From: Sipunculus nudus
Lineage: Eukaryota; Annelida; Sipuncula; Golfingiida; Sipunculidae
Length of the DNA: 64,000 bases
Direction: 5' to 3'
Assembly (NCBI GenBank): GCA_026874595.1
Contig: CM049314.1
Location: 50,389,812 to 50,453,811 of the forward strand
Part shown: piece by piece, positions 1-64,000 of the stretch
How positions within the stretch are numbered: position 1 is the stretch's first letter
Layout of the letters: each line of letters starts with the position of its first letter
Notes under the pieces: model-generated
The model's input: the letters and a program-made list of their open reading frames with translations, nothing else
Database searches by the model: none
What the model was told of the DNA's origin: nothing
Made by a program: the position numbers and the translations under genes

Positions 1-323
1 CTCAAATTCGCTTGCTTGCCGGTTCTTGCGTCTCACATATAGCATTCTACAGGCCACAGTTCTGAAAGAATCCTTTTAAAACTATTACATCTTATGTCTT
101 ACACATATATCTCGAAACCGATTTTTCATTTTCCAGAATTGGCCGCTAGGGGGCGGTGCACTCAAACTTGCACAACATATCATTTTTTGGCCATATCTCC
201 AAAACTATTAACCTCATTTACATAAATTATAGCTTATTATCTTCCTCTTAGGATTCTTCATAACATGATTAAGTCATCTGTTCTCAATCTTGGGTCAGTA
301 TGTTTGTCTGTTTGTCAGTTGTC
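1..323. repeat. Monomer A' (reference)
   Basis: Begins CTCAAATTCGCTTGC and ends GTTTGTCAGTTGTC; 323 bp. Carries a CTCF-like core. It differs from A and E mainly in its last 90 bp (CTTAGGATTCTTCATAAC in place of CTGGGTCTTTCC), where it matches neither, and it always precedes B. Confidence 0.92.
140..158 (+). promoter_or_regulatory. CTCF-core-like motif in A'
   Basis: TGGCCGCTAGGGGGCGGTG differs at one position from the vertebrate CTCF core (about CCASYAGRKGGCRS). The same motif recurs at the same offset in every A' monomer. Binding is inferred, not shown. Confidence 0.5.
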
Positions 324-471
324 CTCATTTTCGCCTGCTTCCTGGTTCTTGCGTCTCACATGTAGCATTCTACTGGCCACAGTTTTGAAGGAATCGTTTT
401 GTAAATTACACTTGTCATATATCGTGATGATATCTGGAAGTCCTATGTTTATTATTCAAATAAGTCAAAGA

Positions 472-480
472 TCAAGGTCA
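472..480 (+). promoter_or_regulatory. Nuclear-receptor extended half-site in B
   Basis: TCAAGGTCA, the consensus monomer element of ERR/NR5A-type receptors, followed directly by AGGTGATC. Found in the B monomers of the core units examined. Confidence 0.35.
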
Positions 481-622
481 AGGTGATCAAAATATATCAA
501 AATCTTATTTTCTTTAGAACTTTGTTAATATTGGTTCCTTCTTCACAAACTATGGATTATTTTCTTTCACTTTGACACTGCTGGTTCATCTGACTAACTT
601 TACATCATTTCCGGCAAGCGCG

Positions 623-640
623 TGACCTCAGGTCATCTAG
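623..640. other. Short hairpin followed by CTAG at end of B
   Basis: Stem TGACC/GGTCA with loop TCA (623-635), then T and CTAG (637-640), then a T-rich TGTC run. Hairpin plus CTRR is the 3'-end layout of Helitrons, and a GTCT-type run beside it is a habit of Helentron-derived small elements. Read the other way, the order is (GACA)n, AAACTAGA, hairpin. A distant copy at 44,971-44,983 keeps the stem with a compensated base pair. Confidence 0.45.
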
Positions 641-642
641 TT

Positions 643-646
<4 letters not shown>

Positions 647-670
<24 letters not shown>
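647..670 (+). repeat. (TGTC)6 microsatellite between B and C
   Basis: Six TGTC copies in the core units inspected; unit 12 has five, explaining its 2,059-bp length. Edge units have fewer or interrupted copies. Confidence 0.95.
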
Positions 671-673
<3 letters not shown>

Positions 674-782
674 GTACTCTCTACAGGCCACAATTTTCCA
701 GCAATTGCTTTCAAACTTATACAGCTGGTAGACAAGCAAAAGTCCTGGAGGCCTATTGTTTTTGGGCATTATAGGTCAAATG

Positions 783-797
783 TCAAGGTCAAGGTCA
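783..797 (+). promoter_or_regulatory. Overlapping nuclear-receptor half-sites in C
   Basis: TCAAGGTCAAGGTCA holds two overlapping TCAAGGTCA words. Recurs in every core C monomer. Binding is speculative. Confidence 0.35.
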
Positions 798-924
798 TCA
801 AAAGTATACAAAACGGTTTTTTGTTCATATCTGTGTTAATATTGGTCGTATCTACTTCAACAGTAGCTCATTTTAATCGTCATTCCAAGGCCTGTTTTCT
901 GGTGTGTAGCTGACTCAATTTGCG

Positions 925-938
925 GTAACCATGGTAAC
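925..938. promoter_or_regulatory. RFX X-box-like palindrome in C
   Basis: GTAACCATGGTAAC fits the relaxed X-box GTHNCCATRGNAAC. Present at this offset in the core C monomers; edge units have GTTACCATGGTAAC, GTAACAATGGTTAC and similar inverted forms, so the dyad has persisted. Confidence 0.4.
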
Positions 939-1071
939 ACATTTTTGGGGAAAAGTGCTGATATTTTTCTAAATTTGTCAGTTTTAAAGCTACAGAGGTC
1001 TAGTTTTTTGCTTCAGGTAGCATTCACCTAGTACTACAAGATTCTATTAAGAGTCTCGCAATATCTCGTAT

Positions 1072-1094
1072 AATATCTCGTCAAACGAGATATT
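1072..1094. other. AT-rich hairpin at C/D junction
   Basis: Perfect 10-bp arms AATATCTCGT / ACGAGATATT with loop CAA; outer CTCG/CGAG pairs extend it past a small internal loop. Unit 22 has the same arms with loop GA; unit 24 has a decayed version. Confidence 0.75.
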
Positions 1095-1113
1095 TCGAGA
1101 TTTCAGTAATCTT

Positions 1114-1401
1114 GCCCTGGAGGCCACAGTTTTGCAGGAATCTTTTTGAAACTGGCATATCTTAAGTCCTACACTATTATCTCGAAATCAATTTTTCATT
1201 TTTTTAATTCGGCCGCTAGGGGGCGCTGGGTGCAAACCTCTCCAACATATCATGTTTTGGCAATATCTCCAAAATTATAAGCCTCAATTACAAAAACTAT
1301 AGTGTATTTTTTTCCTCTAAGTCTTCTTCATGAACTCGTTTAGTCATCTGGTCTCAATCTTGTGTCACTTTGTCTGTGTGTCCGTCTGTTTCTCAGTTGT
1401 C
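1114..1401. repeat. Monomer D (reference)
   Basis: Begins near CCCTGGAGGCCACAG; about 288 bp. It lacks the first 45-50 bp of the usual monomer, whose place is taken by the end of C. Carries a CTCF-like core ending GCGCTG rather than GCGGTG. Confidence 0.85.
1210..1228 (+). promoter_or_regulatory. CTCF-core-like motif in D
   Basis: CGGCCGCTAGGGGGCGCTG; carries the GCGCTG ending typical of the longer CTCF motif. Same orientation as the sites in A', E and A. Confidence 0.5.
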
Positions 1402-1732
1402 CTCAAATCCGCTTGCTTGCCGGTTCTTGCGTCTCACATATAGCATTCTACAGGACACAGTTTTGAAAGAATCTTTTTAAAACTATTACATCTTATGTCT
1501 TACACTTATATCTCGAAACCGATTTTTTATTTTCCAGAATTGGCCGCTAGGGGGCGGTGCACTCAAACATGCACAACATATCATTTTTTGGCCATATCTC
1601 CAAAACTATAAACATCATTTACATAAACTATAGCTTATTTTCTTCCTCTGGGTCTTTCCAAAAACCTGGTGTATTCATTTGGTCTCAATCTTGAGTCACT
1701 TTGTCTGTGTGTCCGTCTGTTTCTCAGTTGTC
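1402..1732. repeat. Monomer E (reference)
   Basis: Exactly 331 bp, from CTCAAATCCGCTTGC to TTCTCAGTTGTC. Very close to A; diagnostic differences include AGGACACAG for AGGCCACAG and CAAACATGCAC for CAAACTTGCAC. Present in short and long units, absent from old unit 24. Confidence 0.93.
1541..1559 (+). promoter_or_regulatory. CTCF-core-like motif in E
   Basis: TGGCCGCTAGGGGGCGGTG, 331 bp before the equivalent site in A, giving two sites one monomer apart. Confidence 0.5.
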
Positions 1733-2063
1733 CTCAAATTCGCTTGCTTGCCGGTTCTTGCGTCTCACATATAGCATTCTACAGGCCACAGTTCTGAAAG
1801 AATCCTTTTAAAACTATTACATCTTATGTCTTACACATATATCTCGAAACCGATTTTTCATTTTCCAGAATTGGCCGCTAGGGGGCGGTGCACTCAAACT
1901 TGCACAACATATCATTTTTTGGCCATATCTCCAAAACTATTAACCTCATTTACATAAACTATAGCTTATTTTCTTCCTCTGGGTCTTTCCAAAAACCTGG
2001 TGTATTCATTTGGTCTCAATCTTGAGTCACTTTGTCTGTGTGTCCGTCTGTTTCTCAGTTGTC
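1733..2063. repeat. Monomer A (extra monomer of long units)
   Basis: Exactly 331 bp. Its left two-thirds matches A' and its right third matches E, as expected if made by unequal crossing-over between neighbouring E and A' monomers. Its presence is the only difference between long and short units. Confidence 0.93.
1872..1890 (+). promoter_or_regulatory. CTCF-core-like motif in A
   Basis: Identical to the site in E. Because A is present only in long units, long units have four sites and short units three. Confidence 0.5.
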
Positions 2064-2705
2064 CTCAAATTCGCTTGCTTGCCGGTTCTTGCGTCTCACA
2101 TATAGCATTCTACAGGCCACAGTTCTGAAAGAATCCTTTTAAAACTATTACATCTTATGTCTTACACATATATCTCGAAACCGATTTTTCATTTTCCAGA
2201 ATTGGCCGCTAGGGGGCGGTGCACTCAAACTTGCACAACATATCATTTTTTGGCCATATCTCCAAAACTATTAACCTCATTTACATAAATTATAGCTTAT
2301 TATCTTCCTCTTAGGATTCTTCATAACATGATTAAGTCATCTGTTCTCAATCTTGGGTCAGTATGTTTGTCTGTTTGTCAGTTGTCCTCATTTTCGCCTG
2401 CTTCCTGGTTCTTGCGTCTCACATGTAGCATTCTACTGGCCACAGTTTTGAAGGAATCGTTTTGTAAATTACACTTGTCATATATCGTGATGATATCTGG
2501 AAGTCCTATGTTTATTATTCAAATAAGTCAAAGATCAAGGTCAAGGTGATCAAAATATATCAAAATCTTATTTTCTTTAGAACTTTGTTAATATTGGTTC
2601 CTTCTTCACAAACTATGGATTATTTTCTTTCACTTTGACACTGCTGGTTCATCTGACTAACTTTACATCATTTCCGGCAAGCGCGTGACCTCAGGTCATC
2701 TAGTT

Positions 2706-2736
<31 letters not shown>

Positions 2737-3795
2737 GTACTCTCTACAGGCCACAATTTTCCAGCAATTGCTTTCAAACTTATACAGCTGGTAGACAAGC
2801 AAAAGTCCTGGAGGCCTATTGTTTTTGGGCATTATAGGTCAAATGTCAAGGTCAAGGTCATCAAAAGTATACAAAACGGTTTTTTGTTCATATCTGTGTT
2901 AATATTGGTCGTATCTACTTCAACAGTAGCTCATTTTAATCGTCATTCCAAGGCCTGTTTTCTGGTGTGTAGCTGACTCAATTTGCGGTAACCATGGTAA
3001 CACATTTTTGGGGAAAAGTGCTGATATTTTTCTAAATTTGTCAGTTTTAAAGCTACAGAGGTCTAGTTTTTTGCTTCAGGTAGCATTCACCTAGTACTAC
3101 AAGATTCTATTAAGAGTCTCGCAATATCTCGTATAATATCTCGTCAAACGAGATATTTCGAGATTTCAGTAATCTTGCCCTGGAGGCCACAGTTTTGCAG
3201 GAATCTTTTTGAAACTGGCATATCTTAAGTCCTACACTATTATCTCGAAATCAATTTTTCATTTTTTTAATTCGGCCGCTAGGGGGCGCTGGGTGCAAAC
3301 CTCTCCAACATATTATGTTTTGGCAATATCTCCAAAATTATAAGCCTCAATTACAAAAACTATAGTGTATTTTTTTCCTCTAAGTCTTCTTCATGAACTC
3401 GTTTAGTCATCTGGTCTCAATCTTGTGTCACTTTGTCTGTGTGTCCGTCTGTTTCTCAGTTGTCCTCAAATCCGCTTGCTTGCCGGTTCTTGCGTCTCAC
3501 ATATAGCATTCTACAGGACACAGTTTTGAAAGAATCTTTTTAAAACTATTACATCTTATGTCTTACACTTATATCTCGAAACCGATTTTTTATTTTCCAG
3601 AATTGGCCGCTAGGGGGCGGTGCACTCAAACATGCACAACATATCATTTTTTGGCCATATCTCCAAAACTATAAACATCATTTACATAAACTATAGCTTA
3701 TTTTCTTCCTCTGGGTCTTTCCAAAAACCTGGTGTATTCATTTGGTCTCAATCTTGAGTCACTTTGTCTGTGTGTCCGTCTGTTTCTCAGTTGTC
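2064..3795. repeat. Satellite unit 2, short
   Basis: 1,732 bp, A'-B-C-D-E. D has TATTATG for TATCATG (T at 3314), a variant shared only with unit 4 among the units compared. Confidence 0.95.
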
Positions 3796-4437
3796 CTCAA
3801 ATTCGCTTGCTTGCCGGTTCTTGCGTCTCACATATAGCATTCTACAGGCCACAGTTCTGAAAGAATCCTTTTAAAACTATTACATCTTATGTCTTACACA
3901 TATATCTCGAAACCGATTTTTCATTTTCCAGAATTGGCCGCTAGGGGGCGGTGCACTCAAACTTGCACAACATATCATTTTTTGGCCATATCTCCAAAAC
4001 TATTAACCTCATTTACATAAATTATAGCTTATTATCTTCCTCTTAGGATTCTTCATAACATGATTAAGTCATCTGTTCTCAATCTTGGGTCAGTATGTTT
4101 GTCTGTTTGTCAGTTGTCCTCATTTTCGCCTGCTTCCTGGTTCTTGCGTCTCACATGTAGCATTCTACTGGCCACAGTTTTGAAGGAATCGTTTTGTAAA
4201 TTACACTTGTCATATATCGTGATGATATCTGGAAGTCCTATGTTTATTATTCAAATAAGTCAAAGATCAAGGTCAAGGTGATCAAAATATATCAAAATCT
4301 TATTTTCTTTAGAACTTTGTTAATATTGGTTCCTTCTTCACAAACTATGGATTATTTTCTTTCACTTTGACACTGCTGGTTCATCTGACTAACTTTACAT
4401 CATTTCCGGCAAGCGCGTGACCTCAGGTCATCTAGTT

Positions 4438-4468
<31 letters not shown>

Positions 4469-5858
4469 GTACTCTCTACAGGCCACAATTTTCCAGCAAT
4501 TGCTTTCAAACTTATACAGCTGGTAGACAAGCAAAAGTCCTGGAGGCCTATTGTTTTTGGGCATTATAGGTCAAATGTCAAGGTCAAGGTCATCAAAAGT
4601 ATACAAAACGGTTTTTTGTTCATATCTGTGTTAATATTGGTCGTATCTACTTCAACAGTAGCTCATTTTAATCGTCATTCCAAGGCCTGTTTTCTGGTGT
4701 GTAGCTGACTCAATTTGCGGTAACCATGGTAACACATTTTTGGGGAAAAGTGCTGATATTTTTCTAAATTTGTCAGTTTTAAAGCTACAGAGGTCTAGTT
4801 TTTTGCTTCAGGTAGCATTCACCTAGTACTACAAGATTCTATTAAGAGTCTCGCAATATCTCGTATAATATCTCGTCAAACGAGATATTTCGAGATTTCA
4901 GTAATCTTGCCCTGGAGGCCACAGTTTTGCAGGAATCTTTTTGAAACTGGCATATCTTAAGTCCTACACTATTATCTCGAAATCAATTTTTCATTTTTTT
5001 AATTCGGCCGCTAGGGGGCGCTGGGTGCAAACCTCTCCAACATATCATGTTTTGGCAATATCTCCAAAATTATAAGCCTCAATTACAAAAACTATAGTGT
5101 ATTTTTTTCCTCTAAGTCTTCTTCATGAACTCGTTTAGTCATCTGGTCTCAATCTTGTGTCACTTTGTCTGTGTGTCCGTCTGTTTCTCAGTTGTCCTCA
5201 AATCCGCTTGCTTGCCGGTTCTTGCGTCTCACATATAGCATTCTACAGGACACAGTTTTGAAAGAATCTTTTTAAAACTATTACATCTTATGTCTTACAC
5301 TTATATCTCGAAACCGATTTTTTATTTTCCAGAATTGGCCGCTAGGGGGCGGTGCACTCAAACATGCACAACATATCATTTTTTGGCCATATCTCCAAAA
5401 CTATAAACATCATTTACATAAACTATAGCTTATTTTCTTCCTCTGGGTCTTTCCAAAAACCTGGTGTATTCATTTGGTCTCAATCTTGAGTCACTTTGTC
5501 TGTGTGTCCGTCTGTTTCTCAGTTGTCCTCAAATTCGCTTGCTTGCCGGTTCTTGCGTCTCACATATAGCATTCTACAGGCCACAGTTCTGAAAGAATCC
5601 TTTTAAAACTATTACATCTTATGTCTTACACATATATCTCGAAACCGATTTTTCATTTTCCAGAATTGGCCGCTAGGGGGCGGTGCACTCAAACTTGCAC
5701 AACATATCATTTTTTGGCCATATCTCCAAAACTATTAACCTCATTTACATAAACTATAGCTTATTTTCTTCCTCTGGGTCTTTCCAAAAACCTGGTGTAT
5801 TCATTTGGTCTCAATCTTGAGTCACTTTGTCTGTGTGTCCGTCTGTTTCTCAGTTGTC
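3796..5858. repeat. Satellite unit 3, long
   Basis: 2,063 bp. No differences from unit 1 were noticed on reading. Confidence 0.95.
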
Positions 5859-6500
5859 CTCAAATTCGCTTGCTTGCCGGTTCTTGCGTCTCACATATAG
5901 CATTCTACAGGCCACAGTTCTGAAAGAATCCTTTTAAAACTATTACATCTTATGTCTTACACATATATCTCGAAACCGATTTTTCATTTTCCAGAATTGG
6001 CCGCTAGGGGGCGGTGCACTCAAACTTGCACAACATATCATTTTTTGGCCATATCTCCAAAACTATTAACCTCATTTACATAAATTATAGCTTATTATCT
6101 TCCTCTTAGGATTCTTCATAACATGATTAAGTCATCTGTTCTCAATCTTGGGTCAGTATGTTTGTCTGTTTGTCAGTTGTCCTCATTTTCGCCTGCTTCC
6201 TGGTTCTTGCGTCTCACATGTAGCATTCTACTGGCCACAGTTTTGAAGGAATCGTTTTGTAAATTACACTTGTCATATATCGTGATGATATCTGGAAGTC
6301 CTATGTTTATTATTCAAATAAGTCAAAGATCAAGGTCAAGGTGATCAAAATATATCAAAATCTTATTTTCTTTAGAACTTTGTTAATATTGGTTCCTTCT
6401 TCACAAACTATGGATTATTTTCTTTCACTTTGACACTGCTGGTTCATCTGACTAACTTTACATCATTTCCGGCAAGCGCGTGACCTCAGGTCATCTAGTT

Positions 6501-6531
<31 letters not shown>

Positions 6532-7590
6532 GTACTCTCTACAGGCCACAATTTTCCAGCAATTGCTTTCAAACTTATACAGCTGGTAGACAAGCAAAAG
6601 TCCTGGAGGCCTATTGTTTTTGGGCATTATAGGTCAAATGTCAAGGTCAAGGTCATCAAAAGTATACAAAACGGTTTTTTGTTCATATCTGTGTTAATAT
6701 TGGTCGTATCTACTTCAACAGTAGCTCATTTTAATCGTCATTCCAAGGCCTGTTTTCTGGTGTGTAGCTGACTCAATTTGCGGTAACCATGGTAACACAT
6801 TTTTGGGGAAAAGTGCTGATATTTTTCTAAATTTGTCAGTTTTAAAGCTACAGAGGTCTAGTTTTTTGCTTCAGGTAGCATTCACCTAGTACTACAAGAT
6901 TCTATTAAGAGTCTCGCAATATCTCGTATAATATCTCGTCAAACGAGATATTTCGAGATTTCAGTAATCTTGCCCTGGAGGCCACAGTTTTGCAGGAATC
7001 TTTTTGAAACTGGCATATCTTAAGTCCTACACTATTATCTCGAAATCAATTTTTCATTTTTTTAATTCGGCCGCTAGGGGGCGCTGGGTGCAAACCTCTC
7101 CAACATATTATGTTTTGGCAATATCTCCAAAATTATAAGCCTCAATTACAAAAACTATAGTGTATTTTTTTCCTCTAAGTCTTCTTCATGAACTCGTTTA
7201 GTCATCTGGTCTCAATCTTGTGTCACTTTGTCTGTGTGTCCGTCTGTTTCTCAGTTGTCCTCAAATCCGCTTGCTTGCCGGTTCTTGCGTCTCACATATA
7301 GCATTCTACAGGACACAGTTTTGAAAGAATCTTTTTAAAACTATTACATCTTATGTCTTACACTTATATCTCGAAACCGATTTTTTATTTTCCAGAATTG
7401 GCCGCTAGGGGGCGGTGCACTCAAACATGCACAACATATCATTTTTTGGCCATATCTCCAAAACTATAAACATCATTTACATAAACTATAGCTTATTTTC
7501 TTCCTCTGGGTCTTTCCAAAAACCTGGTGTATTCATTTGGTCTCAATCTTGAGTCACTTTGTCTGTGTGTCCGTCTGTTTCTCAGTTGTC
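5859..7590. repeat. Satellite unit 4, short
   Basis: 1,732 bp. Shares TATTATG (T at 7109) with unit 2, so units 1+2 and 3+4 look like a duplicated 3,795-bp pair. Confidence 0.95.
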
Positions 7591-8232
7591 CTCAAATTCG
7601 CTTGCTTGCCGGTTCTTGCGTCTCACATATAGCATTCTACAGGCCACAGTTCTGAAAGAATCCTTTTAAAACTATTACATCTTATGTCTTACACATATAT
7701 CTCGAAACCGATTTTTCATTTTCCAGAATTGGCCGCTAGGGGGCGGTGCACTCAAACTTGCACAACATATCATTTTTTGGCCATATCTCCAAAACTATTA
7801 ACCTCATTTACATAAATTATAGCTTATTATCTTCCTCTTAGGATTCTTCATAACATGATTAAGTCATCTGTTCTCAATCTTGGGTCAGTATGTTTGTCTG
7901 TTTGTCAGTTGTCCTCATTTTCGCCTGCTTCCTGGTTCTTGCGTCTCACATGTAGCATTCTACTGGCCACAGTTTTGAAGGAATCGTTTTGTAAATTACA
8001 CTTGTCATATATCGTGATGATATCTGGAAGTCCTATGTTTATTATTCAAATAAGTCAAAGATCAAGGTCAAGGTGATCAAAATATATCAAAATCTTATTT
8101 TCTTTAGAACTTTGTTAATATTGGTTCCTTCTTCACAAACTATGGATTATTTTCTTTCACTTTGACACTGCTGGTTCATCTGACTAACTTTACATCATTT
8201 CCGGCAAGCGCGTGACCTCAGGTCATCTAGTT

Positions 8233-8263
<31 letters not shown>

Positions 8264-9653
8264 GTACTCTCTACAGGCCACAATTTTCCAGCAATTGCTT
8301 TCAAACTTATACAGCTGGTAGACAAGCAAAAGTCCTGGAGGCCTATTGTTTTTGGGCATTATAGGTCAAATGTCAAGGTCAAGGTCATCAAAAGTATACA
8401 AAACGGTTTTTTGTTCATATCTGTGTTAATATTGGTCGTATCTACTTCAACAGTAGCTCATTTTAATCGTCATTCCAAGGCCTGTTTTCTGGTGTGTAGC
8501 TGACTCAATTTGCGGTAACCATGGTAACACATTTTTGGGGAAAAGTGCTGATATTTTTCTAAATTTGTCAGTTTTAAAGCTACAGAGGTCTAGTTTTTTG
8601 CTTCAGGTAGCATTCACCTAGTACTACAAGATTCTATTAAGAGTCTCGCAATATCTCGTATAATATCTCGTCAAACGAGATATTTCGAGATTTCAGTAAT
8701 CTTGCCCTGGAGGCCACAGTTTTGCAGGAATCTTTTTGAAACTGGCATATCTTAAGTCCTACACTATTATCTCGAAATCAATTTTTCATTTTTTTAATTC
8801 GGCCGCTAGGGGGCGCTGGGTGCAAACCTCTCCAACATATCATGTTTTGGCAATATCTCCAAAATTATAAGCCTCAATTACAAAAACTATAGTGTATTTT
8901 TTTCCTCTAAGTCTTCTTCATGAACTCGTTTAGTCATCTGGTCTCAATCTTGTGTCACTTTGTCTGTGTGTCCGTCTGTTTCTCAGTTGTCCTCAAATCC
9001 GCTTGCTTGCCGGTTCTTGCGTCTCACATATAGCATTCTACAGGACACAGTTTTGAAAGAATCTTTTTAAAACTATTACATCTTATGTCTTACACTTATA
9101 TCTCGAAACCGATTTTTTATTTTCCAGAATTGGCCACTAGGGGGCGGTGCACTCAAACATGCACAACATATCATTTATTGGCCATATCTCCAAAACTATA
9201 AACATCATTTACATAAACTATAGCTTATTTTCTTCCTCTGGGTCTTTCCAAAAACCTGGTGTATTCATTTGGTTTCAATCTTGAGTCACTTTGTCTGTGT
9301 GTCCGTCTGTTTCTCAGTTGTCCTCAAATTCGCTTGCTTGCCGGTTCTTGCGTCTCACATATAGCATTCTACAGGCCACAGTTCTGAAAGAATCCTTTTA
9401 AAACTATTACATCTTATGTCTTACACATATATCTCGAAACCGATTTTTCATTTTCCAGAATTGGCCGCTAGGGGGCGGTGCACTCAAACTTGCACAACAT
9501 ATCATTTTTTGGCCATATCTCTAAAACTATTAACCTCATTTACATAAACTATAGCTTATTTTCTTCCTCTGGGTCTTTCCAAAAACCTGGTGTATTCATT
9601 TGGTCTCAATCTTGAGTCACGTTGTCTGTGTGTCCGTCTGTTTCTCAGTTGTC
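7591..9653. repeat. Satellite unit 5, long
   Basis: 2,063 bp. E has TCATTTATTGG and a G-to-A change at 9136 that completes the CTCF consensus; A has CTCTAAAAC for CTCCAAAAC. The E and A variants recur together in units 12 and 15. Confidence 0.95.
9131..9149 (+). promoter_or_regulatory. Full-consensus CTCF-core match in unit 5
   Basis: TGGCCACTAGGGGGCGGTG: the A at position 6 removes the only mismatch to CCASYAGRKGGCRS. A single-copy variant within the core array. Confidence 0.55.
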
Positions 9654-10295
9654 CTCAAATTCGCTTGCTTGCCGGTTCTTGCGTCTCACATATAGCATTC
9701 TACAGGCCACAGTTCTGAAAGAATCCTTTTAAAACTATTACATCTTATGTCTTACACATATATCTCGAAACCGATTTTTCATTTTCCAGAATTGGCCGCT
9801 AGGGGGCGGTGCACTCAAACTTGCACAACATATCATTTTTTGGCCATATCTCCAAAACTATTAACCTCATTTACATAAATTATAGCTTATTATCTTCCTC
9901 TTAGGATTCTTCATAACATGATTAAGTCATCTGTTCTCAATCTTGGGTCAGTATGTTTGTCTGTTTGTCAGTTGTCCTCATTTTCGCCTGCTTCCTGGTT
10001 CTTGCGTCTCACATGTAGCATTCTACTGGCCACAGTTTTGAAGGAATCGTTTTGTAAATTACACTTGTCATATATCGTGATGATATCTGGAAGTCCTATG
10101 TTTATTATTCAAATAAGTCAAAGATCAAGGTCAAGGTGATCAAAATATATCAAAATCTTATTTTCTTTAGAACTTTGTTAATATTGGTTCCTTCTTCACA
10201 AACTATGGATTATTTTCTTTCACTTTGACACTGCTGGTTCATCTGACTAACTTTACATCATTTCCGGCAAGCGCGTGACCTCAGGTCATCTAGTT

Positions 10296-10326
<31 letters not shown>

Positions 10327-11716
10327 GTACTCTCTACAGGCCACAATTTTCCAGCAATTGCTTTCAAACTTATACAGCTGGTAGACAAGCAAAAGTCCTG
10401 GAGGCCTATTGTTTTTGGGCATTATAGGTCAAATGTCAAGGTCAAGGTCATCAAAAGTATACAAAACGGTTTTTTGTTCATATCTGTGTTAATATTGGTC
10501 GTATCTACTTCAACAGTAGCTCATTTTAATCGTCATTCCAAGGCCTGTTTTCTGGTGTGTAGCTGACTCAATTTGCGGTAACCATGGTAACACATTTTTG
10601 GGGAAAAGTGCTGATATTTTTCTAAATTTGTCAGTTTTAAAGCTACAGAGGTCTAGTTTTTTGCTTCAGGTAGCATTCACCTAGTACTACAAGATTCTAT
10701 TAAGAGTCTCGCAATATCTCGTATAATATCTCGTCAAACGAGATATTTCGAGATTTCAGTAATCTTGCCCTGGAGGCCACAGTTTTGCAGGAATCTTTTT
10801 GAAACTGGCATATCTTAAGTCCTACACTATTATCTCGAAATCAATTTTTCATTTTTTTAATTCGGCCGCTAGGGGGCGCTGGGTGCAAACCTCTCCAACA
10901 TATCATGTTTTGGCAATATCTCCAAAATTATAAGCCTCAATTACAAAAACTATAGTGTATTTTTTTCCTCTAAGTCTTCTTCATGAACTCGTTTAGTCAT
11001 CTGGTCTCAATCTTGTGTCACTTTGTCTGTGTGTCCGTCTGTTTCTCAGTTGTCCTCAAATCCGCTTGCTTGCCGGTTCTTGCGTCTCACATATAGCATT
11101 CTACAGGACACAGTTTTGAAAGAATCTTTTTAAAACTATTACATCTTATGTCTTACACTTATATCTCGAAACCGATTTTTTATTTTCCAGAATTGGCCGC
11201 TAGGGGGCGGTGCACTCAAACATGCACAACATATCATTTTTTGGCCATATCTCCAAAACTATAAACATCATTTACATAAACTATAGCTTATTTTCTTCCT
11301 CTGGGTCTTTCCAAAAACCTGGTGTATTCATTTGGTCTCAATCTTGAGTCACTTTGTCTGTGTGTCCGTCTGTTTCTCAGTTGTCCTCAAATTCGCTTGC
11401 TTGCCGGTTCTTGCGTCTCACATATAGCATTCTACAGGCCACAGTTCTGAAAGAATCCTTTTAAAACTATTACATCTTATGTCTTACACATATATCTCGA
11501 AACCGATTTTTCATTTTCCAGAATTGGCCGCTAGGGGGCGGTGCACTCAAACTTGCACAACATATCATTTTTTGGCCATATCTCCAAAACTATTAACCTC
11601 ATTTACATAAACTATAGCTTATTTTCTTCCTCTGGGTCTTTCCAAAAACCTGGTGTATTCATTTGGTCTCAATCTTGAGTCACTTTGTCTGTGTGTCCGT
11701 CTGTTTCTCAGTTGTC
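9654..11716. repeat. Satellite unit 6, long
   Basis: 2,063 bp; together with unit 5 one of two long-long neighbours (the other is 19+20). Confidence 0.95.
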
Positions 11717-12358
11717 CTCAAATTCGCTTGCTTGCCGGTTCTTGCGTCTCACATATAGCATTCTACAGGCCACAGTTCTGAAATAATCCTTTTAAAACTA
11801 TTACATCTTATGTCTTACACATATATCTCGAAACCGATTTTTCATTTTCCAGAATTGGCCGCTAGGAGGCGGTGCACTCAAACTTGCACAACATATCATT
11901 TTTTGGCCATATCTCCAAAACTATTAACCTCATTTACATAAATTATAGCTTATTATCTTCCTCTTAGGATTCTTCATAACATGATTAAGTCATCTGTTCT
12001 CAATCTTGGGTCAGTATGTTTGTCTGTTTGTCAGTTGTCCTCATTTTCGCCTGCTTCCTGGTTCTTGCGTCTCACATGTAGCATTCTACTGGCCACAGTT
12101 TTGAAGGAATCGTTTTGTAAATTACACTTGTCATATATCGTGATGATATCTGGAAGTCCTATGTTTATTATTCAAATAAGTCAAAGATCAAGGTCAAGGT
12201 GATCAAAATATATCAAAATCTTATTTTCTTTAGAACTTTGTTAATATTGGTTCCTTCTTCACAAACTATGGATTATTTTCTTTCACTTTGACACTGCTGG
12301 TTCATCTGACTAACTTTACATCATTTCCGGCAAGCGCGTGACCTCAGGTCATCTAGTT

Positions 12359-12389
<31 letters not shown>

Positions 12390-13448
12390 GTACTCTCTAC
12401 AGGCCACAATTTTCCAGCAATTGCTTTCAAACTTATACAGCTGGTAGACAAGCAAAAGTCCTGGAGGCCTATTGTTTTTGGGCATTATAGGTCAAATGTC
12501 AAGGTCAAGGTCATCAAAAGTATACAAAACGGTTTTTTGTTCATATCTGTGTTAATATTGGTCGTATCTACTTCAACAGTAGCTCATTTTAATCGTCATT
12601 CCAAGGCCTGTTTTCTGGTGTGTAGCTGACTCAATTTGCGGTAACCATGGTAACACATTTTTGGGGAAAAGTGCTGATATTTTTCTAAATTTGTCAGTTT
12701 TAAAGCTACAGAGGTCTAGTTTTTTGCTTCAGGTAGCATTCACCTAGTACTACAAGATTCTATTAAGAGTCTCGCAATATCTCGTATAATATCTCGTCAA
12801 ACGAGATATTTCGAGATTTCAGTAATCTTGCCCTGGAGGCCACAGTTTTGCAGGAATCTTTTTGAAACTGGCATATCTTAAGTCCTACACTATTATCTCG
12901 AAATCAATTTTTCATTTTTTTAATTCGGCCGCTAGGGGGCGCTGGGTGCAAACCTCTCCAACATATCATGTTTTGGCAATATCTCCAAAATTATAAGCCT
13001 CAATTACAAAAACTATAGTGTATTTTTTTCCTCTAAGTCTTCTTCATGAACTCGTTTAGTCATCTGGTCTCAATCTTGTGTCACTTTGTCTGTGTGTCCG
13101 TCTGTTTCTCAGTTGTCCTCAAATCCGCTTGCTTGCCGGTTCTTGCGTCTCACATATAGCATTCTACAGGACACAGTTTTGAAAGAATCTTTTTAAAACT
13201 ATTACATCTTATGTCTTACACTTATATCTCGAAACCGATTTTTTATTTTCCAGAATTGGCCGCTAGGGGGCGGTGCACTCAAACATGCACAACATATCAT
13301 TTTTTGGCCATATCTCCAAAACTATAAACATCATTTACATAAACTATAGCTTATTTTCTTCCTCTGGGTCTTTCCAAAAACCTGGTGTATTCATTTGGTC
13401 TCAATCTTGAGTCACTTTGTCTGTGTGTCCGTCTGTTTCTCAGTTGTC
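11717..13448. repeat. Satellite unit 7, short
   Basis: 1,732 bp. A' has private changes GAAATAATCC and CTAGGAGGCGG; the latter alters the CTCF-like core. First of three short units in a row. Confidence 0.95.
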
Positions 13449-14090
13449 CTCAAATTCGCTTGCTTGCCGGTTCTTGCGTCTCACATATAGCATTCTACAG
13501 GCCACAGTTCTGAAAGAATCCTTTTAAAACTATTACATCTTATGTCTTACACATATATCTCGAAACCGATTTTTCATTTTCCAGAATTGGCCGCTAGGGG
13601 GCGGTGCACTCAAACTTGCACAACATATCATTTTTTGGCCATATCTCCAAAACTATTAACCTCATTTACATAAATTATAGCTTATTATCTTCCTCTTAGG
13701 ATTCTTCATAACATGATTAAGTCATCTGTTCTCAATCTTGGGTCAGTATGTTTGTCTGTTTGTCAGTTGTCCTCATTTTCGCCTGCTTCCTGGTTCTTGC
13801 GTCTCACATGTAGCATTCTACTGGCCACAGTTTTGAAGGAATCGTTTTGTAAATTACACTTGTCATATATCGTGATGATATCTGGAAGTCCTATGTTTAT
13901 TATTCAAATAAGTCAAAGATCAAGGTCAAGGTGATCAAAATATATCAAAATCTTATTTTCTTTAGAACTTTGTTAATATTGGTTCCTTCTTCACAAACTA
14001 TGGATTATTTTCTTTCACTTTGACACTGCTGGTTCATCTGACTAACTTTACATCATTTCCGGCAAGCGCGTGACCTCAGGTCATCTAGTT

Positions 14091-14121
<31 letters not shown>

Positions 14122-15180
14122 GTACTCTCTACAGGCCACAATTTTCCAGCAATTGCTTTCAAACTTATACAGCTGGTAGACAAGCAAAAGTCCTGGAGGC
14201 CTATTGTTTTTGGGCATTATAGGTCAAATGTCAAGGTCAAGGTCATCAAAAGTATACAAAACGGTTTTTTGTTCATATCTGTGTTAATATTGGTCGTATC
14301 TACTTCAACAGTAGCTCATTTTAATCGTCATTCCAAGGCCTGTTTTCTGGTGTGTAGCTGACTCAATTTGCGGTAACCATGGTAACACATTTTTGGGGAA
14401 AAGTGCTGATATTTTTCTAAATTTGTCAGTTTTAAAGCTACAGAGGTCTAGTTTTTTGCTTCAGGTAGCATTCACCTAGTACTACAAGATTCTATTAAGA
14501 GTCTCGCAATATCTCGTATAATATCTCGTCAAACGAGATATTTCGAGATTTCAGTAATCTTGCCCTGGAGGCCACAGTTTTGCAGGAATCTTTTTGAAAC
14601 TGGCATATCTTAAGTCCTACACTGTTATCTCGAAATCAATTTTTCATTTTTTTAATTCGGCCGCTAGGGGGCGCTGGGTGCAAACCTCTCCAACATATCA
14701 TGTTTTGGCAATATCTCCAAAATTATAAGCCTCAATTACAAAAACTATAGTGTATTTTTTTCCTCTAAGTCTTCTTCATGAACTCGTTTAGTCATCTGGT
14801 CTCAATCTTGTGTCACTTTGTCTGTGTGTCCGTCTGTTTCTCAGTTGTCCTCAAATCCGCTTGCTTGCCGGTTCTTGCGTCTCACATATAGCATTCTACA
14901 GGACACAGTTTTGAAAGAATCTTTTTAAAACTATTACATCTTATGTCTTACACTTATATCTCGAAACCGATTTTTTATTTTCCAGAATTGGCCGCTAGGG
15001 GGCGGTGCACTCAAACATGCACAACATATCATTTTTTGGCCATATCTCCAAAACTATAAACATCATTTACATAAACTATAGCTTATTTTCTTCCTCTGGG
15101 TCTTTCCAAAAACCTGGTGTATTCATTTGGTCTCAATCTTGAGTCACTTTGTCTGTGTGTCCGTCTGTTTCTCAGTTGTC
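13449..15180. repeat. Satellite unit 8, short
   Basis: 1,732 bp. D has CACTGTTATC (G at 14624), shared with unit 9 only. Confidence 0.95.
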
Positions 15181-15822
15181 CTCAAATTCGCTTGCTTGCC
15201 GGTTCTTGCGTCTCACATATAGCATTCTACAGGCCACAGTTCTGAAAGAATCCTTTTAAAACTATTACATCTTATGTCTTACACATATATCTCGAAACCG
15301 ATTTTTCATTTTCCAGAATTGGCCGCTAGGGGGCGGTGCACTCAAACTTGCACAACATATCATTTTTTGGCCATATCTCCAAAACTATTAACCTCATTTA
15401 CATAAATTATAGCTTATTATCTTCCTCTTAGGATTCTTCATAACATGATTAAGTCATCTGTTCTCAATCTTGGGTCAGTATGTTTGTCTGTTTGTCAGTT
15501 GTCCTCATTTTCGCCTGCTTCCTGGTTCTTGCGTCTCACATGTAGCATTCTACTGGCCACAGTTTTGAAGGAATCGTTTTGTAAATTACACTTGTCATAT
15601 ATCGTGATGATATCTGGAAGTCCTATGTTTATTATTCAAATAAGTCAAAGATCAAGGTCAAGGTGATCAAAATATATCAAAATCTTATTTTCTTTAGAAC
15701 TTTGTTAATATTGGTTCCTTCTTCACAAACTATGGATTATTTTCTTTCACTTTGACACTGCTGGTTCATCTGACTAACTTTACATCATTTCCGGCAAGCG
15801 CGTGACCTCAGGTCATCTAGTT

Positions 15823-15853
<31 letters not shown>

Positions 15854-16912
15854 GTACTCTCTACAGGCCACAATTTTCCAGCAATTGCTTTCAAACTTAT
15901 ACAGCTGGTAGACAAGCAAAAGTCCTGGAGGCCTATTGTTTTTGGGCATTATAGGTCAAATGTCAAGGTCAAGGTCATCAAAAGTATACAAAACGGTTTT
16001 TTGTTCATATCTGTGTTAATATTGGTCGTATCTACTTCAACAGTAGCTCATTTTAATCGTCATTCCAAGGCCTGTTTTCTGGTGTGTAGCTGACTCAATT
16101 TGCGGTAACCATGGTAACACATTTTTGGGGAAAAGTGCTGATATTTTTCTAAATTTGTCAGTTTTAAAGCTACAGAGGTCTAGTTTTTTGCTTCAGGTAG
16201 CATTCACCTAGTACTACAAGATTCTATTAAGAGTCTCGCAATATCTCGTATAATATCTCGTCAAACGAGATATTTCGAGATTTCAGTAATCTTGCCCTGG
16301 AGGCCACAGTTTTGCAGGAATCTTTTTGAAACTGGCATATCTTAAGTCCTACACTGTTATCTCGAAATCAATTTTTCATTTTTTTAATTCGGCCGCTAGG
16401 GGGCGCTGGGTGCAAACCTCTCCAACATATCATGTTTTGGCAATATCTCCAAAATTATAAGCCTCAATTACAAAAACTATAGTGTATTTTTTTCCTCTAA
16501 GTCTTCTTCATGAACTCGTTTAGTCATCTGGTCTCAATCTTGTGTCACTTTGTCTGTGTGTCCGTCTGTTTCTCAGTTGTCCTCAAATCCGCTTGCTTGC
16601 CGGTTCTTGCGTCTCACATATAGCATTCTACAGGACACAGTTTTGAAAGAATCTTTTTAAAACTATTACATCTTATGTCTTACACTTATATCTCGAAACC
16701 GATTTTTTATTTTCCAGAATTGGCCGCTAGGGGGCGGTGCACTCAAACATGCACAACATATCATTTTTTGGCCATATCTCCAAAACTATAAACATCATTT
16801 ACATAAACTATAGCTTATTTTCTTCCTCTGGGTCTTTCCAAAAACCTGGTGTATTCATTTGGTCTCAATCTTGAGTCACTTTGTCTGTGTGTCCGTCTGT
16901 TTCTCAGTTGTC
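15181..16912. repeat. Satellite unit 9, short
   Basis: 1,732 bp. Shares G at 16356 with unit 8, indicating adjacent duplication. Confidence 0.95.
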
Positions 16913-17554
16913 CTCAAATTCGCTTGCTTGCCGGTTCTTGCGTCTCACATATAGCATTCTACAGGCCACAGTTCTGAAAGAATCCTTTTAAAACTATTAC
17001 ATCTTATGTCTTACACATATATCTCGAAACCGATTTTTCATTTTCCAGAATTGGCCGCTAGGGGGCGGTGCACTCAAACTTGCACAACATATCATTTTTT
17101 GGCCATATCTCCAAAACTATTAACCTCATTTACATAAATTATAGCTTATTATCTTCCTCTTAGGATTCTTCATAACATGATTAAGTCATCTGTTCTCAAT
17201 CTTGGGTCAGTATGTTTGTCTGTTTGTCAGTTGTCCTCATTTTCGCCTGCTTCCTGGTTCTTGCGTCTCACATGTAGCATTCTACTGGCCACAGTTTTGA
17301 AGGAATCGTTTTGTAAATTACACTTGTCATATATCGTGATGATATCTGGAAGTCCTATGTTTATTATTCAAATAAGTCAAAGATCAAGGTCAAGGTGATC
17401 AAAATATATCAAAATCTTATTTTCTTTAGAACTTTGTTAATATTGGTTCCTTCTTCACAAACTATGGATTATTTTCTTTCACTTTGACACTGCTGGTTCA
17501 TCTGACTAACTTTACATCATTTCCGGCAAGCGCGTGACCTCAGGTCATCTAGTT

Positions 17555-17585
<31 letters not shown>

Positions 17586-18975
17586 GTACTCTCTACAGGC
17601 CACAATTTTCCAGCAATTGCTTTCAAACTTATACAGCTGGTAGACAAGCAAAAGTCCTGGAGGCCTATTGTTTTTGGGCATTATAGGTCAAATGTCAAGG
17701 TCAAGGTCATCAAAAGTATACAAAACGGTTTTTTGTTCATATCTGTGTTAATATTGGTCGTATCTACTTCAACAGTAGCTCATTTTAATCGTCATTCCAA
17801 GGCCTGTTTTCTGGTGTGTAGCTGACTCAATTTGCGGTAACCATGGTAACACATTTTTGGGGAAAAGTGCTGATATTTTTCTAAATTTGTCAGTTTTAAA
17901 GCTACAGAGGTCTAGTTTTTTGCTTCAGGTAGCATTCACCTAGTACTACAAGATTCTATTAAGAGTCTCGCAATATCTCGTATAATATCTCGTCAAACGA
18001 GATATTTCGAGATTTCAGTAATCTTGCCCTGGAGGCCACAGTTTTGCAGGAATCTTTTTGAAACTGGCATATCTTAAGTCCTACACTATTATCTCGAAAT
18101 CAATTTTTCATTTTTTTAATTCGGCCGCTAGGGGGCGCTGGGTGCAAACCTCTCCAACATATCATGTTTTGGCAATATCTCCAAAATTATAAGCCTCAAT
18201 TACAAAAACTATAGTGTATTTTTTTCCTCTAAGTCTTCTTCATGAACTCGTTTAGTCATCTGGTCTCAATCTTGTGTCACTTTGTCTGTGTGTCCGTCTG
18301 TTTCTCAGTTGTCCTCAAATCCGCTTGCTTGCCGGTTCTTGCGTCTCACATATAGCATTCTACAGGACACAGTTTTGAAAGAATCTTTTTAAAACTATTA
18401 CATCTTATGTCTTACACTTATATCTCGAAACCGATTTTTTATTTTCCAGAATTGGCCGCTAGGGGGCGGTGCACTCAAACATGCACAACATATCATTTTT
18501 TGGCCATATCTCCAAAACTATAAACATCATTTACATAAACTATAGCTTATTTTCTTCCTCTGGGTCTTTCCAAAAACCTGGTGTATTCATTTGGTCTCAA
18601 TCTTGAGTCACTTTGTCTGTGTGTCCGTCTGTTTCTCAGTTGTCCTCAAATTCGCTTGCTTGCCGGTTCTTGCGTCTCACATATAGCATTCTACAGGCCA
18701 CAGTTCTGAAAGAATCCTTTTAAAACTATTACATCTTATGTCTTACACATATATCTCGAAACCGATTTTTCATTTTCCAGAATTGGCCGCTAGGGGGCGG
18801 TGCACTCAAACTTGCACAACATATCATTTTTTGGCCATATCTCCAAAACTATTAACCTCATTTACATAAACTATAGCTTATTTTCTTCCTCTGGGTCTTT
18901 CCAAAAACCTGGTGTATTCATTTGGTCTCAATCTTGAGTCACTTTGTCTGTGTGTCCGTCTGTTTCTCAGTTGTC
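16913..18975. repeat. Satellite unit 10, long
   Basis: 2,063 bp; no distinguishing variant noticed. Confidence 0.95.
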
Positions 18976-19617
18976 CTCAAATTCGCTTGCTTGCCGGTTC
19001 TTGCGTCTCACATATAGCATTCTACAGGCCACAGTTCTGAAAGAATCCTTTTAAAACTATTACATCTTATGTCTTACACATATATCTCGAAACCGATTTT
19101 TCATTTTCCAGAATTGGCCGCTAGGGGGCGGTGCACTCAAACTTGCACAACATATCATTTTTTGGCCATATCTCCAAAACTATTAACCTCATTTACATAA
19201 ATTATAGCTTATTATCTTCCTCTTAGGATTCTTCATAACATGATTAAGTCATCTGTTCTCAATCTTGGGTCAGTATGTTTGTCTGTTTGTCAGTTGTCCT
19301 CATTTTCGCCTGCTTCCTGGTTCTTGCGTCTCACATGTAGCATTCTACTGGCCACAGTTTTGAAGGAATCGTTTTGTAAATTACACTTGTCATATATCGT
19401 GATGATATCTGGAAGTCCTATGTTTATTATTCAAATAAGTCAAAGATCAAGGTCAAGGTGATCAAAATATATCAAAATCTTATTTTCTTTAGAACTTTGT
19501 TAATATTGGTTCCTTCTTCACAAACTATGGATTATTTTCTTTCACTTTGACACTGCTGGTTCATCTGACTAACTTTACATCATTTCCGGCAAGCGCGTGA
19601 CCTCAGGTCATCTAGTT

Positions 19618-19648
<31 letters not shown>

Positions 19649-20707
19649 GTACTCTCTACAGGCCACAATTTTCCAGCAATTGCTTTCAAACTTATACAGC
19701 TGGTAGACAAGCAAAAGTCCTGGAGGCCTATTGTTTTTGGGCATTATAGGTCAAATGTCAAGGTCAAGGTCATCAAAAGTATACAAAACGGTTTTTTGTT
19801 CATATCTGTGTTAATATTGGTCGTATCTACTTCAACAGTAGCTCATTTTAATCGTCATTCCAAGGCCTGTTTTCTGGTGTGTAGCTGACTCAATTTGCGG
19901 TAACCATGGTAACACATTTTTGGGGAAAAGTGCTGATATTTTTCTAAATTTGTCAGTTTTAAAGCTACAGAGGTCTAGTTTTTTGCTTCAGGTAGCATTC
20001 ACCTAGTACTACAAGATTCTATTAAGAGTCTCGCAATATCTCGTATAATATCTCGTCAAACGAGATATTTCGAGATTTCAGTAATCTTGCCCTGGAGGCC
20101 ACAGTTTTGCAGGAATCTTTTTGAAACTGGCATATCTTAAGTCCTACACTATTATCTCGAAATCAATTTTTCATTTTTTTAATTCGGCCGCTAGGGGGCG
20201 CTGGGTGCAAACCTCTCCAACATATCATGTTTTGGCAATATCTCCAAAATTATAAGCCTCAATTACAAAAACTATAGTGTATTTTTTTCCTCTAAGTCTT
20301 CTTCATGAACTCGTTTAGTCATCTGGTCTCAATCTTGTGTCACTTTGTCTGTGTGTCCGTCTGTTTCTCAGTTGTCCTCAAATCCGCTTGCTTGCCGGTT
20401 CTTGCGTCTCACATATAGCATTCTACAGGACACAGTTTTGAAAGAATCTTTTTAAAACTATTACATCTTATGTCTTACACTTATATCTCGAAACCGATTT
20501 TTTATTTTCCAGAATTGGCCGCTAGGGGGCGGTGCACTCAAACATGCACAACATATCATTTTTTGGCCATATCTCCAAAACTATAAACATCATTTACATA
20601 AACTATAGCTTATTTTCTTCCTCTGGGTCTTTCCAAAAACCTGGTGTATTCATTTGGTCTCAATCTTGAGTCACTTTGTCTGTGTGTCCGTCTGTTTCTC
20701 AGTTGTC
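18976..20707. repeat. Satellite unit 11, short
   Basis: 1,732 bp; no distinguishing variant noticed. Confidence 0.95.
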
Positions 20708-22766
20708 CTCAAATTCGCTTGCTTGCCGGTTCTTGCGTCTCACATATAGCATTCTACAGGCCACAGTTCTGAAAGAATCCTTTTAAAACTATTACATCTT
20801 ATGTCTTACACATATATCTCGAAACCGATTTTTCATTTTCCAGAATTGGCCGCTAGGGGGCGGTGCACTCAAACTTGCACAACATATCATTTTTTGGCCA
20901 TATCTCCAAAACTATTAACCTCATTTACATAAATTATAGCTTATTATCTTCCTCTTAGGATTCTTCATAACATGATTAAGTCATCTGTTCTCAATCTTGG
21001 GTCAGTATGTTTGTCTGTTTGTCAGTTGTCCTCATTTTCGCCTGCTTCCTGGTTCTTGCGTCTCACATGTAGCATTCTACTGGCCACAGTTTTGAAGGAA
21101 TCGTTTTGTAAATTACACTTGTCATATATCGTGATGATATCTGGAAGTCCTATGTTTATTATTCAAATAAGTCAAAGATCAAGGTCAAGGTGATCAAAAT
21201 ATATCAAAATCTTATTTTCTTTAGAACTTTGTTAATATTGGTTCCTTCTTCACAAACTATGGATTATTTTCTTTCACTTTGACACTGCTGGTTCATCTGA
21301 CTAACTTTACATCATTTCCGGCAAGCGCGTGACCTCAGGTCATCTAGTTTGTTTGTCTGTCTGTCTGTCTGTCTGTGTACTCTCTACAGGCCACAATTTT
21401 CCAGCAATTGCTTTCAAACTTATACAGCTGGTAGGCAAGCAAAAGTCCTGGAGGCCTATTGTTTTTGGGCATTATAGGTCAAATGTCAAGGTCAAGGTCA
21501 TCAAAAGTATACAAAACGGTTTTTTGTTCATATCTGTGTTAATATTGGTCGTATCTACTTCAACAGTAGCTCATTTTAATCGTCATTCCAAGGCCTGTTT
21601 TCTGGTGTGTAGCTGACTCAATTTGCGGTAACCATGGTAACACATTTTTGGGGAAAAGTGCTGATATTTTTCTAAATTTGTCAGTTTTAAAGCTACAGAG
21701 GTCTAGTTTTTTGCTTCAGGTAGCATTCACCTAGTACTACAAGATTCTATTAAGAGTCTCGCAATATCTCGTATAATATCTCGTCAAACGAGATATTTCG
21801 AGATTTCAGTAATCTTGCCCTGGAGGCCACAGTTTTGCAGGAATCTTTTTGAAACTGGCATATCTTAAGTCCTACACTATTATCTCGAAATCAATTTTTC
21901 ATTTTTTTAATTCGGCCGCTAGGGGGCGCTGGGTGCAAACCTCTCCAACATATCATGTTTTGGCAATATCTCCAAAATTATAAGCCTCAATTACAAAAAC
22001 TATAGTGTATTTTTTTCCTCTAAGTCTTCTTCATGAACTCGTTTAGTCATCTGGTCTCAATCTTGTGTCACTTTGTCTGTGTGTCCGTCTGTTTCTCAGT
22101 TGTCCTCAAATCCGCTTGCTTGCCGGTTCTTGCGTCTCACATATAGCATTCTACAGGACACAGTTTTGAAAGAATCTTTTTAAAACTATTACATCTTATG
22201 TCTTACACTTATATCTCGAAACCGATTTTTTATTTTCCAGAATTGGCCGCTAGGGGGCGGTGCACTCAAACATGCACAACATATCATTTATTGGCCATAT
22301 CTCCAAAACTATAAACATCATTTACATAAACTATAGCTTATTTTCTTCCTCTGGGTCTTTCCAAAAACCTGGTGTATTCATTTGGTCTCAATCTTGAGTC
22401 ACTTTGTCTGTGTGTCCGTCTGTTTCTCAGTTGTCCTCAAATTCGCTTGCTTGCCGGTTCTTGCGTCTCACATATAGCATTCTACAGGCCACAGTTCTGA
22501 AAGAATCCTTTTAAAACTATTACATCTTATGTCTTACACATATATCTCGAAACCGATTTTTCATTTTCCAGAATTGGCCGCTAGGGGGCGGTGCACTCAA
22601 ACTTGCACAACATATCATTTTTTGGCCATATCTCTAAAACTATTAACCTCATTTACATAAACTATAGCTTATTTTCTTCCTCTGGGTCTTTCCAAAAACC
22701 TGGTGTATTCATTTGGTCTCAATCTTGAGTCACTTTGTCTGTGTGTCCGTCTGTTTCTCAGTTGTC
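20708..22766. repeat. Satellite unit 12, long with one TGTC fewer
   Basis: 2,059 bp. Five TGTC copies; private GTAGGCAAGC in C. E has TCATTTATTGG (A at 22290) and A has CTCTAAAAC, as in units 5 and 15. The 4-bp loss shifts reading frames and creates a 95-codon open frame not seen in other units. Confidence 0.95.
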
Positions 22767-23408
22767 CTCAAATTCGCTTGCTTGCCGGTTCTTGCGTCTC
22801 ACATATAGCATTCTACAGGCCACAGTTCTGAAAGAATCCTTTTAAAACTATTACATCTTATGTCTTACACATATATCTCGAAACCGATTTTTCATTTTCC
22901 AGAATTGGCCGCTAGGGGGCGGTGCACTCAAACTTGCACAACATATCATTTTTTGGCCATATCTCCAAAACTATTAACCTCATTTACATAAATTATAGCT
23001 TATTATCTTCCTCTTAGGATTCTTCATAACATGATTAAGTCATCTGTTCTCAATCTTGGGTCAGTATGTTTGTCTGTTTGTCAGTTGTCCTCATTTTCGC
23101 CTGCTTCCTGGTTCTTGCGTCTCACATGTAGCATTCTACTGGCCACAGTTTTGAAGGAATCGTTTTGTAAATTACACTTGTCATATATCGTGATGATATC
23201 TGGAAGTCCTATGTTTATTATTCAAATAAGTCAAAGATCAAGGTCAAGGTGATCAAAATATATCAAAATCTTATTTTCTTTAGAACTTTGTTAATATTGG
23301 TTCCTTCTTCACAAACTATGGATTATTTTCTTTCACTTTGACACTGCTGGTTCATCTGACTAACTTTACATCATTTCCGGCAAGCGCGTGACCTCAGGTC
23401 ATCTAGTT

Positions 23409-23439
<31 letters not shown>

Positions 23440-24498
23440 GTACTCCCTACAGGCCACAATTTTCCAGCAATTGCTTTCAAACTTATACAGCTGGTAGACA
23501 AGCAAAAGTCCTGGAGGCCTATTGTTTTTGGGCATTATAGGTCAAATGTCAAGGTCAAGGTCATCAAAAGTATACAAAACGGTTTTTTGTTCATATCTGT
23601 GTTAATATTGGTCGTATCTACTTCAACAGTAGCTCATTTTAATCGTCATTCCAAGGCCTGTTTTCTGGTGTGTAGCTGACTCAATTTGCGGTAACCATGG
23701 TAACACATTTTTGGGGAAAAGTGCTGATATTTTTCTAAATTTGTCAGTTTTAAAGCTACAGAGGTCTAGTTTTTTGCTTCAGGTAGCATTCACCTAGTAC
23801 TACAAGATTCTATTAAGAGTCTCGCAATATCTCGTATAATATCTCGTCAAACGAGATATTTCGAGATTTCAGTAATCTTGCCCTGGAGGCCACAGTTTTG
23901 CAGGAATCTTTTTGAAACTGGCATATCTTAAGTCCTACACTATTATCTCGAAATCAATTTTTCATTTTTTTAATTCGGCCGCTAGGGGGCGCTGGGTGCA
24001 AACCTCTCCAACATATCATGTTTTGGCAATATCTCCAAAATTATAAGCCTCAATTACAAAAACTATAGTGTATTTTTTTCCTCTAAGTCTTCTTCATGAA
24101 CTCGTTTAGTCATCTGGTCTCAATCTTGTGTCACTTTGTCTGTGTGTCCGTCTGTTTCTCAGTTGTCCTCAAATCCGCTTGCTTGCCGGTTCTTGCGTCT
24201 CACATATAGCATTCTACAGGACACAGTTTTGAAAGAATCTTTTTAAAACTATTACATCTTATGTCTTACACTTATATCTCGAAACCGATTTTTTATTTTC
24301 CAGAATTGGCCGCTAGGGGGCGGTGCACTCAAACATGCACAACATATCATTTTTTGGCCATATCTCCAAAACTATAAACATCATTTACATAAACTATAGC
24401 TTATTTTCTTCCTCTGGGTCTTTCCAAAAACCTGGTGTATTCATTTGGTCTCAATCTTGAGTCACTTTGTCTGTGTGTCCGTCTGTTTCTCAGTTGTC
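22767..24498. repeat. Satellite unit 13, short
   Basis: 1,732 bp. Private TACTCCCTACAGG at the start of C. Confidence 0.95.
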
Positions 24499-25140
24499 CT
24501 CAAATTCGCTTGCTTGCCGGTTCTTGCGTCTCACATATAGCATTCTACAGGCCACAGTTCTGAAAGAATCCTTTTAAAACTATTACATCTTATGTCTTAC
24601 ACATATATCTCGAAACCGATTTTTCATTTTCCAGAATTGGCCGCTAGGGGGCGGTGCACTCAAACTTGCACAACATATCATTTTTTGGCCATATCTCCAA
24701 AACTATTAACCTCATTTACATAAATTATAGCTTATTATCTTCCTCTTAGGATTCTTCATAACATGATTAAGTCATCTGTTCTCAATCTTGGGTCAGTATG
24801 TTTGTCTGTTTGTCAGTTGTCCTCATTTTCGCCTGCTTCCTGGTTCTTGCGTCTCACATGTAGCATTCTACTGGCCACAGTTTTGAAGGAATCGTTTTGT
24901 AAATTACACTTGTCATATATCGTGATGATATCTGGAAGTCCTATGTTTATTATTCAAATAAGTCAAAGATCAAGGTCAAGGTGATCAAAATATATCAAAA
25001 TCTTATTTTCTTTAGAACTTTGTTAATATTGGTTCCTTCTTCACAAACTATGGATTATTTTCTTTCACTTTGACACTGCTGGTTCATCTGACTAACTTTA
25101 CATCATTTCCGGCAAGCGCGTGACCTCAGGTCATCTAGTT

Positions 25141-25171
<31 letters not shown>

Positions 25172-26230
25172 GTACTCTCTACAGGCCACAATTTTCCAGC
25201 AATTGCTTTCAAACTTATACAGCTGGTAGACAAGCAAAAGTCCTGGAGGCCTATTGTTTTTGGGCATTATAGGTCAAATGTCAAGGTCAAGGTCATCAAA
25301 AGTATACAAAACGGTTTTTTGTTCATATCTGTGTTAATATTGGTCGTATCTACTTCAACAGTAGCTCATTTTAATCGTCATTCCAAGGCCTGTTTTCTGG
25401 TGTGTAGCTGACTCAATTTGCGGTAACCATGGTAACACATTTTTGGGGAAAAGTGCTGATATTTTTCTAAATTTGTCAGTTTTAAAGCTACAGAGGTCTA
25501 GTTTTTTGCTTCAGGTAGCATTCACCTAGTACTACAAGATTCTATTAAGAGTCTCGCAATATCTCGTATAATATCTCGTCAAACGAGATATTTCGAGATT
25601 TCAGTAATCTTGCCCTGGAGGCCACAGTTTTGCAGGAATCTTTTTGAAACTGGCATATCTTAAGTCCTACACTATTATCTCGAAATCAATTTTTCATTTT
25701 TTTAATTCGGCCGCTAGGGGGCGCTGGGTGCAAACCTCTCCAACATATCATGTTTTGGCAATATCTCCAAAATTATAAGCCTCAATTACAAAAACTATAG
25801 TGTATTTTTTTCCTCTAAGTCTTCTTCATGAACTCGTTTAGTCATCTGGTCTCAATCTTGTGTCACTTTGTCTGTGTGTCCGTCTGTTTCTCAGTTGTCC
25901 TCAAATCCGCTTGCTTGCCGGTTCTTGCGTCTCACATATAGCATTCTACAGGACACAGTTTTGAAAGAATCTTTTTAAAACTATTACATCTTATGTCTTA
26001 CACTTATATCTCGAAACCGATTTTTTATTTTCCAGAATTGGCCGCTAGGGGGCGGTGCACTCAAACATGCACAACATATCATTTATTGGCCATATCTCCA
26101 AAACTATAAACATCATTTACATAAACTATAGCTTATTTTCTTCCTCTGGGTCTTTCCAAAAACCTGGTGTATTCATTTGGTCTCAATCTTGAGTCACTTT
26201 GTCTGTGTGTCCGTCTGTTTCTCAGTTGTC
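24499..26230. repeat. Satellite unit 14, short
   Basis: 1,732 bp. E carries TCATTTATTGG, otherwise seen in long units 5, 12 and 15, so it probably arose from a long unit by loss of A, or received its E by exchange. Confidence 0.95.
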
Positions 26231-26872
26231 CTCAAATTCGCTTGCTTGCCGGTTCTTGCGTCTCACATATAGCATTCTACAGGCCACAGTTCTGAAAGAA
26301 TCCTTTTAAAACTATTACATCTTATGTCTTACACATATATCTCGAAACCGATTTTTCATTTTCCAGAATTGGCCGCTAGGGGGCGGTGCACTCAAACTTG
26401 CACAACATATCATTTTTTGGCCATATCTCCAAAACTATTAACCTCATTTACATAAATTATAGCTTATTATCTTCCTCTTAGGATTCTTCATAACATGATT
26501 AAGTCATCTGTTCTCAATCTTGGGTCAGTATGTTTGTCTGTTTGTCAGTTGTCCTCATTTTCGCCTGCTTCCTGGTTCTTGCGTCTCACATGTAGCATTC
26601 TACTGGCCACAGTTTTGAAGGAATCGTTTTGTAAATTACACTTGTCATATATCGTGATGATATCTGGAAGTCCTATGTTTATTATTCAAATAAGTCAAAG
26701 ATCAAGGTCAAGGTGATCAAAATATATCAAAATCTTATTTTCTTTAGAACTTTGTTAATATTGGTTCCTTCTTCACAAACTATGGATTATTTTCTTTCAC
26801 TTTGACACTGCTGGTTCATCTGACTAACTTTACATCATTTCCGGCAAGCGCGTGACCTCAGGTCATCTAGTT

Positions 26873-26903
<31 letters not shown>

Positions 26904-28293
26904 GTACTCTCTACAGGCCACAATTTTCCAGCAATTGCTTTCAAACTTATACAGCTGGTAGACAAGCAAAAGTCCTGGAGGCCTATTGTTTTTGGGCATT
27001 ATAGGTCAAATGTCAAGGTCAAGGTCATCAAAAGTATACAAAACGGTTTTTTGTTCATATCTGTGTTAATATTGGTCGTATCTACTTCAACAGTAGCTCA
27101 TTTTAATCGTCATTCCAAGGCCTGTTTTCTGGTGTGTAGCTGACTCAATTTGCGGTAACCATGGTAACACATTTTTGGGGAAAAGTGCTGATATTTTTCT
27201 AAATTTGTCAGTTTTAAAGCTACAGAGGTCTAGTTTTTTGCTTCAGGTAGCATTCACCTAGTACTACAAGATTCTATTAAGAGTCTCGCAATATCTCGTA
27301 TAATATCTCGTCAAACGAGATATTTCGAGATTTCAGTAATCTTGCCCTGGAGGCCACAGTTTTGCAGGAATCTTTTTGAAACTGGCATATCTTAAGTCCT
27401 ACACTATTATCTCGAAATCAATTTTTCATTTTTTTAATTCGGCCGCTAGGGGGCGCTGGGTGCAAACCTCTCCAACATATCATGTTTTGGCAATATCTCC
27501 AAAATTATAAGCCTCAATTACAAAAACTATAGTGTATTTTTTTCCTCTAAGTCTTCTTCATGAACTCGTTTAGTCATCTGGTCTCAATCTTGTGTCACTT
27601 TGTCTGTGTGTCCGTCTGTTTCTCAGTTGTCCTCAAATCCGCTTGCTTGCCGGTTCTTGCGTCTCACATATAGCATTCTACAGGACACAGTTTTGAAAGA
27701 ATCTTTTTAAAACTATTACATCTTATGTCTTACACTTATATCTCGAAACCGATTTTTTATTTTCCAGAATTGGCCGCTAGGGGGCGGTGCACTCAAACAT
27801 GCACAACATATCATTTATTGGCCATATCTCCAAAACTATAAACATCATTTACATAAACTATAGCTTATTTTCTTCCTCTGGGTCTTTCCAAAAACCTGGT
27901 GTATTCATTTGGTCTCAATCTTGAGTCACTTTGTCTGTGTGTCCGTCTGTTTCTCAGTTGTCCTCAAATTCGCTTGCTTGCCGGTTCTTGCGTCTCACAT
28001 ATAGCATTCTACAGGCCACAGTTCTGAAAGAATCCTTTTAAAACTATTACATCTTATGTCTTACACATATATCTCGAAACCGATTTTTCATTTTCCAGAA
28101 TTGGCCGCTAGGGGGCGGTGCACTCAAACTTGCACAACATATCATTTTTTGGCCATATCTCTAAAACTATTAACCTCATTTACATAAACTATAGCTTATT
28201 TTCTTCCTCTGGGTCTTTCCAAAAACCTGGTGTATTCATTTGGTCTCAATCTTGAGTCACTTTGTCTGTGTGTCCGTCTGTTTCTCAGTTGTC
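26231..28293. repeat. Satellite unit 15, long
   Basis: 2,063 bp. Carries the linked E (A at 27817) and A (CTCTAAAAC) variants of units 5 and 12. Confidence 0.95.
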
Positions 28294-28935
28294 CTCAAAT
28301 TCGCTTGCTTGCCGGTTCTTGCGTCTCACATATAGCATTCTACAGGCCACAGTTCTGAAAGAATCCTTTTAAAACTATTACATCTTATGTCTTACACATA
28401 TATCTCGAAACCGATTTTTCATTTTCCAGAATTGGCCGCTAGGGGGCGGTGCACTCAAACTTGCACAACATATCATTTTTTGGCCATATCTCCAAAACTA
28501 TTAACCTCATTTACATAAATTATAGCTTATTATCTTCCTCTTAGGATTCTTCATAACATGATTAAGTCATCTGTTCTCAATCTTGGGTCAGTATGTTTGT
28601 CTGTTTGTCAGTTGTCCTCATTTTCGCCTGCTTCCTGGTTCTTGCGTCTCACATGTAGCATTCTACTGGCCACAGTTTTGAAGGAATCGTTTTGTAAATT
28701 ACACTTGTCATATATCGTGATGATATCTGGAAGTCCTATGTTTATTATTCAAATAAGTCAAAGATCAAGGTCAAGGTGATCAAAATATATCAAAATCTTA
28801 TTTTCTTTAGAACTTTGTTAATATTGGTTCCTTCTTCACAAACTATGGATTATTTTCTTTCACTTTGACACTGCTGGTTCATCTGACTAACTTTACATCA
28901 TTTCCGGCAAGCGCGTGACCTCAGGTCATCTAGTT

Positions 28936-28966
<31 letters not shown>

Positions 28967-30025
28967 GTACTCTCTACAGGCCACAATTTTCCAGCAATTG
29001 CTTTCAAACTTATACAGCTGGTAGACAAGCAAAAGTCCTGGAGGCCTATTGTTTTTGGGCATTATAGGTCAAATGTCAAGGTCAAGGTCATCAAAAGTAT
29101 ACAAAACGGTTTTTTGTTCATATCTGTGTTAATATTGGTCGTATCTACTTCAACAGTAGCTCATTTTAATCGTCATTCCAAGGCCTGTTTTCTGGTGTGT
29201 AGCTGACTCAATTTGCGGTAACCATGGTAACACATTTTTGGGGAAAAGTGCTGATATTTTTCTAAATTTGTCAGTTTTAAAGCTACAGAGGTCTAGTTTT
29301 TTGCTTCAGGTAGCATTCACCTAGTACTACAAGATTCTATTAAGAGTCTCGCAATATCTCGTATAATATCTCGTCAAACGAGATATTTCGAGATTTCAGT
29401 AATCTTGCCCTGGAGGCCACAGTTTTGCAGGAATCTTTTTGAAACTGGCATATCTTAAGTCCTACACTATTATCTCGAAATCAATTTTTCATTTTTTTAA
29501 TTCGGCCGCTAGGGGGCGCTGGGTGCAAACCTCTCCAACATATCATGTTTTGGCAATATCTCCAAAATTATAAGCCTCAATTACAAAAACTATAGTGTAT
29601 TTTTTTCCTCTAAGTCTTCTTCATGAACTCGTTTAGTCATCTGGTCTCAATCTTGTGTCACTTTGTCTGTGTGTCCGTCTGTTTCTCAGTTGTCCTCAAA
29701 TCCGCTTGCTTGCCGGTTCTTGCGTCTCACATATAGCATTCTACAGGACACAGTTTTGAAAGAATCTTTTTAAAACTATTACATCTTATGTCTTACACTT
29801 ATATCTCGAAACCGATTTTTTATTTTCCAGAATTGGCCGCTAGGGGGCGGTGCACTCAAACATGCACAACATATCATTTTTTGGCCATATCTCCAAAACT
29901 ATAAACATCATTTACATAAACTATAGCTTATTTTCTTCCTCTGGGTCTTTCCAAAAACCTGGTGTATTCATTTGGTCTCAATCTTGAGTCACTTTGTCTG
30001 TGTGTCCGTCTGTTTCTCAGTTGTC
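28294..30025. repeat. Satellite unit 16, short
   Basis: 1,732 bp; no distinguishing variant noticed. Confidence 0.95.
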
Positions 30026-30667
30026 CTCAAATTCGCTTGCTTGCCGGTTCTTGCGTCTCACATATAGCATTCTACAGGCCACAGTTCTGAAAGAATCCTT
30101 TTAAAACTATTACATCTTATGTCTTACACATATATCTCGAAACCGATTTTTCATTTTCCAGAATTGGCCGCTAGGGGGCGGTGCACTCAAACTTGCACAA
30201 CATATCATTTTTTGGCCATATCTCCAAAACTATTAACCTCATTTACATAAATTATAGCTTATTATCTTCCTCTTAGGATTCTTCATAACATGATTAAGTC
30301 ATCTGTTCTCAATCTTGGGTCAGTATGTTTGTCTGTTTGTCAGTTGTCCTCATTTTCGCCTGCTTCCTGGTTCTTGCGTCTCACATGTAGCATTCTACTG
30401 GCCACAGTTTTGAAGGAATCGTTTTGTAAATTACACTTGTCATATATCGTGATGATATCTGGAAGTCCTATGTTTATTATTCAAATAAGTCAAAGATCAA
30501 GGTCAAGGTGATCAAAATATATCAAAATCTTATTTTCTTTAGAACTTTGTTAATATTGGTTCCTTCTTCACAAACTATGGATTATTTTCTTTCACTTTGA
30601 CACTGCTGGTTCATCTGACTAACTTTACATCATTTCCGGCAAGCGCGTGACCTCAGGTCATCTAGTT

Positions 30668-30698
<31 letters not shown>

Positions 30699-32088
30699 GT
30701 ACTCTCTACAGGCCACAATTTTCCAGCAATTGCTTTCAAACTTATACAGCTGGTAGACAAGCAAAAGTCCTGGAGGCCTATTGTTTTTGGGCATTATAGG
30801 TCAAATGTCAAGGTCAAGGTCATCAAAAGTATACAAAACGGTTTTTTGTTCATATCTGTGTTAATATTGGTCGTATCTACTTCAACAGTAGCTCATTTTA
30901 ATCGTCATTCCAAGGCCTGTTTTCTGGTGTGTAGCTGACTCAATTTGCGGTAACCATGGTAACACATTTTTGGGGAAAAGTGCTGATATTTTTCTAAATT
31001 TGTCAGTTTTAAAGCTACAGAGGTCTAGTTTTTTGCTTCAGGTAGCATTCACCTAGTACTACAAGATTCTATTAAGAGTCTCGCAATATCTCGTATAATA
31101 TCTCGTCAAACGAGATATTTCGAGATTTCAGTAATCTTGCCCTGGAGGCCACAGTTTTGCAGGAATCTTTTTGAAACTGGCATATCTTAAGTCCTACACT
31201 ATTATCTCGAAATCAATTTTTCATTTTTTTAATTCGGCCGCTAGGGGGCGCTGGGTGCAAACCTCTCCAACATATCATGTTTTGGCAATATCTCCAAAAT
31301 TATAAGCCTCAATTACAAAAACTATAGTGTATTTTTTTCCTCTAAGTCTTCTTCATGAACTCGTTTAGTCATCTGGTCTCAATCTTGTGTCACTTTGTCT
31401 GTGTGTCCGTCTGTTTCTCAGTTGTCCTCAAATCCGCTTGCTTGCCGGTTCTTGCGTCTCACATATAGCATTCTACAGGACACAGTTTTGAAAGAATCTT
31501 TTTAAAACTATTACATCTTATGTCTTACACTTATATCTCGAAACCGATTTTTTATTTTCCAGAATTGGCCGCTAGGGGGCGGTGCACTCAAACATGCACA
31601 ACATATCATTTTTTGGCCATATCTCCAAAACTATAAACATCATTTACATAAACTATAGCTTATTTTCTTCCTCTGGGTCTTTCCAAAAACCTGGTGTATT
31701 CATTTGGTCTCAATCTTGAGTCACTTTGTCTGTGTGTCCGTCTGTTTCTCAGTTGTCCTCAAATTCGCTTGCTTGCCGGTTCTTGCGTCTCACATATAGC
31801 ATTCTACAGGCCACAGTTCTGAAAGAATCCTTTTAAAACTATTACATCTTATGTCTTACACATATATCTCGAAACCGATTTTTCATTTTCCAGAATTGGC
31901 CGCTAGGGGGCGGTGCACTCAAACTTGCACAACATATCATTTTTTGGCCATATCTCTAAAACTATTAACCTCATTTACATAAACTATAGCTTATTTTCTT
32001 CCTCTGGGTCTTTCCAAAAACCTGGTGTATTCATTTGGTCTCAATCTTGAGTCACTTTGTCTGTGTGTCCGTCTGTTTCTCAGTTGTC
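30026..32088. repeat. Satellite unit 17, long
   Basis: 2,063 bp. A has CTCTAAAAC but E has the common TCATTTTTTGG: the two linked variants are separated here. Confidence 0.95.
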
Positions 32089-32730
32089 CTCAAATTCGCT
32101 TGCTTGCCGGTTCTTGCGTCTCACATATAGCATTCTACAGGCCACAGTTCTGAAAGAATCCTTTTAAAACTATTACATCTTATGTCTTACACATATATCT
32201 CGAAACCGATTTTTCATTTTCCAGAATTGGCCGCTAGGGGGCGGTGCACTCAAACTTGCACAACATATCATTTTTTGGCCATATCTCCAAAACTATTAAC
32301 CTCATTTACATAAATTATAGCTTATTATCTTCCTCTTAGGATTCTTCATAACATGATTAAGTCATCTGTTCTCAATCTTGGGTCAGTATGTTTGTCTGTT
32401 TGTCAGTTGTCCTCATTTTCGCCTGCTTCCTGGTTCTTGCGTCTCACATGTAGCATTCTACTGGCCACAGTTTTGAAGGAATCGTTTTGTAAATTACACT
32501 TGTCATATATCGTGATGATATCTGGAAGTCCTATGTTTATTATTCAAATAAGTCAAAGATCAAGGTCAAGGTGATCAAAATATATCAAAAGCTTATTTTC
32601 TTTAGAACTTTGTTAATATTGGTTCCTTCTTCACAAACTATGGATTATTTTCTTTCACTTTGACACTGCTGGTTCATCTGACTAACTTTACATCATTTCC
32701 GGCAAGCGCGTGACCTCAGGTCATCTAGTT

Positions 32731-32761
<31 letters not shown>

Positions 32762-33820
32762 GTACTCTCTACAGGCCACAATTTTCCAGCAATTGCTTTC
32801 AAACTTATACAGCTGGTAGACAAGCAAAAGTCCTGGAGGCCTATTGTTTTTGGGCATTATAGGTCAAATGTCAAGGTCAAGGTCATCAAAAGTATACAAA
32901 ACGGTTTTTTGTTCATATCTGTGTTAATATTGGTCGTATCTACTTCAACAGTAGCTCATTTTAATCGTCATTCCAAGGCCTGTTTTCTGGTGTGTAGCTG
33001 ACTCAATTTGCGGTAACCATGGTAACACATTTTTGGGGAAAAGTGCTGATATTTTTCTAAATTTGTCAGTTTTAAAGCTACAGAGGTCTAGTTTTTTGCT
33101 TCAGGTAGCATTCACCTAGTACTACAAGATTCTATTAAGAGTCTCGCAATATCTCGTATAATATCTCGTCAAACGAGATATTTCGAGATTTCAGTAATCT
33201 TGCCCTGGAGGCCACAGTTTTGCAGGAATCTTTTTGAAACTGGCATATCTTAAGTCCTACACTATTATCTCGAAATCAATTTTTCATTTTTTTAATTCGG
33301 CCGCTAGGGGGCGCTGGGTGCAAACCTCTCCAACATATCATGTTTTGGCAATATCTCCAAAATTATAAGCCTCAATTACAAAAACTATAGTGTATTTTTT
33401 TCCTCTAAGTCTTCTTCATGAACTCGTTTAGTCATCTGGTCTCAATCTTGTGTCACTTTGTCTGTGTGTCCGTCTGTTTCTCAGTTGTCCTCAAATCCGC
33501 TTGCTTGCCGGTTCTTGCGTCTCACATATAGCATTCTACAGGACACAGTTTTGAAAGAATCTTTTTAAAACTATTACATCTTATGTCTTACACTTATATC
33601 TCGAAACCGATTTTTTATTTTCCAGAATTGGCCGCTAGGGGGCGGTGCACTCAAACATGCACAACATATCATTTTTTGGCCATATCTCCAAAACTATAAA
33701 CATCATTTACATAAACTATAGCTTATTTTCTTCCTCTGGGTCTTTCCAAAAACCTGGTGTATTCATTTGGTCTCAATCTTGAGTCACTTTGTCTGTGTGT
33801 CCGTCTGTTTCTCAGTTGTC
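32089..33820. repeat. Satellite unit 18, short
   Basis: 1,732 bp. Private ATCAAAAGCTT in B. Confidence 0.95.
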
Positions 33821-34462
33821 CTCAAATTCGCTTGCTTGCCGGTTCTTGCGTCTCACATATAGCATTCTACAGGCCACAGTTCTGAAAGAATCCTTTTAAA
33901 ACTATTACATCTTATGTCTTACACATATATCTCGAAACCGATTTTTCATTTTCCAGAATTGGCCGCTAGGGGGCGGTGCACTCAAACTTGCACAACATAT
34001 CATTTTTTGGCCATATCTCCAAAACTATTAACCTCATTTACATAAATTATAGCTTATTATCTTCCTCTTAGGATTCTTCATAACATGATTAAGTCATCTG
34101 TTCTCAATCTTGGGTCAGTATGTTTGTCTGTTTGTCAGTTGTCCTCATTTTCGCCTGCTTCCTGGTTCTTGCGTCTCACATGTAGCATTCTACTGGCCAC
34201 AGTTTTGAAGGAATCGTTTTGTAAATTACACTTGTCATATATCGTGATGATATCTGGAAGTCCTATGTTTATTATTCAAATAAGTCAAAGATCAAGGTCA
34301 AGGTGATCAAAATATATCAAAATCTTATTTTCTTTAGAACTTTGTTAATATTGGTTCCTTCTTCACAAACTATGGATTATTTTCTTTCACTTTGACACTG
34401 CTGGTTCATCTGACTAACTTTACATCATTTCCGGCAAGCGCGTGACCTCAGGTCATCTAGTT

Positions 34463-34493
<31 letters not shown>

Positions 34494-35883
34494 GTACTCT
34501 CTACAGGCCACAATTTTCCAGCAATTGCTTTCAAACTTATACAGCTGGTAGACAAGCAAAAGTCCTGGAGGCCTATTGTTTTTGGGCATTATAGGTCAAA
34601 TGTCAAGGTCAAGGTCATCAAAAGTATACAAAACGGTTTTTTGTTCATATCTGTGTTAATATTGGTCGTATCTACTTCAACAGTAGCTCATTTTAATCGT
34701 CATTCCAAGGCCTGTTTTCTGGTGTGTAGCTGACTCAATTTGCGGTAACCATGGTAACACATTTTTGGGGAAAAGTGCTGATATTTTTCTAAATTTGTCA
34801 GTTTTAAAGCTACAGAGGTCTAGTTTTTTGCTTCAGGTAGCATTCACCTAGTACTACAAGATTCTATTAAGAGTCTCGCAATATCTCGTATAATATCTCG
34901 TCAAACGAGATATTTCGAGATTTCAGTAATCTTGCCCTGGAGGCCACAGTTTTGCAGGAATCTTTTTGAAACTGGCATATCTTAAGTCCTACACTATTAT
35001 CTCGAAATCAATTTTTCATTTTTTTAATTCGGCCGCTAGGGGGCGCTGGGTGCAAACCTCTCCAACATATCATGTTTTGGCAATATCTCCAAAATTATAA
35101 GCCTCAATTACAAAAACTATAGTGTATTTTTTTCCTCTAAGTCTTCTTCATGAACTCGTTTAGTCATCTGGTCTCAATCTTGTGTCACTTTGTCTGTGTG
35201 TCCGTCTGTTTCTCAGTTGTCCTCAAATCCGCTTGCTTGCCGGTTCTTGCGTCTCACATATAGCATTCTACAGGACACAGTTTTGAAAGAATCTTTTCAA
35301 AACTATTACATCTTATGTCTTACACTTATATCTCGAAACCGATTTTTTATTTTCCAGAATTGGCCGCTAGGGGGCGGTGCACTCAAACATGCACAACATA
35401 TCATTTTTTGGCCATATCTCCAAAACTATAAACATCATTTACATAAACTATAGCTTATTTTCTTCCTCTGGGTCTTTCCAAAAACCTGGTGTATTCATTT
35501 GGTCTCAATCTTGAGTCACTTTGTCTGTGTGTCCGTCTGTTTCTCAGTTGTCCTCAAATTCGCTTGCTTGCCGGTTCTTGCGTCTCACATATAGCATTCT
35601 ACAGGCCACAGTTCTGAAAGAATCCTTTTAAAACTATTACATCTTATGTCTTACACATATATCTCGAAACCGATTTTTCATTTTCCAGAATTGGCCGCTA
35701 GGGGGCGGTGCACTCAAACTTGCACAACATATCATTTTTTGGCCATATCTCCAAAACTATTAACCTCATTTACATAAACTATAGCTTATTTTCTTCCTCT
35801 GGGTCTTTCCAAAAACCTGGTGTATTCATTTGGTCTCAATCTTGAGTCACTTTGTCTGTGTGTCCGTCTGTTTCTCAGTTGTC
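33821..35883. repeat. Satellite unit 19, long
   Basis: 2,063 bp. E has ATCTTTTCAAAAC, which opens a chance 87-codon frame across D/E. Confidence 0.95.
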
Positions 35884-36525
35884 CTCAAATTCGCTTGCTT
35901 GCCGGTTCTTGCGTCTCACATATAGCATTCTACAGGCCACAGTTCTGAAAGAATCCTTTTAAAACTATTACATCTTATGTCTTACACATATATCTCGAAA
36001 CCGATTTTTCATTTTCCAGAATTGGCCGCTAGGGGGCGGTGCACTCAAACTTGCACAACATATCATTTTTTGGCCATATCTCCAAAACTATTAACCTCAT
36101 TTACATAAATTATAGCTTATTATCTTCCTCTTAGGATTCTTCATAACATGATTAAGTCATCTGTTCTCAATCTTGGGTCAGTATGTTTGTCTGTTTGTCA
36201 GTTGTCCTCATTTTCGCCTGCTTCCTGGTTCTTGCGTCTCACATGTAGCATTCTACTGGCCACAGTTTTGAAGGAATCGTTTTGTAAATTACACTTGTCA
36301 TATATCGTGATGATATCTGGAAGTCCTATGTTTATTATTCAAATAAGTCAAAGATCAAGGTCGAGGTGATCAAAATATATCAAAATCTTATTTTCTTTAG
36401 AACTTTGTTAATATTGGTTCCTTCTTCACAAACTATGGATTATTTTCTTTCACTTTGACACTGCTGGTTCATCTGACTAACTTTACATCATTTCCGGCAA
36501 GCGCGTGACCTCAGGTCATCTAGTT

Positions 36526-36556
<31 letters not shown>

Positions 36557-37946
36557 GTACTCTCTACAGGCCACAATTTTCCAGCAATTGCTTTCAAACT
36601 TATACAGCTGGTAGACAAGCAAAAGTCCTGGAGGCCTATTGTTTTTGGGCATTATAGGTCAAATGTCAAGGTCAAGGTCATCAAAAGTATACAAAACGGT
36701 TTTTTGTTCATATCTGTGTTAATATTGGTCGTATCTACTTCAACAGTAGCTCATTTTAATCGTCATTCCAAGGCCTGTTTTCTGGTGTGTAGCTGACTCA
36801 ATTTGCGGTAACCATGGTAACACATTTTTGGGGAAAAGTGCTGATATTTTTCTAAATTTGTCAGTTTTAAAGCTACAGAGGTCTAGTTTTTTGCTTCAGG
36901 TAGCATTCACCTAGTACTACAAGATTCTATTAAGAGTCTCGCAATATCTCGTATAATATCTCGTCAAACGAGATATTTCGAGATTTCAGTAATCTTGCCC
37001 TGGAGGCCACAGTTTTGCAGGAATCTTTTTGAAACTGGCATATCTTAAGTCCTACACTATTATCTCGAAATCAATTTTTCATTTTTTTAATTCGGCCGCT
37101 AGGGGGCGCTGGGTGCAAACCTCTCCAACATATCATGTTTTGGCAATATCTCCAAAATTATAAGCCTCAATTTCAAAAACTATAGTGTATTTTTTTCCTC
37201 TAAGTCTTCTTCATGAACTCGTTTAGTCATCTGGTCTCAATCTTGTGTCACTTTGTCTGTGTGTCCGTCTGTTTCTCAGTTGTCCTCAAATCCGCTTGCT
37301 TGCCGGTTCTTGCGTCTCACATATAGCATTCTACAGGACACAGTTTTGAAAGAATCTTTTTAAAACTATTACATCTTATGTCTTACACTTATATCTCGAA
37401 AACGATTTTTTATTTTCCAGAATTGGCCGCTAGGGGGCGGTGCACTCAAACATGCACAACATATCATTTTTTGGCCATATCTCCAAAACTATAAACATCA
37501 TTTACATAAACTATAGCTTATTTTCTTCCTCTGGGTCTTTCCAAAAACCTGGTGTATTCATTTGGTCTCAATCTTGAGTCACTTTGTCTGTGTGTCCGTC
37601 TGTTTGTCAGTTGTCCTCAAATTCGCTTGCTTGCCGGTTCTTGCGTCTCACATATAGCATTCTACAGGCCACAGTTCTGAAAGAATCCTTTTAAAACTAT
37701 TACATCTTATGTCTTACACATATATCTCGAAACCGATTTTTCATTTTCCAGAATTGGCCGCTAGGGGGCGGTGCACTCAAACTTGCACAACATATCATTT
37801 TTTGGCCATATCTCCAAAACTATTAACCTCATTTACATAAACTATAGCTTATTTTCTTCCTCTGGGTCTTTCCAAAAACCTGGTGTATTCATTTGGTCTC
37901 AATCTTGAGTCACTTTGTCTGTGTGTCCGTCTGTTTCTCAGTTGTC
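35884..37946. repeat. Satellite unit 20, long; last core unit
   Basis: 2,063 bp. More private changes than other core units (AGGTCGAGGTG in B, CAATTTCAAAAAC in D, CGAAAACGATT in E, TGTTTGTCAG at the end of E), the first sign of the ageing edge. Confidence 0.95.
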
Positions 37947-38588
37947 CTCAAATTCGCTTGCTTGCCGGTTCTTGCGTCTCACATATAGCATTCTACAGGC
38001 CACAGTTCTGAAAGAATCCTTTTAAAACTATTACATCTTATGTCTTACACATATATCTCGAAACCGATTTTTCATTTTCCAGAATTGGCCGCTAGGGGGC
38101 GGTGCACTCAAACTTGCACAACATATCATTTTTTGGCCATATCTCCAAAACTATTAGCCTCATTTACATAAATTATAGCTTATTATCTTCCTCTTAGGAT
38201 TCTTCATAACATGATTAAGTCATCTGTTCTCAATCTTGGGTCAGTATGTTTGTCTGTTTGTCAGTTGTCCTCATTTTCGCCTGCTTCCTGGTTCTTGCGT
38301 CTCACATGTAGCATTCTACTGGCCACAGTTTTGAAGGAATCGTTTTGTAAATTACACTTGTCATATATCGTGATGATATCTGGAAGTCCTATGTTTATTA
38401 TTCAAATAAGTCAAAGATCAAGGTCAAGGTGATCAAAATATATCAAAATCTTATTTTCTTTAGAACTTTGTTAATATTGGTTCCTTCTTCACAAACTATG
38501 GATTATTTTCTTTCACTTTGACACTGCTGGTTCATCTGACTAACTTTACATCATTTCCGGCAAGCGCGTGACCTCAGGTCATCTAGTT

Positions 38589-38619
<31 letters not shown>

Positions 38620-39677
38620 GTACTCTCTACAGGCCACAATTTTCCAGCAATTGCTTTCAAACTTATACAGCTGGTAGACAAGCAAAAGTCCTGGAGGCCT
38701 ATTGTTTTTGGGCATTATAGGTCAAATGTCAAGGTCAAGGTCATCAAAAGTATACAAAACGGTTTTTTGTTCATATCTGTGTTAATATTAGTCGTATCTA
38801 CTTCAACAGTAGCTCATTTTAATCGTCATTCCAAGGCCTGTCTTCTGGTGTGTAGCTGACTCAATTTGCGGTTACCATGGTAACGCATTTTTGGGGAAAA
38901 GTGCTGATATTTTTCTAAATTTGTCAGTTTTAAAGCTACAGAGGTCTAGTTTTTTTGCTTCAGGTAGCATTCACCTAGTACTACAAGATTCTATTAAGAG
39001 TCTCGCAATATCTCGTATAATATCTCGTCAAACGAGATATTTCGAGATTTCAGTAATCTTGCCCTGGAGGCCACAGTTTTGCAGGAATCTTTTTGAAACT
39101 GGCATATCTTAAGTCCTACACTATTATCTCGAAATCAATTTTTCATTTTTTAATTCGGCCGCTAGGGGGCGCTGGGTGCAAACCTCTCCAACATATCATG
39201 TTTTGGCAATATCTCCAAACTTATAAGCCTCAATTACAAAAACTATAGTTTATTTTTTTCCTCTAAGTCTTCTTCATGAACTCGGTTAGTCATCTGGTCT
39301 CAATCTTGTGTCACTTTGTCTGTGTGTCCGTCTGTTTCTCAGTTGTCCTCAAATCCGCTAGCTTGCCGGTTCGTTCGTCTCACATATAGCATTCTACAGG
39401 ACACAGTTTTGAAAGAATCTTTTTAAAACTATTACATCTTATGTCTCACACTAATATCTCGAAACCGATTTTTCATTTTCCAGAATTGGCCGCTAGGGGG
39501 CGGTGCACTCAAACTTGCACAACATATCATTTTTTGGCCATATCTCCAAAACTATAAACATCATTTACATAAACTATAGCTTATTTTCTTCCTCTGGGTC
39601 TTTCAAAAAACTGGTGTATTCATTTGGTCTCAATCTTGAGTCACTTTGTCTGTGTGTCCGTCTGTTTCTCAGTTGTC
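37947..39677. repeat. Satellite unit 21, short, mildly diverged
   Basis: A'-B-C-D-E, about 1,731 bp. Near-identical to the core to about 38,790, then scattered substitutions and small indels in C, D and E. It already lacks the AAAATAAGG/CCTTATTTT hairpin that older units have. Confidence 0.93.
38871..38884. promoter_or_regulatory. Perfect 14-bp X-box palindrome in unit 21
   Basis: GTTACCATGGTAAC, an exact dyad fitting the strict RFX consensus GTTRCCATGGYAAC. Core units differ at the third base. Confidence 0.45.
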
Positions 39678-41412
39678 CTCAAATCGCTTGCTTCCCGGTT
39701 CTTGCGTCTCACATATAGCATTCTACAGGCCACAGTTTTGAAAGAATCCTTTTAAAACTGTTACATCTTATGTCTTACACTAATATCTCGAAACCGATTT
39801 TTCATTTTCCAGAATTGGCCGCCAGGGGGCGGTGCACTCAGACTTGCACAACATATCATTTTTTGGCCATATCTCCAAAATTATTAACCTCATTTACATA
39901 AATTATAGCTTATTATCTTCCTCTTAGGTTTCTTCATAACATGATTAAGTCATCTGATCTCAATCTTGGGTCAGTTTGTCAGTATTTTGGTCTGTTTGTC
40001 AGTTGTCCTCAATTTCGCCTGCTTCCTGGTTCTTGCGTCTCACATGTAGCATTCTACTGGCCACAGTTTTGCAGGAATCGTTTTGTAAATTACACTTGTC
40101 ATATATCGTGATGATATCTGGAAGCCCTATGTTTATTATTCAAATAAGTTAAAGATCAAGGTCAAGGTGATCAAAATATATCAAAATCTTATTTTCTTTA
40201 GAACTTTGTTAATATTGCTTCTTTCTTCACAAACTATGGATTATTTTCTTTCACTTTGATACTGCTCGTTCATCTGACTAACTTTACATCATTTCCGGCA
40301 AGCGCGTGACCTCAGGTCATCTAGTTTGTCTGTGTACTCTCTACAGGCCACAATTTTGCAGCAATTGTCTTTAAACTTATAAAGCTGGTAGACAAGCAAA
40401 AGTCCTCGAGGCCTATTGTTTTTGGGCAATACAGGTCAAAGGTCAAGGTTAAGGTCATCAAAACTTCTGAAAACGGTTTTTTCTTTATATCTTTGTCACT
40501 ATTAGTCGTATCTTCTTCAAACACAGCTCATTTTAAACGTCATTCCAAGACCAGTCATCTGATTTGTAGCTGACTCAAATTTGCCGTAACAATGGTTACG
40601 AATTTATGGGAAAAAGTCATGATATTCGAAAATAAGGGGCCTTATTTTTCTAATTTGGCAGTTTTACAGCTAGAGAGGTCTAGTTTTTTGCATCAGGTAG
40701 CATTCAACAAGAACTGCAAGATTGTTTTATAAGTCTCGCGATATCTCGTATAATATCTCGTGAACGAGATATTTCGAGATTTCAGACGTCTTGCCCTGGA
40801 GGCCACAGTTTGGCTGGAATCTTTTTGAAACTAACACATAATAAGTCCTACACTATTGTCTCGAAATTGTTTTTCCATTTTCTGAATGCGGCGGCTAGGG
40901 GGCGCTGTATGCAAACCTCCCCAACATACCATGTTTTGGCCATATCTCCAAAACTGTAAGCCTCAATTACAAAAAACTATAGCTTATTTTCTTCCTCTGG
41001 GTCTTTAAAAAAATCTGGTGTATTCATTTGGTCTCAATCTTAAGTCACTTTGTCTGTGTGTCCGTCTGTTTCTCAGTTGTCTTCAAATCCGCTTGCTTGC
41101 CGATTCTTGCGTCTCCCATATAGAATTCTACAGGCCACAGTTTTGAAAGAATCCTTTTAAAACTATTACATCTTACGTCTTACACTAATATCTCGAAACC
41201 GATTTTTCATTTTCCAGAATTGGCCGCTAGGGGGCGGTGCACTCAAACTTGCACAGCATATCATTTTTTGGCCATCTCTCCAAAACTATAACCCTCATTT
41301 ACATAAACTATAGCTTATTTTCTTCCTCTGGGTCTTTCCAAAAACCTGGTGTATTCATTTGGTCTCAATCTTGAGTCACTTTGTCTGTGTGTTCGTCTGT
41401 TTCTCAGTTGTC
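39678..41412. repeat. Satellite unit 22, short, older
   Basis: About 1,735 bp: A' 39,678-40,007, B from 40,008, C and D, then E 41,082-41,412. Many substitutions relative to the core. It has almost no TGTC run, and C retains a 20-bp near-palindrome that the core lost. Confidence 0.92.
40629..40648. other. Ancestral hairpin in C, lost from the core array
   Basis: Arms AAAATAAGG / CCTTATTTT with spacer GG. Also present at 42,377-42,396 and decayed near 44,055. All core units and unit 21 read GATATTTTTCTAA here, a deletion of about 20 bp removing the dyad. Confidence 0.85.
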
Positions 41413-43162
41413 CTCATATTCGCTTGCTTCCCGGTTCTTGCGTCTCACATATAGCATTCTACAGGCCACAGTTTTGAAAGAATCCTTTTCAAACTATTAC
41501 ATCTTATGTCTTACACTAATATCTCGAAACTGATTTTTCATTTTCCAGAATTGGCCGCTAGGGGGCGGTGCACTCAAACTTGCACAACATTTCATTTTTT
41601 GGCCATATCTGCAAAACTATAAACCTCATTTACATAAACTATAGCTTATTATCTTCCTCTGAGGTTTCTTCATAACATGATTAAGTCATCTGTTCTCAAT
41701 CTTGGGTCAGTTTGTCAGTATGTTTGTCTGTTTTTCAGTTGTCCTCAATTTCGCCTGCTTCCTGGTTCTTGCATCTCATATATAGCATTCTACAGGCCAC
41801 AATTTGGCAGGAATCGTTTTGTAAATTACACTTGTCATATATCGTGATGATATCTGGAAGTCCTATATTTATTATTCAAATAAGTCAAAGGGCAAGGTCA
41901 AGGTAATCAAAATATATCAAAATCTTATTTTCTTTAGAACTTTTATTAATATTGGTTCGTTCTTTACAAACTATGGATTATTTTCTTTCACTTTGACACT
42001 GCTCGTTGATCTGACTAACTTTACATCATTTCTGGCAAGCGCGTGACCTCAGGTCATCTAGTTTGTCTGTTTGTTTGTCTGTCTGTGAACTCTCTACAGG
42101 CCACAATTTTTCAGCAATTGCTTTCAAACTTACACAGCTGGTACATAAGCAAAAGTCCTCGAGGCCTATTGCTTTTGGGCATTATAGGTCAACGGTCAAG
42201 GTCATCAAAACTTCTGAAAACGGTTTTTTCCTTCATATCTTTGTCACTATAAGTCGTATCTTCTTCAAACATAGCTCATTTTAAACGTCATTCCAAGGCC
42301 AGTCATCTGGTGTGTAGCTGACTCAAATTTGCCGTAACCATGGTAACGAATTTTTGGGAAAAAGTCATGATATTCGAAAATAAGGGGCCTTATTTTTCTA
42401 ACTTTGGCAGTTTTACAGCTAGAGAGGTCTAGTTTTTTGCATCAGGTAGCATTCAACTAGTATTGCAAGGTTGTTTTATAAGTCTCACGATATCTCGTAT
42501 AATATCTCGTCAAACGAGATATTTCGAGATTTCAGTAGTCTTGCCCTGGAGGCCACAGTTTTGCTGGAATCTTTTTGAAACTGACATGTCGTAAGTCCTA
42601 CACTATTATCTCGAAATTGCTTTTTCCATTTTCTGAATGCGGCCGCTAGGGGGCGCTGGATGCAAACCTCCCTAACATTCCATGTTTTGGACATATCTCC
42701 AAAACTGTAAGCCTCAATTACATAAACTATAGCTTATTTTCTTCCTCTGGGTCTTTCAAAAAAACTGGTGTATTCATTTGGTCTCAATCTTGAGTCACCT
42801 TGTCTGTGTGTCCGTCTGTTTCTCAGTTGTCCTCAAATCCGCTTGCTTCCCGGTTCTTGCGTCTCACATATAGCATTCTACAGGCCACAGTTTTGAAAGA
42901 ATCCTTTTCAAACTATTACATCTTATGTCTTACACTAATATCTCGAAACCGATTTTTCATTTTCCAGAATTGGCCGCTAGGGGGCGGTGCACTCAAACTT
43001 GCACAACATATAATTTTTTGGCCATATCTGCAAAACTATAAACCTCATTTACATAAACTATAGCTTATTTTCTTCCTCTGGGTCTTTCCAAAAACCTGGT
43101 GTATTCATTTGGTCTCAATCTTGAGTCACTTTGTCTGTGTGTCCGTCTGTTTCTCAGTTGTC
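41413..43162. repeat. Satellite unit 23, short, older
   Basis: About 1,750 bp: A' 41,413-41,743, B from 41,744, C with the ancestral hairpin, D, and E 42,832-43,162. Divergence is similar to unit 22. Confidence 0.92.
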
Positions 43163-44518
43163 CTCAAATTCGCTTGCTGACCGGTTCTTGCATCTCATAT
43201 ATAGCATTCTACAGGCCACAATTTTGAAAGAATCCTTTTAAAACTATTACATCTTATGTCTTACACTGATATCTCGAAACCGATTTTTCATTTTATCAGA
43301 ATTGGCCGCTAGGGGGCGGTGCACTCAAACTTGTACAACATTTCATTTTTTGGCCATATCTCCAAAACTATACACCTCATTTACATAAACTATAGCTTAT
43401 TATCTTCCTCTGAGGTTTCTTCATAACATGATTAAGTCATCTGATCTCAATCTTGGGTCAGTTTGTCAGTATTTTGGTCTGTTTGTCAGTTGTCCTCAAT
43501 TTCGCCTGCTTCCTGGTTCTTGCGTCTCACATGTAGCATTCTACTGGCCACAATTTGGCAGGAATCGTTTTGTAAATAACACTTGTCATATATCGTGATG
43601 ATATCTGGAAGTCCTATTTTTATTATTCAATAAGTCAAAGGTCAAGGTCAAGGTGATCAAAATATATCAAAATCTTATTTTCTTTAGAACTTTGTTAATT
43701 TTGGTTCTTTCTTCACAAACTATGGATTATTTTCTTTCAATTTGATACTGCTCGTTCATCTGATTAACTTTACATCATTTCCGGCAAGCGCGTGACCTCA
43801 GGTCATCTAGTTTGTCTGTCTGTCCTAGTACTCTCTACAGGCCACAATTTTGAAGCAATTGCTTTTAAACTAACACCACTGTTAGACAAGCAAAAGTCGG
43901 TTTTTTCTTCATATCTTTGTTACTTTGTTACTATCAGTCGTTTCTACTTCAACAATAGCTCATTTTAATTGTCATTCCAAGGCTTGTCATCTGGTGTGAA
44001 GCTGACTCAAATTTGCCGTAACTATGGTTACAAATTTTGGGGGAAAAGTCATGATGTTTGAAAAGTAAGGGGTCTTATTTTTCTAACTTTGTCAGTTTTA
44101 AAGCTAGAGAGGTCTAGTTTTTTTGCATCAGGTAGCATTTAACTAGTACTACAAGGTTTTATTAAAAGTCTTGCACTATCTCGTAAAATATCTCGTGAAT
44201 AGAGATATTTCGAGATTTCATTTATCTTGCGCTAAAGGCCACATTATTGCAGGAATCTTTTTGAAACTGACATATCATAGATCCTACACTAGTATCTCAA
44301 AATTGTTTTTTCATTTTTTTAATATGGCTGCTAGGGGGCGCTGCACTCGACCCTCACACACATATCATTACATTGGCCATATCTCTAAAACCCTAAGCCT
44401 CAATTACATAAACTATAGCTTATTTTCTTCCTCTTGAGTCTTCTCCATAAACTGATAATGTCATCTGGTCTCAATCTTGTGTCACTTTGTCAGTGTGTCC
44501 GTCTGTTTGTCAGTTGTC
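43163..44518. repeat. Satellite unit 24, four-module, oldest recognisable
   Basis: About 1,356 bp: A' 43,163-43,494, B from 43,495, C with an internal deletion near 43,898, D ending 44,518. There is no E before the next monomer, so this unit appears to predate gain of E or lost it. Confidence 0.88.
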
Positions 44519-44970
44519 CTCAAATTCGCCTGCTTGCTGGTTCTTGTGTCTCACATATAGCATTCTACAGGCCACAGTTTTTAAAGAAGCATTTGAAAAC
44601 TGATGCATATTATGTTTTACAGAAATATCTCGAAACGTATTTTTCATTTTCCGGATATGGCCCCTAGGTGGCGCTGCACATGACCCTTACACACATATCA
44701 TGATATTTGTCATATCTTTAAAACCCAAAGCCTCAATTACAGTAACTATGGCTTATTTTCTTTCCCTGAGTCTTCTCCATGACCTGGTTAAGTATGTCTG
44801 TCTGTTCGTCTTTTGTGGTCAGCTTTGTCTGCTTCCTCGTTGTTTTGTCTGATATGTCATTCTACAGGCCCAAACTTCTCAGCAAACGCTGAGGGTCATT
44901 CAAATGAAAGAAAACCCACAATATGTTCTGTCTGTCCGTCTGTCTGTCATTTCAACTTCCGGCAAGCGCT

Positions 44971-44983
44971 CGACCTCTGGTCG
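44971..44983. other. Compensated copy of the B-end hairpin
   Basis: CGACC/GGTCG with loop TCT, followed by TCTAGTTTG. Core copies have TGACC/GGTCA: the outer T-A pair has become C-G on both sides. Confidence 0.6.
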
Positions 44984-45426
44984 TCTAGTTTGTTTGTCTG
45001 TCTGTCTCCGCCCACAAATGCACAGTTTTGCAGGGATCTCTTTCAAACTTACACAGCTGATAGAAAACCAAAAATCCTCGAAGCCTATTGATTTTTTTTA
45101 ATATCGGTCAAAGGTAAAGGTCATCGAAAAACGTTGAAAGTTTATTTTTGCCATAACTTCCTCAATATCAGTCCTATCTTTACAAACTTTAGCTTAACTT
45201 CTTCCTCTGGGTCTTCTCCAGATCTAATTTTTCCGTCTTGTCTCAAACTTGTATCACTTTGTCAGTTTGTCTATCTGTTTGACAGTTGTCCTCAATTTCG
45301 CATGCTTGCCGTTTCTTGCATCTTACTATAGCATTCTACAGGCCACGGTTTTGCAGGAATCCTTTTGAAACTGGTGCAACATATGTCTTACAGTAATATC
45401 TCGAGACAATTTTCATTCTCATGATA

Positions 45427-45445
45427 TGGCCACTAGGGGGCGCTG
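45427..45445 (+). promoter_or_regulatory. Best CTCF-consensus match in the window
   Basis: TGGCCACTAGGGGGCGCTG matches the extended vertebrate CTCF motif without a mismatch. It lies in an old edge monomer, suggesting that the full match is close to the ancestral state. Confidence 0.55.
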
Positions 45446-45765
45446 CACAACTACCTCCCCTATATATCATCTTTTGGCCCTATCTTCAAAACTATAAATC
45501 TCAGTTGCATAAATTGAAGCTGATTTTCTTCATCTGAGTCTTCTCCATAACCTGGTTAAGTCATCTGGTCTCAATATTGTGTAATTTTGTCAGTCCAGCT
45601 GTCTGACATCCCAGTTGTCCTCAATTATGCCTGATTGCTGGTTCTTGCGTCTTAAAATAGCATTCTACAGGCCACAGTTGTGCAGGAATCCTTTTGAAAC
45701 TGGTACATCTTATGTCTTACAGTAATATCTCGATACGTATTTTTCATTTTCATGATATGGCCACT

Positions 45766-47741
45766 TGGCCACATTTGGAATTTTTTACTTAATTATCAGT
45801 CTTATAACCATTAATATTTTATATCATATGCATTCAGAGTCATTCCCAAATTAACTGGTTTTACTAAATATAATATTTTTTTTGCATTTGTAGTCGTACA
45901 GAATCAGAGCTGCATACAAGCAGCACACTTTGTATGGATTTTTTTTTATCATCTTTCATCAATTATTATCATTGTTGTGATTATTTTATTTGTGATTATT
46001 TTTTTTATATTTAAAATTATGCCTTTTTAATGTACAGAAAGAGTTGCGAGTGTGCTTGAAGCACTATCTAATTTTTCCCCTACAAAATCTATAAATGTGT
46101 TTGACATAAAAAGTACAAAAAAATATTAATTAAATAATACAAATGGTATGACAATCCATAAATATCACTTAATAGTGTGATCAAGTGTCCCCCAAACACC
46201 TTCATTAGCCCAGTCATTAGCTGTCAAATGTTGTAGGTGCCATGCCCCCCCTAGCAGCCTTTGGCTGTGCTGGCAAGTGGTCACAGGTTTCCTGGAAGAT
46301 GGCTCAGAACTGGTTCTGCATCTACAGTCTTAAATATCTCTGCTCAGAATAATGATACAGCCTTTATTTAACATACATAACCTGAAATGAAATACTATCT
46401 ATAAACAGCACTCATCAATTAAGAAATGGTGATTTTAATTTTTGGTTGATATACCTAAATGTTTAGGGGGGGGGGGGGATGTCATGAGATGAATTGTGCT
46501 GTTTGTTTAATCATGTTTTATCTTTATTTCTTGGGTTAGCTGTACCTTTGTATGTGTTTAAGGTAGGCCAGGGTTGCTGGTTAGAGTATTGTGTAGTGGG
46601 ACAATAGGGGAATTCAGAGCGGTCACCAAATGCACCCCTCTGAGGTATGCTATTGTAGTAGGGACATTGTTCCTCAAAAGCTAAGCAGTCCCAGGAATTT
46701 AAGAGGGCCGCATACTCAGTGTTGAGACAGTCTGGGAGTCATCGGTGTACAGAAGCCAATCAGCCATCTGGGGGACCAGTGCAGCAGTTCTGCCATTCGG
46801 GTCAAGAGCTACCAGTCGGGGTCCAGTATTGCCAGTTCAGAAGTCTAGAGACAGTTTAACTGGACTCCCTGCGATTTTACTAGAGTTTTATTTATTGTGC
46901 AACCAAAGGCAACCTGGTCAATCATTTGGTAGGGGCAGCCTTTTTCCTAGGGCACTGATAAAAGGTAACATTCATCGGGTGACAGGCAGTATCACACGCT
47001 TCCTCTCATTTTACATCCTAGTGTTAACCAGACCCATTGTCTCCTGCACTTGGGGTCCTGGGTGTGTAATTGTCCCCATTGCTTGGCCATACCACTGAGG
47101 AACCCCTGGAGGGCGCACTCATTTGTGAGTGAAACACAGCCATTGGGCATGGCCTTCCCATTTAGCTTGCAGAGCATTCATCCTGGTTGGGGGGCACAGT
47201 GAACAATCTCACCACCTGGGCTCAGATTCAAATTCATGATCTCCTTATGGTAATTTAATGATGAAAATAATCTTAATCTAAGTTTTAACCTTAGGTTCAG
47301 TAGCTTGCATTCCCCACAGAATTGATTGGATTTTAAAATAAATTTATAATTCATGAAGAATGAACAAATTTATTTTATTAACAGAGAACATAAACAAAAC
47401 CAATGTGAAAAATGAAATACAGAAAGGCAGTACACATGGACATTTTATAAAACAGAACAAATTATTAACCTGCACAGATATGTGTATTGTACTATTGATT
47501 ATGGGTCATGAAAATAAATGTTATTCTGGGACCTTGTTAAGAAAACTTTCAAACACATTTATGTGAAGAAAATACAAGGGACCATGAATCAAACCATTCA
47601 GCTAAAACTGTCCACAAGAGAAACTGTATAAAATCCTGGGCCATAAAAAGAGGCCACAATGACATTTTTTCAATAACAATTTGAAAACACAAGAATAAAC
47701 TGCCACTGCATTTGGCCCTTACATTTTATATTGCTTAGGAA

Positions 47742-47744
<3 letters not shown>
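45766..47744. other. AT-rich unique DNA, no gene recognised
   Basis: Sequence changes abruptly from satellite to AT-rich DNA. It contains a 13-G run, a GC-richer block at about 46,550-47,230 with an open frame of 117 codons (46,745-47,098) lacking any recognisable domain, and nothing with splice signals or motifs supporting a gene. Confidence 0.7.
46466..46478 (+). repeat. G13 homopolymer
   Basis: Run of 13 G in otherwise AT-rich DNA; length may be uncertain in the assembly. Confidence 0.9.

Positions 47745-47808
<64 letters not shown>
47745..47808. repeat. (TA)32 microsatellite
   Basis: 64 bp of uninterrupted TA, followed by AACTATTAATATATAT. Self-complementary and cruciform-prone. Confidence 0.97.
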
Positions 47809-47815
<7 letters not shown>

Positions 47816-50111
47816 AATATATATCCTAATGTTTGTACAATAACCAAACATTATTTAACCCATCATTCTCATACTTCACATGTGCATATGGACATAGGTA
47901 AGAGGATGAAGTCTTTTATAATTGGGTCATGACCTTGACACTGAATTTGTCCATGTTGGATGATAACATTCCAGAAAGGTTGCTGGATTTCTCTGAAATT
48001 TGGATTGACTGAGGTCTTGGATAATTTGTTCTTTTAGACAGCATTTGTCATGCTATCAAAAATCTGTTTCTTTTTTTGTTCTGTTTGATTTCCATCACTA
48101 TAAATAAAAAACAAAACAAAAAAAATCCAGATATTTTTCACATTCCGCATATGCACAGATATGGGTTGTGCAAGGAGTCATGACCTTCATCATGAGTAGC
48201 CTTGATGTTGAAGGATTCTATATTTAAAGAAAACCTCATAAAACATTAGATTTCTCTTGATTGGTTGGTTTGATATTATGATTGACCAAAGATCTTAGAT
48301 AGTTCAAAGTTCCTGGATAGTTCTTCTACAGGAGTGCCACCTGCACTCATTACTCTAGGTTTTTGTGTTTTTATGTTTTTCTACCCATCACTGCCACTGA
48401 AGAGGATGTGATCAGTACACTTATAAATGTGAAGAGAGCTTTCTTTGAAGTTCAGCTTGGATTACAGCTTGTTTGATAACTCTGAATGCTGAAAAAGACT
48501 TATAAATGCATGTTCACCAGAGGTCTTTCTTAAATGATCCTGCAAATGATACTGCAGCATTGCTATGCCAGACATTTCACATTCTCATTTTACAAAAGAT
48601 TCTCTATGGCCCTGCCTGTGCACATTTGGGGATCATATGAAAGACGGACAGCCTTTCTTGTTCTCCACAAACAAAAACAAATCCACAATCCTGTGGAAAA
48701 TACTGTTCATCTGCCTTATGTTATTTAAATAAAACTTATATATTGATTGTGAAGTAAAGAATCCAAAAAGGTTTATAAATAGGTGTACACTGTTTTCTTT
48801 ATGCTTTTCAGAAAACAAGTATTTCATAGTCACAGCTGACAAAATTAAAAGATAAAAACCTCTGATCTATCAATGACCTAATGGGCAATCTACTATTCAC
48901 GAATCATATTGTTCATTTGTTCACTTTTTTAAAGAGGGACTGGCAAACAAATCTGACCGACCGTAGTAAATGTTACTGTTGTAGCACTTTTCTCACAATT
49001 ACAGCATTTTAAATACCCCAAACCAAAATGTATCAAAAGTCAAATAAATTTGGTGTGTAATCCTGCCCAAACAGTTAAGACATGAAGCATTCGACAAAAA
49101 GGAAGTTAATGACTCTTAGTTAAACACACTGAATAATTTTCTTTTATTGTGTTTATACATCTCTAATAATCATATGATATACAGATATATCCTAAAGCTA
49201 TAGTCATATAAAGGTGAAAAGACAATGCATCTCTTATTCAAGTATGGATATTGTAGAGGAATGATAAATCTAGAAATGCTAAATTACAAGAGGAAAGTTA
49301 ACATCATTATTTTACTAATAGCCATTTAAGTCTTGAGGCCAAAGGCTTGTAAGGTCAAAAACATAAGGGAACTATTTTCCATCACAATATCATGGCAAAT
49401 CATCATTGGTGGATGCAAGTTGCGGTCTGCCTTTTGAGCAACTATAGCTGGGGTAGGTCTGACTCCAAGCCTCAATCTGTAACACATCAACCAAGCTAGC
49501 TATAACAATTTTGATCTGTGCCCTGCTAATGAAGTCTGGATGATGGACAAGGGGTCATGGCTATAGCCCAAATACTGACAGTTAGCATACCTAAAAAGTA
49601 TTAACTCTGTCTATTAACCCAGACATAAATAACTGATACATAATACCTTCTTCAGGAAAGCACAATAAAAAGAAAAGGACTGACAAGTGTAGATTTAACA
49701 GAACCGTTATTAGTTCAGTTTTTGTCTAGTAGCAGTTCAATATTTTGATGGTATTTCAGATGAATTTATGTCAGAGAAATAATAAAATTGTCATAAACAG
49801 TTCCAGTCTGCTTCAGAAGCATGTGTAGTCACACAGATGATCCAACCTCCACACTCACAAAAAATACCAGCTTTAATTTTCAGTGCTCATGGACTTGCAT
49901 GGCTTTACCATCACAAAACAGTCCTTCAGGGGTTGCTTCATCTAATATTAACACATGATGGTTTAAGCCTAAACTTGACATTCCAAAAACTTGTAATGAA
50001 TTATGATGTGATTTAACAAGATTTCTAATAATTTCATGGGTAAAACAAATAGAAAATAACATGAAATGTACTTGTGGATTTCTGTGAACTATATAGGTAT
50101 TACTTCTATGT
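47809..50111. other. Unique AT-rich DNA; may hold 3'UTR of the EF-hand gene
   Basis: No exon recognised. If the terminal exon at 50,112-50,304 is correct, its 3'UTR runs leftward into this stretch; a minus-strand AATAAA lies at 49,143-49,148 (TTTATT on plus), about 970 bp past the stop, and is only a candidate poly(A) signal. Confidence 0.5.
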
Positions 50112-50304
50112 TTAGTGAGCCAGCAGATCATGGAGCAACGTCTGTATGTTGACATGCTGGATCTGTGCTGCTTCCTTGTTGCCCGACCAGCCCTCATCTG
50201 GATGACCAGTTGAGAAAGCCACCGGCTGAACTGGGAAGTCCCGCCAGTTGAGGAGCCTTATGAAGTCATTGTAATTCAGCAGTCCACTGTCATCTTTTGG
50301 TGCA
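50112..50304 (-). CDS. Terminal coding exon, EF-hand protein (EFHB/CFAP21-like?)
   Basis: Minus-strand exon preceded by acceptor TTTTAG and ending in TAA at 50,112-50,114. It encodes 63 residues after a split Ala codon: AAPKDDSGLLNYNDFIRLL, then NWRDFPVQP, and a polar tail ending LLHDLLAH. KDDSGLLNYND has the pattern of an EF-hand loop (D at position 3, S at 5, G at 6, Y at 10, D at 12), but proline sits where the first Asp should be, so calcium binding may be weak. The sequence NYNDFIRLLNWRDFP recalls the C-terminal region of the ciliary protein EFHB/CFAP21; this identification is from memory and unverified. It joins in frame to the exon at 55,777-55,869. Confidence 0.65.
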
Positions 50305-50853
50305 CTAAAAATGAAGAAAGATGTACCGTATGTAACACAACATAAGTAGGTTCAATCATGCCATGTGGTAAGAAATCAATACTGGTCTTAAAATGCATGT
50401 CTTAAACAGACCTATTCATATGCTAGGTATGTTAAATATACAGAAGTTTACTATTTTCTCCTTAAAATATTATGATATTTGCCAATTTTTTGTTTAAAAC
50501 CATTTGCTTACTCCTGTACACAAGTGTAAAAAAAACTGGCACTTGGTGTGATTAATGGTGCAAAACTAAACAGTGCATGCCACCTATATGGTGTTCCATG
50601 CAATTTGATAAATCGAGATTTTCAAGCATCCAACTGTTCCTTCTTTCATGTTTTTTTTTTCTTCTTTGGGAGCTGTCATATATGGTCAAGACAGCCATTT
50701 AGACTGAATTGAACAATCGCTCTAATCTGTCTAACTTGAAAACAAAGAAGCTGTAGGTGGTTCCATCAGTTTTCTGAAGCTGTATGTCATCAAGTTTGTC
50801 AAGACCAATTACCCCTCCCATTTACTGAAAATCTGTTCAGCCATTCTTGAGTA

Positions 50854-52847
50854 CCGTAAAAGTCATTGTACTAGGAAATCGAATTCTAAAAACTAGAATT
50901 TTCTAGCAAAGTCGGGGTGCGACTTGTAATACGTACTAATCCTGTTTCTGTCAGCTTTCCCGGTACATGGAACGACGTCAGTTGAGCGATAATCGGCAAT
51001 ACCTTTAACCAGTGCTTTGTGAAACGTCTTTCCCTAATAATTTACACTTTTAACCATCTCTTATGCTTTATATTTTGTGAACTGACGTAATTTTCATTTT
51101 ATTAACATTAAATGCAAATTTTAATTTTGCCCAGTTCAAGACCTACCCGTTCTGACAAGTCGCCATTCAAGTGACACTTCCTAATCTGCGTTACTATTAT
51201 ATCATGAGTCCATTTGACGCATATGCCAGTCTGCCGCTCTTTGATGTACATTTTCTTTCTGTTTAACTATATGGGTATGCTTTCCATAATGAAAAACTCG
51301 CGGTTCCATATCCGTTTATGCATGTAAAGTTGCGTCACATTCAAGCTTGATCCACTACACATACGTCGTGAATTCTTTTGCCTGCCCGGTTGATCGCTGA
51401 ATACCAGCTGACCTTTGAAGCCGTGTAGCGGAAGTTCAAGCCCCGGGTCACCCGTGCAATGACCTTTACATCCCCATGTCAACTAAGCCTTTCGTGACTG
51501 ATATCCACAATTATAAACTCTCATGTTAAGAACCATTAGGTAACTGTCACCATCTCGTGGTTTTCAAGCGTTTTGGATAACAATGTTATAACGTTTCACG
51601 TGAGCTACAAATATACGATTTGCTTCGAGTGTTACCCGTGTCTCTTTCAGGACGATCATATGCCCAACAATATGGCGGAACGCATGCATTACGGTCAATC
51701 GTGCGTTGACGTATTCGTGATTTTTTTAATGAAGACACATTAATCAATACAATGAAATAACAAACACCAAATAGGTATATATTTTATTTACTTAAAATGC
51801 CACATACGCACCTAAATTCAACTGGAACCGGCACCGTTTGGTGTCATGACGGATCTGGTTCAACACGGCAGAGTTTGCCATACATCCAAGCCACTTGAAT
51901 ATAATCACTGATAACGATGGAAATTGGGTTTACCAGATATTATCCAAGAAAAATAAATCATTAGTCCCAGTAAATATAATATCTGTAAATTCAATTATGT
52001 TTATTTTACGTTAACTGATCGGTCAATAAAGCGTTCATTATCCCCCTGTTGACTGACATATATTTCAGTGATTTCAGTAATACCGTCCATGTGCCGCGCC
52101 TAGATGGTAAGTTGTAACACTTAATTGAAGGGATAATAAATTCAGTTTTATAGAGCCCATTTAAGAAATTAGGTGAATAAATTCAAACTGAATTATTCTT
52201 TCCATCTTTCAGTTGTCTTAAGTCAGTTCAAATCATGCCCAATGCGACGGATTGGGACTCGTCACGCGTACGCAAACTAATCATTGTCTAATGAATCCAC
52301 CCTACGTTTGACGATCTTTAACAATTTAAAGAGTTGCCCGATTGTGATAGTATTTTGCCTCAGACTCTTTTAGTTTATTAATACAGTCATTTAACTTGAT
52401 ATTTGCATTCTAATGTTACTTAACCTAGTAAGAAACGGCAACAATGACATCGTTTCACAGCACAAAATGTTATCTGACGCAGCTGACCTTGGCACTGTAC
52501 AAATCTTACCTGACAACTGAACCCCGACTTTATATGTTAAGATTCTGTTGTTATTCCTTAAATATAAGCATTGTATTAAAGCTGTCCAATTATTTTTATG
52601 TTTAAATGGTTTATCTAGTTTATAAACCACAAAAGTACTACGGGGACGTTGGTTGTAGTCTTGCATCGCAAGGAATGATACTCAAATTCCAAAAGTATCA
52701 GGTGGTTGGGACGCCTCCGAAGTCTAGGTGCGACCTATATTATGGACTTTTCCTGAAACTAAACTTGAACGGCTATTCCCAAGGGGGATCCTAAAAGTCA
52801 GGGTGCGACTTGTAATAAGGATGCAACTTCTGCAACGACTTTTACGG
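50854..52847. mobile_element. Non-autonomous DNA transposon, Tc1/mariner-like (TA target)
   Basis: Terminal inverted repeats CCGTAAAAGTCATTG (left) and CCGTAAAAGTCGTTG (right, reversed), flanked by TA on both sides (50,852-50,853 and 52,848-52,849). Length 1,994 bp. Near both ends lies GGGTGCGACTTGTAATA in the same orientation, and a third version, AGGTGCGACCTATATTATGG, near 52,725; these look like transposase-binding subterminal repeats. TA duplication fits the Tc1/mariner superfamily; the pogo/Tigger subgroup is a guess. The interior is richer in CpG than its surroundings and has no long transposase frame, so mobility would need a helper. Confidence 0.75.
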
Positions 52848-52849
52848 TA

Positions 52850-54154
52850 ATTTGACCCTTTGCATAAACAGTAGGCCCTGCTGTAAGTGACCTCCCTTTC
52901 TGCTTAAGAAAATTGGTCAGTATAATTGCAGGTGGTCATTTAATCAAGGGATGTCAAAATTGTTAGTTTCTGAGTCATAATTAGCATATTTACCAAGTTA
53001 TCAAGTATATACAAAGATAGCTGTTTTTATAAAATATGTTATTCACCAATGTTTTTCTATACAAAATGCAAGTTGACTTGTCACCATCATTTCCCTACTG
53101 AAAAGGCTGTGCTAGGAGTATTGGTGGCTGCCAGTGAAGATCAGTGTAAAACCTAACCAGCAGACTGCTGCTGGTATTATGTGGTATATGAAACAGCACT
53201 TGTTTTTGCTCATCCCCAGACATATGCAAAGAGGAAAACTACTGTGTTGTGTTATCTGATAAACACCCAAACTCACTTTTGCATGTTTATTTTTTTGGGG
53301 AAACTATATGTTGATTAAGATATGCAAGTATATAACATTTATGTTCAACTTTCAAGTGAAAATGCTTTAGTACTTACTTCATCACTTCATCCTCCACTGG
53401 GTTTCTGAGGTGTTTAACAAATTACCGGTTATGCAGAAACCTAGATGTAAAAATTTAAATATCCAGTGGAGATATTAGTTGCCCAAAATATATATCCAGC
53501 TAGCAATTTTGTGATGCGTGTCACCTCCTAGTGCCCTACTGATAAGCCAAAAGGCAACCTAGAAAGGCACAGGCAATTTGCAATATCAGTTCAGAAACAC
53601 AGAAAATGATTTATTATTGCCGCCATCCAACAACACTTCCTATGTGTTGACAAAATATCTGTCTCAAATCACTGAACTATGTATTTCAGTGAAATAAAAT
53701 GAGATATTGTCAAGGACAACCCATAAAAAGGCCAAATCCCCTTTTATTATATATAAAATCAAATATTGTATCAAAGTCAGGGATTCTCAGTGTTTGTGTT
53801 TTTATTCATTTTTATTGTTACCCCATTGTAAAATTAATAAATTTCCATCAGTGACTTTATATTGCTTTTTCCCATGAAGGGTGTGATAATGCAATGCATA
53901 TAGTAGGAGCACAAGACAGGTTGATGAGATGTAATGTGACTATTAATGCAATTGTCAAAAACAACAAACAAGTGTCATTATCAGCCTATAAACTCTCACT
54001 GACATGTGTGTAGTGGTCAGTTTGTTCAGGAAAAGGTCATAAAAAAACAGGTAAATGTGTGAAATATGACCAAAATTTGGTGGTTGCATTTGGCAGGTGG
54101 TCTCAAGGTATTTCAACTGGACAATTTCAACTGGAAACTATCTGTCCACAAGAA
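52850..54154. other. Intronic DNA without a recognised gene
   Basis: Two places (about 52,935 and 54,095) share GCAGGTGGTC, suggesting old repeat pieces. A splice-like interval at 53,378-53,440 is discussed under findings. Nothing else supportable. Confidence 0.5.
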
Positions 54155-54486
54155 CTAGTGGCCCATGGGCAATGACGCTCACCTGAATTTAAAATACAGG
54201 TGATGCATGTATTAATGATTGATCCGGTGAAAAATATTTGTTAAGGAACCTGGAACAATAGGTAGAATGACTTCCAGAGTATGTGCTCAATATCATGTTT
54301 TTTTGCCAATAGTCCTTAGAAAATAGGTAACAATGACCAGTGACCTTATTTAAGATTTCCAAGAAGATTTTACTAGGAACTTCACAGATGATAAGTTAGA
54401 GGTTTCTACGTCAACCTGCTACACCTTGTGTCCATCTGACTTACAGGGTACTGAATTCACGTTCCTTCACTGAGCTCACAGAATAA

Positions 54487-54501
54487 AGGTCACAGTGACC
54501 T
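54487..54501. promoter_or_regulatory. Perfect estrogen-response-element palindrome
   Basis: AGGTCACAGTGACCT, identical to the classic vitellogenin-type ERE (inverted AGGTCA with 3-bp spacer). Lies in an interspersed repeat module. Confidence 0.5.
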
Positions 54502-54801
54502 TATTTTGTATGTGCATGGAGACATTTCAGTGACCTCTTTTACATTAAGAAAGACATTTTTAGATCCAACAGTTAAGATTTGAAACCTGTGCAACTTTTT
54601 GGGTGCTCAAAATTAGGTTTTCTGCTTGTAGCTCATAGAATATAAGTCACAGTGACCAGATTTGAGGAATCAAAGGAGACTTGCCCAAGACTTAGCTGGA
54701 TATTGCATCAGAAGATTCTAGGCCAAAGGGATACAATTTGTGCCCCTTCTGACTCTCTGGATGCTCAAAATCATGTTTTCAGCCAGTGGCTCTCAAAATA
54801 C

Positions 54802-54816
54802 AGGTCACTGTGACCT
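54802..54816. promoter_or_regulatory. Perfect estrogen-response-element palindrome
   Basis: AGGTCACTGTGACCT; same module position as the site at 54,487, with a CTG spacer. Confidence 0.5.
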
Positions 54817-54969
54817 AATGTTTTTTATGTTTTCAAGGAGATTTGCCCAGGACCTCCCTGGATGTACAGTTAGAAGTTTCTAGGTCGAATGGTTATAGTT
54901 TGTGCCATCTTAAAGTCCAAACTGCTCCATCTGAAGGTCTCAAAAACAGAGAAACAAGCAAATTTGTGG

Positions 54970-55400
54970 AATTTATGTTCCCCCTTTCCACCTCTTGTTG
55001 TCCCCTGATTGCCTTGTCAATATGTTTTAGTTTTTATTGTCTTCTGAAGATGTAGCCACATGTCATAGTGGCTGTGTTTTAGTTTTCATTTCCCCCTGAA
55101 GATGTCTCCACATGTCATAATTTTTGGTTGTGAATTGGAAACCGAAGGTGAACTTTTTTATTTGTTTTTGAGCTGCTGATCATAAATTTTCAGACAGACA
55201 TTCCAAAATCAATTCTAACCAAGATATGCATAATAGCAATCACTGACCCAAATTTGAATGAAATCGGATAACATTTAGGAAAGTTATCGCACAGAAATAA
55301 AAACCTGAGGGACGGACAGACAGGCGGATGGATAGACAGAGGGACAGACAGACAAACCCAAATCAATGTCCCCCGTTCTGAGAAGTGGGAGACAACCAAA
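54970..55400. mobile_element. Nested insertion ending in GACA run and hairpin
   Basis: About 430 bp interrupting the ERE-type repeat: the flanks CAAATTTGTGGAA and AAAAAATGCTTAAAATTGGG join to match the unbroken copy at about 63,305-63,345. It contains a 51-bp partial tandem duplication (GAAGATGT..CCACATGTCATA at about 55,047 and 55,098), then a GACA/GACG run (about 55,310-55,355) and a hairpin, GTCCCCCGTTCTG / AGAAGTGGGAGAC (about 55,369-55,394). Exact ends are uncertain by a few bases. Confidence 0.6.
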
Positions 55401-55776
55401 AAATGCTTAAAATTGGGAAAAAAATAAAGGTGGTGCCACCAGTTTTCAGAAACTGATGAAACACTGATCAATATGCATGGAAAGAATCATGACAATCAAG
55501 GGAGTAGTTATTCAGATACTGGAGCTTTTGTATCAAATTTTCAATTATTCTGGGGATACTTCTGAGCCCCATAGCTCAGAGGATAAGTCGCAGTGACCTA
55601 ATTACAGGTGTCCTGGGAGATTTTTCAAGGACCTCCATGGATGTCAAGTTAGAAGATTCTAGGCTAACAGTAAGAATTTGTGCCATGTCTGACTGTCTGG
55701 GTGCTTAAATTCATGATGTAATTTCAGGTTTCAATAGAGATTTAATTGCCACAGGATTTTATAGAATGCTACTCAC

Positions 55777-55869
55777 GCTGCAATAAGGGCTCGCAGAAGG
55801 TCATCTTGAAGTGGAAGCTTCAGAGCATGGCAAACTGTCCTCAGAGAATCCATGTCCAGGTATCCACCT
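55777..55869 (-). CDS. Internal coding exon of the same EF-hand protein
   Basis: 93-bp minus-strand exon with acceptor TATTTTACAG and strong donor GTGAGT. The open frame reads GGYLDMDSLRTVCHALKLPL then QDDLLRALIA, and ends with GC of a split Ala codon completed by the next exon. GGYLDMDSLRTVCHALKLPL fits the second half of an EF-hand loop plus exiting helix, and QDDLLRALIA the helix entering the next hand, so the two exons make one continuous EF-hand pair across a 5,472-bp intron. Upstream exons were not found to 64,000; they probably lie outside the window or behind a repeat-filled intron. Confidence 0.68.
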
Positions 55870-56759
55870 CTGTAAAATAAAATTAACCTGATACTGTGTA
55901 CCTGTGTCAAGCACTCAGTAGATTATTCAACAGTGCTGCCACTCTGGCTTTCATATGAAAAAAAAATTAAATCTTTCAAGAAAAACAGTATAAAATTGTC
56001 TGAAAAAAGGTATGAAAAAGTAAAAATGAATGAAAAATAGCATGTGACTGCAGTATATCATACTTCTAAATGAGCTTCAGGAATGAAACTTGCAATAAGG
56101 TGGCAAGTTTTAGCATGACTTCTTAGTACTACAGATCCTTAATTGCTTTGCGGCCATTAGCTGTAAAATGAGACTTACCCTTACGAAAATTAAAAGTACT
56201 CACATATATGTGCCTTACATGTCCCTTTTATGGGAAATACATGTGTTTTTTTCTATAATTGCTCTAAAACATGGAAAAACCTGCAAAAGATGCAGTCATT
56301 ATAGATTGAAGTACTGTGAATTTGGTGTACTTTGGTAGCATGGGCTGAAAGAGTGATATTTGAAAATTAAAGAACCTGTAAAGAACAGCTGACATGTATA
56401 AACTATAAGACAAGATATGGTAAAGTGAAAATGTTCAAAGCTATCAAAATAATGATATAAAAGAACTGCATGCATTTTTAGTTTCTGTATTTCTGTATTA
56501 CCAGTGCCAATTATTCTTGGTTGAAGTCTTGGCTGGGCTGTGTCAAATATTTTTCCAGTATTTGTATGTTGAATTGGCCTTATTATATGTGAGGCTTGAG
56601 TCTGTACATGAACCTTGTATTATTAGTGGGAGTCAGCTGTTGGTTAGTAGTGACAAAATGGTCATTTTCTTGAACTGAGATTCAGCTGTTCTTGAGCTTG
56701 GGTCTACAGATGCACTGTGATGTGTAGAATGGCTACATATGAATATCAAAGTAAATTTG
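55870..56759. other. AT-rich DNA upstream of the 93-bp exon
   Basis: No repeat or gene recognised. Presumably intron of the EF-hand gene if earlier exons lie beyond 64,000. Confidence 0.45.
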
Positions 56760-57815
56760 TTGATGGTCACTATAATAGGTCCAAATTAATAATAGGTCCT
56801 ATCCTTTTCTGGGGAATCTTCAAATTGTCTACAGGTACAAAATATGCTGTGAAAATGTAATGCCGCTGTACACGAGTGACTCGAAAAAGATTCATCCATT
56901 TCTGGCCTGCTGAAGGAGACACCAGCAACTGAACACCAAACTGTGTATTACTTTTTATTTCCTTCTGACCCAAATACCAATAAGCTTCTCCCTTAGGCCA
57001 TGGGTGAGACACCTTATGTTTGAATCCTATCCATCATATGTTAGGGGAGTTATTATGCAGAAACAAATTTGTTTGTTCATCAAATTCTTTGCGGGTTATT
57101 GCATTAACATCATTTGAGATTTTGACCTAGCCCTTCATAACAAACATTACTGGTGCAAGTTCAGTAAGTGTTAGTCAAATTGTTTGCGAGCTATTTGGTT
57201 AACATCATTTTAGCATTATTACCTCTGTGACCTTGAAAATCCATCAAGGTCACCCATCTTCAAACATGATGTAGTTCATCAAAAGGTCCATCACTGCCGT
57301 GAGTCTGGGAAACTTATATGAAATACTTTTTTCGAGTTATGGTGTTAACAATGTGTGTCCATTTGCATGCATATTTGCTAAGAGAGTGCAACCTTACTAG
57401 GTGTTCAGTAATGGTTTTTACCACATAACTTACAGAAAAATGGCTGATTATGACCATATATCATGCCTCGTTACTGTTGACATGAGGACCTGTCTTACTG
57501 TTAAGGTGGAACAAACAATTATGGTTACAATTATGATTTCTGCCCTGCTGAAAGAGGGACCTTAAATTTAACACCAAACTGTGAATAACTTTATTGACCT
57601 TTGACCTCCAGACCCCAAAATCAATAGGGATCTTCCATAATTGATGGTTAATACATTATTCAAATTTGAACTCAATCCGTCAATCCTAACTGGAGTTATC
57701 ATCCAGAAAAGAATTTGTGGATGGAAGGACGAACCAACGGACAGACGGCAAGACAGACAGACAGACGGACAGGTCGATTACTATAGGGCACCCGCTTTTC
57801 AAGCGGGGCCCTAAT
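56760..57815. mobile_element. Interspersed repeat ending in GACA run, CTATA and hairpin
   Basis: Two diverged copies of one segment (CACCAAACTGTG at about 56,934 and 57,570) lie about 640 bp apart. The right end has a GACA/GACG run (57,738-57,772), CTATA, and a hairpin AGGGCACCCGCTT / AAGCGGGGCCCT (57,785-57,812). A 20-bp word AAGGTCACCCATCTTCAAAC occurs at 57,246 and again at 57,821, just past the hairpin, so the right-hand part may be a separate insertion flanked by host duplication. The left boundary is approximate. Confidence 0.6.
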
Positions 57816-58029
57816 AAGTCAAGGTCACCCATCTTCAAACTTTACTGAGATTTTGTTAATATACATCTGCATAGAAGAAATAAAATACCTATGGTGAATC
57901 TTTTGAGATATCCTGTTAAAAAGGTAATGTTAACACAAGCTGGACGGATTGCTTAGGTAACGACAATAGCCTTTCAGCCTCTAGGGCTGAGGGCTAAAAA
58001 TTGGTTTTGAGTTATTTATATTAAACATA

Positions 58030-58215
58030 AAATATATCAGTTTCAAAATGATTGCTGCAAAATTGAGGCCTGTAGGGCGTCATACAATGATATCTCCCAA
58101 AAATCTCATGCAGCGCCCCCTGTTGGTCTTTTTAGCAAGACTTGAAATATAATCTTGTAACACTAACTAAACTCTACACAAAGCAAAAAACTACAACTCT
58201 CTAAAGTTTAAAGTT
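58030..58215 (-). repeat. Dispersed, inverted fragment of the satellite family (C/D part)
   Basis: Read on minus it aligns with the satellite C-D junction: plus-strand CAGTTTCAAAATGATTGCTG, CAAAATTGAGGCCTGTAG and AATCTTGTAACACTA..AAGCAAAAAACTACAACTCTC are diverged complements of D and C phrases. In place of the AATATCTCGT hairpin it carries a CTCF-like core. Identity is clearly lower than within the array, so it is old or from a different subfamily. Confidence 0.65.
58111..58126 (-). promoter_or_regulatory. CTCF-core-like motif in the dispersed fragment
   Basis: Reverse complement reads CCAACAGGGGGCGCTG, one position off CCASYAGRKGGCRS. Opposite orientation to the array sites. Confidence 0.45.
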
Positions 58216-58560
58216 TACAGGGTGCTAAAAATCATGTTTTTGGCCCATAGTTCACAGAGTATAGGTCACCATTACCTAATGACCGGTTTCCATGCAGATT
58301 TATGCCTGAATGTCATGTTAGAAGATACTAGGCCAAATGGATACAATTTATGCCCCGTCTGACTCTCTGGGTCCTCTATCATGTTTTTGGCCCATAGTTT
58401 ACAAAATATAGGTCACCATGACCTAATTTCAGGTTTCCAAGAAGATTTAACTAGGACCTCCCTAGATGTATGGTTAAAAGTTTCTGGGTCAAGTTGTTAC
58501 AATTTGTGCCCTGTTAATGGTCTGACTGCTTCATTTGAACATCTGAAAATAGATAAAACT
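58216..58560. repeat. Two tandem ERE-type modules
   Basis: Two copies about 155-170 bp apart with the phrases ATCATGTTTTTGGCCCATAG, ATAGGTCACCATNACCTAAT, GGTTTCCA and ACAATTTNTGCCC. Same family as the modules at 54,155-55,740 and 61,530-61,860. Confidence 0.7.
58410..58424. promoter_or_regulatory. Perfect ERE-type palindrome
   Basis: AGGTCACCATGACCT, inverted half-sites with a CCA spacer. The neighbouring module has the decayed AGGTCACCATTACCT. Confidence 0.45.
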
Positions 58561-58639
58561 AGATGTGTCGGAACAACACGAATGCCCCCACCTGGGGTAA
58601 ATTAGAAACATTTGTAAAATTTTGAAAAAATTTTTAAGT

Positions 58640-60365
58640 TCAGGTGTCGTATGGTCAAAAGTAGGTCAACAAGGGCAAAATGCAAACTTGATCTGTAACA
58701 GGTCATTATCAAGCAGCACACAAAAAATCATGCCAGTATATGCAGGCATTGTAAAAAAAAAGTCCATACATGTGCATTTTCCATAAAAATTTCTGTCTTT
58801 CATGAAATTTTCTATGTTAAGGAGCCATAAAACAATCAAAAGTAGGTCAACCAGGATGAAACGCGAACTCCATCTGTAACTGTCATTATCTGCACACACA
58901 TAAAAAATCAGGGTGGTATCTGCAGGCATTGAGAAAAAAAGTCAGTACATATGCATTTGTTATGAAAATTTCTATTTTTCATGAAACTTTCTATGTTCAG
59001 GAGCAGTCAAATGGTCAAAAGTAGGTAAACTGGGACAAGGCAAGAACTCGATCTGTAACTGGTTATTATCTGCCTACACACAAAAAATCAGACCCGTATC
59101 TGCAGGCAGTACTGTGAAAAAAAATCCATACATGTGCACTTTTTTTATAAAATTTTCTATGTTAGAGCACCGTCAAACTGTCAAAAGTAGATCAACTGGG
59201 ACAAAACGTGAACTCAATCTGTAACTGGTCAATATCTGCCCACACACCAGAAATCAGGCCAATATCTGCAGGCATTGCGAAAAAAAAAACGTACATGTGT
59301 TTTTGTCATGAAATTTCATATTTTTCATGAAATTTTCTATGTTCAGGAGCTGTAAAACAATCAAAAGTATGTCAACCGGGACGAAACGCGAACTCCATCT
59401 GTAACTGTCATTATCTGCACACACATAAAAAAACAGGGTGGTATCTGCAGGCATTGAGAAAAAAAAGTCAGTACATATGCATTTGTTATGAAAATTTCTA
59501 TTTTTCATGAAATTTTCTATGTTCAGGAGCAGTCAAATGGTCAAAGTAGGTCAACTGGGACAAAACAAGAACTCGATCTGTAACTGGTTATTATCTGCCT
59601 ACACACAAAAAATCAGGCCCGTATCTGCAGGCACTGTGAAAAAAAGTCCATACATGTGCACTTTTTTATGAAATTTTCTATGTTAGAGCACCGTCAAACG
59701 GTCAAAAGTAGGTCAACTGGGACAAAACGTGAACTCGATCTGTAACTGGTCATTATCAGCCCACACACCAAAATTAAGGCCAATATCTGCAGGTATTGCA
59801 AAGAAAAGTCTGTACAAGTGTATTTGTCATGAAAATTTATATTTTACATGAAATTTTCTATGTTCAGGAGCCGTAAAACAGTCAAAAGTAGGTCAACTGG
59901 GACAAAACGTGAACTCGATCTGTAACTGGTCATTATCTGCCCACACACCAAAATTCAGGCCAATATCTGCAGGTATTGCAAAGAAAAGTTTGTACATGTG
60001 TGTCTGTCATGAATATTTCTATTATTCATGAAATTTTCTAAGTTAAGGAGGCATAAAACGTTCCTAAGTAGGTCAACAAGGACGAAACGCGAACTTGATC
60101 TGTAACTGGTCTATATCTGCCCACATACCAAAAATCAGGCCAATATCTGCAGGCATTGAGAAAAAAAGTCTGTACATGTGTACTTGTCATGAAATTTCTA
60201 TTTTTCATGAAATTTTCTAAGTTTAGGAGTCGTAAAATGGTCAAAAGTAGGTCAACAGGGACGAAACGCGAACTCGATCTGTAACTGGTCTATATCTGCC
60301 CACACACCGAAAAAACAGGCCAATATCTGCAGGCATTGCAAAAATAAGTCCGTACAACTGTTTGA
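58640..60365. repeat. 180-bp tandem array with trimeric higher order
   Basis: GTAGGTCAAC-type starts at 58,661, 58,842, 59,021, 59,187, 59,367, 59,546, 59,708, 59,888, 60,068 and 60,247 give periods 181, 179, 166, 180, 179, 162, 180, 180, 179. The two short copies share the same deletion and GTTAGAGCACCGTCAAAC, three copies apart; copies at 58,842 and 59,367 share GTCATTATCTGCACACACAT. Hence a roughly 525-bp trimer was duplicated. Confidence 0.93.
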
Positions 60366-60410
60366 TTTCAGAATGACGGAAGGACGGAATGACAGACATG
60401 GGTAAAACTA

Positions 60411-60441
60411 TATGCCCCGGCCACTTTGTGGCGGGGGCATA
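60411..60441. other. Terminal hairpin of the 180-bp-array element
   Basis: TATGCCCCGGCCAC, loop TTT, GTGGCGGGGGCATA: 14-bp arms with one mismatch. Confidence 0.85.
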
Positions 60442-60499
60442 AAAATGTGCAAACATTTTACTGTTTTAAGCCGGCCGCTGCTGCTGGATAGATTACCAC

Positions 60500-61400
60500 T
60501 GGACAGAATTTTACAAAACTCAAAATTATGATCAGGTCACATTTTGGGTTGACCTCTGACCTTTCCTCTCCTTACAGGTGGCGGCACCTTTAATCAGGTC
60601 ACAGCGGCTATAATGCTAAAATGATAATGCAAGAATTTGAGGTGCAGTCACCAAACTTGCAGCCTTGATATATCTTATCGAAGGCTAGTTCTGGAGGGAA
60701 TTTTACAAAACTCAAAATTATGATCGGGTCACATTTTGGGTTGACCGTTGACCTTTCCTCTCCTCACAGGTGGCGCCACCTACAATCAGGTCACAGCAGC
60801 AATAATGCTAAAGTGATGTTTACTCAATAACTCGAAAACAATTTGAGGTTAGAGTCACCAAACTTGCATCATTGATGCACCTTATCAAGCGCTAGGTCAA
60901 GTTTGAATATGGATGACCTTGAAGCATTTTTCAAGGTCACAGCAGCAATAATAATAAAAATGATGTTAAAGCAATAACTTGACAAGATTTTGAGGTACAG
61001 GCACCAAACTTGCACCAATGATGCACCTTATCAAGGGCTAGATCAAGTTGGAATATGGATGACCTTGAAGCATTTTTTAAGGGCACAGCCGTGACAATGC
61101 TAAAAAAGAAGTTTACCCAATAACTCCAAAAAAATTTTAAGGTACAGTTGCCAAACCTGCAACTTGGTGCACCTTAACAAGTGATAAGTCAAGTTGGAAC
61201 ACGGGTGACCTTGAAGCATTTTCAAGGTCACAGCAGGGATAATGCATAAATGATGTTAATGCAATAACTCGACAAGAACCCCTGCAGTGGTTTGACTGAT
61301 CCACCTGAAATTTAGTATGTGTATACATCTTAGATAGTTTTCTTGTTCACATGACAGGTGGCATCACCTACAGTCATGTTTCGTGGCAGACATCCAAGCT
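60500..61400. repeat. Interspersed repeat with two tandem periods
   Basis: Left part: two copies about 187 bp apart of GAATTTTACAAAACTCAAAA ... GGTCACATTTTGGGTTGACC ... ACAGGTGGCGNCACCT. Right part: three or four copies about 145 bp apart of GATGCACCTTATCAAG ... GGATGACCTTGAAGCATTTT ... AAGGTCACAGCAG. Ends near GGTGGCATCACC. No coding signal. Confidence 0.75.
60769..60780. promoter_or_regulatory. GGTGGCGCCACC palindrome
   Basis: Perfect 12-bp dyad; with flanking bases it reads CAGGTGGCGC on plus and TAGGTGGCGC on minus, both matching the short CTCF core YAGRKGGCRS. An identical copy lies at 63,710-63,721. Confidence 0.45.
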
Positions 61401-61533
61401 AGTATGCAACACATCTCACTATTTCCACGTAATTACCACTCAATCCATGTCTCACTTCATCCGTACCACTTTGATTTTGGTGGATACAAGTAGTCGCTTG
61501 TTGACTACCCGTATTTTAGTTCTAGTGCACTTT
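61401..61533. other. Short stretch without recognised features
   Basis: Nothing supportable between the GGTGGCATCACC-ended repeat and the next ERE-type modules. Confidence 0.4.
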
Positions 61534-61862
61534 TCAGCCCCATAGCTCAAAGGATATAGGTCACAGTGACCTAATTTCAGTTTTCCCAGGAGATTGTTTA
61601 TGGATCTCTATGGGTGAAATGTTAAAAAATTCTAAGCCTAGTGAATACAATTTGTGCCTCGTCTGACTGACAGAGTGCTCAAAATCATGTTTTTAGCCTG
61701 TAGTTTGCAAATATAGACCACCATCACCTAATTTCAGGTTTCCAAGGAGATTGGTCTAGGACCTCCCTGGATGTACAGTATGAAGTTTCTAGGTCTAACA
61801 GTTACAGTTTGTGCACTGTTAACAGAAGTTATGCTTCACCTGACGGACTCAAAAAAAAAGAA
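61534..61862. repeat. Two tandem ERE-type modules
   Basis: Begins CAGCCCCATAGCTCAAAGGA; the two copies are about 155 bp apart, the second with a decayed receptor palindrome. Same family as 54,155-55,740 and 63,009-63,615. Confidence 0.7.
61558..61572. promoter_or_regulatory. Perfect estrogen-response-element palindrome
   Basis: AGGTCACAGTGACCT, identical to the site at 54,487 although about 7 kb away in another copy of the repeat. Confidence 0.5.
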
Positions 61863-62289
61863 ACAAGGCCTTTAGGCCTAATGCGAACCTGTGCAAAGTT
61901 TGGGAGTATGAATGTTTATTTTTTAAATTTAATATTGATCCTCTCATGTCCTGCATTTCTACCTTAGTAATTATGATTTCAGCCAAATGGTCGTTTTGGA
62001 CCTTCACGTTTTGGACTAGGACATTTTAAAACTAGGATGTGTCAGTCAGGATATTTCCAATATGTTCTTTTTGCCAGGGAGGGATATTGGGACAGATGAA
62101 CGGACAATTTGGAAGCATGGTTTTGGAGAAGAACATTTTAAAATGTTTTTTTTAGCTTTTTCCCTATAAAATCTAAGAACAAGTTCCTCTTTTAGCCTTG
62201 GTATTGAGTCACACCTAATCAGGCATCCTGGCAATGGAGGCTCAGCTTTCCCCCAGGTCAAGGGTACCTAATGTGCCACATGTAACCGC
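61863..62289. other. Unassigned intergenic DNA
   Basis: No gene, tandem repeat or terminal structure recognised. Confidence 0.4.
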
Positions 62290-62370
62290 ACCACTGGCTC
62301 TTACAGACTGAAACTTACCACTGGCTCTTAAAGACTGAAACTTACCACTGGCTCTTACAGACTGAAACTT
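62290..62370. repeat. 27-bp minisatellite, three copies
   Basis: Unit ACCACTGGCTCTTACAGACT + GAAACTT at 62,290, 62,317 and 62,344, the second with one change. Because 27 is a multiple of three it yields a KFQSVRASG peptide repeat in a minus-strand open frame of 128 codons, which has no other sign of being a gene. Confidence 0.95.
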
Positions 62371-62817
62371 GACCTGTTGGCAAATCAGAAATGGTTGGCA
62401 GTCCTCAAAAGTTTTTTTATAGATACAGAGCGTAACTTGACCTATAGTAAAATCTGACAAAGTTGACAGGTTCTTGACATTTAGACCATCACCTACACGT
62501 CTAGACTGTATCTGGACACCAGACACCAGGTTAGTTGCCATGGTGATGTCTGGACTGCACCTGGGTGCACTGATTGACCTCTTGACTCGACATGTTGAAA
62601 CTTGCCATGCTGCCAAATCTGTTTTCAAGCACTGAAAGCCTTATTCAATTTGCTACACTGCTTTTTTAAAGCTGCATTTACCCAGTCTATTCTTATAAAA
62701 CTGACAGAACAATACCATAGAACAATTCTTGTAAAGTTTAAACCAATCAGCTTAACAGTTTCTTTAAAAAAAACAGTGTATAAACTAGAAGAGTCTAAAC
62801 TTACATTTTTGCTTGTA
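62371..62817. other. Unassigned DNA
   Basis: CTTGACCTGTTGGCAAATC (about 62,368) and CTTGCCATGCTGCCAAATC (about 62,603) look like remnants of a longer-period repeat. Nothing else seen. Confidence 0.4.
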
Positions 62818-63695
62818 ACAAGTGACCCATGGGTCATGACGCTCAGCTGACTGGGAAGAGATTCGCAAAAGGAAATTTTATCATCTGAATGGTAGTATAT
62901 ACCCATTCAACTGAAGCATCAAACAGATTAACCAACAGGCCAAGATTGTGTCTGTATTTATATATCTCAAAAACACAGAAAAAATGTGTAAACTTTAAAG
63001 AAAATACAGGTAGCGCCACCAGTCTGCAGGAACTGATCGAACACCTCTTAATCAATATGTATGCCAAAAATCATGACCATCAGTGTTGTAGTTATTGAGA
63101 TGTTGCAGTTTTTTTTTATCAAATTTTCCATTATTCTGGGGGGTAATTGAGAGTCCCACAGCTCAAAGAATATAGGTAACAGAGACCATATTTCAGGTTT
63201 CCATGGAGACTTTTCACAGGTCTCTCCATGTGTCAAGAATGAAGATTCTAGGTCCAGTTTTTACGATATGTGCCCTGTAAACAGATGTTCACATTTTTAA
63301 AGATCTCAAAAAGAGAAAACAATTTGTAAAAAATCGAAAAATAAAGGTGGCACCACCAGTCTGCAGAAACTGATGTAACATCTCATGATCAATATGTATG
63401 CCAAAAATCATGACCATCAGTGATGTAGTTAATGAGATATTGAAGTTTTTGTATGAAATTTTTTACTATTCTGGGGAATACTTTGGGGCCCCATAGCTCA
63501 AAGGATATGGGTAACAGAGACCTAATTTCTGGTTTCCAAGAAGATTTTTCATCGACCTCTCAGAATGTCAAGTTACAAGATTCTAGGTCCAGTAGTTACA
63601 ATTTGTGCCTGGTTAACGGACAGACGGACGGATGGACAGACGGACAAAGAGTGATCGCTATAGCTCAGCATGACTGAAAGTCAGCTGAACTAAAA
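62818..63695. mobile_element. Complete-looking interspersed element with hairpin end
   Basis: Starts ACAAGTGACCCATGGGTCAT, containing the perfect palindrome TGACCCATGGGTCA (62,823-62,836), then GCTCAGCTGACT. The interior has two 337-bp modules (starting GGTAGCGCCACC at 63,009 and GGTGGCACCACC at 63,346). The right end is a GACG/GACA run (63,617-63,646), GCTATAG, and a hairpin TCAGCATGACT / AGTCAGCTGA (63,665-63,688). The left GCTCAGCTGACT is echoed by the right hairpin. Likely non-autonomous, Helitron/Helentron-like by layout; not proven. Confidence 0.68.
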
Positions 63696-64000
63696 ACCAG
63701 ATCAATGTAGGTGGCGCCACCAACACCTAATTTTCAGATATGGCTCATGTGACAAACATTGGCATAAATATGGTGATGACAGCTCTAGCTGTTTCAAAGA
63801 TTTTTAAGTTTAGTATGCTTTTTTTGCACAGATGACTAAGTTAAACCTCCTGTAACTCGGCCAAAAATCACTGAACTGGAGCCATTCAAAAACTTTGCGA
63901 GAGATTGTTCCAGGGATCATTTTTGTGAAATATTGGACAATTTGGCTGGAAAGTTTCAGAGAAGAAGATTTTTATATCTTTTTTAACTTTTCCTGAATAA
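63696..64000. repeat. Start of a further interspersed repeat
   Basis: Opens with GTAGGTGGCGCCACCAACAC (palindrome 63,710-63,721), followed by AT-rich sequence with CTGTAACTCGGCCAAAAATC. Runs off the window; family not assigned. Confidence 0.4.

What the first reader, a model, noticed from the sequence alone, without database searches (positions are those of the whole stretch)
140..45445. About 80 co-oriented CTCF-core-like sites in one array
Each A', A, D and E monomer carries GGCCRCTAGGGGGCGSTG at a fixed place: four per long unit, three per short unit, all on the plus strand. The oldest edge monomer (45,427) and one core copy (9,131) match the consensus fully. CTCF is conserved across bilaterians and site orientation matters for loop formation in vertebrates, so an array like this could act as a strong boundary or a CTCF sink. 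The GC-rich core stands out from AT-rich surroundings and has stayed intact in nearly all copies, including diverged ones.
Basis: partly seen in the sequence, partly recalled or inferred. Interest (0 to 1): 0.75.

Follow-up and report, generated by a model that had tools for sequence, protein, structure and literature searches.

The report
Satellite array packed with CTCF-like sites
A long tandem-repeat array in an unidentified genome carries, in most of its repeat units, a nearly perfect copy of the DNA word that the genome-folding protein CTCF recognises, all facing one way, so it may act as a one-way chromatin barrier, but no binding has been shown.

Summary
The window holds 83 copies of GGCCRCTAGGGGGCGSTG (78 exact, all on +) in a higher-order satellite array that runs off the left edge and ends at 45,768. 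Each full class-1 monomer (331 bp) has one copy. The match to CTCF is exceptional: the edge box scores 29.3 of 30.9 bits on a recalled JASPAR matrix, and 0 of 2000 column-permuted matrices reach that.

Co-orientation follows from head-to-tail repetition. "Intact in nearly all copies" reflects 99.9% homogenisation. Across diverged lineages the box changes half as fast as the average 18-bp block (10.6% against 23.8%), but a 3' block is slower still and a free block scan does not single out the box.

New here: both CpGs of the box fall on CTCF's methylation-sensitive C2 and C12; two monomer classes carry different boxes at the same place; and an inverted relic of the satellite about 13 kb away holds a 22-bit CTCF-like site convergent with the array.

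Best reading: a CTCF-binding, possibly methylation-gated satellite that works like mammalian DXZ4, unproven. No eukaryote sequence could be searched; the species is unknown.

The parts
1..45768 (+). Satellite array, head to tail, open at the left window edge; ends inside a box at 45,768
1120..3182 (+). Representative long higher-order unit (2063 bp): E, A, A', D (class 1, with box), B, C (class 2, without box)
3183..4914 (+). Representative short higher-order unit (1732 bp), one A-type monomer fewer; 3 boxes
141..158 (+). First of 83 CTCF-like boxes (GGCCGCTAGGGGGCGGTG)
1211..1228 (+). Box in an E monomer (GGCCGCTAGGGGGCGCTG; 26.6 bits as 19-mer)
1542..1559 (+). Box in an A monomer (GGCCGCTAGGGGGCGGTG; 25.8 bits)
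1873..1890 (+). Box in an A' monomer
2204..2221 (+). Box in a D monomer
9132..9149 (+). Young copy with A at the R position (28.6 bits)
40890..40907 (+). Edge-unit box with a C-to-G change (GGCGGCTAGGGGGCGCTG; 14.0 bits)
44326..44343 (+). Edge box GGCTGCTAGGGGGCGCTG (17.1 bits)
44659..44676 (+). Edge box GGCCCCTAGGTGGCGCTG (22.9 bits)
45428..45445 (+). Edge box GGCCACTAGGGGGCGCTG, best CTCF match in the window (29.3 of 30.9 bits)
2436..2754 (+). Class-2 monomer B: same frame as class 1 (60% identity over 201 bp) but with AAGGTCAAGGTGATC in place of the box
2754..3182 (+). Class-2 monomer C (related to B, 66% over 186 bp): AAGGTCAAGGTCATC-like element, then a tail with a hairpin
3117..3163 (.). 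Inverted repeat (16-nt arms, 94% complementary) in the tail of C; its inner 10-nt arms recur exactly at 23 places in the array
45016..45338 (+). Edge class-2 monomer: 69.5% identical to class-1 monomer A over 328 bp but without the box
45668..45768 (+). Truncated last monomer; array breaks inside the box (GGCCACT then TGGCCAC...)
57594..58232 (-). Inverted, strongly diverged relic of the same satellite (C tail, E-type start, weaker pieces)
58111..58129 (-). CTCF-like site AGACCAACAGGGGGCGCTG (22.2 bits) inside the relic, convergent with the array

Best explanation
This is a satellite array with higher-order repeats whose class-1 monomer carries a high-scoring CTCF core site, amplified to at least 83 sites in 45 kb, about one per 0.55 kb. 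Shown: the sites, their CTCF-type sequence, their single orientation, and a rate of change in diverged copies about half the monomer average. Inferred: the animal's CTCF binds the boxes where the DNA is unmethylated. Both CpGs of the box sit on the cytosines (C2, C12) whose methylation weakens CTCF binding, so methylation could switch the whole array at once, as at mammalian DXZ4. When bound, such a bank would stop cohesin arriving from one side (a directional barrier and CTCF sink), and the inverted site at 58.1 kb would be a possible convergent partner. The single orientation itself is a by-product of head-to-tail repetition. The barrier step is the least certain, because orientation dependence was not seen in the non-vertebrates covered by the paper I consulted.
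For: Matrix score 25.8-29.3 of 30.9 bits in 79 of the 83 boxes (per-position p 7.8e-12 to 9.2e-10; matrix recalled). 0 of 3000 random monomers of the same dinucleotide make-up reach the A-type or edge score; 0 of 2000 column-permuted matrices reach the true score in five of six class-1 monomers, 2 of 2000 in the sixth. Across five diverged monomers the box differs at 10.6% of pairwise comparisons against a block mean of 23.8%, first of the 290 blocks with enough data; on a tree of all 16 full-length class-1 monomers aligned, 7 steps against a window mean of 17.4 (binomial p 0.005). The CpG at C12 is CG in 83 of 83 boxes; of the seven CpG positions seen in at least two of five lineages it alone is kept in all five, the other six (one of them the box's own C2) being kept in 17 of 30 cases. 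Full methylation of C2 and C12 weakened CTCF binding 7-fold on one oligo with CpGs at both (PMC10325916, passages). A 22.2-bit site lies in a relic of which only pieces still align. CTCF orthologues are reported in molluscs, annelids and rotifers (PMC10658182, passages). A one-way bank of CTCF motifs (14 copies in mouse) directs contacts at Dxz4 (PMC5899087, passages).
Against: No binding, methylation or Hi-C data; species unknown. The conservation test was made after the box had been picked out. When blocks with gaps are not filtered out, eight overlapping blocks in the 3' part (monomer positions 224-248), where one monomer has a gap, are slower than the box, and in the 16-monomer tree one window is slower and one equal. 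A free scan for slow blocks is matched by 102 of 200 column shuffles in 12 monomers, where it picks the right part of the box (CTAGGGGGCGGTG); in 7 and 5 monomers it picks the 3' block. Change within the box does not follow CTCF information content (rho 0.01): two of seven steps hit matrix column 5, an almost fixed CTCF base, and two hit column 6. The homogenised types carry G at column 6, a weaker CTCF base than the edge box has. Young copies show no CpG excess (1 of 25 deviations), which does not support heavy germline methylation of the array. Echinoderm TAD boundaries show no CTCF orientation pattern (PMC13317027, passages).
Confidence: 0.47

Rival explanations
1. Passive passenger: the ancestral monomer happened to contain a CTCF-type word (or took one up once), and unequal crossing-over amplified it. 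The boxes may be bound or silent but have no function and are not kept by selection.
For: 70 young class-1 monomers are 99.85-99.95% identical throughout, so 83 boxes amount to perhaps five to seven independent lineages (my judgement from the trees). The box does not stand out in a free block scan and a 3' block is slower. Three edge boxes have changed key CTCF bases. In the relic, the place that corresponds to the E box scores only -1.4 bits.
Against: The box changes at about half the monomer average, and its C12 CpG is the only one of seven CpG positions kept in all five lineages. 0 of 3000 random monomers contained such a match.
Confidence: 0.33
2. The box is a satellite-specific protein box like the CENP-B box of alpha satellite, or a site for another zinc-finger protein (Sp/KLF/EGR type), serving array or centromere packaging rather than looping. 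The two monomer classes with different boxes at one place recall the two monomer types of alpha satellite (recalled, not tested).
For: Higher-order organisation; class 1 and class 2 (B and the 45,016 monomer) share a frame but carry different boxes at the same place. GGGGGCGG in A, A' and D boxes is a GC-box word (recalled).
Against: No CENP-B box: one 1-mismatch match in the window, outside the array, against 3.3 expected. A GC box alone would not explain why GGC and CTAGG to its left show no step in the 12 monomers, whereas the CTCF motif spans the whole box; CTAGG does change once, at 39,817, in the 16.
Confidence: 0.15
3. The array arose by tandem amplification of a Helentron-type (HINE) element like the satellite-like repeats of the Pacific oyster, and the box is a leftover of that element's internal repeat.
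For: The array holds 20 short (TGTC)n runs, about one per young unit, and a hairpin in the C tail; GTCY-type microsatellites and a 3' palindrome are parts of Cg_HINE elements (PMC7492417, passages).
Against: Cg_HINE repeats are 140-180 bp, in arrays of mostly up to 5 and at most 29 monomers; here 331 bp and about 130 monomers by my count. Subterminal inverted repeats were not tested. This is about origin and does not exclude CTCF binding.
Confidence: 0.05

Closest known systems
DXZ4/Dxz4 macrosatellite (mammalian X)
   Same: Tandem array with CTCF motifs in its units, in tandem orientation; estimated 10-100 copies in human and 14 in mouse (PMC5899087, passages); hypomethylated and CTCF-bound on the inactive X (PMC3218863, passages).
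   Different: DXZ4 units are about 3 kb and 61-65% GC in primates, and human DXZ4 holds two sets of motifs in opposite orientation. Here 331-bp monomers in 1.7-2.1-kb units, 37-38% GC, with 3 or 4 sites per unit; no shown binding.
D4Z4, ICCE, FIRRE and tRNA-VNTR CTCF repeats (human)
   Same: Tandem repeats with CTCF sites; insulator or loop-anchor roles are named in the titles, abstract starts and passages seen.
   Different: Mammalian; units of 3.3 kb (D4Z4) and 7.3 kb (tRNA repeat) in the abstracts seen; not short-monomer satellites.
Alpha satellite with CENP-B box
   Same: Higher-order repeats, AT-rich monomers, a box in a subset of monomers (recalled).
   Different: Box sequence unrelated; CENP-B box absent from the array at up to 1 mismatch.
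SSUsat of Spisula subtruncata (bivalve satellite)
   Same: 315-bp monomer of similar size with conserved segments (PMC5537241, passages).
   Different: No higher-order repeats found there; I did not look for CTCF in that paper, and sequence relation is untested.

Membership tests
CTCF binding site (vertebrate-type core) | 19-bp core matching the CTCF matrix | tested here: met
   25.8-29.3 of 30.9 bits in 79 of 83 boxes, 14.0-22.9 in the other four; matrix recalled from memory
CTCF binding site (vertebrate-type core) | Occupied by CTCF in vivo | not testable with these tools
   No chromatin data; species unknown
CTCF binding site (vertebrate-type core) | Kept by selection at motif positions | tested here: inconclusive
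   About half the average rate, but a 3' block is slower, no distinction in a free scan, no correlation with motif information
DXZ4-type CTCF macrosatellite | CTCF motif in each repeat unit, in tandem orientation | tested here: met
   3 or 4 per unit in the first 20 units, 83 of 83 on +
DXZ4-type CTCF macrosatellite | Large GC-rich unit (about 3 kb, 61-65% GC) | tested here: not met
   1.7-2.1-kb units of 331-bp monomers, 37-38% GC
DXZ4-type CTCF macrosatellite | Methylation-dependent CTCF binding and long-range contacts | not testable with these tools
   CpGs at C2 in 78 of 83 boxes and at C12 in 83 of 83 make it possible only
Alpha-satellite-like centromeric satellite | CENP-B box | tested here: not met
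   TTCGNNNNANNCGGG: 0 matches in the array at up to 1 mismatch
HINE/Helentron-borne satellite repeats | Subterminal inverted repeats flanking the repeats | not tested
   Only microsatellite and hairpin seen

The most novel reading that the evidence does not exclude
A non-vertebrate animal has independently evolved a DXZ4-like device: a short-monomer satellite turned into a dense, one-way, methylation-switchable bank of CTCF sites that anchors a large domain boundary. That would mean orientation-dependent CTCF barriers are not a vertebrate invention.
Probability: 0.14. Interest if true: 0.88.

Novelty: new variant of a known kind. Interest (0 to 1): 0.54.

Why it matters
Whether CTCF orientation matters outside vertebrates is an open question: a 2026 echinoderm study says more bilaterian lineages are needed to settle it (PMC13317027, passages), and a review says that lack of motif directionality kept the mechanism of squid TADs open (PMC10658182, passages). 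An array of 83 co-oriented, mostly near-consensus sites with an inverted site about 13 kb away is a natural test object: one Hi-C map would show a one-sided stripe or nothing. It would also show that satellites can soak up or place an architectural protein.

Tried and rejected
Relatives: the monomer word GGCCATATCTYYAAAACYATAA gave 0 matches in viral contigs; AACTATAGCTTATTTTCTTCCTCTG and GGCCRCTAGGGGGCGSTGCAC gave 0 in the prokaryote genomes. The 18-mer gave 4 viral contigs, about what a rough estimate of mine (collection size assumed) gives for chance; they were not read. No eukaryote collection is on hand and no whole genome is held for the window.

Species and neighbours: no Rfam match at the gathering score and no tRNA in the window. 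20 of the 50 stop-to-stop ORFs of 62 aa or more in the flank were given to Pfam and none had a match above its curated cut-off; one of them had no PDB match at E 0.1. Bivalve origin is a recalled impression from AGGTCA-rich repeats; searches for literal words in papers found nothing, so I claim no taxon.

Print: searches for CTCF together with satellite, bivalve, mollusc, invertebrate or higher-order-repeat terms and for the word CTAGGGGGCG listed no paper whose title or abstract start describes a satellite of this kind; most subscription papers are not held.

Rejected: 'intact in nearly all copies' as evidence of selection. That the relic's site is the same box kept by descent: its flanks do not align to class-1 flanks better than shuffles (51, 58 and 99 of 500 as good), so it may be independent. 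Heavy germline methylation of the array: 11 of 13 non-CG states at CpG positions of diverged lineages are TG or CA and flank CpG o/e is 0.36, but only 1 of 25 young deviations is at a CpG.

Rows dropped and mended: the trees used 12, 7 or 5 of the 17 class-1 monomers aligned; one search repeats the count with 16 (the truncated 45,668 left out). Searches left out windows with many gaps (272-273 and 290 of 314 kept); searches give the unfiltered result, which is less favourable. The mutation spectrum (119 deviations) dropped one class-2 stretch of odd length and was swamped by another, at unit 37,003, with 94 deviations, which looks like an offset from a length change; one search drops both and replaces it.
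Full report
What is there. The window begins inside a tandem array and leaves it at 45,768. The box GGCCRCTAGGGGGCGSTG is found 78 times exactly and 83 times with at most two mismatches, always on the plus strand; shuffled windows give a mean of 0.01 matches even at three mismatches. Boxes are mostly 331 bp apart within a group and about 1070 bp apart between groups. Of the first 20 complete units ten are 2063 bp with four boxes and ten are 1728-1732 bp with three; then come three edge units of 1685-1751 bp with three, one of 1102 bp with two, and a lone box at 45,428. The long unit is E-A-A'-D-B-C; E, A, A' and D carry the box after 91 bp, B and C do not.

Is it a CTCF site? I scored the window with the JASPAR MA0139.1 counts as I remember them. 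The edge box at 45,428 scores 29.3 of a possible 30.9 bits (p 7.8e-12 per position), the E type 26.6 and the A/D type 25.8; three diverged edge boxes score 22.9, 17.1 and 14.0. Among 3000 random monomers of the same dinucleotide make-up none reached the A-type or edge score. Among 2000 matrices with the CTCF columns permuted none reached the true score in five of the six class-1 monomers tested; in the sixth (44,235) 2 of 2000 did. So the resemblance is to CTCF itself and not to any G-rich word. The class-2 monomers B, C and the edge copy at 45,016 score at best 9.5, -0.4 and -2.2.

Why 83 copies prove little. Seventy young class-1 monomers are 99.85-99.95% identical to the consensus of their type, and the box holds 2 of their 22 deviations where 1.2 are expected. 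The preservation there, and the single orientation, follow from homogenisation of a head-to-tail array. Only the differences between monomer types and the edge monomers carry information.

Conservation in diverged lineages. Among A, E and the monomers at 44,235, 44,568 and 45,339 the box differs at 10.6% of pairwise comparisons against a mean of 23.8%, the lowest of the 290 18-bp blocks with enough data. G and C columns in the box differ at 12.7%, outside at 29.0% (nominal p 0.014). On a tree of 12 monomers the box needs 6 steps against a mean of 17, the lowest of 272 low-gap windows and at exactly the motif's offset; on 7 monomers it ties with three windows outside the box. With all 16 full-length class-1 monomers it needs 7 of 312 steps (binomial p 0.005), the lowest of 272 low-gap windows. 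Against this: the box had been picked by eye; without the gap filter eight blocks in the 3' part, where the 44,568 monomer has a gap, are slower than the box in the pairwise test, and one window is slower and one equal on the 16-monomer tree. A free scan for slow blocks is matched by 102 of 200 column shuffles in the 12-monomer set; its best block there is CTAGGGGGCGGTG, the right part of the box, but in the sets of 7 and 5 it is the 3' block, matched by 13 and 15 of 200 shuffles. Two old E monomers look A-like in the 3' part by eye, which may lower its count by exchange. Change inside the box is unrelated to CTCF column information (rho 0.01); four of seven steps hit columns 5 and 6. I conclude that constraint is plausible but not shown.

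Methylation. In one study methylation at C2 dominates the block of CTCF binding and full methylation of C2 and C12 weakened binding 7-fold on an oligo with both CpGs, while methylation of the opposite strand alone strengthened it (PMC10325916, passages). Counting along CCGCTAGGGGGCG, both CpGs of the box fall on these two cytosines (my alignment). The first is CG in 78 of 83 boxes, the second in 83 of 83. Of seven CpG positions present in at least two of five lineages, only the second box CpG is kept in all; the other six, the first box CpG among them, are kept in 17 of 30 cases, and 11 of the 13 non-CG states are TG or CA, as deamination gives. Flank CpG o/e is 0.36 with TG and CA in excess, array 0.62. 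Young copies, however, show 1 CpG change among 25 deviations, the one in the box at 9,132. So exposure to methylation in the past is likely, and methylation could switch the boxes; whether it does is unknown.

Two classes, one frame. B aligns to class-1 monomer A at 60% over 201 bp, and the edge class-2 monomer at 45,016 at 69.5% over 328 bp; C aligns to B (66% over 186 bp) and to the 45,016 monomer (68% over 192 bp) but hardly to class 1 directly. At the place of the box they carry AGGTCA-type elements; AAGGTCAAGGTSATC has 43 copies in the array, all on +, and none in the flank. They look like nuclear-receptor half-sites (recalled). Different boxes at one place in a shared frame recall the two monomer types of alpha satellite (recalled), but the array has no CENP-B box at up to one mismatch.

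A second, inverted site. Outside the array one strong CTCF-like site exists, AGACCAACAGGGGGCGCTG at 58,111-58,129 on the minus strand (22.2 bits, p 2.4e-8; about 0.001 expected in the 18-kb flank by my arithmetic; the next best in the flank is 12.3 bits). It lies in an inverted, diverged relic of the same satellite: a C tail at 58,232-58,135 (E 4e-10), then the site, then an E-type start at 58,071-57,996 (E 6e-12) and weaker pieces to 57,594. At the place corresponding to the E box nothing is left (-1.4 bits). Whether the relic's site descends from the box is undecided. Its orientation is convergent with the array, the arrangement that anchors loops in vertebrates (PMC13317027, passages).

Mechanism. 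The most likely reading is a CTCF-binding satellite, possibly switched by methylation and acting, if bound, as a directional cohesin stop. Dxz4 is the precedent: a bank of motifs in one direction whose inversion redirects contacts (PMC5899087, abstract start and passages; PMC6985041, passages). It works like DXZ4 by anatomy, but it is not filed as a member: unit size and GC differ and binding is unknown. Orientation effects were not found in two echinoderms (PMC13317027, passages), so the barrier step is the weakest. CTCF orthologues are reported in molluscs, annelids and rotifers, while flatworms appear to lack CTCF and some nematodes lost it (PMC10658182, passages), so the taxon matters and is unknown here.

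Verdict. Observation confirmed; interpretation partly supported; a new variant of a known kind, CTCF-bearing tandem arrays, with a short monomer, a high site density and a two-box monomer system.

Noticed in passing
2436-3182 and other units: Class-2 monomers B and C carry AGGTCA-type elements (AAGGTCAAGGTSATC: 43 exact copies in the array, all +), nuclear-receptor-like half-sites, at the place where class 1 has the CTCF-like box.
   Followed up: partly
3117-3163 and other units: A strong inverted repeat with ATCTCG arms lies in the C tail; its inner arms recur exactly at 23 places.
   Followed up: partly
45740-45800: The array ends inside a box: GGCCACT is followed by TGGCCAC and AT-rich sequence.
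   Followed up: no
57594-58232 (-): Inverted relic of the satellite with a convergent CTCF-like site.
   Followed up: yes
1675-1708 (monomer positions 225-258 of an A monomer): A 3' block of the class-1 monomer (TCATTTGGTCTCAATCTTGAGTCACTTTGTCTGT) changes as slowly as or more slowly than the box; unexplained.
   Followed up: partly
37003-39065: The class-2 part of this unit departs from the other young units at 94 places in an ungapped comparison, probably because of a length change.
   Followed up: partly
58655-60356: A different, diverged tandem array with a period of about 180 bp.
   Followed up: no
60788-61277: Another tandem array with a 146-bp period containing AGGTCA words.
   Followed up: no
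62290-62370: Three copies of a 27-bp repeat inside a 132-aa open frame on the minus strand without a Pfam match above its cut-off.
   Followed up: partly
40799-42880: Edge E monomers with an A-like 3' half by eye, a sign of older exchange between monomer types.
   Followed up: no
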